Shown: piece after piece, positions 1-64,000 of the stretch | How the letters are laid out: the number at the start of each line of letters is the position of its first letter | How positions within the stretch are numbered: position 1 is the first letter of the stretch | Assembly: GCF_028768465.1 (NCBI RefSeq) | Contig: NZ_CP118225.1 | Coordinates: 1,655,001-1,719,000 of the forward strand | DNA from: Rhodopirellula sp. P2 | GTDB taxonomy: Bacteria; Planctomycetota; Planctomycetia; Pirellulales; Pirellulaceae | Direction of reading: 5' to 3' | DNA: 64,000 bases | Notes under the pieces: model-generated | Seen by the model: only the letters and a program-made list of their open reading frames with translations | The model's database searches: none | What the model was told of the DNA's origin: nothing | Made by a program: the position numbers and the translations under genes

Positions 1-23
1 GTGCGTCACAACCCCAGACGTTG

Positions 24-126
24 AAGCAGGTACGCAGGTGTCATCGGGTATGTGAGCCGTTTGGCGTTAGCCACGGTTCCCACGCAAAACCGGGGTGAAC
101 GCCCAAGCGGCTCACATGATTGTGCC
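24..126 (+). repeat. 103-bp dispersed palindromic repeat, copy A
   Basis: The stretch holds facing arms GTGAGCCGTTTGGCGTTAGC and GAACGCCCAAGCGGCTCAC around a short centre, so it can fold into a long hairpin. An inverted, nearly identical copy is at 30183-30285, including the flanks (caggtgtcatcgggtatgtg and cacatgattgtgcc), and a core-only relative is at 9910-9976. It is intergenic and no protein is encoded. It resembles the REP/MITE-like sequences common in planctomycete genomes. Confidence 0.8.
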
Positions 127-147
127 TGCTCGTTCCTGCCGACCTAC

Positions 148-954
148 TTAGAAGAACAGCTGCTGCGTGAGTTTTTGGTTCTTCGAGGGGGAGACCCGAA
201 GGGCTTGCGTCGCGAGATGGCGGTCGGCACAGATCAGGTGCAGTTGATCGCCGAGGCATTCACGGTGGGTTCGCAGCGTCACGTCGGGGTCGTTGTTCTC
301 GTCGGAAAGGTGAGCCAAGCAGGCCCACTGCAGATGGTCGCTGGCGTGCGAGATCACTTCCGCGGCTTCGCGGTTGGAGATGTGCCCGCCGGAACCCGAG
401 ATGCGATCGCGAAGGAAGTCGGGGTAGGCCGAGGCGGCCAGCATGTCTTCGTCGTAGTTGCTTTCGATGAGCAATGCATCGAGCGTGTTGACGCTGGCGA
501 GCAGGTCATCGAAGACACATCCCAGATCCGTCCACAATCCAAATCGAGAGCATCCGTTGTCGAGTGTGAAGGCGGCCCCGTCGACTCCGTCGTGCGGCGT
601 GGGCATGGTTTCGATGGTCGTCTGGCCGACCGTGAATGATTCGCCGGGAACGAAGTGCTGGATGTCTTGGACGGGGCCAAGTGGAACGCGGCTTTCGGTC
701 GCTCGCAGGGTTCGCCGACTGATGTGAATCGGCACGTTCAGTTTGCGGTTCAGGACGCCCAGGCAACCGATGTGGTCGCGGTGTTCGTGCGAGATCACGA
801 TGGCATCGATTTCCGAGGCATCACGCCCGGCTTCGTTCAAGCGTGTTTGGACTTTGCGGAAACTGATTCCCGCATCAAAGAGCAGGCATACCGAGCCCGT
901 GTCGACGAAGACACAGTTGCCGCTGCTTCCTGATTGCAAACACAGAACATCCAT
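148..954 (-). CDS. MBL-fold metallohydrolase, WalJ/YycJ-like
   Basis: This 268-residue protein is a metallo-beta-lactamase-fold hydrolase of the WalJ/YycJ type. The N-terminus reads SGSSGNC (residues 8-14), followed by a dimetal motif H56-E-H58-R-D60-H61 and later conserved histidines, as expected for a phosphodiesterase or nuclease-like enzyme in the cytoplasm. No signal peptide is visible. The length fits the family (about 260). It is the last gene of a minus-strand run that begins with the chaperonins, but it lies 231 bases beyond fmdB with a dispersed repeat in between, so it is probably a separate unit. In Firmicutes WalJ sits with the WalRK two-component system; no such partner is near here, so the substrate is unknown. 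Confidence 0.85.
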   Translation of the reverse strand: MDVLCLQSGSSGNCVFVDTGSVCLLFDAGISFRKVQTRLNEAGRDASEIDAIVISHEHRDHIGCLGVLNRKLNVPIHISRRTLRATESRVPLGPVQDIQHFVPGESFTVGQTTIETMPTPHDGVDGAAFTLDNGCSRFGLWTDLGCVFDDLLASVNTLDALLIESNYDEDMLAASAYPDFLRDRISGSGGHISNREAAEVISHASDHLQWACLAHLSDENNDPDVTLRTHRECLGDQLHLICADRHLATQALRVSPSKNQKLTQQLFF

Positions 955-1104
955 GCCGGCAATCGTAGCAGGTTCTCAAGCGATTGACGACGAATGATTC
1001 TGAACGGCGGTTGCCGCGTTTGAACTGGTAGCAAACGCGGCGTCACTGCTGAAAGGAGGTTTCCGTCCGTCGACGACACTCGTCAAGAGTTTCGACCGTC
1101 ACGA

Positions 1105-1136
1105 GATCTTCGAAAGTCTTGACGACTTTCGCTACG
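1105..1136. repeat. GAAAGTC-TTGAC-GACTTTC repeat, copy 1
   Basis: A 32-base unit with 7-bp arms GAAAGTC/GACTTTC around TTGAC, ending in CGCTACG. A near-identical copy is at 1524-1555, so the pair brackets the fmdB gene. Diverged relatives lie at 47121-47214 and inside a coding region near 42855-42882. Confidence 0.75.
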
Positions 1137-1185
1137 TCATTCTCCGGAAAACAAGCTGCATCGGGGCACGAGCCAATGAGCGCGT

Positions 1186-1467
1186 TCAGTCCTTCGACTT
1201 CTTCGCTTTGCTGTCGCTCTTTTTTCCATCGCCTTTGGGTTCCGCCTTGGGTTTGTCGGCGCTCTGACCTTTTTTGTAGCTCTCGCTGCGGTAGTCGGTT
1301 TGGTAGAAACCGCTGCCTTTGAAGACGATTGCAGCCCCGGTTCCAAACTGGCGTTGCAGTTTGTTCTTTTTGCATTCCGGGCACTTCTTCAGCACTTCGT
1401 CGTTGATGCCTTGGAACACTTCCAACTCGTGACCACAAGCTTCGCACAGATAATCGTAAGTCGGCAT
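1186..1467 (-). CDS. FmdB-family zinc-ribbon protein
   Basis: This 93-residue protein starts MPTYDYLCEACGH, the hallmark of the FmdB regulatory-protein family. Two CxxC pairs (C8/C11 and C29/C32) form a single zinc ribbon. The C-terminal third is Lys/Ser/Asp-rich and probably disordered. The frame is open 29 codons upstream, but that extension is translated from the dispersed repeat at 1524-1555, so the ATG at 1465-1467 is taken as the start. It lies 90 bases after grpE. The family's function is poorly known; it has been linked to regulation of amidase/formamidase operons in some bacteria. Confidence 0.9.
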   Translation of the reverse strand: MPTYDYLCEACGHELEVFQGINDEVLKKCPECKKNKLQRQFGTGAAIVFKGSGFYQTDYRSESYKKGQSADKPKAEPKGDGKKSDSKAKKSKD

Positions 1468-1523
1468 AGCAAAGGATTGAAAGAAGAAGGGGGAGGGAGG
1501 AATGACGTCAAAGTCGAGTCGGT

Positions 1524-1555
1524 GATCTTCGAAAGTCTTGACGACTTTCGCCACG
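1524..1555. repeat. GAAAGTC-TTGAC-GACTTTC repeat, copy 2
   Basis: Matches 1105-1136 across 32 bases with a single T/C difference in the CGCYACG end. It sits between grpE and fmdB, immediately after the grpE stop codon. Read on the minus strand it creates a false N-terminal extension of FmdB. Confidence 0.75.
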
Positions 1556-1557
1556 GA

Positions 1558-2160
1558 TCAGGCGGAGCCATCACCGGTGCTGACGACGACTTGAGCCGGA
1601 CGCACAACGCGGTCATGCATTTGGAAGCCAGGTGTGGCGACGTGAGCCACCATGCCCGAGGCGATCTCAGGATGAGGCATTTGCGAGATGGCTTCGTGAA
1701 AGTTCGGGTCGAACAGTTCGCCTGCGGCCGGGATCTCTTTGATCGCGTGTTTGGCCAGCACGTCATCGAGCTGCTTGCGAACCATGGAAACACCTTCGAC
1801 CAATCCGGCGACCGATTCCCCTTCCCCCGCAGCGGTTGCTGCGTCGATCGCTCGCAACAGGTTGTCGCGGACTTGGAGGATGTCGGTGACCAGCGGCATG
1901 CCAGCGAATTTCAGTTGGGCTTCGGTGTCGCGTCGCAAGCGTTTGCGGAAGTTCTCCGCTTCGGCTTGGGCTTGCAAAACACGCTTGTTCGCTTCTTCCA
2001 CTTCGCCACGCAGACGCATCATTTCTTCGTCGCGAGTTTCCTCACCGGCTTGGGAGAAGGCTTCGTCGTTGGTGGCGGAATCGTTTTCGAACGAAGCGTT
2101 GGCTTGGGAGTCCAATGATTCGTCTTCGGATTGGAATTCTTCTTTGGATGGTTCGTTCAT
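1558..2160 (-). CDS. grpE: GrpE nucleotide exchange factor
   Basis: This 200-residue protein is the DnaK nucleotide exchange factor. It has an acidic, Gln/Ser-rich N-terminus (about residues 1-45), a long charged coiled coil (about 46-100), and the family's C-terminal beta domain with the signature around NFHEAISQMPHPE and GFQMHDRVVRPAQVVVS. The ATG overlaps the dnaJ stop by four bases (ATGA), so the two are translationally coupled. dnaK itself is not in the window. Together with dnaJ it would complete the Hsp70 cycle in the cytoplasm. Confidence 0.95.
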   Translation of the reverse strand: MNEPSKEEFQSEDESLDSQANASFENDSATNDEAFSQAGEETRDEEMMRLRGEVEEANKRVLQAQAEAENFRKRLRRDTEAQLKFAGMPLVTDILQVRDNLLRAIDAATAAGEGESVAGLVEGVSMVRKQLDDVLAKHAIKEIPAAGELFDPNFHEAISQMPHPEIASGMVAHVATPGFQMHDRVVRPAQVVVSTGDGSA

Positions 2161-3335
2161 GAGTCTTTCTCCGTGTCGGTTGAGCCGGTGTTGGCGTCTT
2201 CCGGTTCGGGGTCAAAAAAGTGGCGAAGTTTGTCGAGAAACGAAGTGCGTTCGGGAAGCACTGAATCGTGGTCGAGTTCGGCCAATTCGCGGAGCAGTTT
2301 TTGTTGTTTGTCGCTGAGCTTCTTGGGGACTTCGATGAAGATCTGGACCAGCAAGTCGCCGGTTCGTCCGCTGCGAGGATCGACGATGCCCTGGCCACGA
2401 ATGGTGAAGACGTGTCCGGTCTGTGTTCCGGAGGGAACGGTCAGTTCGTGCGGTCCATCGAGAGTCGGCACGTTGATCGCAGCGCCGAGCGCGGCCTGAG
2501 CGTAGGAGATGGGCATCTGCAAAATCAGATGCTGGCCTTCGCGTTTGAACAGATCGTGTTCTTTGACGGAGATGAAGCAGTAGCAATCGCCGCTGGGGCC
2601 ACCATCGGGGCTGGGTTCGCCCTCGCCCTGCAAGCGGACTCGCATGCCGTCGTCGACCCCCGCGGGGATCTCAACGTTCATCTCGGCCTTTTTGTTTTGT
2701 GTTCCTGTGCCACGGCATTTCCCGCAGGGTTCGCCGATTTGTTTGCCAGCGCCTTTGCAGGTTGGGCAAGTCGTTTGGACACGCAGGATGCCTGCGGACT
2801 GGATGACTTGTCCCTGTCCGCCGCACATGGTGCAGGTGACCGGTTCGCTGCCTGCGGCAGCACCACTGCCGTCGCAGGTGTCGCACGAAACGCGGCGACG
2901 GAAGACGATGTCTTTGTGGCATCCACGAGCGGCTTCTTCGAGTGTCAGCGTGACATCGCAGCGAACATCGGCGCCGCGTCGAACACGTCGTCGCCCGCCA
3001 CCGCCCCGCCGGGAGCCTCCGCCAAAGATGTCGCCAAAACCGCCGCCGAACAGGTCGCCGAAGGCTTCGAAGATGTCTTCGACATCGCCGTATTGTTGCG
3101 TGGTGCCTTCGACCCCGGCGTGGCCGTATTGGTCGTACCGGGCTCGCTTGTTGGCGTCGCTGAGGACTTCGTAGGCTTCGGTGGCTTCTTTGAATTTTGT
3201 CGTCGCGGTTTCGTCGTCCCGGTTGCTATCGGGGTGGTACTTGATAGCAAGTTTGCGGTACGCGCGATCGACCTGCTGCTTCGTGGCCGTTCGCTCGACC
3301 TTCAGCACTTCGTAGTAGCAGGTTTGGGTGGCCAT
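2157..3335 (-). CDS. dnaJ: Chaperone DnaJ (Hsp40)
   Basis: This 392-residue co-chaperone stimulates the DnaK ATPase and binds unfolded substrates. The J domain spans about residues 5-70 with HPD at 34-36, then a Gly/Phe-rich linker (about 95-115, unusually followed by an Arg-rich patch), four CxxCxGxG zinc motifs at 151, 168, 190 and 204, and two beta-barrel substrate-binding domains. The C-terminal 30 residues are acidic. It is a class I (DnaJA) protein of normal length. It overlaps grpE by four bases. A strong hairpin at 3437-3469 separates it from the groEL copy upstream, so dnaJ-grpE is probably its own transcript. Confidence 0.95.
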   Translation of the reverse strand: MATQTCYYEVLKVERTATKQQVDRAYRKLAIKYHPDSNRDDETATTKFKEATEAYEVLSDANKRARYDQYGHAGVEGTTQQYGDVEDIFEAFGDLFGGGFGDIFGGGSRRGGGGRRRVRRGADVRCDVTLTLEEAARGCHKDIVFRRRVSCDTCDGSGAAAGSEPVTCTMCGGQGQVIQSAGILRVQTTCPTCKGAGKQIGEPCGKCRGTGTQNKKAEMNVEIPAGVDDGMRVRLQGEGEPSPDGGPSGDCYCFISVKEHDLFKREGQHLILQMPISYAQAALGAAINVPTLDGPHELTVPSGTQTGHVFTIRGQGIVDPRSGRTGDLLVQIFIEVPKKLSDKQQKLLRELAELDHDSVLPERTSFLDKLRHFFDPEPEDANTGSTDTEKDS

Positions 3336-3436
3336 GAGAAATCAAACAGTGAGTGTTCGTGGTCGGTGATCACCTCGGCGCCGAGTCGTCCATCGGTCCG
3401 GCTGGGACGTGATGGGAACGACGCTGGGAGGGTCAT

Positions 3437-3469
3437 GAAAACGGGCCGCTCACCGATGGCGAACGGCCC
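3437..3469 (-). terminator. Rho-independent terminator after groEL copy 1
   Basis: On the minus strand a 12-bp stem (arms GGGCCGTTCGCC and GGTGAGCGGCCC, two G-U pairs, loop ATC) is followed by GTTTTC. It lies 72 bases past the groEL stop and about 100 bases before the dnaJ start, so it should end the chaperonin transcript. Confidence 0.7.
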
Positions 3470-3541
3470 ATTTATAAATTGCAGTGTCGAAGGCGGAATC
3501 AATGATCCTGTCCTTCGACGCTGGCGGATTTGGAAAGGCGA

Positions 3542-5164
3542 TTAGCTAATCATGCCTTCGACAGGACGTTTGTCTTTGTCTTCTTGCTCGAAGTTCGTGA
3601 CCAAGGCTTCGGTCGTGAGCAACAAGCCTGCAATGCTGGCGGCATTGGTCAAGGCGGTGCGAACCACTTTGACCGGGTCGATGACGCCGGCTTTGACCAT
3701 GTCGGTGTATTCGCCCGTGTGAGCGTTGAAACCGATCTTGGGGTTGTTCTTTTGCAAGACTTCGTCGACCACAACGCTGCCGTCGATGCCACCGTTGTCG
3801 GCGATTTGACGCATGGGAGCATCCAGGGCTCGCAGGACAATCTCGACTCCGATTTTCTCGTCGCCTTTGGCCTTCTTCTTGGCAGCTTCCAACGCTTCGC
3901 GGCAGTGAACCAAAGCCACACCGCCACCAGGCAGGATGCCTTCTTCGACTGCAGCGCGGGTTGCGTGCAAAGCGTCTTCCAAGCGAGCCTTGGTTTGCTT
4001 CATTTCAGCTTCGGTTTCGGCACCGACGCTGATGACAGCCACACCGCCGGCCAGTTTGGCCAAACGCTCTTGGAACTTTTCCTTGTCGTAATCGCTGTCC
4101 GTTTGCTCGATTTGAGCGCGGATTTGAGCGACACGTTTGTCGATGTCTTCGCGTTTGCCGGCACCTTCGACGATGGTCGTGTTCGACTTGTCGACGGTGA
4201 CTTTCTTCGCGCGACCGAGGTGTTCCAAGGTGACGTTCTCGAGCTGCATGCCGAGGTCTTCGCTGATCAGCGTTCCGCCGGTCAACGTTGCGATGTCACC
4301 CAGCATGGATTTGCGACGGTCGCCGAAGCCAGGAGCCTTGACCGCACACACGTTCAGCGTGCCACGGAGTTTGTTGACCACCAGCAACGTCAATGCTTCC
4401 GCATCGACGTCTTCTGCGATGATCAACAGGGGCTGACCGGTTTGAGCGGTCTTCTCGAGCAACGGCACGAGGTCGCGGATGTTGCTGACTTTCTTTTCGT
4501 ACAACAACACCAACGCGTCTTCGAGACTCGCTTCCATGGTGCTGGAATCGTTGATGAAGTAAGGCGAGACGTAGCCTTTGTCGAACTGCATTCCGTCGAC
4601 GTATTCGACTTCGGTGTTGCGGCTCTTGCCTTCTTCCACGGTGATGACGCCGTCTTTGCCGACTCGTTCCAACGCGTCCGCGAGCAATTCGCCGATCACG
4701 TTGTCGTTGTTGGCAGAGATCGCACCGACGTGAGCGACTTCTTGTTTCCCGTTGACTGGGCGTCCCATTTCAACCAATTGATCGCAAGCGGCTTCGACAG
4801 CCTTTTCGATCCCGCGACGAATCGCGGTTGGGTTGCTACCGGCAACGATGTTTCGCAGGCCTTCTTTGAAGATGGCACGAGCGAGCACGGTTGCGGTGGT
4901 GGTTCCGTCGCCGGCCAAGTCGCTGGTCTTTTGAGCGACTTCGATGACGAGTTTCGCACCCATGTTCTCGAAGCGATCTTCGAGTTCGATTTCTTTGGCA
5001 ACGGTCACGCCGTCTTTGGTCACGGTGGGACCGCCAAAGGATTTGTCGATGATCACATTCCGACCGGTGGGGCCCATCGTCGTTGCGACGGCCTTGGCCA
5101 GTTTTTCAACGCCGGCCAACATGCGGGCCCGAGCGTGATCGTCAAAAAGCAATTGTTTTGCCAC
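3542..5164 (-). CDS. groEL: Chaperonin GroEL, paralog without GGM tail
   Basis: This 540-residue protein is a group I chaperonin subunit. The ATP site is intact (GDGTTTAT at 85-92, GPTGRNV at 31-37, conserved Asp after DGVTVAKEI), and the equatorial, intermediate and apical domains are all present. The C-terminus ends [10 protein letters not shown] and lacks the Gly-Gly-Met tail seen in the other copy at 5595-7310. The start is GTG at 5164, preceded by GAGGAA nine bases upstream. It follows groES by 45 bases, so the order is groEL-groES-groEL. Tail loss usually marks a paralog with altered substrate encapsulation; that it differs in clients is an inference. No CIRCE element is visible upstream. 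Confidence 0.95.
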
Positions 5165-5209
5165 GACTGAATTCCTCGTAGATGTTTTGGGGTGAAAGAA
5201 CGAACCGGA

Positions 5210-5515
5210 TCAGCCGATCTTGGCCAAAATATCGCTTTCGCGAAGAATCTTCATTTCGTGTCCATCGACTTCGATTTCGCTTCCGCCGTACTTGCCGTAG
5301 ATCACGACGTCGCCGACCGAAACGCTCAGTTCACCGCGGTTGCCGCTATCGAGCAACTTGCCAGGTCCAACGGCGACGACCGTGCCGCGTTGTGGCTTTT
5401 CTTTGGCCGAGTCGGGGAGCACGATTCCGCCAGCGGTGGTTTCTTCGGCTTCGCTGGGTTGAACCACGACGCGGTCATCGAGAGGACGCAGGTTGATTTT
5501 TTTAGCAGTGGCCAT
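5210..5515 (-). CDS. groES: Co-chaperonin GroES
   Basis: This 101-residue Cpn10 forms the heptameric lid of GroEL. It shows the N-terminal [12 protein letters not shown] strand, the mobile loop with [13 protein letters not shown], and the C-terminal [22 protein letters not shown]. The ATG at 5515 is preceded by AGGA eight bases upstream. It lies between two groEL genes on the same strand, 79 bases after the tailed copy and 45 bases before the tail-less one, so it could serve both. Confidence 0.97.
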
Positions 5516-5594
5516 GAGTTAATTCCTGTGAGTTGAAAGTTGAGTTTGATGTGGGGGTGAAAAAAGGATTGAAAGGAGGGTCGCGGGCAGCGGC

Positions 5595-7899
<2,305 letters not shown>

Positions 7900-9879
7900 A
7901 TGCGTTGGTGTCATCGCCGATATGTGTTGCCGTTTGCCGTCCTGAGCCAGTTTGTGGGCTCCTTTGCCGCGCCCGTTGCCAACGCGTGCTGCTTGACCGA
8001 TTGGCTGTATGGCAAGCAACCCGCGTACGTCGCGGGGTACACGCCGGTCGTGGGTGCGCCTGTCACAACGATCACCCCCATGCCTGGGCCCGCCATGGGG
8101 GCGCCCGCGATTGCCCCTCCGCCTGGCTATGCCGCCAATTACCCGGGCTACACGGCGGGTTACACACCGCTGATGACCGCGGCGCCAAATTCGTCGTTGT
8201 TGCCGCTCAATCCGACCAGCATTTACACGCCGTCGCAGGCTTATTCGTTGCAGCGTCCCGCCTACGGAGCTGTGCCGCTGGACAATCCCTCGGTCTACAC
8301 CGGGTTGCCCACTGTCAACTCACCTGTCGTTTCCGGCTACCGAGGGGCCGTTTCCACGGGCAGCACCTTCATGGGGGCGGGCAACGTTTATCCCAACAGC
8401 AGCTACGCGACCAACCCCGCAGGTGTCCAGCCCGTCACGGCCTACCGTCCCGCGACTGGCTATTCAGCAGCGACGGGGTACCCGACACCGATCCGAAGTG
8501 GACTGTCGCGGTTTTTCAATTCGTTGCTGGGAACAGGCTATCGCAGTTCCTATTACACCGCACCGATCACCTACTATCGGCCTGCCACGACCTTGGACCC
8601 TGTCACCGGAACCACGGTCACGGTTCAACGCGCTTGTGATTCAACCGTTCAGCAGTTGCAGCGAACCCCTTACACCACGTTCCAAGGTTTGGCATCGCAG
8701 CCGACCATGGTCGCTCCCACCACGATGGATCCGTGCATGACCACGGTCGACTCGTGCGGCATTGCGACTTCGGTGGCTCCGGTCACCAGTCCCTACGGTG
8801 CTTCGCCTTACGCTGCCTCGCCTTCGACTCAGTTGGCACCTGCCGGTTCGTACGCGGCTCAGCCAAGTTGGGGCGGTGCTCCTTCCGCTTCGGCAATCCC
8901 CAGTACGATTGATCCCAATGGCTATGGTGGAGTCGCCCAAACGGGAGACCTGCAGCCGATGGCGCCGCCAGCTTCGGCTCCTTCGAACTTGCAGCCATTC
9001 GACGCTCAGCGGCAAACGCTTTCGCCGTTGACAGGGTCGCCCTACGCCAGTGAACCGCCTGCCGAGTCGCAGTCTTCACCGTCCGATCAGCCGCCAGCAT
9101 CGCAATACCGATACAGCATTGAGCCACCAGCTCAGTCAAACAGCCCAGCCAAGGAGCCTGCTGAAGCGGAACGCACTGATTCGAGTGATGTCTACGACAG
9201 TTATCGATACCAAAGCGAACTGGAGGATCAGGGCGAAAGCGAAGAGGGCCCTCAAAACTCGTTGGACGACTATCTCAGTCGAAGCCGGCAAGAGGTCCAG
9301 CGGGATCGCGAGGACTTGCGACGTTTGACCGCCGGAAACCTTTCTGCCAATCCGTCTGCCGCTCCTCGTGTGCGACCCATTCCAGCACCGGAGGGTTATC
9401 GTCATGCGTTTGATGATGGTTCGGCCCAAGCGGCCGCACCGGTTGCTCGTCCGAGCACCTCGCCAGTCCGTTCGATCCCATCGTTGACGCCGCCATCCGG
9501 CTCGGGAGTTGGTCCATTGCAGGCACCCGATTTGTTGCCAGCCCTGCCGCCTCCACCGCGCACCAGCGGTGGAGCTTACGAGCAAGCTCAATCACGAATG
9601 GTTCCTTCGATGGAGGATGAAGGTCCGGTTCAGTGGGGATACAAAGTCCGCGAAGCGTCGTTGACGGAACGTCGGCCCTCGCTGCCAGAAACGGCTGCGT
9701 TGTCCGAGCCTGCTGGCGACTACCAGCCTGTTCGCCAGCCCGTCCAAGAGCGTTTGAATCGGGTGCAAAGTCGACGTCCCGCTGTGGCCCCCGTCAATGC
9801 GACGCCTCGGGCTTCGCAACCTGCGAAACCCCAAGCCACCCAGCATCAAGAGTCGGGCTGGCACGCACTGAATCGCTGA
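7900..9879 (+). CDS. Exported Pro/Tyr/Ser-rich low-complexity protein
   Basis: This roughly 660-residue protein is not a family I recognise. The ATG at 7900 gives a Sec signal peptide (basic MRWCHRRY, then a hydrophobic stretch ending SFAAPVANA), followed directly by a Cys pair, ACCLTDWLYG. The first half is rich in Tyr, Pro, Ala and Thr with GY-type turns (GYTAGYTP, YRPATGYS); the second half is polar and Pro/Gln/Ser-rich with an acidic patch (about residues 410-450). No catalytic motif is visible. Composition suggests an extracellular or envelope structural protein. A TTG at 7888 in frame would add four residues and is less likely. It is a single gene, divergent from groEL. Confidence 0.75.
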   Translation: MRWCHRRYVLPFAVLSQFVGSFAAPVANACCLTDWLYGKQPAYVAGYTPVVGAPVTTITPMPGPAMGAPAIAPPPGYAANYPGYTAGYTPLMTAAPNSSLLPLNPTSIYTPSQAYSLQRPAYGAVPLDNPSVYTGLPTVNSPVVSGYRGAVSTGSTFMGAGNVYPNSSYATNPAGVQPVTAYRPATGYSAATGYPTPIRSGLSRFFNSLLGTGYRSSYYTAPITYYRPATTLDPVTGTTVTVQRACDSTVQQLQRTPYTTFQGLASQPTMVAPTTMDPCMTTVDSCGIATSVAPVTSPYGASPYAASPSTQLAPAGSYAAQPSWGGAPSASAIPSTIDPNGYGGVAQTGDLQPMAPPASAPSNLQPFDAQRQTLSPLTGSPYASEPPAESQSSPSDQPPASQYRYSIEPPAQSNSPAKEPAEAERTDSSDVYDSYRYQSELEDQGESEEGPQNSLDDYLSRSRQEVQRDREDLRRLTAGNLSANPSAAPRVRPIPAPEGYRHAFDDGSAQAAAPVARPSTSPVRSIPSLTPPSGSGVGPLQAPDLLPALPPPPRTSGGAYEQAQSRMVPSMEDEGPVQWGYKVREASLTERRPSLPETAALSEPAGDYQPVRQPVQERLNRVQSRRPAVAPVNATPRASQPAKPQATQHQESGWHALNR

Positions 9880-9909
9880 GCCTGGTGCTGCGTCACCACT
9901 TCGTCGTTT

Positions 9910-9976
9910 GGTGAGCCGTTTGGGCGTTCGCCCCGGTTCTGTGGTGGTGGAACCGAGGCGAACGCCTGAGCGGCGA
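9910..9976. repeat. Core relative of the 103-bp palindromic repeat, copy C
   Basis: Arms GTGAGCCGTTTGGGCGTTCG and CGAACGCCTGAGCGGC around a GGTTCTG...GGAACC centre match the hairpin core of the copies at 24-126 and 30183-30285, but without their outer flanks. It lies 30 bases after the exported protein's stop codon and could double as its transcription terminator. Confidence 0.7.
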
Positions 9977-10120
9977 AAGTCATCACCCCGCATTCCAAGC
10001 TGTGACCCAGCACTGGTTTAAAATCACCGGGGTCGCCCTGGGTCGAAAATCTGAGACGCCGCAGTTGGATGAATCAGCCGATGCCCATGGGCTCGGCTCG
10101 ACTCATCACTTCGCGTTGAC

Positions 10121-10852
10121 TCACTCTGCGGAATCGATTCGCACCATCGAACTCTCTTCGCCGAGATCGATCTCTTCATCCAGTTCGAAGTCATCGAAGT
10201 TCTGATCGCCCAACGTGGCCATTGCAAATTCGAAGTTGCCTTCGCCGAGGGTTTCGAGCAAGCGGTTGTAGATCCGCATTTGTCTTCCCGTGTCGTCATA
10301 CGGGCCCGCGATGTAAGTCGGTTTCCCGTTCGTTCCAAAGGCAAGTGCCTCCCCCACCGATTCGGGCTCGATGTGGTGCCACAAGGGCGCGTACTTGCTG
10401 TAGTCAGGGTGCGGTTGCAGGCCGCATGATTCGGCATACGCGATCGCGGCTTCCACGACCCCGCGCGCGAACTCGGGCTGGCACGGTTGCAGCATCTGGC
10501 GTGACTGCATGTCAGCGATCACATCGTTGTATTCCGTCAGGGTGCGATAGTTGCCAGCCACGTCTTTGACGCCCATGCAACCCAGGTCCACCAAGAAGAA
10601 CGCCGTGGCAATTTGGCCGCCCGGTGCCGTTCGCGAAAGCATCACGTGCCCGATCGCGGGGCGGGTTGGGTTGGGGGCCAGCAGATCGGCGCTGATCATG
10701 CAGTCCTTGATCGTTCCGGTGGCGGCGGCTCGCATTTTGCCCGCCATGGATGCCATCATCTGTTGCTGGCGAGCGAGCTCTTTCTTTTTGCGTTGCTCTT
10801 TGGCCTTCAGTTTGGCCAGCTTCTTTTGCTTTTGTTGTTCTGATTTTGCCAT
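10121..10852 (-). CDS. Conserved hypothetical protein, Lys-rich N-terminus
   Basis: This 243-residue protein has a very basic N-terminal helix of about 40 residues (KQKKLAKLKAKEQRKKKELARQQ), then a globular part containing ATAFFLVDLGCMGVKD, a signature I associate with an uncharacterised bacterial family, and an acidic C-terminus (DDFELDEEIDLGEE). The ATG at 10852 is chosen because GGAGG lies seven bases upstream; the frame continues further up but without homology-like content. No signal peptide or membrane segment. It stands alone between a repeat-bearing gap and the giant membrane protein. The basic head suggests nucleic-acid or ribosome binding, which is inference only. Confidence 0.8.
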   Translation of the reverse strand: MAKSEQQKQKKLAKLKAKEQRKKKELARQQQMMASMAGKMRAAATGTIKDCMISADLLAPNPTRPAIGHVMLSRTAPGGQIATAFFLVDLGCMGVKDVAGNYRTLTEYNDVIADMQSRQMLQPCQPEFARGVVEAAIAYAESCGLQPHPDYSKYAPLWHHIEPESVGEALAFGTNGKPTYIAGPYDDTGRQMRIYNRLLETLGEGNFEFAMATLGDQNFDDFELDEEIDLGEESSMVRIDSAE

Positions 10853-10956
10853 CGTTGATCCTCCGTGGTTGAGACAAGTTCGTTGTTGGTTCAGGTACCT
10901 TCGAAGCGAATCCGCCTTGCCTAGTCGTTCGGCGGATGAGCGAAGGATTGGTTGTG

Positions 10957-10985
10957 GTCCCTCGCTCACGCGTCGGGTTGTGAGT
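10957..10985. repeat. Short dispersed repeat CTCACGCGTCGGGTTGTGA
   Basis: The sequence TCCCTCGCTCACGCGTCGGG recurs with few changes at 30121-30148. It is intergenic here, upstream of the conserved hypothetical, and when translated gives spurious peptide fragments. Confidence 0.55.
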
Positions 10986-11121
10986 CACTTCAACAGCAGG
11001 GCGTCACCCGTTGGGTTTCCTTCGCTGTCAACAACGCGATTTTGTTTCGTTGGCACTTGCGAGGCGGGTCAGTGTAGCGAACTTGGTTGCTTCGATGAGA
11101 GGCCAGGTTTGACCAATCGGA

Positions 11122-14100
11122 CTAACTTTCCCAGCTCGCCAATTGGTTTGCCCATTGGTTCAGTCGCGGTCGGTGCTTCTCGATCATCGCCAATCCGGTC
11201 AGCAACAGCAGTCCGGTGGTGATTCCAAACGCCCACCACGGCCACACCGCGTCGATCGCTTGCGTGGAATGCCAGACCATGCTGGTCACGCCGAGGAACA
11301 CGAAGATCGTGCCGAGATACAGAAACGGTTTGACTCGCAGCACCACGCCGAGGGCCATGCCGGTCAGTGCAAGCAGCACCAAAATCACCGGTCCCCACAG
11401 CGAGCGACCGATTTCTGACAGCAGCATGTCGGCCGTGCTGCTGAGGTAGATCACCAAGGTGCACGCGTACCGAATCGCAGATCCCATGGCTGCATCCAGG
11501 CGATCGCGTTGCAGGTGAGCGACCAGCAAAACACAGGCGGCCGGGGGGATCAGCCAGGCTTGCGGGTGCGTGATGAAGTCCCAGCCTGGCACCTGGGTGA
11601 GCGTGACCCACAGGGCCGCGTTGGCGAGCACCACCGTCGCGATTCGAGGCAGCCCGTTCTTCCACAGCAGGGACATCATCCCGTAGTAGATCGCACCGAC
11701 CAACAGCAGTCCCTGGTACGAGGTTGTGCCGCGAAAGAATGTCCAGGACCAAGCCTCGGACTGTGTCACGACCGCGTACGAACCGCTCAGCCAGAACCCA
11801 ACCACAGGAATCATCGGCAGGAACATGGAGGTGCGCCGCATCACATCCGAGAGCACTTGGTCGCCTCGGCGAATTGCCCACTGAGTCAGACCCACGCTGG
11901 CAAACGCGATCACCATCACCACGTAGGGCCAGACCTGTCGCAGACCCAAGAAAGCGATTCCGGTTCGGCACAGAAACAAATGCAACCAAGTCGTCGCGGC
12001 AACTCCCTGGGCGATGTACAGCAACCACCTTCGCTGCGAATCGCTGAGCTGCACGCTTAGCAGGGCGTTGGACAACCGAGAGTTGGGCAGGCCGGTATTG
12101 GGGCCCGTCAGGATTGCCAAGGCACCCGCCATCGCGGCCAATCCGCCCAGCGTGATCGCGACTGCGATCACCACCGGCATGCTGATGCCGGGGATACCAA
12201 CCACGGGCGTCCGTACCGCAGACTCCAACGCCAGCATGATGACCAGGGATCCCATGGCGACGATGCCCGAGATCAGCCCGCCGCGGGTCAAGGCTTCGCT
12301 CCAGCGATCCAGGAACGGACCCTTGAGCAACTTGGGGATGGCTAGCAACAACATCGCCACCATCAAGACGCCCGCGATCAGCAATCGCATCACCGCGATC
12401 AAGGCAGGGTGCTGCAGCGGCAGGCCGGTCAGCAACGCCATCAGAGCGATCGACCACAACGCGATGGCAACGGTGATGTGACGTCGTCGCGAGGTGATGG
12501 CAACGTTGTTGGCGAGGTTTCTTTCGGACAGTTCAAAGAACACCCAGGCGAGTGCACCGGTGGCCAGGATGCAAACCCGCGGCCATGGTTCAGGGGTGTG
12601 GTCCAGCACCAACCAGCAGGCCAGCAGGGAACTCAGTCCAACCCACAGCAGCGTCACCTGTTCGAGCGCATTGGCCAATCGCAGGCGAGCTTGTCCAAGC
12701 AGTGAAGTGCCAAACGTCCACGCCACCAAGGCGGCCGACACGGCCAGGTGAGTCACCGCCAACCCTTCGTTGGTTGTCAGGCCCGCTGACGCTCCAATCC
12801 AAAGGGCGACTTCGCTGATTGCGATGCAGGAGAGCACGACGCTGACAAACCAAACCGTTCGTTCGCTCGGCCGCAGCCAGGCGGACGCGGCGACCAATCC
12901 AAGTGAAGCCAACGTCAGCGTGCCGCTGGTCACGCCGATCCAACCGGAATCAGCGAAGGCGGAGTTGGGCAGTGCCAGGTGCGACTCCATCCAACCGAAC
13001 GCCGCGATGGGGATCATGGCACAGGCGGTTTCCAGGTCAGCCAACGGTGCCGAGCGATCGTTTCGCACGCTTCGCCAGACGATCACCCACAGCGCCATCC
13101 AAGCCAGCCAAATGGATGTTGGATCAAACTTGGCCACGGCAATGACCGGATCCAAGACGGTGTTCCAGAGCAAGAACCCGCCCACCCCAACGGTCATCCA
13201 TCCCAGCATTCGCGGCAGGATGAATCGCCAGTCCCAACCGGGCAATGAGGTGACCGAGCCGATGGTTTGCCAGGCCGGACGTGGAGGGCTGGTGGAGCTG
13301 TTTTTCGAGTCGTCGTCGCTCGTGGTCACTCGCCCGAACCGAGTGCAGAGAACCCCTGCCACGGACAAACCCAGCACCGCCAGGAACGCCAATTCCCAAG
13401 GGGCAGTGTGGTTGTCGAACAAGGCGACCCAGGCCATCAAGAAGGTTAACAGTGTCATGTGCCAGGCATGCAGCGGGATGTTTCGAATCCAGTGCAGCAC
13501 TGCTGATCCAATGGACGCGGCGAGCCAAAGACTGCTCAGGACAACCAGTGCTGATTCAGGCTGGACCCACTGCATCCAAACGGTGAAGACGGTTGCCTGC
13601 CCGGACAAAAGGCTGATCGCAAACGGCCAAGCGTCGCGAGCCGGTGTGGCGACGCATCGCAGCGCAACCGCGGCGGCAATCATGGATACCAAGCCACCGA
13701 CGGGCAGCGTCCACAAGGAAGACGGGATTTGCAGCATTGTTCCGGTCGATGAATACGCCACAAACCCGGCTCCGATGCAGGATGCCAATCCAGCGGTCAG
13801 GATCCAGACCCGCGAAAAATGGGCTCCCGCGATCGAGCGTGAGGGGCCGCTCTCAGATGACCCGAAAGCATTGCTGGTAAACCGCTGCAGCAGCCACCAC
13901 GCCAATGATCCCAGCACCGACATTTGTGCCCACACCAAAGGCTGGTTCGCAAACGGAATTCGCGTGGCGATCGCCGGGGTCGCAATGCCTACCGCCAGCG
14001 GCAGCAAGACGCTGGAAAGAATCGAGTTGGACTTCGCTTCGCGTTCGGAGGCCGCTCTGGAAAACAACAGCCCGACGGATGCGATCGTCCACCAACTGGT

Positions 14101-17100
14101 CACCGCCAGCGTGCTGAATCGATCCGGCGAAAGGTTGTTCCGCAGAGGTGCGAACCAATCTGTCGCCAGCAACACCAGTGATCCTGCTGCGACCAACCCC
14201 GCGAGCATCGCGTGGATCACAGGTCGTTCGGACGTGCTCGGCAGCAAGCAGGCAATCAGCGGGTTTTGAGGGGGCAATTCCGACGCTGCGTTCCCGAGCG
14301 GCAACCCTGCGTTGTTTATGATTTGCGCTCGGAATTTCCAAGCCAGCAGGAACGCACAGGCGAGCGAGGTGGTCAGGGCCAGGCACGCGGCAGCGGAGCC
14401 CGTCCAGGCCAGTGAGAGTTGGCTCGCCAAGTACAAGCTGCCCGCACCAAGCAATCCCAGGAACCAATCCTGCCAGCCGTTTTTGGACCAGGGCGAGTCG
14501 TCGGTGTGGCGGCGTGAGAGAACGAACAACGCGGAGGTGCCCGCGATCAATCCCAAGCAGGCCGCTGATTCAAACCAAGCAAAATTCGCCGCGGCAATCC
14601 ATTCGTTGGTGGGCCACTGCGCAATTGCTTCCAGGGGAGCCGCCACGATCGCGGCGTATTGGCGAGCGACAGTGAAGATGAGCGTGCCGGTCGCCAGCAT
14701 GGCGAACAGGCCATCCGGCAGTTGAGCCCAATTCAATTTGCTATCAGGGAACCAACTTCGAAGTGGTGCGACCGTTCGAACCAGCATCCAAATCGCGGAC
14801 GTCACCGCGAAGGTTGCCGCGACCCACCACATCGCAATTCCGCCCAACCAAGATTCGGAGTGCCAAATCATCACTCCCAGTGAAGCGGTGAGGGTGGTTG
14901 CGACGGTGATCGTTGACAGCCCCATCGAAGTTTGCAGCCAACCTCGTTCTCGCAGCAGAATCGCAACGCCGAACAAAGAGGCCACGAGCAGCCAAAGTTG
15001 ACCGCTGGCGGACCACCACCCGGGGGCTGCGAGCTCGTTGCCGAAGAGCGACAGCAATCCGATTCCGGCAAGGGCAGCGGCAGACAAACATGCCATCACT
15101 CCCGCCGACGACGCGTGATGTCGCATCGACCGCTTGCCCGCGAGCGAAAGTGAGCCGGACGGCGCGGTTGAGAGGGCTGGTTCGCTGGCGTTGGATTGCC
15201 GGTAAAGCAAGAGCTTTGCCAGCACCGCGGCGACCATCAGCGACATCGTGACCGCGAGTCCAATCCAAGGTGTCAGTGGAAGGTCGGCATGGAGACGGCC
15301 GTCTGTCCAGGACAGCAGTCCCAACACCGAAGTCCAGAACGCGATCAGGATCACTGGCGTTGCGAAGGCGGCTCGTGAATCTTTGAAGGCAGCCAGGATG
15401 CATCCCAGGGCCGAGATGCCAAGCACCACATCGACCAGCGTCGACGGTACCTGACCGAGCCAGGCGGGCGGGGCAACACTGAGCACCAAGGCTTGAACGA
15501 ACGCGAGTGCGCCCCAGGCACAGGCCGCCAGCCAACTCGGGGCGACTTGATTGCGAGCCCAGGATTTGCCGCTCGCGAATTGGTTCAGAGCGAAGCCGAC
15601 CCCACCGAGAATCAGGGCGATTCCTAGCGAGGTGACCATCGACTCGCCGCCCACGATCATTCGCCACAGCGGTAGATCGCCCCAGTTGATGTCGCCCATC
15701 CAAACGGGAGACGAGAGCATCGCGGCGATGCCCAGAGGCAGCGTCGCGCCGATGATCCGAGAGGGTTGCCGCAAAGTGATGGACGCCGCGATCCACGATG
15801 CCGCTGCGACCACGGCATGCATCCACATCCAGTCCAGCTTGCGAAGCGAGGCCGGCAGAATCGCCAGCACCGCGGCCATCGAAAGCAATGTCAAAACCGT
15901 TGCGATCAAATTCGAATTGGCCATCCAGCCATGTTTGTCAGAACCATCGCTCGCGTGAGTCAAGTGAACGCGAAGCTTCAGCACGTCGCTGTGACAACTC
16001 GAGGCAATCGCGATCCAAAACGGAATCGATGCGATCGCGATTTGAATCCAAGCGGTCTGCACCGCGAATTCGTTTTCCAAGCCGCTGAATAGGAACGCCG
16101 CGTAGACCAGGACGCTGGCCATCGCGGAAGAAGCAATCCCCAGGGAGAGCCAACGGTTCTTCCAGAGCCTTCGGCCACCGACGGAGTTCGTGCGCAGATG
16201 CGACCGAAGGTGCGTTTGCCGCGTGCGCGGCGGCCAGAGCAACGCCGCCGCAACGCAGACCGCGGGAACCAGAATCGCGAATCCAGCGTTGGGACCGAGC
16301 AGGCGAGCGGCGGTCGGAAGCAAGGGCAGTGTGAGCGTTGGTGCGATGACACTGGCCGTCATCGGCAATGCATCGGCGCGACCAACCAAGCTGCGTGACG
16401 ATTGCAACAGCAGCCAACCGCAACCGGCCAATCCAGCTGCGATCGTGCCCAGCGTTGTGGGCTCGGAAAGTGAAACGGAATCCAGTGATGCACCCGCCGC
16501 GGCCATGCCTGCTAACACACACAGAGGAACCAGCAACGTCGCGATGATCAACACCGCGCGGCTGGTGTGCCGCAGCTTCCATCGCCGCACCGTGTACAAA
16601 CCCGCCGCGAAGATGGCCGCGTCGGCGGACATGAAGATCAACGAGGGCACGACTCGGTGGGCGGACGTCAGCGTGTTCCAGAGACTGACGACCAAGCCGA
16701 TCGAGCAGACCACAACCAAGAGCCCCGCGACCAGTTCGCCCCAGCGAATGTTGTTGCGAGCCAGAAACGAGGTCACCACTTCTGACAACGCTCGCTTGGG
16801 CGTCGTTGGGGCTGGGGGATCGTAGACGGCTTCGGCGGTGGCCGCTTCTACAACAAAGGGATCGATGGCCACGGGTTCGGTTGGCGACGTTGCGATCGAA
16901 TTGGCTGCGATCGGGGGGAGGGAATCCGCGATTGGTTGGGGAGTCGCAGCGGTTGTGGCGGGAAGAATTGGCTCGACAACTGGTTCGACGTCCGTCGGTG
17001 TCGAGTCCAGGGCCAAGTCGTGGGCGGACGCTTTCAATCGGCCGGCGGTCTCGGTATCGACTTGGCCGGTGGCGGTCAACGCATCCATCATCCTTGAAAA

Positions 17101-17334
17101 CGCGGCCAGGTCCGCCGAGGCCGATGGTTGATCAACGAAAGCTGTCGAGCTTTTCTGGCTTCGGGTGGTGGATCGCTGCGTTGCAGGTGTTTCGGCCCGG
17201 GGTGGTGGTGATGGATAGAGCGTTTTGGGAGCGAACACCAGGCGAAAGATGGTCGCGAAGACGACCCAGGTCAGGTGCCCGACCATCGTGATGATCAGCC
17301 AACCGATCGCAATGAAAAACAGCACTTCCATCAT
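11122..17334 (-). CDS. Giant polytopic membrane protein (2,070 residues)
   Basis: This 2,070-residue protein begins with a membrane segment (about residues 4-34), has a cytoplasmic-looking Pro/Ser/Thr-rich linker (about 40-185), and then carries several dozen predicted membrane helices to its C-terminus. The first helices after the linker (IRWGELVAGLLVVVCSIGL, then a run ending RAVLIIATLLVPLCVLAG) recall DUF2157/DUF2339-type multi-spanning proteins, but I cannot place the rest. No ATP site, cofactor motif or catalytic triad is visible. It is flanked by unrelated genes. Trp is unusually frequent at helix ends. I consider it a planctomycete-type envelope or internal-membrane protein of unknown role. 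The start could be either of two adjacent ATGs. Confidence 0.85.
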   Translation of the reverse strand: MMEVLFFIAIGWLIITMVGHLTWVVFATIFRLVFAPKTLYPSPPPRAETPATQRSTTRSQKSSTAFVDQPSASADLAAFSRMMDALTATGQVDTETAGRLKASAHDLALDSTPTDVEPVVEPILPATTAATPQPIADSLPPIAANSIATSPTEPVAIDPFVVEAATAEAVYDPPAPTTPKRALSEVVTSFLARNNIRWGELVAGLLVVVCSIGLVVSLWNTLTSAHRVVPSLIFMSADAAIFAAGLYTVRRWKLRHTSRAVLIIATLLVPLCVLAGMAAAGASLDSVSLSEPTTLGTIAAGLAGCGWLLLQSSRSLVGRADALPMTASVIAPTLTLPLLPTAARLLGPNAGFAILVPAVCVAAALLWPPRTRQTHLRSHLRTNSVGGRRLWKNRWLSLGIASSAMASVLVYAAFLFSGLENEFAVQTAWIQIAIASIPFWIAIASSCHSDVLKLRVHLTHASDGSDKHGWMANSNLIATVLTLLSMAAVLAILPASLRKLDWMWMHAVVAAASWIAASITLRQPSRIIGATLPLGIAAMLSSPVWMGDINWGDLPLWRMIVGGESMVTSLGIALILGGVGFALNQFASGKSWARNQVAPSWLAACAWGALAFVQALVLSVAPPAWLGQVPSTLVDVVLGISALGCILAAFKDSRAAFATPVILIAFWTSVLGLLSWTDGRLHADLPLTPWIGLAVTMSLMVAAVLAKLLLYRQSNASEPALSTAPSGSLSLAGKRSMRHHASSAGVMACLSAAALAGIGLLSLFGNELAAPGWWSASGQLWLLVASLFGVAILLRERGWLQTSMGLSTITVATTLTASLGVMIWHSESWLGGIAMWWVAATFAVTSAIWMLVRTVAPLRSWFPDSKLNWAQLPDGLFAMLATGTLIFTVARQYAAIVAAPLEAIAQWPTNEWIAAANFAWFESAACLGLIAGTSALFVLSRRHTDDSPWSKNGWQDWFLGLLGAGSLYLASQLSLAWTGSAAACLALTTSLACAFLLAWKFRAQIINNAGLPLGNAASELPPQNPLIACLLPSTSERPVIHAMLAGLVAAGSLVLLATDWFAPLRNNLSPDRFSTLAVTSWWTIASVGLLFSRAASEREAKSNSILSSVLLPLAVGIATPAIATRIPFANQPLVWAQMSVLGSLAWWLLQRFTSNAFGSSESGPSRSIAGAHFSRVWILTAGLASCIGAGFVAYSSTGTMLQIPSSLWTLPVGGLVSMIAAAVALRCVATPARDAWPFAISLLSGQATVFTVWMQWVQPESALVVLSSLWLAASIGSAVLHWIRNIPLHAWHMTLLTFLMAWVALFDNHTAPWELAFLAVLGLSVAGVLCTRFGRVTTSDDDSKNSSTSPPRPAWQTIGSVTSLPGWDWRFILPRMLGWMTVGVGGFLLWNTVLDPVIAVAKFDPTSIWLAWMALWVIVWRSVRNDRSAPLADLETACAMIPIAAFGWMESHLALPNSAFADSGWIGVTSGTLTLASLGLVAASAWLRPSERTVWFVSVVLSCIAISEVALWIGASAGLTTNEGLAVTHLAVSAALVAWTFGTSLLGQARLRLANALEQVTLLWVGLSSLLACWLVLDHTPEPWPRVCILATGALAWVFFELSERNLANNVAITSRRRHITVAIALWSIALMALLTGLPLQHPALIAVMRLLIAGVLMVAMLLLAIPKLLKGPFLDRWSEALTRGGLISGIVAMGSLVIMLALESAVRTPVVGIPGISMPVVIAVAITLGGLAAMAGALAILTGPNTGLPNSRLSNALLSVQLSDSQRRWLLYIAQGVAATTWLHLFLCRTGIAFLGLRQVWPYVVMVIAFASVGLTQWAIRRGDQVLSDVMRRTSMFLPMIPVVGFWLSGSYAVVTQSEAWSWTFFRGTTSYQGLLLVGAIYYGMMSLLWKNGLPRIATVVLANAALWVTLTQVPGWDFITHPQAWLIPPAACVLLVAHLQRDRLDAAMGSAIRYACTLVIYLSSTADMLLSEIGRSLWGPVILVLLALTGMALGVVLRVKPFLYLGTIFVFLGVTSMVWHSTQAIDAVWPWWAFGITTGLLLLTGLAMIEKHRPRLNQWANQLASWES

Positions 17335-17501
17335 GGAAACCGCAGCAAGAAGCAGGGAAGGGACCGAAACGGTCGGATACAGGCCAATCTAGGCCAAGTG
17401 GTTCTCTGCTAGAGACCATGGAGAGGAAAATGCTTCGGGCTGGTGCGATTTTTCTTGGTTGGTGGAGCGCGATGGGGGCGTTTCGAGTTGAGATCCGCAC
17501 G

Positions 17502-17539
17502 AAAAAAGAGCCACACCGATCAAAATCGATGTGGCTCTT
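17502..17539 (-). terminator. Rho-independent terminator after the DUF1559 gene
   Basis: On the minus strand the 15-bp stem AAGAGCCACATCGAT / ATCGGTGTGGCTCTT (one G-U pair, 4-base loop) is followed by TTTT, about 45 bases after the DUF1559 stop codon. A textbook intrinsic terminator. Confidence 0.85.
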
Positions 17540-17584
17540 GCTGATGGATCTTCTGCGGGTGGCGAACCGAGGTCGCCAATCAGG

Positions 17585-18796
17585 TCACAGGGAGGCTTCG
17601 TTGGCTCGGGTCTCTCGTGAAGCAGCAGTGCCCATGGCACCCCAGACACCAAAGGGGCTTTCCACGCCGGCCGCGTGTCCGGTTCCGGGGCCACGTGGGG
17701 TCACGGTTGTGTTGCTGTCCATGCCTTCGGTCGAAGCGTTGATCGAGTCGGTGATGAACTTGATCGAACCGTCGGTCATCAGCACGTGGGCTCCGCCTTG
17801 GTGACGGCTGGTGACGCTGTAGACGCCCCCGGTCCAGTCCGACCCGGGGCCGGTGCTGTAGGTGCAGCTCACGCTGTTGGGGCCCAGGATTGTGTTGATG
17901 GCTGAGTTGCAGCTGACGGAATCGGTCCACCAGCGGCCGCGGTTGGATTGTCCACCGTAGCTGCCGTAGCCAATCAGCTCCTGGGCCGGTGCATAGAACT
18001 GAGGGCGTTCCGGATCAATCGTGTTCTTGCACTGCACCAAGTCGGTTTGGAAGTCTTGGCTTCCGAAGACTGCCGCGGTGCCGATGATCGAACGGTCATC
18101 GAGGAAGTTGGCCATTTCACCCATGATGATGGTTTGGCTGGTGCCATCGAGGCAATCGCGGAATTTCTTCTTCTGGTTCCATTTCCACATGCCTCGCCAC
18201 ACGGCTGCATCGCCCGCCCACTCATACCCAGGGTCGCTTCGTTGGTCTCCGTCAAACCAATAGAAGGTGATGTAGCGTGCCGCGTCCCCGTAGCAGAACG
18301 CATAGTTCGTCCGGCCGATGGTCTCGCCTTCGGCAGGATCCGATGGGCAACGCAGGGTTGGGATTTGGAATCGGTTGGGTGTGTAGTCGGAGCTCCATGG
18401 GAACCCGCCGAATTCAACGTAGGTGGTTCCACTGTCGCTGGTATGAGGGTTGGAGATCATCTCCCAGACGGCTTGTTGTTCCATGAATGGCATCATGGCG
18501 ACGGTGGGGCCCAGTCCACGCCACTGGGTTTGGGTTGCAACGCGACTATAAGGAAACGTGTTGTAGGCGGCGTGGTAGTTGTGAAGTGCCAAGCCCATTT
18601 GTTTGAAGTTGTTGCTGCAGCTCATGCGTCGGGCTGCTTCCCGAGCGGCTTGGACGGCAGGCAGAAGCAAACCAACCAGGACGCCGATGATCGCAATGAC
18701 GACCAGGAGTTCGACCAGGGTGAATGCCGAGCGGGTCGTGCGACTCGGAGCAGGGTTGGGGCGAGTCTGCCCAAGCGGTGAATGTGTAACGGACAT
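17585..18796 (-). CDS. DUF1559 pseudopilin-like protein
   Basis: This 403-residue protein has a type IV pilin/type II secretion pseudopilin leader, AFTLVELLVVIAIIGVLVGL, with the prepilin peptidase site before Phe and a Glu at +5, followed by the DUF1559 signature LLPAVQAAREAARR-MSCSNN. The C-terminal H-x-G-G-A-H-V-L-M-T-DGSIKFI motif is also typical. DUF1559 proteins are massively expanded in Planctomycetes and are thought to be exported and assembled at the envelope. The ATG at 18796 is chosen because AGGTG lies upstream; an ATG nine codons earlier has no ribosome site. A small lipoprotein gene lies just upstream on the same strand and a strong terminator just downstream. Confidence 0.93.
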   Translation of the reverse strand: MSVTHSPLGQTRPNPAPSRTTRSAFTLVELLVVIAIIGVLVGLLLPAVQAAREAARRMSCSNNFKQMGLALHNYHAAYNTFPYSRVATQTQWRGLGPTVAMMPFMEQQAVWEMISNPHTSDSGTTYVEFGGFPWSSDYTPNRFQIPTLRCPSDPAEGETIGRTNYAFCYGDAARYITFYWFDGDQRSDPGYEWAGDAAVWRGMWKWNQKKKFRDCLDGTSQTIIMGEMANFLDDRSIIGTAAVFGSQDFQTDLVQCKNTIDPERPQFYAPAQELIGYGSYGGQSNRGRWWTDSVSCNSAINTILGPNSVSCTYSTGPGSDWTGGVYSVTSRHQGGAHVLMTDGSIKFITDSINASTEGMDSNTTVTPRGPGTGHAAGVESPFGVWGAMGTAASRETRANEASL

Positions 18797-18995
18797 GGTT
18801 GCACCTGAAAGAAGTGTGGCCATCTGACCACGGGAAGTTCGGAATGAATGAAGATTCAGGATCGCCGGCCCATGAGTGAGCTGGTGTTGTTTCCTGAATA
18901 TGTTGGGATTCCGCCTCTCCCAGCTGGATGCAAGTGGATCGCATCCCTTGTGTTGCCCGCCGATTCATCGCCATGGGATGAATGGTGATGGGACT

Positions 18996-19181
18996 TTATT
19001 TCTTGGGTCGCTTGGCAGCGGCCGAATTGGCTCCGCCCATGATTTCTTCCACGGATGCTTGTTCTTCATCCGCGGCATCAAGGGGCAGCAATTCCGTTTC
19101 GGAACTGCCGCATCCGGCCAAGGCCGTTAGAAGAAGCCCTGCGGCTAACCATTTGCCCATCTGGCTCATCGGTTCTGTCAT
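18996..19181 (-). CDS. Small lipoprotein upstream of DUF1559
   Basis: This 61-residue protein has a lipoprotein signal ending in the lipobox LTALAGC, then a short acidic mature part (LDAADEEQASVEEIM) and a basic end (KRPKK). It would be lipidated at the envelope. Short lipoproteins next to DUF1559 genes are common in Planctomycetes, so a joint role is plausible. About 200 bases separate it from the DUF1559 start. No motif reveals a function. Confidence 0.7.
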   Translation of the reverse strand: MTEPMSQMGKWLAAGLLLTALAGCGSSETELLPLDAADEEQASVEEIMGGANSAAAKRPKK

Positions 19182-19477
19182 CTTTGCGTCCTGTCAGGTC
19201 ATGAAACCAAACGGCCGGGCAATCGATTCAGTGTTCTGTTGCTCTTTCAACCGGCCACTGCAATGACCATAAGCACTTTTTCTGAAATGCCAAATCTCAA
19301 ACGCGGTGCGGCCTAAGCCAACACCGCGAAAGTTGGTTGTTTTTGAGCGTGGGGGGGAATCTCAACTGTCATGATGTTTCCGAAATGTTCCACGGAAGGG
19401 CGTGGTTTTGAACGCTGATTTCTTCCGTCGAAATTCAAGGAAATTTGACTTTTTATGCCAAGATTCGGACTTTGACC

Positions 19478-21073
19478 CTAAGAAATCACGCCTTGTGTCC
19501 AGGCTCCATCCACCAGACGCCAAGTGTCGGAGGTTGGGGGGGCTGATTGCAGCAAAGCTGGTAGGCGAGACTCTTTGACATTGTCATAGCTGGTCAGTTT
19601 GCCGAACCGGATCAAAGAACCGGGAACTCCAACCGCCGTGAATCCTGGGTGCCCGGTCGCGGGGTAAGGGCCACCGTGATTCATGGCAGCACTGACGGCC
19701 ACACCGGTTGGCATTTTGTCATTGAGGATGCGGCCCACTTTGGGTTCCAGCTCAAACGCGATTTGAGCGTAAGTGTCTTCGTCGGCACCTTGGCTCGAGG
19801 AGTAGATGCATCCGGTCAGGTTGCCTTCCAGGTGACGGATCGCATCGCAGAGTTGTTGGGTGTCGTCCGCGACCATGATCAACGAGGCGTTTCCGAAGGC
19901 TTCGGTTTGGAAGCCTTCCGGGTTGCCAAGGAACGCTTCGCCGCTGGTTTTCAGCAGTGTGTTGGCCATCGCACAACGATCTGTTTCGGCTTCTCCTCCG
20001 CCGGCAAGCAGTTCGGCACCAAAGCCGACGAGTGCTTGGATGCTCTTGCCCAACGAAGTTGCGACCGCAGGTGACAACAGGGTTCCGGCCGGTGCGGCGA
20101 TGAAACGCTCTTTCACCGCGGCGATGAATTTGTCCGTGGCTTCGCCTTGGACGAGCATCACCATGCCGGGATTGGTGCAGAATTGCCCGGTGCCCATCAG
20201 GACGCTGGTGATGAACTCATCGACAATTGCATCGCTGCGTTCTTCCAGGGCTGCGGGGGTGATGACAACGGGATTGACGCTGGAAAGTTCCAGGTAGATG
20301 GGTTTGCCAGCTTTGTCCGCGGCGGCTTTCAGGGTCAGCCCCGCGCCGCGGCTGCCGGTGTAGCCGGTCGCTCCGATGCGTGGATCGGAAACCAGTTTTT
20401 CGCCATCCGCGTGGCTGGTTCGATAAATCAGTTGCACGGTTGCAGCGGGAAGTCCGGTCTCGGTGAGGGCCTCGAGGGCCAGTTCGGCAAACAGACGCGT
20501 GGTGTCGGGGTGCGAACTGTTGGCTTTGCCGATCACAGGGTTGCCAGCTGCGATGGCGGCTGCGAAATCGCCCCCGGAGACACTGCCAAATGCGAATGGG
20601 AAGTTGTTGGGGCCAAACACGCAGACGGGACCCAGGGGGCCCAAGCACGAACGAATGCCCGCTTGGGTGTCGATCGTGGGCATGGCCCAGTTGCCTGTCC
20701 GGCAGGCTTTGGCGGCGGCACGCAATTGGTTGCTGGTGCGGGGCAGTTCGACATCGGCCAAGCGGGGTGAACGTCCCAGGCCGGTTTCGGCAAATGCGGT
20801 TTCGACCAATTGATCCTTGGCGGCGTCAATCTTGTCCGCGTACGCTTCCATGAAGTCCGCGATCTTGGCCGGCCCAAGTTTGCGAAGTTCCGCGGCGGCT
20901 TCGACGGCGGCATCGAGTGCTTCGTCGCAGTCTTTCCAGCCACTGACGGGGAACTTGGCGTCGAGTTTTTCGTTGCGATTGGGATCGGTGGCTTGGAAGG
21001 TCGACTCGGTGTTGGCCTCACGCCAAGTTCCAGCGATCAAAACAGGGTGTGTGGCGGGAGAAGCGATGGACAT
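19478..21073 (-). CDS. Alpha-ketoglutarate semialdehyde dehydrogenase-type aldehyde dehydrogenase
   Basis: This 531-residue NAD(P)-dependent aldehyde dehydrogenase has the cofactor loop FGPNNFPFAFG, the general-base segment YLELSSVNPV, and the nucleophile in GTGQFCTNPG. The sequence type (ATDPNRNEKLDAKFPVS near the N-terminus, NHGGPYPATGHPGFTAVG near the C-terminus) matches the ketoglutarate semialdehyde dehydrogenases that end hydroxyproline, glucarate or pentose degradation by making 2-oxoglutarate. No other genes of such a pathway are nearby, so the physiological route is unknown. The ATG at 21073 gives the normal family N-terminus; an extension to 21145 is not supported. Confidence 0.85.
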   Translation of the reverse strand: MSIASPATHPVLIAGTWREANTESTFQATDPNRNEKLDAKFPVSGWKDCDEALDAAVEAAAELRKLGPAKIADFMEAYADKIDAAKDQLVETAFAETGLGRSPRLADVELPRTSNQLRAAAKACRTGNWAMPTIDTQAGIRSCLGPLGPVCVFGPNNFPFAFGSVSGGDFAAAIAAGNPVIGKANSSHPDTTRLFAELALEALTETGLPAATVQLIYRTSHADGEKLVSDPRIGATGYTGSRGAGLTLKAAADKAGKPIYLELSSVNPVVITPAALEERSDAIVDEFITSVLMGTGQFCTNPGMVMLVQGEATDKFIAAVKERFIAAPAGTLLSPAVATSLGKSIQALVGFGAELLAGGGEAETDRCAMANTLLKTSGEAFLGNPEGFQTEAFGNASLIMVADDTQQLCDAIRHLEGNLTGCIYSSSQGADEDTYAQIAFELEPKVGRILNDKMPTGVAVSAAMNHGGPYPATGHPGFTAVGVPGSLIRFGKLTSYDNVKESRLPALLQSAPPTSDTWRLVDGAWTQGVIS

Positions 21074-21220
21074 AGCAGGCAATCTTTCTGCGACGAGGTG
21101 TGACGGACGCGAAGGAACTCGATGGAGTTCAACCTGTATCGTCAATCATTCGCCGCGTTGTCTCAAGCGGTCACATTGTGGTTGCCGCCAATCAATCGCC
21201 AGGACCCAGCCGGGGGTGGA

Positions 21221-21568
21221 TCAATCATCCGCTAGAAATCGCGATTCCACGCACGCCATCAATTGGCTCAGGTGAGGTTCGACGACTTGGTAGTACACAC
21301 GACGACCTTCGCGTTCGCTGTCCAGGAAGCCGCATCGCTGCAGCAATCGGAGGTGCTCGGACGCCAGGTTGTCTGCGATTTCGCAGTCGGCGGCGATCTC
21401 ACCCACGGTGTAACGACTGTGCAGCAGCAACTGCACAATCCGCAGGCGGACCGGATGAGCCAGTGTTTTCAGGCATTCGGCGGCTTCGGCGAACGCTTGC
21501 ACGTTTCCCGCGGGTTTGGGGGGGGCTTCCGAGACGCGTTTGCTGGAACGAGGTTTTGAAGCGGCCAT
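21221..21568 (-). CDS. ArsR-family winged-helix repressor
   Basis: This 115-residue protein has an ArsR/SmtB winged helix: the helix-turn-helix spans about residues 52-78 (YTVGEIAADCEIADNLASEH) and the wing reads EREGRRVYYQV. Two cysteines (in AADC and LLQRC) lie in the DNA-recognition and following helix regions, so thiol or persulfide sensing is possible, though a classical metal site is not obvious. It is divergent from the CoA-disulfide reductase-rhodanese gene with 85 bases between starts, the usual layout for a local repressor and its target. The 21-residue basic N-terminus is longer than typical. Confidence 0.9.
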   Translation of the reverse strand: MAASKPRSSKRVSEAPPKPAGNVQAFAEAAECLKTLAHPVRLRIVQLLLHSRYTVGEIAADCEIADNLASEHLRLLQRCGFLDSEREGRRVYYQVVEPHLSQLMACVESRFLADD

Positions 21569-21653
21569 GGCGGACTGGCAGTTGCACTGGAGTGGGGGAC
21601 TCGATATTCATGTGTCGTGATGTTACGAGATAACGACCAAAAAGGATAGTGAA

Positions 21654-23336
21654 ATGTCGGCGGATTCAAATGCACCCATTCGTTTGCTGATCGTTGGTGG
21701 TGTTGCGGGAGGGGCTTCGGCCGCCACCCGCGCCCGGCGGATGAATGAACAGGCCGAGATCATCCTGTTTGAAAAGGATCACGATGTCTCGTTCGCCAAT
21801 TGTGGGTTGCCCTATCACATCGGTCAGGAGATTGAGGATCGAGACGCCTTGGTGGTCGCTTCGGCTGACTTTTTGCGACGACGATTCCGGTTGGATGTGA
21901 GGACCCGCGAAGAAGTCGTTTCGATTGATCGTGCCAACCAAACGGTGACCGTGCGGCGTCACGGGGCCACGTCCGGGCAAGACGAAACGTACTCACAAGC
22001 CTATGACAAATTGATCTTGGCTCCGGGGGCTTCGCCGATCGTGCCGGATCTTCCCGGCGTTGACGCAGACAATGTGTTGACGCTCAGGAATTTGGTCGAC
22101 ATGGATCGAATCAAGGCTCATGTGGATTCCGGTGTGGTCCGCCGAGCAGTCGTGGTCGGGGCAGGCTACATCGGATTGGAAATGGTGGAGCAACTGCGTC
22201 GTCGTGGTGTCGCTGTTGACTTGGTGGAACTACGCGATCAAGTGTTGCCGTTGCTCGATCATGAAATGGCACAGCCGATCGAAGAGGCTTTGCGGCGAAA
22301 CAATGTTGAAGTGCACTTGGGTGTGGGGCTGCAGTCGATTTCGTGTGAGGGTGCAGCAGCCACTTCGGTTGGCTTGAGTGACGGGACGGAACTGTCAACC
22401 GAACTGGTGATCCTGGGCATTGGCGTCCGCCCCAATGCTGGTTTGGCGAACGAAGCTGGGTTGGAAATCGGCGGCACTGGCGGGATTGCTGTGGACGAGT
22501 TTTCTCGCACCAGCGACCCCAATATCTATGCGGTGGGGGACGTCTCCGAGCCGGTGTTTGGTCCGCTCGGGACACCGATGCGAGTGCCTTTGGCTGGACC
22601 CGCGAACCGTTCCGGCCGATTGGCTGGCGAGCATGCGGTGACGGGAGAATCCGCTGCCGCGACGCCAGTGTGGGGGACCAGCGTTGTGCGAGTGTTCGAC
22701 GTTTCGGTCGGGATGACAGGTTTGACCCGAGCCTCGGCGGAACGATGTGGGAAAGAAGCGACCAGCGTGACGATCGTTGCCAAGCATCATGCGGGTTACT
22801 TTCCCGGCGCCGAAACGATGACGCTGAAACTGGTCTATGAGCCGGGAACCGGCAAAGTCATGGGGGCTCAGTGCGTGGGCGGCGAAGGCATCGACAAACG
22901 CATCGATGTGATTGCCACCGCGATGCACTTCGGGGGAACCGCACGCGATTTAACCGGTTTGGATTTGGCCTACGCACCGCCATTTGGTTCGGCCAAGGAT
23001 CCGGTGCACATGGCTGGTTTTGCGGCCTGCAATGCACTCGATGGCATCGAATCCTTTCGCGATTCCGATGCTTCGCTCAGCGATGTTCAGGTGGTCGACG
23101 TGCGTGGTGCCACCGAGATCGAAAAGGCGCCGCTTCAGGAAGCGTCAGGGGCGATTCATATTCCGGTCGACGAACTTCGTGATCGCTTGGACGAATTGGA
23201 CCGCAACCAGCCAACGGTTGTCAGTTGTGCGGTGGGAGTCCGCGGTCACATCGCCGCCCGAATTCTGCGGCAGAACGGCTTTGATGTTCAAAACCTTTCC
23301 GGTGGGGCAACCGTTCGCAATCGCTGCTTTGGGTGA
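21654..23336 (+). CDS. CoA-disulfide reductase fused to a rhodanese domain
   Basis: This 560-residue flavoprotein has an N-terminal FAD site (LLIVGGVAGGASAATRAR), the redox cysteine in SFANCGLPY (C50), an NAD(P)H site (AVVVGAGYIGLEMVEQL), the family's C-terminal interface domain (FAD-linked YAVGDV; AYAPPFGSAKDPVH), and a rhodanese domain over about the last 90 residues with a catalytic Cys in SCAVGVRGH (about C525). Such CoADR-RHD fusions reduce CoA disulfide or CoA persulfide and handle sulfane sulfur in the cytoplasm. It is divergent from an ArsR repressor, which suggests induction by reactive sulfur or disulfide stress. Length is normal for the fusion. Confidence 0.9.
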   Translation: MSADSNAPIRLLIVGGVAGGASAATRARRMNEQAEIILFEKDHDVSFANCGLPYHIGQEIEDRDALVVASADFLRRRFRLDVRTREEVVSIDRANQTVTVRRHGATSGQDETYSQAYDKLILAPGASPIVPDLPGVDADNVLTLRNLVDMDRIKAHVDSGVVRRAVVVGAGYIGLEMVEQLRRRGVAVDLVELRDQVLPLLDHEMAQPIEEALRRNNVEVHLGVGLQSISCEGAAATSVGLSDGTELSTELVILGIGVRPNAGLANEAGLEIGGTGGIAVDEFSRTSDPNIYAVGDVSEPVFGPLGTPMRVPLAGPANRSGRLAGEHAVTGESAAATPVWGTSVVRVFDVSVGMTGLTRASAERCGKEATSVTIVAKHHAGYFPGAETMTLKLVYEPGTGKVMGAQCVGGEGIDKRIDVIATAMHFGGTARDLTGLDLAYAPPFGSAKDPVHMAGFAACNALDGIESFRDSDASLSDVQVVDVRGATEIEKAPLQEASGAIHIPVDELRDRLDELDRNQPTVVSCAVGVRGHIAARILRQNGFDVQNLSGGATVRNRCFG

Positions 23337-23381
23337 GCGAAACGAAGCTCTGGTCAATCCAAACGGTGACCGCCCCAGCGG

Positions 23382-24596
23382 TCACCGCGGTGCCGTTTGC
23401 TGTTTGCCGACGGAGAAGTCGGACAGTTCCATGAAAGAGGGTTTGCCCTCGATCGCATCGGCCATTGCCACAGCGGTTCCGCAGGCCAGGTGAATCCCGC
23501 TGCGGTAGTGCCCACCCGCGACGAACAGGCGAGACTGGTCCGGCACGCGGCCAATCATCGGGAACCCATCGAAGGTCATGGGGCGGTGTCCCGACCAGTG
23601 GGAAGCGACGCTGGCAGATTCCAATTCAGGGCAAACTCGATTCGCGAAGTGTCGCAGTCCTTGGATGACATCGTCGGTGGTTCCCGGTTCGAATCCGACT
23701 TCTTCTTCGCAGGAACCGACCAGCACGTTCCCGTCGCCTCGCGCAACCAAGTAGCGATTGCCAACGTTGAGGACGATTGGGTCCGTGAAGGTCTGGCTGT
23801 TGAGCAGCAGGATCTGACCGCGGATCGGAATCACCGAGGATTCCAATCGGGCTTCGGGGAAGATGCTGCCCAGCGAAGCGCCACCACAGAGCACCGTGCG
23901 GTCGCTTTGCAGCAGGTGCTCGGTCGCATCTCGCGATCGAATGGTCGCAGAGCAGTTCGCTGCGTTGGAGGAAATGTGGAGCAGCGTGGTGTGGGGAAGC
24001 AGCGTCACGCCTTGGCTTTGGCAGGCGGTGGCCAGGGCCGTCAGCAAGCGTGGGGGACGGATTTGGTATTCGTCAGGTGTCCACCAAGCCGCACTGGTCG
24101 GATGGGATTGGATCCACGGATTGGTTTGAGCCCAATCCTTCAATCGAGGTTGCCGGCGCAGGAGCTCTGGTTCATCGATGCGCTCGCATTCCACCGCGAG
24201 GTCGGCCCAGTACGACATCATGCCGGTCAGTGCGGAGGCTTCGCCAACCGTTTCTGCTAAGTACAGCCCGCCACAGCGAATCAGTCCTGGGTCGATGCCC
24301 GTTTGGTCCATCAGTTGTTGGCACCACAGCGGCCACAGGGTGTGGCTGAATCCGCGGAGGCGATCAATCGGGTCCGTCGCGCGATCCAAGTTGGCGGGCG
24401 GAAAGATTCCCGCGGCGGCCCAAGAGGTTCCGTGAGCAATCGGGCCTTGATCGATCACCGTCACGTTTTCGCCCCGGCGGACGAGTTCCCAGGCGATGGA
24501 AAGTCCGATCACGCCGCCCCCGACGATCAGTGTGCCGGTGGATTGGCGGTCGGAAGGGGCAGGGGCGTCGCTCGATGCGGGGTGGATGGTAGACAA
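23382..24596 (-). CDS. ThiO-like FAD-dependent glycine/D-amino acid oxidase
   Basis: This 404-residue flavoprotein belongs to the DAO/ThiO family: an N-terminal FAD site (TLIVGGGVIGLSIAWEL), an E-to-D ribose contact in TVIDQG, the ThiO-type WAAAGI segment, and the C-terminal SHWSGHRPMTFDGFPMIG and GHYRSGIHLA. ThiO makes the glycine imine for the thiazole of thiamine; other members oxidise D-amino acids or sarcosine, and no thi genes are nearby, so the substrate is uncertain. The start appears to be TTG at 24596, nine bases after the stop of the GT-A transferase, so the two are probably one operon. It converges on the CoADR gene with 45 bases between stops. Confidence 0.85.
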   Translation of the reverse strand: MSTIHPASSDAPAPSDRQSTGTLIVGGGVIGLSIAWELVRRGENVTVIDQGPIAHGTSWAAAGIFPPANLDRATDPIDRLRGFSHTLWPLWCQQLMDQTGIDPGLIRCGGLYLAETVGEASALTGMMSYWADLAVECERIDEPELLRRQPRLKDWAQTNPWIQSHPTSAAWWTPDEYQIRPPRLLTALATACQSQGVTLLPHTTLLHISSNAANCSATIRSRDATEHLLQSDRTVLCGGASLGSIFPEARLESSVIPIRGQILLLNSQTFTDPIVLNVGNRYLVARGDGNVLVGSCEEEVGFEPGTTDDVIQGLRHFANRVCPELESASVASHWSGHRPMTFDGFPMIGRVPDQSRLFVAGGHYRSGIHLACGTAVAMADAIEGKPSFMELSDFSVGKQQTAPR

Positions 24597-24605
24597 ATCA
24601 GATCG

Positions 24606-25361
24606 CTAGCTGGAAAGGATGCGGCGAAGGTCTCGTGCGAGTTCGGTGTGGGCGATGGGGGCACCGGCATTGTCGGTTGGATGTTCGATTTGATGAAGGA
24701 GGGCTGTCAAATCTTCTTCTGTGTCGATGTCTGATCGGACTGGCAGCCTGCCAATTCGCAGCCCCAGCGACTCAGCCGCCGCAACGGTGCGCTCGAAAAC
24801 CTCGCCGGTGCTCCACGGAATGTCGTTCCACAACGAGTCGAGAATGGGCTGGGCGAGAGGGCCGGATAGCCCGATCAGGTAGTAGCCGCCGTCCGCCGCC
24901 GGGCCCAGCACGAGCTCATTTTCGCGAAAGAGTCGATCGGCCTCGTCGATTTCTTCGGAAGTCAGCAAAGGGCAATCCGCTCCCATCAAAATCGCGTGAG
25001 TGCGGGGCAGAGCAGGGCGGTCGGGCAGCTGGTTGGCAAACCAGCGTCGCATGCGATCGCCCAGATCCCCGGTCCCCTGGTCGATGAGTTGCCACTTTGC
25101 CGGGGGCGGTTGGGGGAGGTGCGAGACCGATTCGAGCGGCGTGACCACCCAGTGCCGCTCATTTCCCCAGTCGCGTAGTTCGTGGAAGAGTTGGTCGAGG
25201 AATCGTTGGTGAATTCGGGCCGCTCGGTCGAATCCGATGGTGGCGCCCAGTCGTGTTTTGACCTTCCCTTGGGCTGCGACTTTGGCCATCACGCCGAGTT
25301 TGCGAACCGCCTGGCTGCGGGCCTCTTGGGATGGGTTGGAAGTCATGGGTGGAGGGGGCAT
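24606..25361 (-). CDS. DUF2064 (TIGR04282-type) GT-A fold transferase
   Basis: This roughly 251-residue protein has the DUF2064 pattern: VMAKVAAQGKVKTRLG near the N-terminus, the DxD-like MGADCPLLTSEEI, GPAADGGYYLIGL, and WSTGEVFERT. The family is a nucleotidyl- or glycosyltransferase-like GT-A fold; some members (TIGR04282) are linked to arsenosugar biosynthesis clusters. No arsenic genes adjoin, so the substrate is unknown. Three ATGs are possible; the one at 25361 is used, without strong SD support. It is the first gene of a two-gene unit with the ThiO-like oxidase. Confidence 0.8.
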   Translation of the reverse strand: MPPPPMTSNPSQEARSQAVRKLGVMAKVAAQGKVKTRLGATIGFDRAARIHQRFLDQLFHELRDWGNERHWVVTPLESVSHLPQPPPAKWQLIDQGTGDLGDRMRRWFANQLPDRPALPRTHAILMGADCPLLTSEEIDEADRLFRENELVLGPAADGGYYLIGLSGPLAQPILDSLWNDIPWSTGEVFERTVAAAESLGLRIGRLPVRSDIDTEEDLTALLHQIEHPTDNAGAPIAHTELARDLRRILSS

Positions 25362-25622
25362 GAGATTTGATTTGAAAGAGTCAAGAAACGACCACGCTCG
25401 CGACCACTCAGCGATGGCGGATTCGTTTACAATTCCGCCCTCCGCGTTTGGCAATCCAGCAATTTCGTCCTGCCAGACGTGAGTTTTTGGTTAAACTTGA
25501 TTGAGGACGCGGTCGGACGCGGATAACCTCGCCACGTCGTTGACCTCCTTTCGTTTGGCGTCTCTGCGATCGAGATCTTCACCAACGGACTTGTCTTCTA
25601 ACTGGATTTTCTTCCACACACC

Positions 25623-27155
25623 ATGGCTTCGATCACATCGGAACGATTTGTCGAGATGGTTGCACGGAGCAACTTGGTTGACGAAGCCACGCAGGAACGG
25701 TTCCTGAAAAAGGTTCGGGAAAGGTGTGAGGGCAGTTTGCCGGCCAGTTCGAAGAAGCTGGCGATGGCCTACAAAAAGGCGGGGCTGCTCACCGATTGGC
25801 ACATCGAGAAGCTGTTCACAGGGAAGTACAAAGGCTTCTTCCTTGGCAAATACAAACTGCTCGGCCACATCGGATCGGGCGGGATGAGCAGCGTTTATCT
25901 GGCTGAACACACCGGTTTGGGCGACAAACGCGCGATCAAGGTGCTGCCCAAGAAACGCGTCAACGATGCCTCGTATCTGGCTCGCTTCAAACTGGAAGCC
26001 AAAGCGATCGCGTCACTCAACCACCCCAACATTGTGTTGGCGCACGACATTGATAACGACGGTGACGTCCACTACATCGTCATGGAGTACGTTGACGGGG
26101 TGGATTTGCAGGTGTTGGTGCGCCGCGACGGACCGCTCGATTTTTCCACCGCCGCGGAACTGATTTCCCAAGCTGCTCGAGGATTGGCGCACGCGCATGA
26201 TCGCGGGGTGGTTCATCGCGATGTCAAACCAGCCAACCTGTTGATTGACAGCGATGGCCGGGTGCGGTTGTTGGACATGGGATTGGCTCTGGTGACAAAG
26301 ACCGGGGATGATGAGTCTCTGACCGTCGCCAACAACGAGAATGTTCTCGGCACGGCCGACTACCTGGCACCTGAGCAAGCTCTGAACAGTCACACGGTTG
26401 ACCACCGAGTCGACATCTATGGTCTGGGTTGCACGTTGTATTACTTGCTGACCGGCCGACCACCCTTCGCCGAAGGCACGCTGGCCCAGCGAATCGCGAA
26501 GCACCAAAACGAGATGCCCAAGGCGATTCGCGAATTGCGACCGGAATGTCCCGGCGAGCTGGAAGGGATCGTGGTGAAGATGATCCAAAAGGATCCCCGC
26601 TATCGCTATCAAAACGCCACCGACGTCGCCGAGGTGCTCAAGAAATTTGCGGCTGCCGTGCCCAAGGGCGAAATGATTCGAGTTGGGCTGGGAGAAGACC
26701 CTGGCGAAGAAAGCAGTTTGTCTTCGATGGATTTCGATAGCAGTTCGGAATCGATGGTCACCCAGTCCAATCAAGACACATTGACCAACAAAAACGATGA
26801 CACCCTGGCGAGCAGTCGTTCCAAGCTGATTCGGGAACAGAATCAAGCGGCCAGCGAAAGTGGTCGATTGGTGAAGGTGGGATCGATGGGGACACCCGCT
26901 GATATGTTGGAAGGAAGCTTTCTCGATTTGGAAGTGGAATCCGGTTACAAGGGTCCGCCCGGGCGGGCACCCAGTTCTGGAAGTCGACGTGGTGTGGGTT
27001 CGGGAATTGATCGCGGCAAGGCAGTCGACGCTCGAGCACAGCCTGGTGACAACCGGAGCAAGGGCATCGATCCGGTGTTGCTGGGGACCGTGGTGACCTC
27101 GCTGTTCGTGGCCGCACTGGCTCTGGGTTATTTCCTCGCGAAAGTGACGTCTTGA
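25623..27155 (+). CDS. Membrane-anchored Ser/Thr protein kinase
   Basis: This 510-residue Hanks-type kinase has a helical N-terminal module (about residues 1-75), a Gly loop GSGGMSSV (from G84), the ATP-binding lysine in RAIKV (K106), HRDVKPANL (HRD 198-200) and LDMGLA in place of the usual DFG (DMG at 218-220), then GTADYLAPEQ. A Ser/Asp-rich linker (about 355-480) leads to a single C-terminal membrane helix (about 487-506). There is no PASTA or other sensor domain outside. The DFG-to-DMG change keeps the metal-binding Asp and is common in planctomycete kinases. Its stop overlaps the next gene's start by four bases, so the acyltransferase is translationally coupled. Confidence 0.93.
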   Translation: MASITSERFVEMVARSNLVDEATQERFLKKVRERCEGSLPASSKKLAMAYKKAGLLTDWHIEKLFTGKYKGFFLGKYKLLGHIGSGGMSSVYLAEHTGLGDKRAIKVLPKKRVNDASYLARFKLEAKAIASLNHPNIVLAHDIDNDGDVHYIVMEYVDGVDLQVLVRRDGPLDFSTAAELISQAARGLAHAHDRGVVHRDVKPANLLIDSDGRVRLLDMGLALVTKTGDDESLTVANNENVLGTADYLAPEQALNSHTVDHRVDIYGLGCTLYYLLTGRPPFAEGTLAQRIAKHQNEMPKAIRELRPECPGELEGIVVKMIQKDPRYRYQNATDVAEVLKKFAAAVPKGEMIRVGLGEDPGEESSLSSMDFDSSSESMVTQSNQDTLTNKNDDTLASSRSKLIREQNQAASESGRLVKVGSMGTPADMLEGSFLDLEVESGYKGPPGRAPSSGSRRGVGSGIDRGKAVDARAQPGDNRSKGIDPVLLGTVVTSLFVAALALGYFLAKVTS

Positions 27156-28378
27156 CTGTTGTTCTTGATCGGCCCTACGAGTTCGTGCCGCCTTATCGCG
27201 GGAACCTCTGGCCCACTGCAATTCAAACCTTTCGATTGATTGATTGGCACCTTCGCAAGAAGGAGGCTGTGCTCGATTTCGAATGCCGGCACGCCGAGCG
27301 ATTCGCGGAATCGTTGCAAGCCGGTCACGGAATCCTGCTCGCCCCCAACCACTGTCGCTATGCCGACCCGATCGTGCTGGGATGGTTGGCTCGTGAGGTG
27401 CACACCCATTTGTACGCGATGGCCTCGTGGCACTTGTTCAACACCAACCGGTTCGAGCAATTTGCATTGCGACGAATGGGGGCCTTCAGTGTTTTTCGGG
27501 AAGGCAATGATCGCAAAGCACTCGAAACCGCGATTGACATTTTGGTCAGCGGGGAACGTCCGCTGGTGTTGTTTCCCGAAGGCACCACCAATCGCACCAA
27601 CGATGTGTTGAAACCATTGCTCGATGGCGTGTCCTTCATCGCTCGAGCGGCCGCAAAGAAGCGAGCCAAGCGAGAGAACGGGCAAGTTGTCATTCACCCG
27701 GTTGGTTTGAAGTACCTGTGCCTCGAAGACGCGCATGCCTGGGCGCACGAGCAGTTGGCGGAGTTGGAGCAAACGCTGAGTTGGTTGCCTGCGCCCGGTC
27801 CCGGGGCCATTGGGGATTTGGTGGGGCGTTTGTTTCGAGTCTCACAGGCCTACCTGGCATTGAAAGAAATTGAGTTCACCGGGCAGGCTTCGACGGGCGA
27901 GCTCAGTCCCCGGCGTGATCGTTTGATTGAGCAGTTGCTTCAGCAGTCCGAAGAACGGTATAGCTTGGTGGCGAAACCGACGGAGGATGTGCGAGAACGC
28001 GTGCGGAAGATTCGTGCGGCGGTCTCCAACACGTTCTTTGCCGCCGAGAACACGGTCCGTGACCCTGCGACTTTTCGTCGCGATGCAGAGCGCGCGGACT
28101 TGGCACAGTTTCTCCTCTCGTTTCCCGATGAATATTTGACACCGGGGAAAATCACCGACACTCGCATTGTGGAAACGATTCAACGCATTCAAGAGGCCAT
28201 TTTTGGCAAGGCGAAGGAGTCACTGCCAATGAAGGTGGTGATCGAAGTGGGAGAAGCCATTCCGGTGCCCGCCGGGCGTCCGCCACGCGGTGAAGCTGAT
28301 CCAGTGCTTTGCCAATTGCGGGACCAATTGCATACAATGGTGACATCGTTGTCCCAAGAGGCCACATTGTTGGCCTGA
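27152..28378 (+). CDS. PlsC-like 1-acylglycerol-phosphate acyltransferase family protein
   Basis: This 408-residue protein contains a PlsC acyltransferase domain (about residues 35-200) with the catalytic NH-x4-D motif (NHCRYADP, H67 and D72) and the phosphate-binding FPEGTTNR (141-148). The second half is alpha-helical and charged, without a named domain, and is longer than in ordinary PlsC. No clear membrane segment precedes the active site. The start is TTG overlapping the kinase stop (TTGA), which couples its translation to the Ser/Thr kinase. The pairing suggests kinase control of a phospholipid or ornithine-lipid acylation step; that is inference. Confidence 0.8.
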   Translation: MTVVLDRPYEFVPPYRGNLWPTAIQTFRLIDWHLRKKEAVLDFECRHAERFAESLQAGHGILLAPNHCRYADPIVLGWLAREVHTHLYAMASWHLFNTNRFEQFALRRMGAFSVFREGNDRKALETAIDILVSGERPLVLFPEGTTNRTNDVLKPLLDGVSFIARAAAKKRAKRENGQVVIHPVGLKYLCLEDAHAWAHEQLAELEQTLSWLPAPGPGAIGDLVGRLFRVSQAYLALKEIEFTGQASTGELSPRRDRLIEQLLQQSEERYSLVAKPTEDVRERVRKIRAAVSNTFFAAENTVRDPATFRRDAERADLAQFLLSFPDEYLTPGKITDTRIVETIQRIQEAIFGKAKESLPMKVVIEVGEAIPVPAGRPPRGEADPVLCQLRDQLHTMVTSLSQEATLLA

Positions 28379-28411
28379 GTCATCTCTCACTCATCTCACG
28401 CCAACACGATC

Positions 28412-29836
28412 ATGCCGTCCAAATCTCTTCGTCGTTCGAAATCCCTCACTTGTTTGGCTGGGGCGTTCGCGATCGCGGCCGGGTCGACGTTCTTTGGCGG
28501 TTGCAGCGAGCCGAAGCCGGTGGCGTTCGAGCCCAATCTCGTGCATGCGATGAAGTACGAGTTGAAAGAGGGCATCGAGATGGAACAAGCGTCCAAGGAT
28601 GCGTTCTGGATCGTGACCGAGATGTTTGGGACTCCCGACCAGCCCAAGTTGCCAGCAGCGGCGATGGAAGACGAAGACTTTGCGAGCTTGGTCTCACTGG
28701 ACAATCTGATGATGGCTTCGGGCCCCGCGGACGCGGAAGGTCGAGGGCTCTATCAAAAACAATGTGCGATCTGTCACGGCATCAGCGGCGATGGACGTGG
28801 TTCGTCCTCTGCAATTTTGAATCCGTATCCTCGGGATTACCGCAAGGGTGTCTTCAAATTCAAATCGACCGAACGGGGCGAGAAACCCACCCGAGAAGAC
28901 TTGGCGACGTTGATCAAAAACGGCATCCAAGGCACCGCGATGGTGGCTTTGCCAAAGCTGACTGACGAGCAGATCGAGGACCACATCGGCAAAGCGATCG
29001 ACACGCTGAGCGGTGAAGAAGTCGAGGCGGTCAACCAAGAAGTGATCGACCAGCAAACCGAAGCGTTGACCGATTACGTGATCTACCTGTCTTGGCGCGG
29101 CGAGTTGGAACGAACTCTGCTCGACGACGCGATCTTCGAGTTGGACTTGGAAGGTGGTGATCGGATCATCAACCCGGCTCACAAAAATTCCACCGACGAA
29201 GAAGAAAAGGAATTGTTCGACGAAGGCTGGGAGATCGCCGAAGACTACGCGTTGGAGATTGCTGACGCTTGGTTGGCAGCTCCCGACGCGGTTGTCGAAG
29301 TTCCCGAGCCACCTGCAGACCTGCCTGTCCCGGACAACTATGAAGAGTTCGTTGCATTCCAAAGCGGCGACCAGGCCGAAACCTTGGCCGAATCCGTCAA
29401 GCGAGGGCAAGAGCTGTATGTCGGCAAGATCGCTTTGTGCAGCAAGTGCCACGGCGTGAAAGGGTTGGGCGATGGGCAAACCACCGACTTCGACGATTGG
29501 ACCAAGGAATGGACGCTCGGCATCGGGATCAAGCCTGAGAACCGTGATCAGTTGATTCCTTTGCTCGCCCGTGGTGCGTTGCCGCCACTGAATGCCTCGC
29601 CACGAAACTTCACCACTGGATTGTTCCACGGGGGTGGGACCGCGAATGATTTGTACATTCGAATCACGCAGGGCATCGAGGGGTCACCGATGCCTGCGGC
29701 TACCTTTGTGGAAGGTGAATTCGAAGAGGACGATGTGTGGCACCTGATCAACTTCCTGCGTTCGCTGCAGACGCCACCGGAACCGGAAGAAGAACCCACC
29801 GAAGAGCCCAAGCCCACCGAAGTGGCCGCTCGGTAA
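28412..29836 (+). CDS. Diheme cytochrome c lipoprotein
   Basis: This 474-residue protein has a lipoprotein signal (basic RRSKS, hydrophobic core, lipobox FFGGC at C31) and two class I cytochrome c domains: CAICHGISGDG (CxxCH from about 118) and CSKCHGVKGLGDG (from about 343). A Met ligand candidate lies in GSPMPAATF. Between the domains is an acidic helical spacer. The C-terminus is Pro/Glu-rich. It would carry electrons on the periplasmic face of the membrane. Such proteins usually sit with an oxidase or alternative complex III, but none is adjacent here. It follows the acyltransferase by 33 bases and may be co-transcribed. Confidence 0.88.
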   Translation: MPSKSLRRSKSLTCLAGAFAIAAGSTFFGGCSEPKPVAFEPNLVHAMKYELKEGIEMEQASKDAFWIVTEMFGTPDQPKLPAAAMEDEDFASLVSLDNLMMASGPADAEGRGLYQKQCAICHGISGDGRGSSSAILNPYPRDYRKGVFKFKSTERGEKPTREDLATLIKNGIQGTAMVALPKLTDEQIEDHIGKAIDTLSGEEVEAVNQEVIDQQTEALTDYVIYLSWRGELERTLLDDAIFELDLEGGDRIINPAHKNSTDEEEKELFDEGWEIAEDYALEIADAWLAAPDAVVEVPEPPADLPVPDNYEEFVAFQSGDQAETLAESVKRGQELYVGKIALCSKCHGVKGLGDGQTTDFDDWTKEWTLGIGIKPENRDQLIPLLARGALPPLNASPRNFTTGLFHGGGTANDLYIRITQGIEGSPMPAATFVEGEFEEDDVWHLINFLRSLQTPPEPEEEPTEEPKPTEVAAR

Positions 29837-30529
29837 GGCGTAGGCCAGGTCCTACCTGGCTGGGTGAAATGCGCGTCCGTGATGCGCACGCGAGCGAGTT
29901 TGAACCGCACGCCTTGGCCATAGTCGCGGAGCGACGGCATTTGCATAGCCTTGGGTTTTAACCCAAGGTCTCTTTGACGCTAGACGCGCATCCAAGTCGC
30001 GGAGCGACGACAGTTGGCAGTGAGTTCGGATCCACCTGTCGCCGCTCGGGACGTTCGAAAATTAAATGGTGGCTGGCGTTTGGGTTTCGCCCCGGATGGG
30101 GCCGTCGAGGGAGTTGGGGGAGTCCCTTGCTCACGCTTCGGGTTGTGATGGGTGGTCTAAGCAGGTCGGCTGGAATGATCGGGCACAATCATGTGAGCCG
30201 TTTGGACGCTTGCCCCCGGTTGCGCGTGAAAACCGTGGCTAACGCCAACGGCTCACATACCCGATGACACCTGTGTACCTGCTTAGGCCGACTCTGACGG
30301 GCAAGAGTGCCCATCCTCCATGCGTTGAAACGTCGTTGACGACTGACTCGACAGGCCGTCACCATTGGCGTTCTGATTGCGGATGCCAAGCTTATTCCTG
30401 GATTGCACCCCGCGGCTTGGGGCCGGTGCGGGGCACCTGGACCTCGGGTTAAAACCCGAGGCTGTCGAATGTCACCGCTCCGCGGTTGGTTGGGCGACGT
30501 CTTGGCCGTCGGGCATCTCACCCGCCACT
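29837..30529. other. Repeat-rich intergenic region
   Basis: 693 bases with no credible gene. It is a mosaic of short repeats: a CCAGGT-CCT-ACCTGG palindrome (29845-29859), two copies of GTCGCGGAGCGACG (about 29922 and 29995), CCTTGGGTTTTAACCCAAGG (29949-29968) and its relative CCTCGGGTTAAAACCCGAGG (30442-30461), the short repeat at 30121-30148, and the 103-bp element at 30183-30285. One of the hairpins may terminate the cytochrome transcript. Confidence 0.75.
30183..30285 (-). repeat. 103-bp dispersed palindromic repeat, copy B
   Basis: Inverted copy of the element at 24-126, matching through both palindromic arms and both flanks, with a few substitutions and one lost T. It lies in the repeat mosaic between the cytochrome c and aspartokinase genes. 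Confidence 0.8.
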
Positions 30530-32317
30530 TCAGTGCAGGGCTTCGGCGAAGGCTTGTTTCAGCCTTGCGGCAGCGTCGCCAGCTTGATCGCTTTGGATGA
30601 CCACGTTCACTTGCAGTTCACTTGTCGCGATCATCTCAACATTGATGCCGGCGCTGGCCAGTTGCTCGAACAGCACCGTGCCGACTTGCGTGTGGCTTCG
30701 CAGCCCGATGCCGCTGACACTGAGCTTGGTGATTCCGGAAGCACCGCGAACGTCTCGCATTTGATGTTTGTCACAGATCGCTCGAGCGACCTTTGTGGCG
30801 GCTTCCACGTCGGCTTGTTCGACGGTGAAGCTGACGCTGGTGCTGCCGTGTTCGCCGTCGTAGCCTTGCACGATCATGTCGATGAAGATGCCGGCTTCGC
30901 CAATCTGTTCAAAGATGTCGGCTGCCACACCGACTTGGTCCGGGACCCCATCGAGTGTCACGCGGGCTTGATCGGGAACGATCGAAATGTCGGTCAGTGT
31001 GAGCGCTTCCAACGCGTCGTTTTGCAAGCGAGAGACAACGTCGGCCACATCAGCTTCTTTGGCATGGCTGGCTTTGATTTCGTTCCAAGTCTTTGCGTCG
31101 CTGGGCCGTTGATCCAGTGTGAACGCTTCGTGCACCGCACGCAGGGCCGTGTTGGCTTGATCACGAGGAACCAAGCAGGAGATTTTGATCTCACTGGTTG
31201 TGATCATGTGGATGTTCACCTCGGCCTCGGCCAGGGCTCGGAACATGCTGGCAGCGACGGCTTTTTGATGGGCCATCCCCAGCCCAACGACGCTGACCTT
31301 GGAGACTTGATCGTCGTGGGTCACGCCATCGGCACCGAGCGACGCCAGGGTTCCCTCGAGTGCTGCGAGGGTTTTTTTGAGTTCGCCGCCCGCGACCGTG
31401 AACGACACATCGGCCTTGCCAGAGGTGCCGACGTTTTGGACGACCATGTCGACGGCCACCTTCTGCTCAGCGATGGCCGAGAAGATTTTTTGGCTCATGC
31501 CAGGAACGTCGGGCACGCCCAGCACGGTCACGCGAGCCTCGTCGCGGGTCAACGCCGCGCCTGAGACGGGAGCGGTTTCTGATTCGGGCTGGGCGACGAT
31601 CATCGTGCCGTCTTGATCCGAGAAACTGCTGCGGACGTGGATCGGCACCTCGAATTTCTTGGCGAATTCGATGGATCGGGAGTGCATCACGCCGGCACCC
31701 AGGGAAGCGAGTTCCAGCATTTCGTCGTAGCTGATCACATCCACCCGGCGGGCTTCTGCCAGCAGTCTGGGGTCGGTGGTGTAAACACCATCGACGTCCG
31801 TGTTGATTTCGCAAGCATCCGCGCCCAGCACGGCCGCCAAAGCCACCGCGGTGGTGTCGCTGCCGCCCCGACCGAGCGTCGTGATGTTCAAGTCGTCGTC
31901 GATGCCTTGGAAACCCGCCGCGACGACGATGTTGCCAGCGTCGAGCAAGCGTTCGATGCGACCGGTGTCGATCGATTGAATGCGAGCCTTGCTGAAGCTG
32001 TTGTCGGTCTTCAGGCCGATTTGCCCGCCGGTCAGGCTGACCGCTTTCGATCCCATGTTGTGGATGGCCATCGCAACCAACGCCACGCTGACCTGTTCGC
32101 CGGTGCTGAGCAGCATGTCCATTTCACGCGCCGGTGGTTCATCGCTGATTTGCGAGGCCAGGTCCAGCAGCGTGTCCGTGTTTTTGCCCATCGCGCTGAC
32201 AACCATCACGACTCGATGGCCGGCTTTTTGGGCACGAATAGCCTTCCGCGCGGCAGCACGAATCTTTTCAGTGTCGGCAACCGACGTGCCGCCAAATTTT
32301 TGAACGATCAGGGACAT
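30530..32317 (-). CDS. lysC: Aspartate kinase with four ACT domains
   Basis: This 595-residue enzyme phosphorylates aspartate, the first step to lysine, threonine and methionine. The catalytic part (about residues 1-245) starts VQKFGGTSVAD and includes TLGRGGSDTTAVALAA. It is followed by two tandem ACT pairs (about 265-420 and 435-595) with repeated motifs such as VTVLGVPDVPGMSQKIF, ITTSEIKISCLV, VTLDGVPDQVGVAADIF and IATSELQVNVVI. Most aspartokinases have two ACT domains in about 400-460 residues; the four-ACT form is known from Cyanobacteria and Planctomycetes. Feedback control by Lys and/or Thr is expected. It lies 72 bases after the phosphoglycerate mutase on the same strand. Confidence 0.95.
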   Translation of the reverse strand: MSLIVQKFGGTSVADTEKIRAAARKAIRAQKAGHRVVMVVSAMGKNTDTLLDLASQISDEPPAREMDMLLSTGEQVSVALVAMAIHNMGSKAVSLTGGQIGLKTDNSFSKARIQSIDTGRIERLLDAGNIVVAAGFQGIDDDLNITTLGRGGSDTTAVALAAVLGADACEINTDVDGVYTTDPRLLAEARRVDVISYDEMLELASLGAGVMHSRSIEFAKKFEVPIHVRSSFSDQDGTMIVAQPESETAPVSGAALTRDEARVTVLGVPDVPGMSQKIFSAIAEQKVAVDMVVQNVGTSGKADVSFTVAGGELKKTLAALEGTLASLGADGVTHDDQVSKVSVVGLGMAHQKAVAASMFRALAEAEVNIHMITTSEIKISCLVPRDQANTALRAVHEAFTLDQRPSDAKTWNEIKASHAKEADVADVVSRLQNDALEALTLTDISIVPDQARVTLDGVPDQVGVAADIFEQIGEAGIFIDMIVQGYDGEHGSTSVSFTVEQADVEAATKVARAICDKHQMRDVRGASGITKLSVSGIGLRSHTQVGTVLFEQLASAGINVEMIATSELQVNVVIQSDQAGDAAARLKQAFAEALH

Positions 32318-32389
32318 GGAAGTGACGAAGCGAAACGGAAGGAAGGAGGGAAAAGGATTGGCAGTCCATTTGCCAGCGGACCCGATGGA

Positions 32390-33631
32390 TCAGCCTTTCT
32401 GAATGTAGGCGTCCATCATCGTCCAACCGGGATCGAACACCCATCCGGATGCCTTCGCGGCGATCTCGTCAAAGGTCGTCGCGGAGTCGGTTTCGATGCC
32501 GGTGCCGGCCATCGTCAGGGGCACGGGGCCGTGCGTGTGTTTCTTGGTCCGGCAGAACGTGGGGTGATCGGGCAAGATCAACATGCGGTGTTCGTCGTGC
32601 TTGGAAAGCGCTTCCCAAAGCGGGGCAACGATGTGCTGGTCGATTTGCTGCAGCGCTTCGATCTTGGCTTCGACGTTGCCCTCGTGAGAGGCTTCGTCGG
32701 GGGCTTCGATGTGGACGCAGACAAAATCATAGTCCGCGAGAGCTTGGATTGCCGCTTCGCCTTTTCCAGCGTAGTTCGTGTCGAGGTACCCGGTGGCACC
32801 TTCGACTTCGATTCGAGGCCAACCGGCGAGGGCACCGATGCCGCGCAGCAAGTCGACTGCGGTGATCATCACGCCGCGAATGCCGTAGCGTTCCTCAAAC
32901 GTCGACAATTGAGGCGCGCCGCCGGAACTCCACAACCAAACGTGGGTCGCGACGTCTTTGCCGGCCGCTTTGCGAGCGACGTTGATCGGGTGCTTGGCCA
33001 GGATTTCCGCTGACGCGTTCATCAGGTCAACCAAGATCTGGCTGCCGGGACCACGCGGGAAATCGTCCATCACGCTGAGGTCGGTCAAATCGTGCGGGGC
33101 ACTCGATCGTGTCGCGTTGGTGAACGGCGAGGGGTGATCCGCGTCGCCGCGATACAGCATCAGGTTCCGATAGCTGACCCCGGGGACAAATTCCAACCGG
33201 CTGGCCAGGTCAGCGTCACCCAGCGGTCCGTTTTCGCTGAACAGTTCCTTCGACAAATCCGCGAGCAGCGTGGTGGCTTCTTCGGTGCTGATGTGATCGG
33301 CGGTGAAGTCGATCATCGTCTGGTCGCGAATGGTGACCAAATTGCATCGCACGGCGCAATCCTGAGGGCCCAATTCGATGCCCTGCGCGGCGGCTTCCAA
33401 GGGAGCTCGGCCGGTGAAGCACACATTGGGGTCGTAACCCAGCAGGCACAGATTGGCGATTTCGCTGCCAGCAGGGAAATCAATCGGGGTGTTGTCGGTC
33501 ACGCCAACGCGGCCCAGCGATGCGATTTGGTCCATCGCTGGCAGGTTCGCGGCTTGCAGAGGTGTGCGTCCGTTCAGTGATTCGAGCGGTTCGTCGGCAC
33601 AGCCGTCGGGGATAATCAGGACATATTTCAT
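32390..33631 (-). CDS. apgM: Cofactor-independent phosphoglycerate mutase, archaeal type
   Basis: This 413-residue protein is an ApgM-type 2,3-bisphosphoglycerate-independent phosphoglycerate mutase, a glycolytic enzyme of the alkaline phosphatase superfamily. Metal-binding motifs are seen at the N-terminus (IIPDGCADEP) and in HIEAPDEASHEGN and LPDHPTFCRTKKHTHGPVP; GSEIANLCLLGYDP is the family signature. The ATG at 33631 has GGAG eight to nine bases upstream; the upstream open frame is not part of the protein. Related ApgM-like enzymes can be homoserine kinases in some phyla (ThrB-like), and its position next to aspartokinase makes that alternative worth noting. Confidence 0.85.
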   Translation of the reverse strand: MKYVLIIPDGCADEPLESLNGRTPLQAANLPAMDQIASLGRVGVTDNTPIDFPAGSEIANLCLLGYDPNVCFTGRAPLEAAAQGIELGPQDCAVRCNLVTIRDQTMIDFTADHISTEEATTLLADLSKELFSENGPLGDADLASRLEFVPGVSYRNLMLYRGDADHPSPFTNATRSSAPHDLTDLSVMDDFPRGPGSQILVDLMNASAEILAKHPINVARKAAGKDVATHVWLWSSGGAPQLSTFEERYGIRGVMITAVDLLRGIGALAGWPRIEVEGATGYLDTNYAGKGEAAIQALADYDFVCVHIEAPDEASHEGNVEAKIEALQQIDQHIVAPLWEALSKHDEHRMLILPDHPTFCRTKKHTHGPVPLTMAGTGIETDSATTFDEIAAKASGWVFDPGWTMMDAYIQKG

Positions 33632-33901
33632 GGCGAAGGCTCCGCCTGGATGGTCGAAAGAATTGCGGCAGTTTCGTTGAACGCCCGCGAAAACGAAAGG
33701 GCCCGACCCAAGCTGATGTCGCGGGAACCCGCAAAATCGATTCGGTCGTCGCCACTGTTGCTGTTGGATCGACCGATACAGACCGACGCGGCAGCAGCGG
33801 ACTTCCGCCAGCCGAGCAAAAATCGGTGGTGAAGAGGGAGGGGCTGACCCATCCTTGAGAGGACACAGAGATCCTTCTCGTTCCAAGTCCATTGTCAAAC
33901 G

Positions 33902-35245
33902 ATGCAATCTGCCCCACCACCATCCGATTCCCTTTCGGCGACTGGCCCTCTTTCAGGTCAGTCTTCGGCATGCACATGGGAAAACTCCTTTTCGCATGAC
34001 ACTCGGGAGCAATCCGCCGAACCGGTGGCCCTCGCGGTGAGAAGTTCCGCTGACGTCCGCCATTTGGCTCGCGCTGTCCGCAAGGGACGCGACGTGTCGC
34101 GGGCTGTGGCCGTGACAGATGAGACCGGGCAAGACGCTGGTGGGTCTGGTGCCAGTGAGTCTGCATCGTCGCTGAAGCCGCATCGTCGGATTCTGGAGCT
34201 CGACGCGTTGCGTGCGATGGCAGCGATCAATTTGGTGCTGTTTCACTTCACGCACGTTTACGCAGTCAAATTCGGCTTCTCCAGTCCGCTGGGCGGGGAA
34301 TGGCCTTACGGTGCTTATGGCGTCGAGCTGTTCTTCATTCTCAGCGGTTTCGTCAACAGCATGTCGCTGATGCGTCGTGGCAAGCCCACCGATTTCGTGG
34401 CCGCTCGACTGATCCGAATCGTGCCGCTGTTCCTGATGGTGATTTTCGCAAACCTTTGGATTGTGACGTTTGCTCCGCTCAACGGCCAGCCGATTTCGAC
34501 GGAGCAGTTTCTGGCCAATTTGACCTTGATGCCGCGAGTCTTTGGCTATGAGTGCATCGATCCGGTGATGTGGACGCTGCAGGTCGAGATGATGTTCTAC
34601 TTCGTCTTGGTGACGCTGTTCTGCAAAGGCTACTTGCAACGCTACTTCGTCGGCTGGGGGTCATTGTTGGCCGCTTCGTTGGTGCTGTGTCCCGCCTTGG
34701 ATGCGGCCCAGGCCAGCTATGGTGACACGTCTGTGTTCGCTGCTCTGACCGCGGTCAGGCACCTGTTGGTGCTCGACTTCGCGCCGCTGTTCGCGATCGG
34801 TTTCTTGCTGTACATGATCAAGACCGGCGTCGGGGCGAAGTGGCAGAACCTGCTGGGCATCGTGGTGGCCGCGGGGGTCTTCCACAGCATCGATCACGGC
34901 AAACACAACCCGGCTGCAACGGCACTGATCATCGGCTTGGTCACGATGGCCGCCTACGGAAAAATTCCTGTCTTGCGGCTGAAACCTTTTGTGGCGATCA
35001 GTTCGATCTCGTACGCGTTGTACCTGTGTCACAACAACCTGGGCTGCACCTTGCTGCACGCCTTTGATCAAGCCGGCCTGCCACCGATCTTGTGTTTGGC
35101 GATTGTGGTTGGGTTCTCGTTCGCGTTGGCCTGGATGGTCACGGTTTGGATTGAGCAACCGATCACGAAGGCACTGCGTCGGCTATACGCCAATGTGTCC
35201 GAGCGAGTCCGCCGACCAGCGGTCGCGGAACCTGCCGCTGGCTGA
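33902..35245 (+). CDS. Acyltransferase family 3 (OafA/NodX-like) membrane protein
   Basis: This protein of up to 447 residues has about ten membrane helices and the family 3 acyltransferase pattern: LDALRAMAAINLVLFHFTHV with the catalytic His, GVELFFILSGFV, and WTLQVEMMFYFVL. Such proteins acetylate or acylate sugars of lipopolysaccharide or exopolysaccharide at the inner membrane. The first 95 residues are hydrophilic and not part of the family, so the true start may lie later (for example GTG near 34037). It is divergent from the phosphoglycerate mutase gene with 270 bases between; no polysaccharide genes adjoin. Confidence 0.85.
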   Translation: MQSAPPPSDSLSATGPLSGQSSACTWENSFSHDTREQSAEPVALAVRSSADVRHLARAVRKGRDVSRAVAVTDETGQDAGGSGASESASSLKPHRRILELDALRAMAAINLVLFHFTHVYAVKFGFSSPLGGEWPYGAYGVELFFILSGFVNSMSLMRRGKPTDFVAARLIRIVPLFLMVIFANLWIVTFAPLNGQPISTEQFLANLTLMPRVFGYECIDPVMWTLQVEMMFYFVLVTLFCKGYLQRYFVGWGSLLAASLVLCPALDAAQASYGDTSVFAALTAVRHLLVLDFAPLFAIGFLLYMIKTGVGAKWQNLLGIVVAAGVFHSIDHGKHNPAATALIIGLVTMAAYGKIPVLRLKPFVAISSISYALYLCHNNLGCTLLHAFDQAGLPPILCLAIVVGFSFALAWMVTVWIEQPITKALRRLYANVSERVRRPAVAEPAAG

Positions 35246-35280
35246 GTCGCCCATCGACTCCGCTCGATGGAACCTGTAAC

Positions 35281-35347
35281 GCGTAGCCGGATTCGCCAGA
35301 ATTCGGACACGAACACGAACCGAATTCTTGGCTACCCTGGCCTACGT
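35281..35347. repeat. Dispersed inverted repeat GTAGCCGGATTCGCCAGAATTCGG
   Basis: The left arm (gtagcc...gaattcgg, 35283-35306) faces ccgaattcttggctac (35320-35335), with a (gaacac)-like centre. It lies between the convergent acyltransferase and leuS genes and could terminate both. It is of the same style as the other intergenic palindromes in this window. Confidence 0.65.
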
Positions 35348-35359
35348 TCGCTCACCGGG

Positions 35360-38212
35360 TCACTTGACGACCAGGTTCACCATGCGGCCGGGAACGGCGA
35401 TCGTCTTGACGACCTTCTTGTCGCCGATCGCGTTTTGAACCGCGGGATCCGCCAGCGCTGCTTCGCCCATCTCGTTCGGTTTCGCATCCGGTGACAACGA
35501 GATCTTCGCTTTCAACTTGCCGTTGATCTGAACCGGGATTTCGATGCTGGACTGGACCAACGCGGCTTCGTCCCACTGCGGCCACGGCTGCAGCGAAATC
35601 GATTCGTTGTGCCCCAGGTGCTTCCACAATTCTTCGCACAGGTGAGGTGCGTAGGGAGCCAGCAGGATCAGGAACGATTCCATCGCTTCCCGTGGTCGCG
35701 TTTCGCAACGGGTGAAGTGATTCGTGAATTCCATCATCTTCGCAATCGCGGTGTTGAAACTCATCGCTTCGTTGTCTTCGGTCACCTTCCGAATCGTTTG
35801 GTGCAGCACGCGAAGTTGCTCTTCGTCGCAGGGCGTGTCCACCACCGCGGCGGAAAGCTGCAGCTCGTCTTCGGGCTCGTCGATGATCATCCGCCAGACG
35901 CGATCCAAGAAGCTGCGAACGCCACCGACGCCATTCATCGCCCAAGGCTTGGTCGCCTCCAGTGGGCCCATGAACATCTCGTACAAACGCAACGAGTCCG
36001 CTCCGTAGTCGCGAACGACCGAGTCAGGGTTGACCACGTTGCCGCGACTCTTGCTCATCTTGAACGCGCGGCTATCGACCTTGATCGAGGCATCGGAAGC
36101 CAGGACAAAGCCTTCGCCTTTCTTGACGACTTCTTCTTCGGTCAAGGAAACGATCTCGACCTGTTCGCCAGTGGCTTTGCTGACACGGTTGCCCTCGGCG
36201 TCTTTCTTGACGTTTTTGGTGGAGACGTGTTTGCCGGACGGATCCACGAAACTGGTGAATTCCACTTCGCCGAGAATCATGCCTTGGTTGACGAGTTTGC
36301 CAAACGGTTCGGGGCAAGACACATGGCCGCGGTCGAACAGGACCTTGTGCCAGAACCGTGAGTACAGCAAGTGCAACACAGCGTGCTCGGCACCGCCGAC
36401 ATACAAGTCGACCGGCATCCAGTCCTTTTCCTTTTGCGGATCGATCAATGCGTCGCTGTTCTTGGGGTCGATGTACCGCAGGTAGTACCAGCAGGAACCG
36501 GCCCACTGCGGCATCGTGTTGGTTTCGCGGCGGTAGCGTTTGCCGTCCAGTTCCACGATCAACCAATCGTCGTCGGCTTTTGCGAGCGGTGGCTCAGGGC
36601 GACCGTGGGGTTTGAAGTCGGCCAGTTCTGGCAACGTCACGGGCAATTGATCATCCGGAACCAAGCGGCGCACGCCGGTCGCATTGCCTTCGGAATCGAT
36701 CTCGTGCAGGACGGGGAAGGGCTCGCCCCAGAAACGTTGTCGACTGAACAACCAATCCCGCAGCTTGTAATTGACGGCTTCGCATGCCAGGCCTTGTTTG
36801 GCCAATTCGGCGGTCAAAGCGGCTTTGACTTCCGCGGTCGTTTTGCCGTCGTACTCACCGCTGTTGATCGCAACGCCTTCTGCGGCGAAGCAAGCTTTGC
36901 CCGCCAAGATTTCGTCGCGTTGTTTGTGATCCGCTGGTGGATCGACAACGGGGATCACAGGCAAATCAAACGCCACGGCGAATTCAAAATCCCGTTCGTC
37001 GTGAGCGGGAACGGCCATGATCGCGCCGGTTCCATACCCTGCCAAAACATAGTCGGCGATCCAAATTGGGATGCTGCGTCCGTCCGCGGGGTTGATCGCG
37101 TGGGAACCGGTGAACACTCCCGTTTTGGCTCGATCGCCATCGGTTCGTTCGCGGTCACTTTTGAACGAAGCCTTCTCGCGATACGCGTCGACTTCGGCTT
37201 TCTGTTCGGGTTTGACCAGCACATCGATCAAGGGGTGCTCGGGCGCGACGACCATGTAGGTCGCTCCGAACAAGGTGTCAGGCCGAGTCGTGTAGACACG
37301 CAAGCAGTCCTTGCCAGGATCGGTTGGAAAGCCTTCGGTTTCGCGTGCCCGTTTGAAGGCGACGAAGGGGCCAGTGTCATCACCCACGGCTCCGCGTTGC
37401 AAGTAGAAATCGACTTCGCCACCGGTGCTGCGACCGATCCAGTCGGCTTGCAGTTTCTTGATCCCGGAGGGCCAATCCACGTTTGCCAATCCGTCCAGCA
37501 ATCGTTCGGCGTAATCCGTGATCCGCAACATCCATTGCCGCAGCGGGATCCGCTTGACCGGGTGCCCACCGACTTCGCTCTTGCCATCGACCACTTCTTC
37601 GTTGGCCAGCACGGTGCCCAGTTTCGGGCACCAGTTCACCAAGGCGTCATCCAGGTAAGCCAAACGGTTCGAGTCGCGATACTGCTCGATTGCCAATTCG
37701 CCTTTGGCGGTGACCTCCGCAGGGATCGGCAGCTCCGCGATAGGGCGGCCTTTTTGTTGTTCGCGATCAAACCAAGTGTCGTACAGCACCCCGAAGATCC
37801 ACTGCGTCCAGCGGAAGTACTCTTCGTCCGTGGTCGCCAAGACGCGGTCCCAGTCGTAGCTGAAACCGAGCATCTTCAATTGACGAGTGAAGTTGTCGAT
37901 GTTGCGTTGGGTTTGGACGCGGGGATGCTCGCCGGTCTTGATCGCGTGTTCTTCCGCGGGCAACCCAAACGCATCGAATCCCATCGGGTGCAAAACCGCT
38001 TCCCCGCGAGCCCGTGCGAAGCGTGAGACGATGTCCGTCGCCGTGTAGCCTTCGGGGTGTCCAACATGCAGCCCGTCGCCGCTGGGGTAGGGGAACATGT
38101 CCAGCACGTAGCGTTTCTTCTGGCCGATTTTTTCCGGCGTGGCGAAGGTGTGGTGTTCGTCCCAGTAGGCTTGCCAGCGAGGTTCAATTTCGTTGGGGTT
38201 GTAGCGGACCAT
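35360..38212 (-). CDS. leuS: Leucyl-tRNA synthetase
   Basis: This 950-residue class Ia synthetase charges tRNA-Leu. It has the HIGH motif as HVGH (49-52 in [15 protein letters not shown]), the CP1 editing domain (about 230-430) with the Thr-rich [21 protein letters not shown] and [21 protein letters not shown], and the KMSKS loop (718-722, [14 protein letters not shown]). An anticodon-binding domain and C-terminal domain follow. It is somewhat longer than the E. coli enzyme (860), from inserts around the catalytic core. It is a single gene. The tRNA-Leu(GAG) gene lies about 2 kb away. Confidence 0.97.
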
Positions 38213-38402
38213 GTCGTCTTAGCGATGCGGGGAAGGGCAGGGCAGAGCAGGGCAGGGCACTCGCAATGAAAAAACGACCACCTTGCGCTGCAAACAGGTT
38301 CCCTCAGGGGGCGTTTTCGGGCAAGCGGTCTGGTGAATGGGGGATTTCCCAAGTAGGCCGGATCAAGCCGTTTCGGCGCCGCTCCGGCAAGTTCGCTGCC
38401 TG

Positions 38403-39296
38403 CTAAGTGATGCCTAGCACGCGGACGACAACCAGCACGCCTGCCGCGATCACCAGGCACACAGCCGCCGTTCGCCGCAACCAGACTCCGGCGGGCTGGG
38501 TCACCGCGACCCATTCGGTCCGAAACGCCATTTCCGTCCAGTTGTCGCCCTCGTCTTGGGACTGCAACGCTTCCCGTTTCTGATCGCCGATGCCCAGCGA
38601 AGCCAGTTCCAAGCGGCGGACCGGGGAGGCGTCGAGCCAGGTCCAGCCCGTGAGGGCGACCATGAGGGCCACGCCGATCGCCCACGCCCAGGCTCGAGTC
38701 GGCCACGACATGGGCAGCGCGTTCACTTCGATGGACTTGGCAAACATCGCGATCCGCTCCGCGTTGGCACGCTCGTACCCCGCCAGCCATTCGTTGGTGC
38801 GGGTCGTTTCTCGCTGCCAAAATGCGACCCACTTGGACGGCGCTTCGAAGGACGGGGCGGAAGTCGAGTGGCTGGCCAATCGAAGCGGCGACTCCGAATC
38901 GCTCTCGTGCGACGCGAGTTGGTTTTGTTCCGCTTTCGCATAGAAAGCCGCCACCTCACTCCGCCAACGCACCCATCCCACATTGGCGGACGCCTTGGGG
39001 TGCTGGGCCTCCAGCAGTCGTTGGCGAAATCCCTCGACGTTGTCACTGGTCACCACGCGATGCGACCAGACTGGAGGGTGGTGGGCCGTGTCGTTGCGGT
39101 CCGCCGGGGCATTGGCACCCGCGGGGGCATCGGCCGGAAGGACAGCGGCAGCCGGTTGCGGGTAAGAAACCCGATGCCGGGTTGGCTGCGGCGGCCAGAT
39201 CGCCATCACGAGTGTGAAACTGGCGATCGAGGTGACCGCGATGCCGACGAGCGGGTTGCGTGTTAGGATTCTCAATGCAGCGAACTTGCCAGACAC
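38403..39296 (-). CDS. Hypothetical membrane protein
   Basis: This 297-residue protein has one membrane helix near the N-terminus (about residues 15-34), a long hydrophilic helical middle (about 60-190) with many Trp and charged residues, and two further helices (about 200-222 and 270-292). I do not recognise a family. The middle region would be extracytoplasmic if the first helix is a signal anchor. It is followed 190 bases later by leuS on the same strand; the gap shows nothing. The start could be the ATG at 39296 or a few codons later. Confidence 0.65.
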   Translation of the reverse strand: MSGKFAALRILTRNPLVGIAVTSIASFTLVMAIWPPQPTRHRVSYPQPAAAVLPADAPAGANAPADRNDTAHHPPVWSHRVVTSDNVEGFRQRLLEAQHPKASANVGWVRWRSEVAAFYAKAEQNQLASHESDSESPLRLASHSTSAPSFEAPSKWVAFWQRETTRTNEWLAGYERANAERIAMFAKSIEVNALPMSWPTRAWAWAIGVALMVALTGWTWLDASPVRRLELASLGIGDQKREALQSQDEGDNWTEMAFRTEWVAVTQPAGVWLRRTAAVCLVIAAGVLVVVRVLGIT

Positions 39297-39417
39297 GAAA
39301 CGATGCCACTGAAAATGCGAGGGACCGGCGATTCGGTCGTGATCAGAGAGATCTCAGACCGTCCTTGTTGATGATCGGCCGGTTCCACTTCGGTGATCCA
39401 GGAAACTTGAAACGATT

Positions 39418-40155
39418 GTGACAACCTTGCCTCCCGTCGGCCCCAGCGATCCCCCCACCACGCAGCCATCTCGGTCGCCGTTTGCGATCAAAATCTGCGG
39501 CATGCGAAGCGTGCATGATGTGCGATCGGTTGCCGATGCTGGAGCCGACGCGGTGGGATTGAACTTCTACGAACCCAGCGTCCGATCGCTCAACCCCGAT
39601 GCGGAGGAAACGATCCTGATCAATGCAGCGGCTCGCGAAGCGGGGCTGACGCGAGTTGGATTGTTCGTCAACCATGAGTTGGCTTTCATTCAGCGGGTGA
39701 CCGACTCGTTGCAACTTGATTGGATCCAGTTGCATGGCGATGAACCCGCGTCACTGGCCGAGGATCTGATCCGAAGTGGCGGGCGAGTCCTGAGAGCGAT
39801 CCGGTTGCCGCGCGGGAAACTCGAGCCCGGCCAGATTGAGGCTGCCATCGGGGAGTGGAATGACGTGGGCGTTTCTTGCTTGCTCGACGCGGACGCGGGA
39901 GCCTCGTTTGGCGGAGGTGGCCAGCCGCTGGATTGGCCGAGCATTCGAGCGTGGGCGGATCGCCGCGATGAGTCAGCGGCGGGGTGGGTGCTGGCCGGCG
40001 GCCTGAATCCCGAGAACGTCGCGGAGGCGATTCAAATCAGCGGAGCGACCCGTGTCGATGTCGCCAGCGGTGTGGAGCAGCCCAAGGGGCAGAAAAACGC
40101 CGAGAAAATCCGCCAATTCGTCGCAGCCGTTCGGCGGGGTGGGGAAGCTCTGTGA
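39418..40155 (+). CDS. trpF: Phosphoribosylanthranilate isomerase
   Basis: This 245-residue TIM-barrel enzyme converts phosphoribosylanthranilate to the CdRP intermediate in tryptophan synthesis. It has the catalytic Cys in KICGMR (25-30), QLHGDE, the Asp region LLDADAGASFGGGGQPLDW, and the phosphate loop LAGGLNPENV and DVASGVE. The annotated start is GTG at 39418, leaving about 20 extra N-terminal residues. It is not clustered with other trp genes. A tRNA-Leu lies 76 bases downstream on the same strand. Confidence 0.93.
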   Translation: MTTLPPVGPSDPPTTQPSRSPFAIKICGMRSVHDVRSVADAGADAVGLNFYEPSVRSLNPDAEETILINAAAREAGLTRVGLFVNHELAFIQRVTDSLQLDWIQLHGDEPASLAEDLIRSGGRVLRAIRLPRGKLEPGQIEAAIGEWNDVGVSCLLDADAGASFGGGGQPLDWPSIRAWADRRDESAAGWVLAGGLNPENVAEAIQISGATRVDVASGVEQPKGQKNAEKIRQFVAAVRRGGEAL

Positions 40156-40231
40156 ATCCAGGTTGACTGGGCGTTGACGTCGGGCAGATTTGTGCCAAAC
40201 TTTGCCACCCAGTCAAAGACCAACACAGCTC

Positions 40232-40316
<85 letters not shown>

Positions 40317-40323
40317 TTGATTG

Positions 40324-40348
40324 AACCCCGTGATTCACGGGGTTTTTT
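40324..40348 (+). terminator. Rho-independent terminator after tRNA-Leu
   Basis: A 9-bp perfect stem AACCCCGTG/CACGGGGTT with a 3-base loop, running into six T residues, eight bases after the tRNA 3' end. Confidence 0.9.
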
Positions 40349-40756
40349 CATGTGCGGACGGAATTTTCCGTCGTCGGCATACCCGGCAAAATGGTCAGGA
40401 ATGGACCCTGATTCACCACGGTTGCCTGAATCAGGTGCAACCAGTGGTGCAACCATTCATGTGATGGTGCGGCCCGTTTGGAATTCTGAGTTCACAACGT
40501 CGTCCCCACCGAGCCTGGTGGTGCAAGGTGTCACGTTGAAATCAAGACGAGGTGGCGTTCATCAACGTTTCCTGTTCGTCGAGCGTTGTCATGTCTCTGT
40601 GGTCGGCGGCCAACGACGATGAACCGGACGCGATCGCGTTTCGGCTGATGGATGAGGTTGGTCATTGCATCAGCCGGCGTGCGCTAGCACCCGGTTTCCT
40701 CCGACTGGATACACTCCATTGAGGAATGATTGTTTGAAAAAGCAGGAGCCCGAGCG

Positions 40757-40873
40757 ATGAACGATGATGAGCCAATTGCATTTTTCATCACATGGACCGT
40801 TGACGGAACCTTTCTCCAGTCCCGCCGCACCGTCGGGGTGGCTCAAGCCGAAGCATCCCGACAACTCACGTAG
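40757..40873 (+). pseudogene. N-terminal fragment of a Y1 (RAYT-type) transposase
   Basis: An ATG with a GAGC-containing leader starts MNDDEPIAFFITWTVDGTF, the opening of REP-associated tyrosine transposases (typical pattern F-x-T-W-T-x-Y-G-T-x-L). Homology-like sequence stops after about 21 codons (near 40819), and the remaining codons before the stop at 40873 are antisense to the other transposase fragment. The HUH motif and catalytic Tyr are missing, so it is a remnant. Confidence 0.6.
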
Positions 40874-41090
40874 GGTCACCGAAGTGTGACGACGACAAAG
40901 GTAGGCCGCCAGATCTCTCCCTCCAGCGTCGCTACGGAAGCCGCAACATTCCGATACCTCCACGTCGTAGTGCTCCGCGGTCAGCGTCAAAACCGTCTCG
41001 ACGTTTACCACACGGTGTCTTTTTGCCGACTGCCGTTCGGTCGGATCATCGCCACCGGAGGCGAGGGATCGTCGTGAAGCAACCGGCGAC
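40820..41090 (-). pseudogene. C-terminal fragment of a Y1 transposase with DnaA-like HTH
   Basis: The minus-strand frame reads GRDLAAYLCRRHTSVTLREL and then GCFGLSHPDGAA, the DnaA-C-like helix-turn-helix found at the end of many planctomycete REP-associated transposases. The frame is open upstream to about 41090 but no catalytic domain is present. It faces the N-terminal fragment at 40757, as if a transposon had suffered inversion and deletion at about 40820. Confidence 0.55.
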
Positions 41091-41477
41091 GCCCGTCACC
41101 CCGGGTGGCCACATGATAGATGGCGTTCTCGTACTTCAGTCGGGGCAAACGTGGCATTGCGGCGAGCTGGCGGAGGGGTGAAACGCCTCCGTCTTAATCG
41201 GCTGAAAGCCGAAGACCAAGTCTGACCCCGGCGAAGTCCTTCTGCGGCTCCGCGGCTGATGGCGCGGCTCTTTCTGTCGTTGCAGATCGACGAGAGCCTG
41301 GGATTCCCGACCGCGGTGGTTTGGCGAACTCCGCTGGGATAAGCCACGGAGAAACGGCATCCGTGTCGTCGCCTCGGGTTCAGTTGCAGGCCCTGAGTGC
41401 CGTTCAATTGGACGCCGACTTCAACCTCCAAACGGTTCCAGCATGGTTTGATCTAGCGACCGTGACGTCTGCGGGAT

Positions 41478-41494
41478 ATACTCAGGCGGGGTAT
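41478..41494. promoter_or_regulatory. Predicted CsoR operator 1
   Basis: ATACTCAGGCGGGGTAT; reverse strand ATACCCCGCCTGAGTAT. It fits ATACCCC-N5-GGTAT with one mismatch and lies 26 bases before the TTG start of the first gene of the metal cluster. Three more 17-bp sites of this kind lie in the same cluster. Confidence 0.6.
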
Positions 41495-41520
41495 GATTGA
41501 GTCCTGAGCAGAGACCACCT

Positions 41521-41985
41521 TTGAACCGATTTCTATCACTGCTGCTGATTCCGTTTTTTGTGCTGGGGCAAGCTTCGCCTCATTCACATGCGGGTAGCGG
41601 TGTGGTTGAACCGGAGGGGCATGCGAATCGGCCGCACGTTCATTTGTTGGCGAGTCAGTCGCATGACGAGGACGGGCATCATCACGGGCACAGTCATTTC
41701 GGTGGTGACGACGACGCATCGGAAGACGGGGACGGTGAAACGAACGGTGTTTCGTTGTCGTCCCTCCCAGCCGATCATGATTCGGATGCCGTTTACTTGG
41801 GGCAATCGGGCACCGCGGTAGCTCGCTCGTCAATGATCTTGGATATTGATCTGGCGTGCCTTGTTTTCGCGTCGAGCGAAGCGGTTTGCTGGCCGTTGGA
41901 GGGCCAATCTCGGGTCCATCATTCTTTCCTGGATCGCGGTTCACCGCTGCCGATCTATCTGCTCGTCCGCAGTCTGCGGATTTGA
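41521..41985 (+). CDS. Exported His/Asp-rich protein, first gene of metal-efflux cluster
   Basis: This roughly 154-residue protein begins with a signal peptide (NRFLSLLLIPFFVLGQASPHSHA). The mature part holds a metal-binding-like stretch rich in His and Asp (HDEDGHHHGHSHFGGDDD, about residues 50-70) and no other motif. The TTG at 41521 is chosen because the predicted CsoR operator ends only two bases before an alternative TTG at 41497. It is followed by the RND adaptor gene 150 bases later. The likely role is periplasmic metal buffering or delivery; family unknown. Confidence 0.7.
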   Translation: MNRFLSLLLIPFFVLGQASPHSHAGSGVVEPEGHANRPHVHLLASQSHDEDGHHHGHSHFGGDDDASEDGDGETNGVSLSSLPADHDSDAVYLGQSGTAVARSSMILDIDLACLVFASSEAVCWPLEGQSRVHHSFLDRGSPLPIYLLVRSLRI

Positions 41986-42138
41986 TTGAAGCGTTGAGAT
42001 TGTCGATCGAAGTTTGATGCTGCGCAGTTGCAGTTCGCTTTGATCGAGCGTCTCTCGTTCCGCTGTTTCTCGTGGGGTCGCTGCGATTATTCATTCGCGC
42101 GCGTTCTTCAATCAACTCGTACGAACATTGATCGATTC

Positions 42139-43575
42139 ATGAAAGCCTTCCTGCGCGCTTTGGCAGGCCCGGCGGTTGTGATTGCGTTGGCAATCGCTGC
42201 TTGGGCCTTCCGTGACCGGCTGTTTTCAACACCCGGCCTTCTCGTGGAAACCTCCGCCGAATCAACCGGTGAGGGGATCGAGAAACAGACGGTCCTCGAA
42301 ATCAGTGAACAAGCTCGTAAGAATCTAGCGCTCGTTTCCAAGGCTGCTCGTCCGCAGGACTATTGGCGGACGGTGGTGATTCCGGGCGAGGTCGCAGACC
42401 GTCCGGGACTTTCGGATCGTGGCGTGACGTCGCCTGCGGTCGGCGTCGTGACAGCGATTCACGCATTTCCTGGCGATACGATGCAGCCCGGCGATCCGCT
42501 GTTCACACTGCGGCTATTCAGCGAATACTTGCAGGCAACGCAAACGCAGTTGTTCAAGGCGAGGCAGGAAACGGCGATCGTTCAGGCGGAGATCGATCGG
42601 CTGTCGGGTGCTGTCAGTACTGGGGCCGTCTCGCGTTCCAAGATGATTGAGTTGGAAAGTGAAATCAGTCGCCAAAGGACGCTGATTCAAGCGGCCCGAC
42701 AAGAACTGCTCACTCGCGGACTGACGCCCGATCAGGTGGCTCAAATCGAAGCGGGGACATTTGTTTCAACCGTCGACGTCGTGGCTCCGCCTGTGCAGGA
42801 ATTGTCGATCGCTCTGAGTAGCGAAACTCGCCAAGAGTTTCGGCAATCGGGCGAGCCGAAAGTCTTGGCGACTTCCGCTACGTCGACTACCGAAGATCAA
42901 GGGATTGCCTACGAGGTTCAGGAGCTCTCGGTCGTGCTTGGCCAGCAAGTGCAAGCAGGCCAGTTGCTGGTGAATCTGTCGAATCACCAAATGCTCTATG
43001 TCGTTGGTCACGCCTTCAAACGCGAAGCCGCTTTTCTGGAGCAAGCCGCGCAGGAAAAGCGTCCCATTGAAGTTGAGTTTGCTGAAGACGAAATGGGGCG
43101 TTGGCCCGAACACAAGCAGACGTTCAAGATTCGGCACCTCGCAAACTCAATCGACACCAACAGTCGAACGTTCGATTTCTTCGTTCCGTTGACGAACCAA
43201 TCTCGTATGTACGGTGACCATGACCGGGCGTTCCTGGTTTGGCGTTTTCGACCAGGGCAACGGGCTCGTATCCACGTTCCGGTTGAAAAATTCGATGGCG
43301 TGTTCGTGTTGCCCCACGACGCGGTTGTTCGCGAAGGACCAGAGGCGTACGTGTTTCGGCAGAACGGCGACCTGTTCAAACAGATTCCAGTTCACGTGCT
43401 TCACGAAGATCGCCGCTCGATCGTCATCGCCAACGATGGCAGCATCCTGAGTGGAGCGTACTTGGCGCAAGGTTCGGCAGCATCGCTCAACCGAGTATTG
43501 AAATCTCAATCCGCCAGCGGCAAAGAGCCCGGCGTCCACGTCCACGCGGACGGCACTACTCACGCGGCTCACTGA
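42139..43575 (+). CDS. RND efflux adaptor (CusB/CzcB-like), system 1
   Basis: This 478-residue membrane-fusion protein has one N-terminal membrane anchor (about residues 9-25), a barrel-sandwich/lipoyl half-motif near VTAIHAFPGDTMQPGDPLF, a long helical hairpin (about 135-205), and beta-barrel and membrane-proximal domains. The C-terminus is His-rich (VHVHADGTTHAAH), suggesting metal contact. Around residues 239-248 the sequence PKVLATSATS is encoded by a copy of the dispersed repeat seen at 1105-1136 and 47121-47214, an in-frame insertion. ATG at 42139 gives the usual start. It lies nine bases before its pump gene, so the two are one operon. Confidence 0.88.
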   Translation: MKAFLRALAGPAVVIALAIAAWAFRDRLFSTPGLLVETSAESTGEGIEKQTVLEISEQARKNLALVSKAARPQDYWRTVVIPGEVADRPGLSDRGVTSPAVGVVTAIHAFPGDTMQPGDPLFTLRLFSEYLQATQTQLFKARQETAIVQAEIDRLSGAVSTGAVSRSKMIELESEISRQRTLIQAARQELLTRGLTPDQVAQIEAGTFVSTVDVVAPPVQELSIALSSETRQEFRQSGEPKVLATSATSTTEDQGIAYEVQELSVVLGQQVQAGQLLVNLSNHQMLYVVGHAFKREAAFLEQAAQEKRPIEVEFAEDEMGRWPEHKQTFKIRHLANSIDTNSRTFDFFVPLTNQSRMYGDHDRAFLVWRFRPGQRARIHVPVEKFDGVFVLPHDAVVREGPEAYVFRQNGDLFKQIPVHVLHEDRRSIVIANDGSILSGAYLAQGSAASLNRVLKSQSASGKEPGVHVHADGTTHAAH

Positions 43576-43584
43576 GAAATAAGC

Positions 43585-46500
43585 ATGCTCGATTCCATTA
43601 TCAAAATCTCGCTGCGTTATCGCATGCTGGTCGTCGTCGTCAGCCTGTTTGTGCTGGTCTACGGATCGTACCTGGCCGCTCAGATGTCGATCGACGTTTT
43701 TCCGGACCTTGACCGTCCTCGCGTGATCATCATTACCGAAGCATCTGGGCTGGCGACCGAAGAGGTCGAAACGCTGGTCACTCAGCCGATCGAGATCGCG
43801 TTGATGGGGGCCAACGGCGTCCAGGCCGTGCGAAGTCAATCGACCGCTGGGCTGAACGTCATTTACATCGAGTTCGATTGGGCGACAGAAATTCGTGCCG
43901 CGCGGCAAACCGTGCAGGAGCGATTGTCAACGCTCGAAGGCATTTTGCCCGATGGGATTCGTCCCCAAATGACGCCGCCATCTTCCATCATGGGTCAGAT
44001 CATCGTGGCGGGGATCTATCGGCAGAATGGACCCGAAGGTGGACGACTCGCTCAAGTCGGCAACACGCAAATGATGGCGGAAATGGTCGTCGATGAGACC
44101 AACAATTTCGAAATCCTCGTTTGGCGGCCCGGCGATCGCCATGACTTTTCCACATGGAAAAAGCTGAAGACGTCGGAGATCAATTGGGACGACGACTATG
44201 TGAGTCGCAGCACGCTAGCGGCGGGTTCGGGTGGCACACATCGACGAGAAGAATCGGCGGCTAGCGCCTTGCCGCTCACGGGGACTGCTTCATTTCGAGT
44301 CGATGGTAAGTCCTACGACGCCCATTTTTACACCGAGGCAAAACAACAGCTCGAGCTTCGTACCGTCGCCGACTGGATCATCCGCCCTCGACTGCTCAAG
44401 ACCACGGGTGTCGCCGAAGTCTTTATGCTTGGCGGTGATCGCAAGCAGTATCAGATTCTGATTGATCCGACGGCGTTGCTTGAATACGACGTCACCGTTC
44501 AAGACGTGGAGCAGGCGATCCGTGAGAGCAACATCAACACGAGCGGCGGGTTCGCGGTGACGGGCGAAACGGAACGGCCGATTCGTATCCTGGGCCGACT
44601 TGGCCCAGGATCTCACGCCGTGATCGAAGACTTGAAAAAGGTGCCCGTTGGCGATCACACCAAACGTGCCGTGTTGCTAGAGCAAGTGGCTCGCGTCACC
44701 GAAGGCCCGCAGTTCAAACGTGGGGACGGGAGCGTGAACGGCCATCCGGGAATCGTGTTCACGACCGTCAAACAGCCTCACGTCGATACTCGCGAGCTAA
44801 CCGATGCTGTCGCGGAGGCGTTTGTCGAAGTCGAAGCGTCTTTGCCGGCGGACATCATCGTCAACTCGGAACTGTTTCGATTGCGAAACTTCATCGACCG
44901 AGGCATTTTCAACGTCGCCGAAGCACTGGTGATTGGTGCGGTGTTGGTCGTGATCGTGCTGTTTCTGTTCTTGCTGAACTTCCGCACGACATTCATCACG
45001 CTGACCGCGATTCCGCTTTCGCTTGTGCTGACGACGCTAACGTTTCGCATCATGGGGTGGATCAGCGGCACCGAACTGTCCATCAACGTGATGACGTTGG
45101 GCGGGATTGCCGTCGCGATGGGGGAACTCGTCGATGATGCGATCGTTGATGTTGAAAACATCTTCCGGCGACTCAAGCAGAACAACCTTCACCCCATCGA
45201 CAATCGACAATCTTCAATTGTCATTGTTTTCGAGGCGAGCAAAGAAATCCGCAGCTCGATCGTGTTTGGCACGGCGGTCGTGATTCTGTCGTTCATGCCA
45301 TTGTTCGCACTCTCCGGGGTCGAAGGACGATTGTTCACGCCGCTCGGCATCGCCTACATCGTGTCGATCTTGTCGTCGTTTGTGGTCTCGATGACCGTCA
45401 CGCCGGTGCTGTCTTACTACATGCTGCCACGATCCCGAGCCACGCACAGCGAAGGAGACGGGTTTTTGTTGCATGGATTGAAAGGGATGGTGACCTATTT
45501 GATTCAGTTGAGTATGGCGATGCCGCGAACGCTGCTGATTGTGACGTGGTTTGCTGTGGTCGTCGCGGCTTGGCAGATGTCGACGCTGGGTCGGAACTTC
45601 CTGCCGCCGTTTGACGAAGGCAGTATTCAGGTCAATGTCACGTTGCCACCGGGTTCGTCGTTGGACGCTTCCAACAAAGTTTCAACGGCGATTGACTCCG
45701 TCTTTCAGTCGATGCAAAAGACCGACGGAAATCCGGATGGCGAGATTCTGCACTTCGTCCGTCGAACCGGACGAGCCGAGATGGACGAACATGCTTCGCC
45801 AGTTAACTTCGGCGAATATATCCTCAGCATGAACCCTGAATCGCCAACCGAGCGAGAAGAAATTCTGGCGAGTCTTCGCGAGAAAATTAGCGACGAAGCG
45901 CCCGGCGTTGACATTGAGGTTGAACAGCCGCTCGCTCACCTGATCAGTCACATGATCTCGGGCGTTTACGCTCAGATCGCGATCAAGATTCACGGCGACG
46001 ATTTGGACACGTTGCAGGCAGCGGCAGCGCAGGTGAAGGCAACGATTCAGGACGTGCCGGGAATCACGCCGCCGGTGATCGAGCCAATCCAAGAAACGGA
46101 TGAATTGCATATCGAACTCCGAGCAGACGATTTGGCACTCTACGGACTGACGCGCGAGTATGTTGCTGACGTCATGCAAACGGCTTTGCAGGGCGAAGTG
46201 GTTTCGCAAGTTCTCGAAGGGCAGCGTCGTTTTGATCTGCTCGTCCGACTAGAAGAAGAGTATCGCACCGACTATGCCAACCTCGATCGGCTGCGTCTTG
46301 ACTTGCCAGGCCGAGAAGGACAACCCGATCGCGGCCAGATCGAACTTCGCGACGTCGCGGACGTGAGGGTTGGCACGGGACCAAACTCGATCAATCGCGA
46401 GAATGCACGCCGCCGGATCGTGATTCGCTGCAATACCGAAGGCCGAGACTTGGCTGGAGCAGTGGGCGATATTAAACAACGGATCGGCGAACAAGTTGAA

Positions 46501-47106
46501 ATGCCTGCGGGCTACTTCATTGAGTTCGGCGGGCAGTTCGAGAGCCAACAGCGGGCAACCCAACTGATTGTCGTGCTGGCAGGCATTTCGGTGATCGGCA
46601 TGTTTGTCGTGTTGTTGGTGCTGTTCCCGTCGATTCGCATTGTTTTGCAAATTCTCAATGCCTTGCCCACCGCATTCATCGGCGGGGTGATGGCGCTCGT
46701 TCTGACGCAACAAAGTCTCACGGTTGCCAGTCTTGTTGGGTTCATTTCCCTCGGTGGTATCGCCGTCCGCAACGGGATTTTGTTGGTGACTCACTACTTC
46801 CACTTGATGAAGGAAGAAGGCGAGGAGTTTACGAAAGAGATGGTCGTGCGAGGCAGCCTCGAACGACTCGCTCCAGTATTGATGACAGCTCTTACCGCTG
46901 GCATTGGTCTCCTACCACTCGTGCTTGGCGGGCAAGAACCAGGCCGCGAAATTCTGTACCCCGTCGCCACCGTCATCCTTGGCGGATTGATCACATCGAC
47001 GTTCTGCGAGTTCCTGGTTCATCCAGGTTTGTTCTGGAAGTTTTCCGGTAAAGACGCCGCGCGACTCGCGAAGCTTGAAACCGTGGAGGACGAATTCTCT
47101 ATGTAA
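43585..47106 (+). CDS. RND heavy-metal efflux pump (HME/CzcA-like), system 1
   Basis: This 1,173-residue inner-membrane proton antiporter has the 12-helix RND plan. The charged TM4 motif reads GELVDDAIVDVENIFRRL, with acidic residues for proton relay, and the porter start is SIDVFPDLDRPRVIIITEA. Two features are odd. First, about 100 extra residues (roughly 150-255) lie in the first porter domain between IIVAGIYRQNG and LELRTVADWIIRPRLL, where related pumps have about ten. Second, the TM4-TM5 loop carries a short insert (about 533-547, HPIDNRQSSIVIV) whose DNA contains a GACAAT/ATTGTC palindrome. Metal specificity cannot be read directly; context suggests Cu/Ag or a divalent metal. Confidence 0.9.
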   Translation: MLDSIIKISLRYRMLVVVVSLFVLVYGSYLAAQMSIDVFPDLDRPRVIIITEASGLATEEVETLVTQPIEIALMGANGVQAVRSQSTAGLNVIYIEFDWATEIRAARQTVQERLSTLEGILPDGIRPQMTPPSSIMGQIIVAGIYRQNGPEGGRLAQVGNTQMMAEMVVDETNNFEILVWRPGDRHDFSTWKKLKTSEINWDDDYVSRSTLAAGSGGTHRREESAASALPLTGTASFRVDGKSYDAHFYTEAKQQLELRTVADWIIRPRLLKTTGVAEVFMLGGDRKQYQILIDPTALLEYDVTVQDVEQAIRESNINTSGGFAVTGETERPIRILGRLGPGSHAVIEDLKKVPVGDHTKRAVLLEQVARVTEGPQFKRGDGSVNGHPGIVFTTVKQPHVDTRELTDAVAEAFVEVEASLPADIIVNSELFRLRNFIDRGIFNVAEALVIGAVLVVIVLFLFLLNFRTTFITLTAIPLSLVLTTLTFRIMGWISGTELSINVMTLGGIAVAMGELVDDAIVDVENIFRRLKQNNLHPIDNRQSSIVIVFEASKEIRSSIVFGTAVVILSFMPLFALSGVEGRLFTPLGIAYIVSILSSFVVSMTVTPVLSYYMLPRSRATHSEGDGFLLHGLKGMVTYLIQLSMAMPRTLLIVTWFAVVVAAWQMSTLGRNFLPPFDEGSIQVNVTLPPGSSLDASNKVSTAIDSVFQSMQKTDGNPDGEILHFVRRTGRAEMDEHASPVNFGEYILSMNPESPTEREEILASLREKISDEAPGVDIEVEQPLAHLISHMISGVYAQIAIKIHGDDLDTLQAAAAQVKATIQDVPGITPPVIEPIQETDELHIELRADDLALYGLTREYVADVMQTALQGEVVSQVLEGQRRFDLLVRLEEEYRTDYANLDRLRLDLPGREGQPDRGQIELRDVADVRVGTGPNSINRENARRRIVIRCNTEGRDLAGAVGDIKQRIGEQVEMPAGYFIEFGGQFESQQRATQLIVVLAGISVIGMFVVLLVLFPSIRIVLQILNALPTAFIGGVMALVLTQQSLTVASLVGFISLGGIAVRNGILLVTHYFHLMKEEGEEFTKEMVVRGSLERLAPVLMTALTAGIGLLPLVLGGQEPGREILYPVATVILGGLITSTFCEFLVHPGLFWKFSGKDAARLAKLETVEDEFSM

Positions 47107-47120
47107 TCAACGACGCAGCG

Positions 47121-47214
47121 AGACTCGCCAAGAGTTTCGACTTTCAATTTCGTAGCGGAACTCGCCAAGAGTTTCGGCCAGTCGGTATTCCGGAAGTCTT
47201 GGCGGCTTTCGCTA
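47121..47214. repeat. Three degenerate copies of the GAAAGTC-type repeat
   Basis: Between the pump and lipoprotein genes: ACTCGCCAAGAGTTTCG at 47123-47139 and again within 47151-47177, and CGGAAGTCTTGGCGGCTTTC within 47190-47214. They match, in both orientations, the unit at 1105-1136 with TTGGCG replacing TTGACG. Confidence 0.65.
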
Positions 47215-47256
47215 CCACAAACTCTCCACAGCTATTTCTCACACAGGAACCAATCC

Positions 47257-47781
47257 ATGAAACTCTCAACCATCGTCTTCTCGGTCGTCGCCTTGTCTCT
47301 GTTCACCCTCACCGGATGCAAGCAAGAATCGGCCACGACTGTTTCCAAGACGGAATCACATGAAGACCTCGACCACGCTGAGGGCGAACACGACGATCAC
47401 TCCGTCGCCGGCCATGGGCACGCTGCCGGCCCAAATGACGGAACCATCGTCGATTGGGGCGGTGGCAAATTCCATGTCGAGTTCACGGTTGATCATGACA
47501 AGCAAGAAAGCACTGTCTATGTCTTCGGCCCCGACGAAAAGTCAGCCGTCCCCATCGACGCCGAAGCAATCGACTTGAGCATCAGCGATCCAGTCATGCA
47601 GGTGACACTGAAGGCGGCACCCCAAGACAGCGATCCCGCCGGCAAGGCGTCCCGCTTCATCGGCAATCATGAGAAGCTAGGCGTCGTTCAAGAGTACGCG
47701 GGCACGATCTCGGGCGTCATCGACGGCACTCCTTATTCGGGCGATTTTGCCGAAGAAGCACACGACGACCACGATCACTGA
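47257..47781 (+). CDS. His-rich periplasmic lipoprotein
   Basis: This 174-residue protein has a lipoprotein signal with lipobox LTGC (C21), a His/Asp/Glu-rich segment (about residues 34-56, HAEGEHDDHSVAGHGHAAG), a small beta-rich domain (FHVEFTVDHDKQESTVYVFG) and a His/Asp tail (EEAHDDHDH). It is the third protein-coding gene after the RND pair of system 1 and probably binds the exported metal in the periplasm. The start has GGAACC-type weak SD. A broken DUF3147-like gene follows 11 bases later. Confidence 0.8.
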   Translation: MKLSTIVFSVVALSLFTLTGCKQESATTVSKTESHEDLDHAEGEHDDHSVAGHGHAAGPNDGTIVDWGGGKFHVEFTVDHDKQESTVYVFGPDEKSAVPIDAEAIDLSISDPVMQVTLKAAPQDSDPAGKASRFIGNHEKLGVVQEYAGTISGVIDGTPYSGDFAEEAHDDHDH

Positions 47782-47792
47782 GAGATCAAGCC

Positions 47793-47888
47793 ATGATCTG
47801 GATGTTTTCCAAAACGCTGATTTCGGCAGCCGTGATCGTCGCGGTTGCCGAGATCGCGGGGGGATGCCGCGAGCGGGTGCGTTGTTAG
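47793..47888 (+). pseudogene. Truncated, frameshifted DUF3147-like membrane protein
   Basis: ATG at 47793 opens MIWMFSKTLISAAVIVAVAE, the start of small DUF3147-type membrane proteins that I know to follow such metal-efflux genes. At the G-run near 47860 the frame slips: in the +1 frame the family-like sequence continues GMPRAGALLA, while the original frame stops at 47888. Family resemblance ends at about 47885, exactly where the oppositely oriented outer-membrane factor gene ends. This looks like a rearrangement junction plus a frameshift. Confidence 0.6.
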
Positions 47889-49489
47889 CGGCAGCCTACG
47901 GTCTTTTCAATTTGGGCGAGGGTGCTGGCGAGACGAGCTTCGGCGCGGGCGACTTGGACTTGGAGCGATAGCAGTTCGCGGTAGGTTGCGATCAAGTCGG
48001 TGAAGTCGGCTTTCTTGCCTTGATAATCGGCGGTGGCGATTTCGAGCGTTTGCTCGGTGCGGGGAATCAGACGTTCACGGTAAAGCTCGAGTTGCTCGAT
48101 GGAAGCGTACGCGGCGGCGACTTGGCGGCGGAGCGTGCCGCGAAGCTTGTCTTGTTCGGCTTCGCGGCGGAGCGTCGTTGCCGAGCGGTCGTGGGCGGCT
48201 TCGCGGACGCCAGCGTTGATCTTGTCTCGCCAGATGGGAAGCGTCACACCGACACTGAAGTTGATATTGTCGTGTCCGTTGGCGACGGGGCTGATAACAT
48301 CATGGTCGTCACTGACGATGGAATAGCCGATGCCGAGCTGGAAGTCTGGATACTGCTGCAAGCAGGCAAGTGATTCCTTGGCACGGTCGCGGGCGATTTC
48401 GGCGGCCAGTCCTTGCAGTGTCGGATTGCAGGCTTCGGCCTCGGCGACAAGAACCTCAAGCTGCGGTGCGGCTTCACTGACGCCGATCTCGTCCACCGCC
48501 GTGGGCATCAAGTTCATGGGTTGTCGAACCAAGGCACCGAGGTCGGCGCGGGCTTGTTCTTTTTGCTGACGTAGTCCAATGAGTTGTTCTTCAAGGCGAT
48601 CGCCTTCGATTTCGGCTCGCAGAACGTCTTGCTGGCTACCACCGGTCTTGTAGCGAGCCTCGGAAACTTTGATTAGATCTTCGACCAGTTCGGTGTTGTC
48701 TTCGACGATGCGAATGAGTTCGTCGGCCAGCCAAAGTTCGTAGTACGCCAATTGGACCGCTTCGATAATTTCAATTTCGGCTCGTCGGATCTCTGCCATC
48801 GCGATCTGAACATCGCGAGCAGCGACAGCGCCGCGGGCGTCGAGTTTTTCTGGCCAGGGGACTTTCTGCGACAGCGAGAATTGATGTCCGATGCGTCCGC
48901 CAGCGGTCTGCAACGCCTGATCGTGGATTGGCCAGAACGTGTTGCCGAGCATCGGATCTTCGAGTGCGGTGACCTGCGGGATGCGGTGTTGAGCGGCCGC
49001 GACTTTTTGACGTGCCGCGGCGATCGAAGGGTGAGTTGCGAGGGCGGTTGAGACCAAAGAAGAGAGGGAGATGGGAGGTGCGGGAGAAGGGGAGTTTTCA
49101 GTGAGGAGTGAGGAGTTGTGAGCGAGGAGATCGGCGTCGCGGAAGGAATCAACTAGCTCGGAATCGTTGTAGGCATCTTCTCGTTGTTCACTTCCCGGTT
49201 CCGTGTTTCCCCCTCTCCCTGACTCCCCGTCTCCTGGGCTTCTGTTCTCCCCATTTTCTTCCTCGTGAAACCCAGTCAGTTGTACGGGAGCCTCAGTCAG
49301 CATTGGGGGGGGGCTCGTCACGGCCGCAACCGATTCCGAGGCTTTCGGCGAAACGACGCTGGTGAGCGGTTGGCCCGTGGATCGACATCCGGCGCATGCA
49401 ATCAAACACACCAGCAAAAGATTTCGCTTGGCGTTTTGCACCGCAAGTGGCGTGTTTTGTGCTGATTCAGTCATCCGTTTCATGTTCAT
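47885..49489 (-). CDS. TolC-like outer-membrane factor lipoprotein
   Basis: This 534-residue protein is an outer-membrane channel of the OMF family for RND efflux. It has a lipoprotein signal with lipobox CAGC (C35), two OEP repeats of long helices (about 155-330 and 340-530), and the typical ...YELWLADELIRIVEDNTELVEDL helix. Residues about 74-140 form a polar linker (NRSPGDGESGRGGNTEPG) whose DNA matches the insert in the second pump gene, so it is repeat-derived. It is the only OMF in the cluster, on the opposite strand, and could serve both RND pairs. Its start lies 59 bases from a predicted CsoR operator shared with the next gene. Confidence 0.9.
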   Translation of the reverse strand: MNMKRMTESAQNTPLAVQNAKRNLLLVCLIACAGCRSTGQPLTSVVSPKASESVAAVTSPPPMLTEAPVQLTGFHEEENGENRSPGDGESGRGGNTEPGSEQREDAYNDSELVDSFRDADLLAHNSSLLTENSPSPAPPISLSSLVSTALATHPSIAAARQKVAAAQHRIPQVTALEDPMLGNTFWPIHDQALQTAGGRIGHQFSLSQKVPWPEKLDARGAVAARDVQIAMAEIRRAEIEIIEAVQLAYYELWLADELIRIVEDNTELVEDLIKVSEARYKTGGSQQDVLRAEIEGDRLEEQLIGLRQQKEQARADLGALVRQPMNLMPTAVDEIGVSEAAPQLEVLVAEAEACNPTLQGLAAEIARDRAKESLACLQQYPDFQLGIGYSIVSDDHDVISPVANGHDNINFSVGVTLPIWRDKINAGVREAAHDRSATTLRREAEQDKLRGTLRRQVAAAYASIEQLELYRERLIPRTEQTLEIATADYQGKKADFTDLIATYRELLSLQVQVARAEARLASTLAQIEKTVGCR

Positions 49490-49548
49490 CCTGTCATCCT
49501 TGACGAAGATTCCTCTTGAACTCTCTTCGGCATCCGGTGATAGTATGC

Positions 49549-49565
49549 ATACCGCACTGGGGTAT
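49549..49565. promoter_or_regulatory. Predicted CsoR operator 2
   Basis: ATACCGCACTGGGGTAT; reverse strand ATACCCCAGTGCGGTAT, a full ATACCCC-N5-GGTAT match. It lies between the divergent OMF and Cys-rich protein genes, 59 and 20 bases from their starts. Confidence 0.65.
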
Positions 49566-49585
49566 CTTTCCTTTCAGTAGTCCCA

Positions 49586-50056
49586 ATGAGCCCGCACTTC
49601 ATCCGCATCATCGTCACACTTTGCCTGATCGTCGCCGCGACGATTCAGCCGATGTCGTTGCTGGCAATAGCCGCACCGTGCGGGGACGACGTTTGTGTTG
49701 TGCCATTGAAGTGCGAAGGCTGCGGTTGCTGCGACGTCGAGCATCAAAGCGACAAATGTTGCTGCTGTAGCGACGACGAATCGAAAGCGGAACGGCCCAA
49801 GTCGGATAGCGATGAGTTTAAACCTGGCGAATCGGCGCTCGCGGGCCACTGCACCTGTGGCGTGTCCAACCAGCCCATGAATCGCGGTGAATCTCGCGAA
49901 TCACTGGTCCGCGAATTGTCGTTGCGAATCGCGTCCCTGGACTTTGTCGAATTGCCCACGGAAACCATCGCGGTGCTCCGGCCAAGCGTCGTGGATGCGA
50001 CTCCGGGCAGCCGGGCGGATTTCGGCCAACGATTTCTCTGTGTTTGGCGGATTTAG
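49586..50056 (+). CDS. Exported Cys-rich protein
   Basis: This 156-residue protein has a signal peptide (about residues 1-29) and then a dense cysteine cluster (KCEGCGCCDVEHQSDKCCCC, about 43-61), with another C-x-C at about residue 92. The rest is polar with no known domain. Such a cluster suggests binding of soft metals such as Cu(I) or Ag(I) in the periplasm. It sits 20 bases after a predicted CsoR operator and before a TRASH/YHS-type lipoprotein gene. I do not recognise the family. Confidence 0.7.
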   Translation: MSPHFIRIIVTLCLIVAATIQPMSLLAIAAPCGDDVCVVPLKCEGCGCCDVEHQSDKCCCCSDDESKAERPKSDSDEFKPGESALAGHCTCGVSNQPMNRGESRESLVRELSLRIASLDFVELPTETIAVLRPSVVDATPGSRADFGQRFLCVWRI

Positions 50057-50158
50057 CGAGTTTCAAAAGAGAGCGTGCGCGCTCACTGAATCGAAACGTT
50101 TGCTTCTTTTGACCAACACTGGCGAGCCTCGCTCGTCCACCACACAGAGGAATTTCTC

Positions 50159-50509
50159 ATGCGCTTTTTCATTGGCACGGCAGCGTTGCTGCTGATTATG
50201 TCCGCTGCCATCGTTGGATGCAGCGAGCCGTCCGACACGGCATCGACTCCTGCAGTAGCCGACCCCGTCGAGGCCACGGCGGTTACGTTTGCGAACACGA
50301 AGTGCCCCATCATGGGTGGCAGTCCGACGGCGGAGCTAACGGTCGAGTATGACGGCAAAACGATCGGCTTTTGTTGCGACGGCTGCCCCGAAAAGTGGGC
50401 CGATCTGAGCGACGACGCGAAGGCGGAGAAGTTCGCCAAGGTGGACGCTCACGCGGGGCACGACCGCGCGGATGGCGACCACGATCACTCAGATCATTCC
50501 CGCGAATAA
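50159..50509 (+). CDS. Lipoprotein with a YHS/TRASH-like metal-binding motif
   Basis: This 116-residue protein has a lipoprotein signal with lipobox IVGC (C21). The mature part contains the Cys pattern KCPIMGGSPTAELTVEYDG and then GFCCDGCPEKW, a treble-clef-like YHS/TRASH motif, and ends in a His/Asp-rich tail (HAGHDRADGDHDHSDHS). It probably binds copper or a similar metal at the envelope. It lies about 100 bases after the Cys-rich protein gene and before the second RND set. Confidence 0.8.
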   Translation: MRFFIGTAALLLIMSAAIVGCSEPSDTASTPAVADPVEATAVTFANTKCPIMGGSPTAELTVEYDGKTIGFCCDGCPEKWADLSDDAKAEKFAKVDAHAGHDRADGDHDHSDHSRE

Positions 50510-50568
50510 GTTCGCAAACGGCTACAGCCTGTAAGGCGTGTTCGATGACGGTTTTGGCGTAACTAACG

Positions 50569-50666
50569 CGTGAACAACAAGTGAGGATCGTTAGCGGTGC
50601 GGCGCAAGCCGCCCGGTGAGGAATCGGAGGGCTCGCGCCCTTCCGCTACGTCACTTGTTGCTCACG
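50569..50666. repeat. 98-bp MITE-like element with 16-bp inverted ends
   Basis: The ends are CGTGAACAACAAGTGA and TCACTTGTTGCTCACG, inverted with one mismatch. Inside are two G/C-rich hairpin sequences (GGTGCGGCGCAAGCCGCC and GGAGGGCTCGCGCCCTTCC). It contains no frame of note and lies between the YHS lipoprotein and the second adaptor gene. No target-site duplication is obvious. Confidence 0.65.
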
Positions 50667-50728
50667 TGGTCTTAAGTCGCGGCCGTTGTTGAACGCCTTT
50701 TGCGAGTTGATCCAACGGGAAATCAATC

Positions 50729-52858
50729 ATGAGTCATCCAGAAACGCAGTCCCAGACTGCGCCGCCGAAACGCACGCTTCGTCAACGACTCGCCGGCCTC
50801 CGCTGGTTGGGCCGAACGATGACGCATGCGCTGGTTCTTTTAGCAACGTTTATCATCGGCATCGCGATGATCGGCGTCGCGCAGCGGCAAGGTTGGATAC
50901 GTAGTGGCGATGGTGTTGCATCCAACGCGACATCGAGCGACAGCGGCGAGACGATTTACACCTGTCCGATGCACCCACAGATTCGTCAAAACGAGCCGGG
51001 CGATTGCCCGATTTGTGCAATGAAGTTGGTGCCGGCGGCGGGTGATGCGGAGGCGGCATCCACCCAGGATCCCTCCGGTGACGAACGGTACATTTGCCCG
51101 ATGATGTGCACGCCTCCCTCGACGGAGCCCGGGCGTTGTCCGGTGTGTGCGATGGAACTGGTCAAGGCAACCGGCGGTGGCGGCGGCGATGGAGTGTCCA
51201 TCACGATCGAGCCGGCGGCACGCCGTTTGATTGGGATTCAAACCGGAGTTGCCGAACTGGGCTCTGTCTCGCAAACGATCCGAACGATCGGTTCGATTGA
51301 CTACGACGAAAGTAAATTGGCCACGATCAGTGCCTATGTCGATGGACGGATCGAAGAACTCTACGCGGACTATGTCGGCGTGCCGGTCGCACAGAACGAT
51401 GACTTGGCGTTGATCTATTCGCCCGATTTGTATTCCGCCCAAGTCGAGTACTTAACGGCGATCCAAGGCACGGGACTGAAGCGGTTAGGTGGAACCACCA
51501 ACTTCGGTGAACTATCGAAACAGAAATTGGTTGAACTGGGTTTGACGGAGGATCAGGTTGCCGAGCTGCGATCTCGCGGCAAGGCGGAAAGCCGCATCCG
51601 CGTTCGATCGCCCATTCAAGGGACCGTCATCGGTAAGTTCGCGGTCGAAGGCGACTACCTCAAAACCGGCGACAAGATTTACCGGATCGCTGATCTGTCG
51701 ACCGTCTGGTTGATGCTGGACTTGTATCCCGACGACGCTGCTCGGGTTCGTTTCGGACAACAAGTCGAAGCCGAAGTCAGTTCGATGCCCGGCGACGTGT
51801 TCACTGGTCGTGTCGCTTTCATTGATCCGACCGTGAATTCGACGACGCGGACCGTGCAAGTTCGCGTCGAGATGCTCAACGCAGACGGAAACCTGAAACC
51901 CGGCGACTACGCGACTGCGCGAGTCTACGTGCCCGCGATTCGGCAGGATCGAATTTACGATCCGGCATTGGCGAACAAATACATCAGCCCAATGCACCCG
52001 CAGATCATTCGCGAAAGCCCCGGTGATTGTCCGATCTGTGGCATGGACTTGATACCCACATCGAAGCTCGGTTACGCCAGCGAGCCGTTGCCGAAACAGC
52101 AAGTCGTCACGGTGCCCCGCGATGCCGTATTGATGACGGGCGAGAACAGTGTCTTGTACGTCGAAACAGAACCCGGTCGGTTTGAAATTCGCCGCGTGTC
52201 GGTCGGCCCCATGACGGACGATCGAGCCGTGATCCTAGAAGGCATGTCGGCGGGCGAAACGGTTGCCACGAACGGCAACTTTTTGATCGACTCGCAAATG
52301 CAGCTTGCCGGTAATCCGTCATTGATGGACCCGAGCAGAGCGGCGACGTATCCGCCCGGCCCGTTGGAATTACCAAGCAGCGAACCGATTGTTTTGGATG
52401 GCGATGGAGCCGAGCAGTTTGATCGCGCTTACGACGCGTACTTTGCCATCCAAAAATCGCTCGCGGCCGATCAAACGCCGTCGCCATCTGAACTGACCAA
52501 GCTGGAAATTGCACTCGGTCAACTCACCGAAGCAGCGAACGTTCCCGATGAAGCCCAAAGTCATCTACAGAACGCCAAGCGATCACTGCAACGGATGAAT
52601 GGATCCATGGAGCTGTTTCGCAAGGCATTTCGTCCCGTCAGTCATGCCATGCTTCGCGCCGCCACGATTGTTCGCGGCAAATCGACCGCAACGAAGTTGG
52701 TTCACATGTATTGCCCGATGGTGCCAGGCGGCGGAGGTGATTGGATGCAGCCGGAAGGTGAACTGGTCAATCCGTACTGGGGCAGCGAAATGCTCTCGTG
52801 CGGCGAAGTCGTTCGAGACATGGCGATAGCGAACCCTGCGAAGACCAAGGATCGCTAG
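50729..52858 (+). CDS. cusB: CusB-like RND adaptor with three heavy-metal-binding domains
   Basis: This 709-residue adaptor has a membrane anchor (about residues 31-50), then two heavy-metal-binding domains of the YTCPMHP...GDCPICAM type (about 77-101 and 121-145). The adaptor core follows (hairpin, lipoyl and beta-barrel, about 158-410). A third such domain (about 418-443) interrupts the core before its last beta domain; its first Cys is Ser (YISPMHP). A helical region and a C-terminal DUF3347-like motif end the protein (661-694, MYCPMVPGGGGDW and LSCGEV). These domains are known to bind Cu(I)/Ag(I). It lies two bases before cusA. Confidence 0.92.
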   Translation: MSHPETQSQTAPPKRTLRQRLAGLRWLGRTMTHALVLLATFIIGIAMIGVAQRQGWIRSGDGVASNATSSDSGETIYTCPMHPQIRQNEPGDCPICAMKLVPAAGDAEAASTQDPSGDERYICPMMCTPPSTEPGRCPVCAMELVKATGGGGGDGVSITIEPAARRLIGIQTGVAELGSVSQTIRTIGSIDYDESKLATISAYVDGRIEELYADYVGVPVAQNDDLALIYSPDLYSAQVEYLTAIQGTGLKRLGGTTNFGELSKQKLVELGLTEDQVAELRSRGKAESRIRVRSPIQGTVIGKFAVEGDYLKTGDKIYRIADLSTVWLMLDLYPDDAARVRFGQQVEAEVSSMPGDVFTGRVAFIDPTVNSTTRTVQVRVEMLNADGNLKPGDYATARVYVPAIRQDRIYDPALANKYISPMHPQIIRESPGDCPICGMDLIPTSKLGYASEPLPKQQVVTVPRDAVLMTGENSVLYVETEPGRFEIRRVSVGPMTDDRAVILEGMSAGETVATNGNFLIDSQMQLAGNPSLMDPSRAATYPPGPLELPSSEPIVLDGDGAEQFDRAYDAYFAIQKSLAADQTPSPSELTKLEIALGQLTEAANVPDEAQSHLQNAKRSLQRMNGSMELFRKAFRPVSHAMLRAATIVRGKSTATKLVHMYCPMVPGGGGDWMQPEGELVNPYWGSEMLSCGEVVRDMAIANPAKTKDR

Positions 52859-52860
52859 CC

Positions 52861-55800
52861 ATGCTGAATTTGATCATCCGTTTTTGCGTGAAAGAGCCGT
52901 TGCTCGTTGTCCTGCTCGCTTTCGCTCTCAGCGTCGGCGGTTGGTTCGCGTTCAAGGCGGTGCCGATCGACGCGATCCCGAACGTGGGTGAGAACCAAGT
53001 CATCGTGCTGACGTCTTGGCCGGGACGCTCCCCGAAGGACATCGAGGATCAAGTCACCTACCCGCTCAGTGTTTCGTTGCTGGCGGTGCCGGGGGCGGAC
53101 TCGGTGCGTGGCAAGAGCATGTTCGGTTACAGCTTCGTGCAGGTGACGTTCAAGGATTCGATCGACTTCTATTGGGCGCGCAGTCGCGTTTCGGAGCAGC
53201 TTGGGACGGCTGCAGCTCAGTTGCCCGAGGGCGTCGTGCCGCAGCTTGGCCCCGACGCGACCGGTCTCGGCCAAGTCTACTACTACACGTTGATTCCACC
53301 GCAGGTGAATGGGGGGCAGTCGCCAGAGGAAGGCATGGGGTTGGACGAGCTTCGCAGCCTGCAAGACTTCGTTGTGAAGTATGAATTGCAAGCCGTCGAG
53401 GGCGTCAGCGAAGTGGCGTCGATCGGTGGTTATGTTCGCCAATACCAGATCGATGTCGACCCTGATAAGTTGCGGTTCCACAATGTGTCGCTCGACAAAT
53501 TGGTGGTGGCAATCAAGGGATCAAATGTCGATGTCGGGGCGAAGACCGTTGAGTCCACCGGAATGGAGTACATCGTCCGCGGCAAGGGCTTCATCGGTGG
53601 CGAGGGCGATCAAGCCAAGGCAATTCGTGACATCGAAGAAACGGTCATTCTGCAACGGGATGGGGTGCCCGTCCGCGTCAGTGATGTCGCCAGCGTCCAA
53701 CTTGGCCCCGACTTTCGCCGCGGTGCGTTGGACTACAACGGCACCGAAGCCGTCGGCGGCGTGGTGGTGATGCGGCACGGTGAGAACCCGAGGGTTGTGA
53801 TCGACCGTGTCAAAGCCAAGATCGCTCAAATCGAGCCGGCGCTCAAAGGGGTACGCATCCACGGCGTCTATGATCGCAGCGGTCTGATCGACGAAACGAT
53901 GGCGACGCTGACGCATGCGTTGCGAGATGAAATTATCATCACGGCCATCATCATCTTGTTGTTTCTGCTTCACATTCGCAGCAGCATCGTCGTTGCGATT
54001 TGCTTGCCCACCGCCGTGCTGATGTCGTTCATTGCGATGCACTTTGTCGGCGTTGGTGCAAACATCATGTCGTTGGCTGGGATCGCGATCGCGATTGGGA
54101 CGATGGTCGACATGGCGATCATCGTTTCAGAGAACATCTATCAACATCTGGCTGAAAGAGAGGGGCAGTTGGGGAGTCAGAGCGAGGGAGAGTCGCAGAG
54201 TCTGGAAGCATCACCGCTTCCAGACTCCTCCACTCCCGCTCGTCTTTCACGTGCCGAAACCACCTACGAAGCAACGGTCGAAGTCGCCCCGGCTGTGGTC
54301 ACGGCCGTGGCAACCACGATTGTTAGTTTTCTGCCGGTGTTCTTTCTCACCGGCCGCGACTATCGACTGTTCTCTCCCTTGGCGTTCACGAAGACCTTCG
54401 CAATTGCCGCCGCGATGATTGCTGCTGTGACGCTCGTTCCCGCGCTGAGTCGCCTGCTACTGCGCAATGCGACGTATCGAAAACCAACGGCCGCGATTGC
54501 CGCAGTGTTTCTCGGCGCGGTGCTGTCGTTGTTGTCGCATTTCTATTGGGGCGATGACGTTGCCAGCTATCTTGGAATTGCCCCTTGGATCGTGACCTGC
54601 GTCGCCGGCGTCAGTGGATTGATCCTCGGTTGGCAGTGGACGCGAGAACGCATTCGACCACTCGAAGCAATTCCGACCAGTCGATTCATTCACTGGGTTT
54701 ACGCGGCGCGGCTTCGCCAGGCACTCCAGCACAAAGTGATCGCTCTATCGTTTCCGCTGATGTTGCTGGTGCTGGGCATCGGTGCCTACGTCGGACTGCC
54801 GACTGTTCTGAAACCGGTCGAGCGGGCGGCAAGTCTTGTCGGGACGGACCTGAACAGTTTGCCGGGTTACGTCGATGCGAAACATGTTTTCACGGGTTTG
54901 CAAAGCGACGACTGGATTGCATTGGACGAAGGAAGTTGGTTCTACATGCCGACCCTGTATCCGGCCGCCAGTTTTTCCCAAGCGATGCAGGTGCTACAAA
55001 CGCAGGACGTGTTGATCGGGCAGATTCCCGAAGTCAAAGACGTGCTTGGGAAAATCGGTCGCGTCGAGTCAGCACTTGATCCCGCTCCTGCTGCGATGGT
55101 CGAAACCTATGTGATGCTCAAGCCGGAAAGCGAATGGCGAGATGGCGTCACCTCGCGAGATGTTTGGGATGAGATCAACCGAGTCGCGACGTTGCCCGGC
55201 GTGACGCCGGCCTCGGCCCTGCAGCCAATCGAAGGCCGCGTCGTGATGTTGCAGTCTGGCATCAAGGCTCCGATGGCAATTCGTGTTTACGGCGACGACC
55301 TTGAAACACTCGCCACCGCAGCGATGGATGTGGCGGGCCAGTTGAAGCAGTCGCCGTACGTCAACGCTGGTACTGTCAACCCGGACATCGTGCTTGGCAA
55401 GCCGTATTTGGAATTCACCGTTGATCGGGAAGCGGCTTCGCGATACGGGATGAACGCCTCCATGGTGAACCAAGTGATTGAGACGGCACTTGGCGGGATG
55501 AATCTGATCAAGACCGTCGAAGGTCGTGAGCGATACCCCGTTCGTTTGCGATACAACCGAGACCTGCGTGAACGCATCGAAGGACTCAAACGCTTGCCGG
55601 TGGTGACTCAGTCGGACGCAGTCGTACCGCTGGAAGAACTCGCCGCGTTGGAAACGACTTGGGGACCGGGTGCGATCAACAGCGAGAACGGCCGGCTGAT
55701 TGCTCACGTTGCTTTCATGACCAACGGAGCGGCCGGAGATTTAGAGTCTGTCGCCGCGATTGAAGAGCAGCTACGCGAGGCCCAGGCATTGCCGTCAAGC

Positions 55801-56481
55801 AACGCGAATCATCTCGCGCTTCCCACAGGTTACTCGCTTGAATCAGTCGGCAGTTTTCGCAACCAGATCGAAGCCAACCGCCGGCTGATGTGGATCATTC
55901 CTTTGGTCATGTCGATCAACCTTCTGCTGATCTACATGGGGTTTCGCAACCTGCCGATTTCTTTGGCCGTGTTCTCTGGGATCCCCGTCGCATTTGCGGG
56001 CGGGATGATCCTGGTCGCGTGGATGCAGGTCGAACTGAACACCGCCGTGTGGGTCGGGTTCATCGCGTTGTTTGGGCTTGCCGTTGACGACGGTGTTGTG
56101 ATGGCAACTTACATCCATCAATTGTTGCGGCAGCGAAAAATTGAGAGCGTCGAAGATATCCGCAACACGGTCTACGAAGCAGGGCTGAAACGCATTCGTC
56201 CCTGCATGATGACCACCGTCACGACACTCGCCGCATTGATTCCCGTGATGATCGCGACGGGCCGTGGAGCCGATGTGGCGCGAGCCATGGCGATCCCTGT
56301 GTTTGGCGGAATGCTTGTTGAGCCGTTCACGTCATTCATTGTGCCGACGCTGTATTGCAGCTACCTCGAACTGAAAATACGTTTTGGAATGCAGGACGAA
56401 TTGTGGAAGGGCGTCGAGGAGATGCCTGCTGAGAAACTTCTGAACGTGCGTGTTCAGAGACAACCCATTACTGAAAGGTGA
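52861..56481 (+). CDS. cusA: CusA-like Cu/Ag RND efflux pump, system 2
   Basis: This 1,206-residue pump starts at ATG 52861 (MLNLIIRFCVKEP), directly after the adaptor stop. The TM4 motif is AIGTMVDMAIIVSENIYQHL, as in Cu/Ag-type HME pumps, and TWGPGAINSENG and LGGMNLIKTVEGRERYPV are CusA-like. Methionine-rich positions typical of CusA are present in the porter region. The TM4-TM5 loop has a 30-residue polar insert (about 434-463, GQLGSQSEGESQSLEASPL) whose DNA resembles the OMF insert. About 65 residues with two extra hydrophobic helices (about 539-606) are inserted between TM6 and TM7. Substrate: Cu(I)/Ag(I), by family and context. Confidence 0.93.
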   Translation: MLNLIIRFCVKEPLLVVLLAFALSVGGWFAFKAVPIDAIPNVGENQVIVLTSWPGRSPKDIEDQVTYPLSVSLLAVPGADSVRGKSMFGYSFVQVTFKDSIDFYWARSRVSEQLGTAAAQLPEGVVPQLGPDATGLGQVYYYTLIPPQVNGGQSPEEGMGLDELRSLQDFVVKYELQAVEGVSEVASIGGYVRQYQIDVDPDKLRFHNVSLDKLVVAIKGSNVDVGAKTVESTGMEYIVRGKGFIGGEGDQAKAIRDIEETVILQRDGVPVRVSDVASVQLGPDFRRGALDYNGTEAVGGVVVMRHGENPRVVIDRVKAKIAQIEPALKGVRIHGVYDRSGLIDETMATLTHALRDEIIITAIIILLFLLHIRSSIVVAICLPTAVLMSFIAMHFVGVGANIMSLAGIAIAIGTMVDMAIIVSENIYQHLAEREGQLGSQSEGESQSLEASPLPDSSTPARLSRAETTYEATVEVAPAVVTAVATTIVSFLPVFFLTGRDYRLFSPLAFTKTFAIAAAMIAAVTLVPALSRLLLRNATYRKPTAAIAAVFLGAVLSLLSHFYWGDDVASYLGIAPWIVTCVAGVSGLILGWQWTRERIRPLEAIPTSRFIHWVYAARLRQALQHKVIALSFPLMLLVLGIGAYVGLPTVLKPVERAASLVGTDLNSLPGYVDAKHVFTGLQSDDWIALDEGSWFYMPTLYPAASFSQAMQVLQTQDVLIGQIPEVKDVLGKIGRVESALDPAPAAMVETYVMLKPESEWRDGVTSRDVWDEINRVATLPGVTPASALQPIEGRVVMLQSGIKAPMAIRVYGDDLETLATAAMDVAGQLKQSPYVNAGTVNPDIVLGKPYLEFTVDREAASRYGMNASMVNQVIETALGGMNLIKTVEGRERYPVRLRYNRDLRERIEGLKRLPVVTQSDAVVPLEELAALETTWGPGAINSENGRLIAHVAFMTNGAAGDLESVAAIEEQLREAQALPSSNANHLALPTGYSLESVGSFRNQIEANRRLMWIIPLVMSINLLLIYMGFRNLPISLAVFSGIPVAFAGGMILVAWMQVELNTAVWVGFIALFGLAVDDGVVMATYIHQLLRQRKIESVEDIRNTVYEAGLKRIRPCMMTTVTTLAALIPVMIATGRGADVARAMAIPVFGGMLVEPFTSFIVPTLYCSYLELKIRFGMQDELWKGVEEMPAEKLLNVRVQRQPITER

Positions 56482-56486
56482 AATCG

Positions 56487-57599
56487 ATGAAACGAATATT
56501 TGCGACAGGAATGCTTGCCGTTTTGACGTTCTCGGCCTCGTTGTCGATCAACGCGGAAGAAAAAGTGATTGCACCGGCAGCACCTCGCACGGTGGCAGGC
56601 CCCCACGGAGGAACGCTCCGCCAAATCGACGGTTTGCAAGCGGAAACAATTGTGACCGACGCCGGAATCCGAGTTCACTTGTTCGATCGAGACGCCAACC
56701 CTATCAGCAACGCGGGCAGTCGCGGGGTGGCGGCGGTACGTGTCGCAGGAGGTGCGAAACGCTACCGATACGACTTGATGCCCGATGAAACGGGGGGACT
56801 GACCGCACGCATCAACTTAGCCCCGATTGCTGGGCGCCCGTTGACAATCGACGTTCAATTGGTGGGTGTCAGCGGAAGGAACGCGACCAACGTCGTGTAC
56901 ACCGAAGTGGCCTCGGTGCCGCTGAATGAATTGCAACTTGCTGCCGCCGCGATCGCTCGCCAGAAGACGTGTCCGGTTTCCGGCAAACCGCTCGGCAGCA
57001 TGGGCGACCCGGTCGCAGTCTCCACTGGCGATCAACGAGTCTTTGTCTGCTGTGCCGGTTGCGTTGATGCCGTCAAGGCAAACCCAGGCAAGTATGCCAG
57101 CGGCAAGCCGACCGTCGAGATCGCAACGGTCGCCGCCGGCGACGCCGCTCTCATTGCAAAACAATCGACTTGTCCCGTGATGGACGAGCCACTGGGAAGC
57201 ATGGGGCAACCCGTCAAGCTGTTGGTGGCTGGCAAGCCGCTGTTTCTGTGTTGCAAAGGCTGTGTGAAGAAGGTGCAAGCCGAACCGGCGAAGTACTTCA
57301 CGATGATCGATGGGGAGAAGCCAGCTGGTAGTGGCCCAACCGTTGCCGGCGGAACCGATGCGGTTCGGCCTGGCGTGTTCAAAGCCACGGCTGCCGACAA
57401 GCCATTCATTGCCGCGCAAAAGAGGTGCCCCGTCATGGACGAAGCACTCGACGCGATGGGCGGACCGTACCAAGTCAACGCGGCCGGCAAAGCGATCTAT
57501 ATCTGCTGCCCTGGTTGCGCGAAGAAGATTGCAGCAGAACCGGAGAAGTACTTGGGGATGTTGAACTCACAAGGTGTTGAGGCACCGGTAATCAAGTAA
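56487..57599 (+). CDS. Exported protein with three TRASH/YHS-like metal-binding repeats
   Basis: This 370-residue protein has a signal peptide (about residues 1-22), a beta-rich domain (about 35-150), then three repeats of a Cys motif, CPV-x4-PLGSMG...C-C-x-G-C, at about 162-205, 229-272 and 314-357. Each repeat keeps four cysteines and an EPAKY-type end, and would bind one soft metal ion. It starts five bases after cusA with a good ribosome site (AAAGGTGA). It probably acts as a periplasmic metal trap or chaperone for the pump. The GGGAGTG/CACTCCC hairpin right after the stop could be a terminator but lacks a T-run. Confidence 0.85.
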   Translation: MKRIFATGMLAVLTFSASLSINAEEKVIAPAAPRTVAGPHGGTLRQIDGLQAETIVTDAGIRVHLFDRDANPISNAGSRGVAAVRVAGGAKRYRYDLMPDETGGLTARINLAPIAGRPLTIDVQLVGVSGRNATNVVYTEVASVPLNELQLAAAAIARQKTCPVSGKPLGSMGDPVAVSTGDQRVFVCCAGCVDAVKANPGKYASGKPTVEIATVAAGDAALIAKQSTCPVMDEPLGSMGQPVKLLVAGKPLFLCCKGCVKKVQAEPAKYFTMIDGEKPAGSGPTVAGGTDAVRPGVFKATAADKPFIAAQKRCPVMDEALDAMGGPYQVNAAGKAIYICCPGCAKKIAAEPEKYLGMLNSQGVEAPVIK

Positions 57600-57705
57600 G
57601 GGAGTGTTTGCTCTCCCTCACTCCCAATCCCTTCTTTGCGGGGGTGGTGTCCGGTCCGATTCGATGCTCCGGCTTCGATGACGCCACACGCCACCCCTGC
57701 CTTTT

Positions 57706-57984
57706 TCACTTTCTGTACTTGCGGAAGATCGTCATCACCTCGTCGAGCTTCGCTTGACGTTCAGCGTCGCTCCCGCTTTCCATCGCTTCGCGGACGCAGC
57801 GATTCAGATGCTGGTCCAGTACGATTTCGCCGACGCGGTGCAAGGCACCCGTTGCGGCTGATAGCTGCATCAGGATATCGACGCAGTACTCGTCTGCTTC
57901 GATCATACGACGAACCGCCTCCACTTGGCCGTTGATGCGGCTGAGCCGATGGGCGAGCTTCTTTTTCTCGTCGGCGGAGAGCAT
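57706..57984 (-). CDS. csoR: CsoR-type copper-sensing repressor
   Basis: This 92-residue all-helical repressor of the CsoR/RcnR family has the Cu(I) triad C34-H59-C63 (EYCVDIL, DQHLNRC), and lacks the N-terminal His of nickel/cobalt RcnR, so Cu(I) is the expected ligand. It also has the family's RINGQVEAVRRMIE. It is on the opposite strand to the efflux genes and is not preceded by an obvious copy of the predicted operator, so it may not be autoregulated. It is the only regulator in the cluster and the natural candidate to bind the four ATACCCC-N5-GGTAT palindromes. Confidence 0.9.
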   Translation of the reverse strand: MLSADEKKKLAHRLSRINGQVEAVRRMIEADEYCVDILMQLSAATGALHRVGEIVLDQHLNRCVREAMESGSDAERQAKLDEVMTIFRKYRK

Positions 57985-58284
57985 TCGGGGACTTTGGGGC
58001 GAATTCGGATCACGTGATCGGGCATTTTACTCTGCAAAGGGTCCCGCCGTTAGACCGCTTCACATCATCCTTTTGGGTGCCGACCGGGAGGCATCTGGAT
58101 CGCCACAGTGACGCAGGAATTCCGGGGAGACTGCTCCACTTTGCGAGTCGTGGTCGTTGTCCGTCACTCAATCACGACCAGTCGTCAGGGGGGCTGTGCT
58201 CTCGGTCCCCCACGTCACCTTTTTTTCGCCAGGCAAGTCTTCGTTACCATCAGCCAGCGATCGATTTGGATAGAAGATGTTTGG
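57985..58284. other. Gap between csoR and broken GxxExxY gene
   Basis: 300 bases with no gene. Short runs of C/G and T-rich blocks only. I see no operator matching the ATACCCC-N5-GGTAT pattern. Confidence 0.5.
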
Positions 58285-59114
58285 TTAGAAAATGTGGTGG
58301 AGGCTCGGTCGAGGACGATCTTCTAACCTCCCATTTTTTAACCTTGTTCCTCCAGTCGATTCGATTCGCACGAGATCTGGTGTGACGTTGATCCAGTGAA
58401 AATGTTTCAATCGAGCGGTTTGACGCATGCGGTTCAGGTGGGTTCGGTAGTTGGCTTGTCCGGTTTCCAACGCGGTCACGACAAAGGCTTCGTTCTCAGC
58501 GGAAAAATTGAACCGCTGAAAGACGTCCCGATCTGCCCAGACTCGCCTCCGTTCGGTTCGACCAATGTTAGAAATGAGGCATTCCGTGTAGAGCGTGTTG
58601 GACAACTTGGTGACCAGGTCTCGCAGCATCTCGATCGTAACTTCATGCAGTTCCGTCGGGCCTCGATAGTCGACTGCATCGATCTCAAGGGTTCACCTTT
58701 TGCTCAGTGTGTCGGCGCAGTTGACGAATTTTGATTCGACCTTGTGGGGCGAAAGTTGACGATTTCTGCCCGAGTTGCATTCAACAGGCGAAGGTAGTTC
58801 AGGACTTGGCCAATGTGTGCTTTCTCGATCGCGGCGACTGTCTTGAATTCATAGAGCCCGGACTCGTTGACGACCAGATCGAGGCGATACGTTTTGGAGA
58901 ATGTGCCGAACGAGACGGTCAGTGCGACTTCACGCGTGGATGACGAAAGCTTGTCCAGGATTCGGTTGTGCATCTCGGCCTGGTAGATTGTCTCATCCCA
59001 GTGACAGCCGCATTCGTTGTGTACCTCGAACGCGACTTCCATCACTTGGTAGTCGAGCTTGCCAAATCCTTCGCTCGTCAGGGGCGTTAGGTCGATGGGG
59101 CAGTGGACGGGCAT
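58285..59114 (-). pseudogene. Broken GxxExxY (PD-(D/E)xK-like) protein gene
   Basis: The 5' part (59114 to about 58730) encodes DYQVMEVAFEVHNECG, DETIYQAEMHNRI and YEFKTVAAIEKAHIGQVLNY, the GxxExxY family pattern with the C-terminal nuclease-like core. At about 58752 one base is missing in a C-run (CGCCCCAC): the true frame continues with PHKVESKFVNCADTL, then meets an in-frame TGA near 58703. A second open segment (58629-58285) encodes the helical C-terminal part (LTKLSNTLYTEC, ARLKHFHWINV). Two lesions make it a likely pseudogene. GxxExxY proteins are of unknown function. Confidence 0.65.
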
Positions 59115-59171
59115 GAGATCGCCGGCAGTGGGTTTGGTTAGAAGGTGTGGCCGAGGCTGCGACAACTCGAT

Positions 59172-59546
59172 TTAGGCGTCAACCGGTCGTCCAAAAACAT
59201 GGTGCTCCAAAGGGGCCGGAAACGATCTCCGCGAGGCAAAACTACCCCCGTCCCTTTTTCGCCGTCGCGTCCCTTTTTCGCCGTCCGGGCCGGCATTCAA
59301 GTCGCTGCCGTCAACGCGGACGCCGGGGAACAGCGGACCGCTCGGGTCAAGTTGCTCTAATCCGTAGGGTGCCGACGGGACCGGTGGTGGTGGGGTGAAA
59401 GTTCGTCCGATTGGCAAGTTCATGCTGTTCACGGGTGACCCCATACTTCCCATCGACGGTCTTTGTGCCTTCGTCGTAGAAAGCCATCCGGTTGACACAA
59501 TGATCAATAGCCCGAACTTGAATAAAAACGATCGCACGGAAATCAC
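59172..59546 (-). CDS. Small exported protein under a predicted CsoR operator
   Basis: This 124-residue protein has a signal peptide (MISVRSFLFKFGLLIIVSTG-type, cleaved near TKA) and a short Pro/Ser-rich mature part (FTPPPPVPSAPYGLEQL) with no known domain. A 19-base unit (gtccctttttcgccgtc plus two bases) is duplicated in tandem at 59250-59285. Because 19 is not a multiple of three, the duplication changes the frame of the last 35 residues: with one copy the tail would differ and run past 59172. It is therefore a candidate for slippage. The start is 49 bases from a predicted CsoR operator (59596-59612). Confidence 0.6.
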   Translation of the reverse strand: MISVRSFLFKFGLLIIVSTGWLSTTKAQRPSMGSMGSPVNSMNLPIGRTFTPPPPVPSAPYGLEQLDPSGPLFPGVRVDGSDLNAGPDGEKGTRRRKRDGGSFASRRSFPAPLEHHVFGRPVDA

Positions 59547-59595
59547 TCCCTTAATCTAAGCGGTGGCATGTCGACGTGCCACTGAGATCGACCAC

Positions 59596-59612
59596 ATACC
59601 ATACGGGGGTAT
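59596..59612. promoter_or_regulatory. Predicted CsoR operator 3
   Basis: ATACCATACGGGGGTAT; reverse strand ATACCCCCGTATGGTAT, a full ATACCCC-N5-GGTAT match. It lies 49 bases upstream of the minus-strand exported-protein gene. Confidence 0.65.
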
Positions 59613-59935
59613 CAGGAAAGGAACATTGTCGCACGCACTTTGCAGGTACCGTTCGGGTTGTGCCGATTATGTAAACTCTGCGCTGGTCGATCATCGATCA
59701 ATCAGAACGATGTGAGCTTGGCCGCCTGTGGTCCCAACCATTCACCGTCGTTGACATGCTACGCCGACTCATCGGTGCCGCCGCAATCATCCGATTCAGA
59801 TGCAAACGGCAGGTCGGAGAAAGCAAACCGGGCGTCCGTCCCTATCGCGACGGTCTTTCTGCCGGCCGGACTGGTAGCGGTCATCTCCGTCGTGGGCAGG
59901 GTCTATTCTCCACCGTCATGCTGATAACTGGATAT

Positions 59936-59952
59936 ATACCCCGTGCTGGTAT
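59936..59952. promoter_or_regulatory. Predicted CsoR operator 4
   Basis: ATACCCCGTGCTGGTAT, a full ATACCCC-N5-GGTAT match. It lies 76 bases upstream of the four-helix copper-storage gene. Confidence 0.65.
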
Positions 59953-60028
59953 GCGAGTTGCGTGTCATCTCTGACAGCGGCACGGGGTCGCGATCCATTC
60001 AAACACGATTCATTTCAGGAGAAATCGA

Positions 60029-60361
60029 ATGAGTACTGCAACTGCATCGAAGCGAGACTGCATTCAGAACTGCCAAGAGTGCCTGTCAACCTGCGCCGAC
60101 ATGCTGACCAGTCATTGTCTGTCGCAGGGTGGCGATCACGTGGGGCAAACGCACGTCAAGCTGATGCTCGACTGCATTGCCGCTTGCAACGCCTGCGTCG
60201 ACTTCATGTCCCGGAATAGTGACTACCACTCGCACTATTGCCAGGCCTGTGCTGAAATTTGCAAGGCCTGTGCGGATAGTTGTGAGAAGGTCGGGAACAT
60301 GGACGATTGTGTCAAATGCTGCCGCAAGTGCCACGAAAGTTGCTCCTCAATGGCAGCGTAG
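60029..60361 (+). CDS. Four-helix-bundle copper-storage protein (Csp3-like)
   Basis: This 110-residue protein has 18 cysteines, mostly in CxxxC and CxxC spacing along four helices (CIQNCQECLSTC, CIAACNACVDF, CQACAEICKACADSC, CVKCCRKCHESC), the pattern of the DUF326/Csp family that stores many Cu(I) ions inside the bundle. There is no signal peptide, so it is the cytosolic Csp3 type. A ribosome site AGGAGAA precedes ATG 60029. Its predicted CsoR operator 76 bases upstream links it to the efflux genes. Confidence 0.93.
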   Translation: MSTATASKRDCIQNCQECLSTCADMLTSHCLSQGGDHVGQTHVKLMLDCIAACNACVDFMSRNSDYHSHYCQACAEICKACADSCEKVGNMDDCVKCCRKCHESCSSMAA

Positions 60362-60401
60362 TCTCCGGGGAAACGGCAGGAACCAGTTCAGGCTTTTGGA
60401 C

Positions 60402-61361
60402 CTAACTCGCAAATTGTTGCTGCATGGAGTCGAGGAATTTTTGCAGCTGGTCGGCGGGGAGTTGGTTGATGCCGGCGGCAGCTTTGCGACCGCCTCCGGT
60501 TGGGAATTGGCGGACCAGTTCGTCGGCGCCGGTTTTGGTGGTCAAGGGAGCACGGACGCTGACGAGGTATTCGCCCGATGGCAGTTCGCTGAGCAACGCG
60601 TGGGCTCGGTTGGGATTTTCGCGGGCGAGTTGGTTGCTGTAGACGCCGCTGACTCGACGTGAAAAAGAATCGTTGGGGAACAGGAACGCCGCACAGGATT
60701 CGGTCGCAAGTCTGGGCTCGATCGAAGCGGCTCGCTTCATGTCGCTGTCGAAACCGTCGCGAAGGGTTTCAAATGTGGTGTCCGCCGCGATGAACTCAAA
60801 CGGATCCGCATAAGGTTGAACCTTGCGATACAGTTCGTCAGGAGCGAAGTAGAGATCGTCGAGCGTGCTGCCATAGCCGTTGTAGTTGAGCAGCGTGCCG
60901 AGTTGTTCGAGTTCGGCAAGTTGGGCATCGCTGAGGTTCAGCGGTTCGGCGGCGGATCTGGCGGCGTCGTGCAGGTTGTCGCCATACAGAGCGGTGACTG
61001 CCCAGGGCAGGAATTGGCTGCTCAAAAATTGATTGACGAGCAGCCCGGTGCACACATCACCGGCCGTGTCGATGTGTGCCGACAGCAGCGGGGACGCAGG
61101 GATGTCGCCCGCGAAATGGTGGTCAAAGTAGGTGACCGGAACTTCGGCGGCCAAGATTCGCTCGAGCCCATCGCGGTTCTTGTCCAGCGAGATGTCGAGC
61201 ACCGTCACGGAATCGCCTGAGCTCGCGGGGACTTGCTTGAGAAGGTTGATGTCTCGTTTGACGCCGGTCACCAGCGTGCTGTCTTTGGGGTCTGCGAGCC
61301 GCAGTTGGTGCAGCGCGCAAATGCCATCCGCATCGCCATTGAAAACGTCAAAGTGAGTCAC
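60402..61361 (-). CDS. DHH-family phosphoesterase
   Basis: This 319-residue protein has the DHH phosphoesterase motifs: FNGDADGICA (about residues 7-16), TYFDHHFAGD with D80-H81-H82, and a C-terminal GGGRKAAAGIN of the DHHA1 type. Members cleave phosphodiester or oligonucleotide substrates such as nanoRNA or cyclic dinucleotides with Mn2+. The ATG at 61361 is standard. It is outside the copper cluster, convergent with the csp gene (41 bases), and marks the return to ordinary chromosome. Confidence 0.88.
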   Translation of the reverse strand: MTHFDVFNGDADGICALHQLRLADPKDSTLVTGVKRDINLLKQVPASSGDSVTVLDISLDKNRDGLERILAAEVPVTYFDHHFAGDIPASPLLSAHIDTAGDVCTGLLVNQFLSSQFLPWAVTALYGDNLHDAARSAAEPLNLSDAQLAELEQLGTLLNYNGYGSTLDDLYFAPDELYRKVQPYADPFEFIAADTTFETLRDGFDSDMKRAASIEPRLATESCAAFLFPNDSFSRRVSGVYSNQLARENPNRAHALLSELPSGEYLVSVRAPLTTKTGADELVRQFPTGGGRKAAAGINQLPADQLQKFLDSMQQQFAS

Positions 61362-61527
61362 GTCGGTATCTCAGTGAGAGTGAAAGTTGGAAGGCACGAG
61401 CTTGGGGGCGTGTCAGACCTTTGGGCCTGCCAGGCTTGATTCTAGTTCCCCATCGCGAAAGCGAAACCGTGCCTGGGGAGCCGCTCACAGTCCCAGTTCA
61501 TCGAGCGAGACGGTTTGGAATTCCAGG

Positions 61528-61716
61528 TCAGCTCGTCACGCTGATGACGCGTCCGTTGGTGTCGGATTTGTCTTGGCGATTTCGGTTGTCTCTCATGTTC
61601 AGCATCAGCGAACCGTCGGCCAACTGTGCAACGGCACACTCCGTTGTGTCGGTGCGTGCGGCAGTGGAAACGGTCCAGGTCTTTCCGTGATCACGCGAGT
61701 AGATGAGGTTGTGCAG
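61528..61716 (-). pseudogene. Fragment of an exo-alpha-sialidase-like gene
   Basis: The minus-strand frame encodes about 62 codons with the Asp-box SRDHGKTW and then TECAVAQLADGSLMLNMRDN, closely matching the region between the Asp box and the catalytic Glu/Arg stretch of family 33 sialidases. It stops at a TGA at 61528. Its upstream end coincides with the edge of the repeat at 61711-61873. No start codon, signal peptide or other domain is present, so it is a remnant. Confidence 0.6.
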
Positions 61717-61873
61717 TTTTTAAGTGCGGTACTGCCAGACGCTTATCATCACCCTCCCTCCGGGAGGGTCGAGCGAAGCGAGGGGAGGGGAGTGCATTGG
61801 ATCCAGCGCGTAACCCTCCCCGGCCCGAAGCGGTCCGACCCTCCCCAAGGGAGGGTGAAGTAAAACTGCACGA
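61711..61873. repeat. G/C-rich repeat with inverted GTGCAGTTTT ends
   Basis: GTGCAGTTTTTAAG at the left faces GAAGTAAAACTGCAC at the right. Inside are the palindrome CCCTCCCTCCGGGAGGG with TCGAGCGAAGCGAGGGGAGG and a second CCCTCCCC...GGGAGGG pair. It adjoins the sialidase remnant and looks like a small non-autonomous element. Confidence 0.6.
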
Positions 61874-61958
61874 CCTCGGGGCGAGGGGAGACTGTTGTTA
61901 TTTGGAAGCGAAAGTTGCTTCCAAACGGTTCCGGGACCCAGACGAAATTTCTTCCGGG

Positions 61959-64000
61959 TCAGTTCTTGATCTTCGCTTTCTTCTTCAACTGGTTCAGCGT
62001 CTTCGTGCCGCCGTCGTTGACTTCGAAGATGAACTTGGCGAGGTCCAGGAACTCTTGTCGATCCTTCAACATGTTGACGAGACCGGGCGGCATGGTCGAG
62101 TTTTGTGACTCGAGCACGTCTTCCACATCATCGATTGGGATGGTGCGGGGTTTGCCTTGATCGGCCGCGATGCTCAGCGTGATCTTGTCATCCGTTTCTT
62201 CGACCAGGAAGCCCGACAGGATGGCGCCGTCGACCGTGATCACGTTCACGGTCTGGTAGCCTTCCAGGATCTTCTCGGACGGTTTCAGGATGGACTCGAT
62301 CAAGTGCTCAGGCGTGATGTCCTCGCGCGATTTTGTGAGCTGAGGACCAAGTTGGTAGCCTTCGCTGACATCGTGGCAAGTCGCACAAGCGGTTTGGGAA
62401 CCGTAGAAGTACGAGGCACCTCGAACGGCATCGCCTTTTTCAACAGCATCGCGAACCAGATCGCTGAGTGATTCCGCGAGGAGTTCATTTTCGAGCTGGT
62501 TGGTTGCGGGTTCGTCTTCCACCATTTCAGGGCGACTGCCTTCGGGGAACGGATGCATTTCGATCAGTTCTTCGGGGCTGTAGAAGCGTTGGCGGTCTTC
62601 GGTTGCGGCGCGAATGCGTTTGACTTCGTCCGGTTTGATTTCGCTGGCGTCATTGCCCCAGCTGTTTCGGACGTAGGTCAGTGCAGCGGCGATTTCCGCA
62701 TCGGAGAACATGTCGCCAATGGCGGTCATCGGTGGCACGCCTTGGGTCGGTTCAAAGACCTTGCCGCGAACGCGAATTTTTCCCCAGATGCCGTGCAGGG
62801 TCAGTTTGATCAGACGCTCGGAATCGCCGTTGATCCACTCGCTGCCGGCGAGGGGCGGGTAGATTCGAACGATGCCTTCGCCGTTGTCACGGTGACAGGC
62901 GTAGCAGGACCCTTCTTCGAAGAAGACTTGCTGACCCAAGTTGTAGGTCTGAGCAAATTGCTTGTTCTTGAATTTATCGGACTTGGTGCGGTAGTCCTTG
63001 GGTTTGGCTGCGCCTTCCAATTTGCCGGCGAGCAATTGTTTGTACTCCACCAGCAAGTTTTCCGGATCGAATTCCTTCGCTTCGATCGCCTTTTCGACGT
63101 CTTCTTTCAGCAGCGGCATGGCGCTGTTGAGAGCGTTGCGAATCCAGCGGTCGGTTTTGTGAGAGGCGACCGTGAGCAACACCTCAGCGCCGGATTTGCC
63201 GCCCAACCAGGAACCGGCTGAGAGAGCTTCCAAGCGAACGCGAGGGTGTGCATCCGCAGCGGCGGTCAGCAAGTACGTTTCGGGATGGTCAAGCAAGTGC
63301 AGGCAATGCCGGACGACTCGGACCGCTGCGGAGCGGACGCGGTGGTCTTCGGCTTGCAAGCAGTGGTTGATCAACTCGGTGGAAGGTTCTTGATGACCCC
63401 AGGTTGCCCAGAGGGCTTCCAGGACCAAGCGTTCGTTGTCCGCGTTGTCGCTGGCGAACTTCATCGCAGCAGCGATCACCGCTTGTTTGTCACGACCACG
63501 CAATTCGAGGTGCGAACGTTTGCGAGCGTTGAGTTCCGGCAGCTTCATGTTCTCGAACAGTTGTTCAATCTCAGCGCCGGCAACCGTGGGAGGTTCGACC
63601 AAGTCACGGTCGGCATAAGTGATGCGGTAGATGCGACCGTATTCGGAATTCCGCATCGGGTCCCGAGCGCTGTGTTGCATGTGACCGATCAGCGTGTTGT
63701 GCCAGTCGATGAAATACAGGCTTCCGTCGGGAGCCATTTCCAGGTCACAAGGACGGAAGTTGCCATCGGAGGACTGGATCAAGTCTTGGCGGAATTTGCC
63801 TTTGATCTCAACGCCATCTTCCACGGTCTTGTACTGCTTGATCCCCAAGAAGCCAATCGTGTTGGCGTACATGTAGTCGCCTTGGACTTCATCGGGGAAG
63901 TGTCGGCTGTAGAGAAATTCCGAGCCCGAGGTCGGCCGTGTGTGGTGTTCGTAATTGAACTTCGAAACCTTTGGGATCTCTTTCGAGTGCGGGATCTTGA
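61959..64000 (-). CDS. PVC-type CxxCH heme protein, C-terminal part (partial)
   Basis: The reading frame is open through the right edge of the window, so only the last 680 or so residues are seen. The order is a beta-propeller end (DGNFRPCDLEMAPDGSLYFIDWHNTLIG), a HEAT-like helical region (about 200 residues, VRSAAVRVVRHCLHL), then two cytochrome c motifs, CYACHRDNGEG (near 62900) and CATCHDVSEG (near 62377), the second in the PVC-type heme-binding domain with a final beta region (LSGFLVEETDDKITLSIA). Such large exported proteins are a planctomycete hallmark and are thought to be dehydrogenases coupling sugar oxidation to heme. The upstream start lies beyond 64000. Confidence 0.85.
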   Translation of the reverse strand, partial: KIPHSKEIPKVSKFNYEHHTRPTSGSEFLYSRHFPDEVQGDYMYANTIGFLGIKQYKTVEDGVEIKGKFRQDLIQSSDGNFRPCDLEMAPDGSLYFIDWHNTLIGHMQHSARDPMRNSEYGRIYRITYADRDLVEPPTVAGAEIEQLFENMKLPELNARKRSHLELRGRDKQAVIAAAMKFASDNADNERLVLEALWATWGHQEPSTELINHCLQAEDHRVRSAAVRVVRHCLHLLDHPETYLLTAAADAHPRVRLEALSAGSWLGGKSGAEVLLTVASHKTDRWIRNALNSAMPLLKEDVEKAIEAKEFDPENLLVEYKQLLAGKLEGAAKPKDYRTKSDKFKNKQFAQTYNLGQQVFFEEGSCYACHRDNGEGIVRIYPPLAGSEWINGDSERLIKLTLHGIWGKIRVRGKVFEPTQGVPPMTAIGDMFSDAEIAAALTYVRNSWGNDASEIKPDEVKRIRAATEDRQRFYSPEELIEMHPFPEGSRPEMVEDEPATNQLENELLAESLSDLVRDAVEKGDAVRGASYFYGSQTACATCHDVSEGYQLGPQLTKSREDITPEHLIESILKPSEKILEGYQTVNVITVDGAILSGFLVEETDDKITLSIAADQGKPRTIPIDDVEDVLESQNSTMPPGLVNMLKDRQEFLDLAKFIFEVNDGGTKTLNQLKKKAKIKN

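Follow-up and report, generated by a model that had tools for sequence, protein, structure and literature searches.

A predicted CsoR copper regulon marked by 17-bp palindromes in Rhodopirellula sp. P2 and related genomes

The window, a stretch of 64,000 nucleotides from the genome of the marine bacterium Rhodopirellula sp. P2, contains four 17-bp palindromes distributed over a cluster of copper genes. The palindromes, the neighboring genes and the gene remnants are located as follows:

41478-41494, no strand, candidate CsoR operator ATACTCAGGCGGGGTAT; the His-rich protein probably starts 26 bp further on, at the TTG at 41521
41521-41985, plus strand, His-rich protein, exported as judged by eye, with either the TTG at 41497 or that at 41521 as its start
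47885-49489, minus strand, outer-membrane factor (OMF; OEP family, PF02321, E 1.7e-39), divergent from the CysR gene
49516-49544, plus strand, promoter-like TTGAAC-17-GATAGT of the CysR gene; the operator begins 4 bp after it
49549-49565, no strand, predicted CsoR operator ATACCGCACTGGGGTAT between the CysR gene and the divergent OMF, conserved at CysR promoters
49586-50056, plus strand, exported Cys-rich protein, labelled CysR here
50159-56481, plus strand, YHS-like protein, CusB and CusA, following CysR
56478-57599, plus strand, protein with TRASH/YHS metal-binding repeats
57706-57984, minus strand, csoR, with a Y-C-H-C-E copper-ligand signature and an RLxR motif
58063-58167, minus strand, remnant of a multicopper oxidase (MCO) C-terminus adjoining csoR (35 aa, 46% identity, E 1.3e-5)
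59172-59546, minus strand, truncated N-terminus of an OMF
59596-59612, no strand, predicted CsoR operator ATACCATACGGGGGTAT of a decayed OMF-MCO-csoR operon, homologous to C1:143268
59740-59829, minus strand, weak remnant of a copA C-terminus between two operators (30 aa, 50% identity, E 0.006)
59936-59952, no strand, predicted CsoR operator ATACCCCGTGCTGGTAT upstream of csp
60029-60361, plus strand, csp, a four-helix-bundle copper storage protein

All four palindromes listed by the first-pass annotation are present at its coordinates, and the sequence ATACCCC-N5-GGTAT that it gave as shared, with AGTAT at the end of the first, is exact on one strand at 49549, 59596 and 59936; the site at 41478 has one mismatch, although its GGGGTAT arm is perfect. 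Each of the four contains a TAC-N9-GTA inverted repeat around G/C tracts, the published rule for type-2 CsoR sites. The distance to the genes, given previously as 20-76 bases, holds for gaps of 26 bases (41478 to the TTG at 41521), 20 and 59 bases (49549 to the Cys-rich gene and to the divergent OMF), 49 bases (59596 to the 59172-59546 reading frame) and 76 bases (59936 to csp), but falls to only 2 bases if the His-rich protein begins at the TTG of the longer frame at 41497.

A scan of the whole genome, proposed in the first-pass annotation as a check, bears out the link of the palindromes to metal genes: the exact pattern occurs five times in 7.29 Mb, all five within two copper clusters, that of the window and one at 140-164 kb, each containing one csoR gene, and the reversed control pattern occurs nowhere. 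ATACC-N7-GGTAT is found six times, again only inside these two clusters (control 0), and only two matches with one mismatch fall outside them, at C1:2709939 and C1:4431249, both inside long ORFs. Looser counts were dropped as evidence because they lie close to their controls: at up to 2 mismatches the genome holds 51 and 52 matches vs 39 and 50 for the reversed pattern, and at up to 3 mismatches the 23 sites of the window are not clearly in excess of chance (shuffle mean 16.0, sd 4.95; 15 of 100 shuffles reach 23). The palindrome signal is that of the exact and one-mismatch sites.

The window csoR product matches PF02583 (Trns_repr_metal) over profile positions 1-78 of 78 (E 1.8e-28), its best relative in the PDB is the CsoR 4m1p, and its RLSR matches the RLxR motif on helix 1. 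It had been described as the single metal regulator, which is correct for the cluster, as far as its main proteins in the window were scanned, but not for the genome, where a second CsoR gene lies at C1:146525. The second-shell residues of the Cu(I) site in CsoR are Tyr and Glu. The Cu(I) ligands are described as C-H-C (PMC10141476), and both CsoR proteins that this genome encodes have the full Y-C-H-C-E signature.

Sites upstream of csoR genes themselves were sought across the phylum in the 29 best-scoring loci of 54 other genomes with a match, with CsoR frames picked by HMM. A site lies within 500 bp upstream at 12 of 20 Y-C-H-C loci, against none for the reversed pattern, none downstream and a shuffle mean of 0.075 loci; of the nine loci that are not Y-C-H-C, two carry an upstream site, both D-C-H-H. 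In the genome itself and its near relatives only 4 of 25 csoR-family loci have a site at this distance, three of them (L071, L072, L073) being of P-C-Y-C or E-C-H-H and not Y-C-H-C type, and most of the other csoR genes are last in an operon with the site further upstream. For the window csoR, too, the 500 bp ahead of the start are free of sites, and the gene would depend on an operator 1.6 kb away through read-through of a broken operon. Such sites beside loci of other ligand types, together with the similar G-tract palindromes used by related regulators, are what would be expected if a CsoR-family sensor of a non-copper signal, of RcnR, FrmR or CstR type, bound the palindromes and chance had placed copper genes beside them; this is nonetheless very improbable, since both CsoR proteins carry the copper signature and many genomes have the sites at csp, copA, OMF-MCO and Cus-type genes.

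The region 57706-60361 is a collapsed csp-copA-OMF-MCO-csoR module in which csp, csoR and both operators are kept and copA, OMF and MCO survive as remnants. The reading frame 59172-59546, taken at first for a small exported protein, matches the N-terminal part of an outer-membrane factor (57/93 identical, E 9e-32), and the MCO remnant follows downstream in the ancestral order; the reading as an intact gene and regulon member in its own right was rejected. DNA matches join 58024-58080 to the MCO end (E 3e-7) and, over 504 nt (59299-59790), extend into the end of copA. Among twelve stretches from relatives that hold OMF1 at 47% identity or higher, nine have a site before it. Of the two uncharacterized exported proteins that the palindromes were thought to tie to copper, the Cys-rich protein stands and the other is a truncated OMF; therefore the window sites firmly connect just a single undescribed exported family with the predicted regulon.

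The csp product resembles solved copper storage proteins (6zif RkCSP3, E 4.5e-19; 5fig CSP3, E 3.4e-5), and its match to NCBIfam TIGR04401 falls below the cut-off of that family. Comparison with relatives, the other check proposed at the outset, shows that the sites at the csp and Cys-rich promoters are kept. With one csp locus taken from each of 30 of the 56 genomes with a match, and any PF02583 match counted as CsoR-positive, a site is present at 26 of 26 csp promoters from CsoR-positive genomes vs 1 of 4 from CsoR-negative genomes, the sole exception having an altered first arm; neither this contrast nor that for CysR below counts independent events, because the genomes differ in ancestry and some CsoR-negative ones are incomplete.

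CysR has no Pfam or NCBIfam match, and its AlphaFold2 model is poor (mean pLDDT 61, pTM 0.23). Of 241 genomes in the window's family, 58 encode it; it is recognizable by Cys residues at conserved positions and, toward the C-terminus, by an LCxWR motif. Its promoters carry the site in 49 of 69 cases in CsoR-positive genomes vs 0 of 13 in CsoR-negative ones, with reversed-control matches at 0/51, 0/29 and 0/2; the site is below threshold at the other 20 of the 69, six of which have a perfect 10-base core. The count comprises 51 loci, 29 loci entered by hand, the window and L080, and leaves out L202 (at a contig edge), the fragment G571:C924 and the weak short matches G454:C1 and G009:C48. A promoter-like pattern, written after the alignment was viewed, matched 39 of 48 site-bearing CysR promoters. 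Membership of CysR in the predicted CsoR regulon is well supported by these comparisons, and the YHS-like, CusB and CusA genes that follow are perhaps co-transcribed with it.

Eight CsoR-bearing relatives have no exact site. Exact sites in six CsoR-negative relatives (G013, G014, G019, G022, G037, G041) and one at C1:6856248 in the CsoR-positive G023 are probably due to chance; a tblastn search of the surrounding stretches with reference proteins gave no copper module, the matches in G019 and G013 being remote ones to RND or OMF proteins. That CsoR acts at these sites, put forward in the first-pass annotation as its own inference, is strongly supported at the sequence level by the sites upstream of copper-type csoR genes, by co-occurrence, by most sites being missing or altered in genomes that lack CsoR and by the fit to published operators. 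The first and last of these lines of evidence, with sites following the presence of CsoR in the window's family, also speak against operators of another regulator encoded elsewhere (MerR-, CopY- or two-component-type), an explanation that is likewise very improbable.

The predicted CsoR regulon exceeds the four sites of the window and reaches an ECF sigma-factor gene of the second copper cluster, which carries a CsoR-type site; candidate operators of that cluster are at C1:140671, 143268, 159535 and 163738. A site at the ECF gene is present at 26 of the 30 loci tested out of 67 genomes (reversed control 0). The factor has 180 aa, covered nearly to the end by sigma-70 profiles, and no anti-sigma gene was recognizable behind it in the loci examined.

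The weakest of the four palindromes is that at 41478. Downstream of the His-rich gene lie the genes of a CusB/CusA-type RND efflux pair and of another His-rich protein, and conservation of the site as a CsoR operator was not found: within 300 bp upstream of related His-rich loci no site reaches threshold (0/14). This absence, the mismatch and the occurrence of a His-rich relative in G012, a genome with no CsoR match, give a chance near-match, with the His-rich/CusBA-type operon outside the CsoR regulon, a probability only a little short of even; the perfect GGGGTAT arm, the spacing of 26 bp from the likely start and, in one relative (L114), a similarly placed but weaker palindrome weigh on the other side. 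As candidate CsoR operators the other three palindromes (49549, 59596, 59936) are well supported by the sequence comparisons.

The palindromes are thus very probably CsoR docking sites, and we hold with high confidence that they are type-2 operators of this copper-sensing repressor, with apo-CsoR blocking the copper genes and Cu(I) lifting the block. From the sites and their genomic setting we infer CsoR binding, Cu(I) release, operon structure and promoter positions. Apo-CsoR would occupy TAC-N9-GTA sites at or over core promoters and block transcription; its site would lie just downstream of a -10-like box at the CysR gene and, judged by eye, overlap one at copA/csp (promoter-like boxes beside the operator are pattern-based at CysR and were read by eye at copA/csp and ECF). 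On binding Cu(I) at its Cys-His-Cys site, CsoR would leave the DNA, and this would turn on Csp storage, CopA P-type export, the OMF, the multicopper oxidase and csoR itself, the CusBA pump together with the exported Cys-rich protein and, probably, the ECF sigma factor. There is about an even chance of a more general arrangement in the Pirellulaceae, in which a single type of CsoR operator governs a wide copper program that includes the exported Cys-rich family and, unusually, an ECF gene, and in which operators erode without csoR while flanking promoter DNA can remain. If so, a copper repressor of the cytosol would, through the ECF gene, control a further layer of transcription. No description of a CsoR regulon in Planctomycetota was found in the literature searched, as judged by titles and the beginnings of abstracts; a predicted one is now given with its sites, genes and a natural loss comparison, and the undescribed Cys-rich family and the ECF factor become likely copper genes.

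Among the closest known parallels is the CsoR regulon of Streptomyces lividans, which, in the sections of PMC3902906 available, has type-2 operators at csoR, copZA1 and copZA2 and a CsoR with the RLxR motif; the streptomycete type-2 consensus, with its TAC-N9-GTA repeat, is given there as ATATACCCCTNAGGGGTATAT, and ATACCCCTGGTGGGTAT occurs in the csoR operator of S. lividans. The repeat, the 17-bp core ATACCCC-N5-GGTAT, the RLxR motif and copper ATPase targets are shared, whereas the predicted targets here add csp, an OMF, a multicopper oxidase, a Cus-type RND system, the Cys-rich family and an ECF sigma factor. Mycobacterium tuberculosis, in what was available of PMC10141476, similarly has two CsoR-type regulators, RicR and CsoR, and a regulon whose members include the gene of the regulator, a multicopper oxidase and a small protein that binds copper; however, RicR and CsoR are described there as parallel pathways, unlike the single operator type in both clusters here, and therefore the two CsoRs of Rhodopirellula sp. 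P2 may share targets. The window Csp is similar over nearly its whole length to the Cys-rich proteins 6zif RkCSP3, 5fig CSP3 and 5fjd copper storage protein 1 and, like the compared proteins, has no signal peptide seen by eye, but differs from known Csp proteins in the predicted CsoR operator at its promoter. The accessible part of the Csp3 paper (PMC5171941) connects CsoR of B. subtilis with copZ and copA and has no statement on csp regulation. Finally, the ECF sigma factor recalls the copper-responsive CorE of Myxococcus in its linkage to copper genes, but CorE, by the same partial text of PMC10141476, binds copper through a Cys-rich C-terminal extension, unlike the present factor, which at 180 aa is filled nearly to its end by the sigma-70 profiles and has a CsoR-type operator at its gene.

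The four palindromes of the window lie at 41478 (His-rich gene), 49549 (between the gene for the exported Cys-rich protein CysR, 49586-50056, and a divergent outer-membrane factor, OMF), 59596 (OMF remnant) and 59936 (copper storage gene csp), where inspection of the sequence confirmed the first-pass annotation in placing them. On one strand, three are exact copies of ATACCCC-N5-GGTAT, that at 41478 has one mismatch, and all four contain TAC-N9-GTA; according to passages of PMC3902906, the streptomycete type-2 consensus is ATATACCCCTNAGGGGTATAT, with a TAC-N9-GTA repeat, and the csoR operator includes ATACCCCTGGTGGGTAT. Loose pattern matching carries little signal: with up to three mismatches the window has 23 matches vs a shuffle mean of 16.0, and with up to two the whole genome has 51 and 52 vs 39 and 50 when the pattern is reversed. 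The genome-wide scan proposed in the first-pass annotation gave five exact copies in 7.29 Mb and none for the reversed control, all five inside two copper clusters. Elsewhere a site is a sequence with at least 9 of the 10 bases of ATACC-N7-GGTAT plus at least 11 of the 14 of ATACCCC-N3-GGGGTAT.

The genome has two genes matching PF02583 (CsoR family), one in each cluster. Predicted operators and associated features in the second cluster (C1:140-164 kb, C1 being the whole contig) and in the window are as follows.

C1:140671, site between csp and copA
C1:143268, site upstream of a same-strand series of genes: OMF, multicopper oxidase (MCO), csoR, one that is channel-like and one for a small Cys-rich protein
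C1:159535, site with one mismatch, between a CysR paralogue and OMF
C1:163738, site with one mismatch, upstream of an ECF sigma gene
L026:12180-12755 (C1:163179-163754; elsewhere 163179-163745), the ECF sigma-factor gene with predicted CsoR-type operator
Window 49516-49544, promoter-like hexamer pair of CysR, operator next downstream
Window 58063-58167, MCO C-terminal remnant (E 1.3e-5)
Window 59740-59829, weak copA remnant (E 0.006)

The CysR paralogue near C1:159535 is followed by CusB, CusA and a TRASH-repeat protein. Directly behind csoR lies an ion-channel-like membrane protein (L025:15799-16833, C1:146798-147832; PF07885, E 1.2e-9), whose counterparts in genomes G004 and G006 are immediately preceded by a TTACC-N7-GGTAT site (L082:3070, L085:14544). 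In these two stretches, L082 and L085, two of three sites each have this form on one strand, and a diverged second CsoR has residues C-H-S in place of C-H-C. The second small Cys-rich protein behind csoR (133 aa; L025:16921-17322, C1:147920-148321) had no match in Pfam or NCBIfam.

Among 60 relatives, own genome counted in, a CsoR-family gene occurs in 19, the exact site in 17 and both in 11; eight have CsoR without the exact site and six the exact site without CsoR. The sequence examined around the sites of these six contains no copper module. A site lies within 500 bp upstream of a csoR-family gene at 4 of 25 loci (own genome and relatives), three of which, L071, L072 and L073 (stretches L101, L100, L102), have P-C-Y-C or E-C-H-H residues; not being copper-type, they support the operator class and not copper. 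At L096 and L097 the site stands upstream of copA, which is followed by a csoR with the copper-type residues Y-C-H-C. A phylum-wide sample of 392 genomes has CsoR-family genes in 55; leaving aside our own, 54 remain, and one locus was taken for each of 29 of them. Y-C-H-C residues are found at 20 of these 29 loci, with a site within 500 bp upstream of csoR in 12 of the 20 and in 2 of the remaining 9; reversed and downstream controls gave 0, and shuffle means were 0.075 and 0.03 loci. In 241 genomes of the window's family, judged to be Pirellulaceae from named Rhodopirellula relatives and recorded lineage, CsoR is present in 51, the Cys-rich family in 58 and both in 45.

The comparison of upstream regions in relatives that had been suggested bears out the association at two promoters. 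In raw counts uncorrected for ancestry, the site occurs at csp promoters in 26/26 cases in genomes with CsoR vs 1/4 in genomes without any PF02583 match, and at CysR promoters in 49/69 vs 0/13. By eye, CsoR-negative G003 has lost the csp operator while its flanking sequences are still recognisable, and CsoR-negative G575 has an altered csp site and an ECF site without the left arm. Also by eye, an element like GCGGCAACGGGGCCGC lies between the csp operator and start (window about 59975-60000; csp loci L285-L314), is retained in G003 and has diverged in the window; it is possibly a 5'-UTR hairpin.

TTGAAC-like and GATA-like hexamers spaced by 16 or 17 bp occur in 39 of 48 site-bearing CysR promoters, a pattern composed after viewing the alignment, and the operator follows the pair by 4 or 6 bp. 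At copA/csp the operator overlaps a TATAAT-like box, and at the ECF gene it is just upstream of a TACAAT-like box (both by eye). The geometry of these predicted promoters fits repression in which the repressor, on its operator, would block the core promoter.

The palindrome upstream of the His-rich gene is present with its one mismatch, and its conservation did not hold up. His-rich relatives occur in 14 of the 60 genomes, own included, and the 300 bp upstream contain no site at any of 14 loci from 13 other genomes (three of them weak matches). A weaker one occurs at a similar position in L114, and L117 carries a site about 520 bp upstream. The candidate site at 41478 may be real and recent, or chance.

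The small exported protein earlier listed as a separate product is instead the N-terminus of an OMF (57/93 identical, E 9e-32). Window 59299-59790 matches C1:143088-143564 (66% over 504 nt, E 9e-33), a stretch running from the last part of copA through the operator into the first part of OMF. Window 58024-58080 is similar to the DNA where MCO ends (E 3e-7), and the region of the csp operator, 59934-59991, aligns with C1:140632-140689 (E 0.002). Because of these OMF, MCO, copA and operator-region matches we read window 57706-60361 as a shrunken csp-copA-OMF-MCO-csoR copy, and two operators lie ~340 bp apart because the module shrank. The collapsed arrangement points to transcription from the 59596 promoter that would still reach the window csoR. 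A PDDEXK_3 nuclease-superfamily gene (58704-59165, minus strand) lies inside the collapsed OMF-MCO-csoR stretch.

Of 30 loci with close relatives of the ECF sigma gene, 26 have a (G/T)TACCC...GGGTAT site just upstream (reversed control 0). At L159-L162, L164 and L165 the gene ends 22-56 bp from a convergent OMF, too short a gap for a further gene; at L168 and L170 it is directly followed on the same strand by a gene of 253-259 aa that had no Pfam match above cut-off, and two same-strand ORFs behind it in our own genome had no Pfam match. No recognisable anti-sigma gene was found behind the ECF gene in nine named loci and the own genome; a divergent one is possible.

Judged by titles and abstract starts, none of the papers listed on CsoR, ECF sigma factors and copper describes such a link. 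The marine survey PMC10141476 tallies copper regulators by homology, its available passages describing no planctomycete CsoR regulon, and portions of PMC3902906 and PMC5171941 also entered the comparison. As far as such searches show, mostly of titles and abstract starts, the predicted planctomycete regulon, the tie of the Cys-rich family to it and the ECF link are new. CsoR and its operator, like Csp and Cus systems, belong to known kinds.
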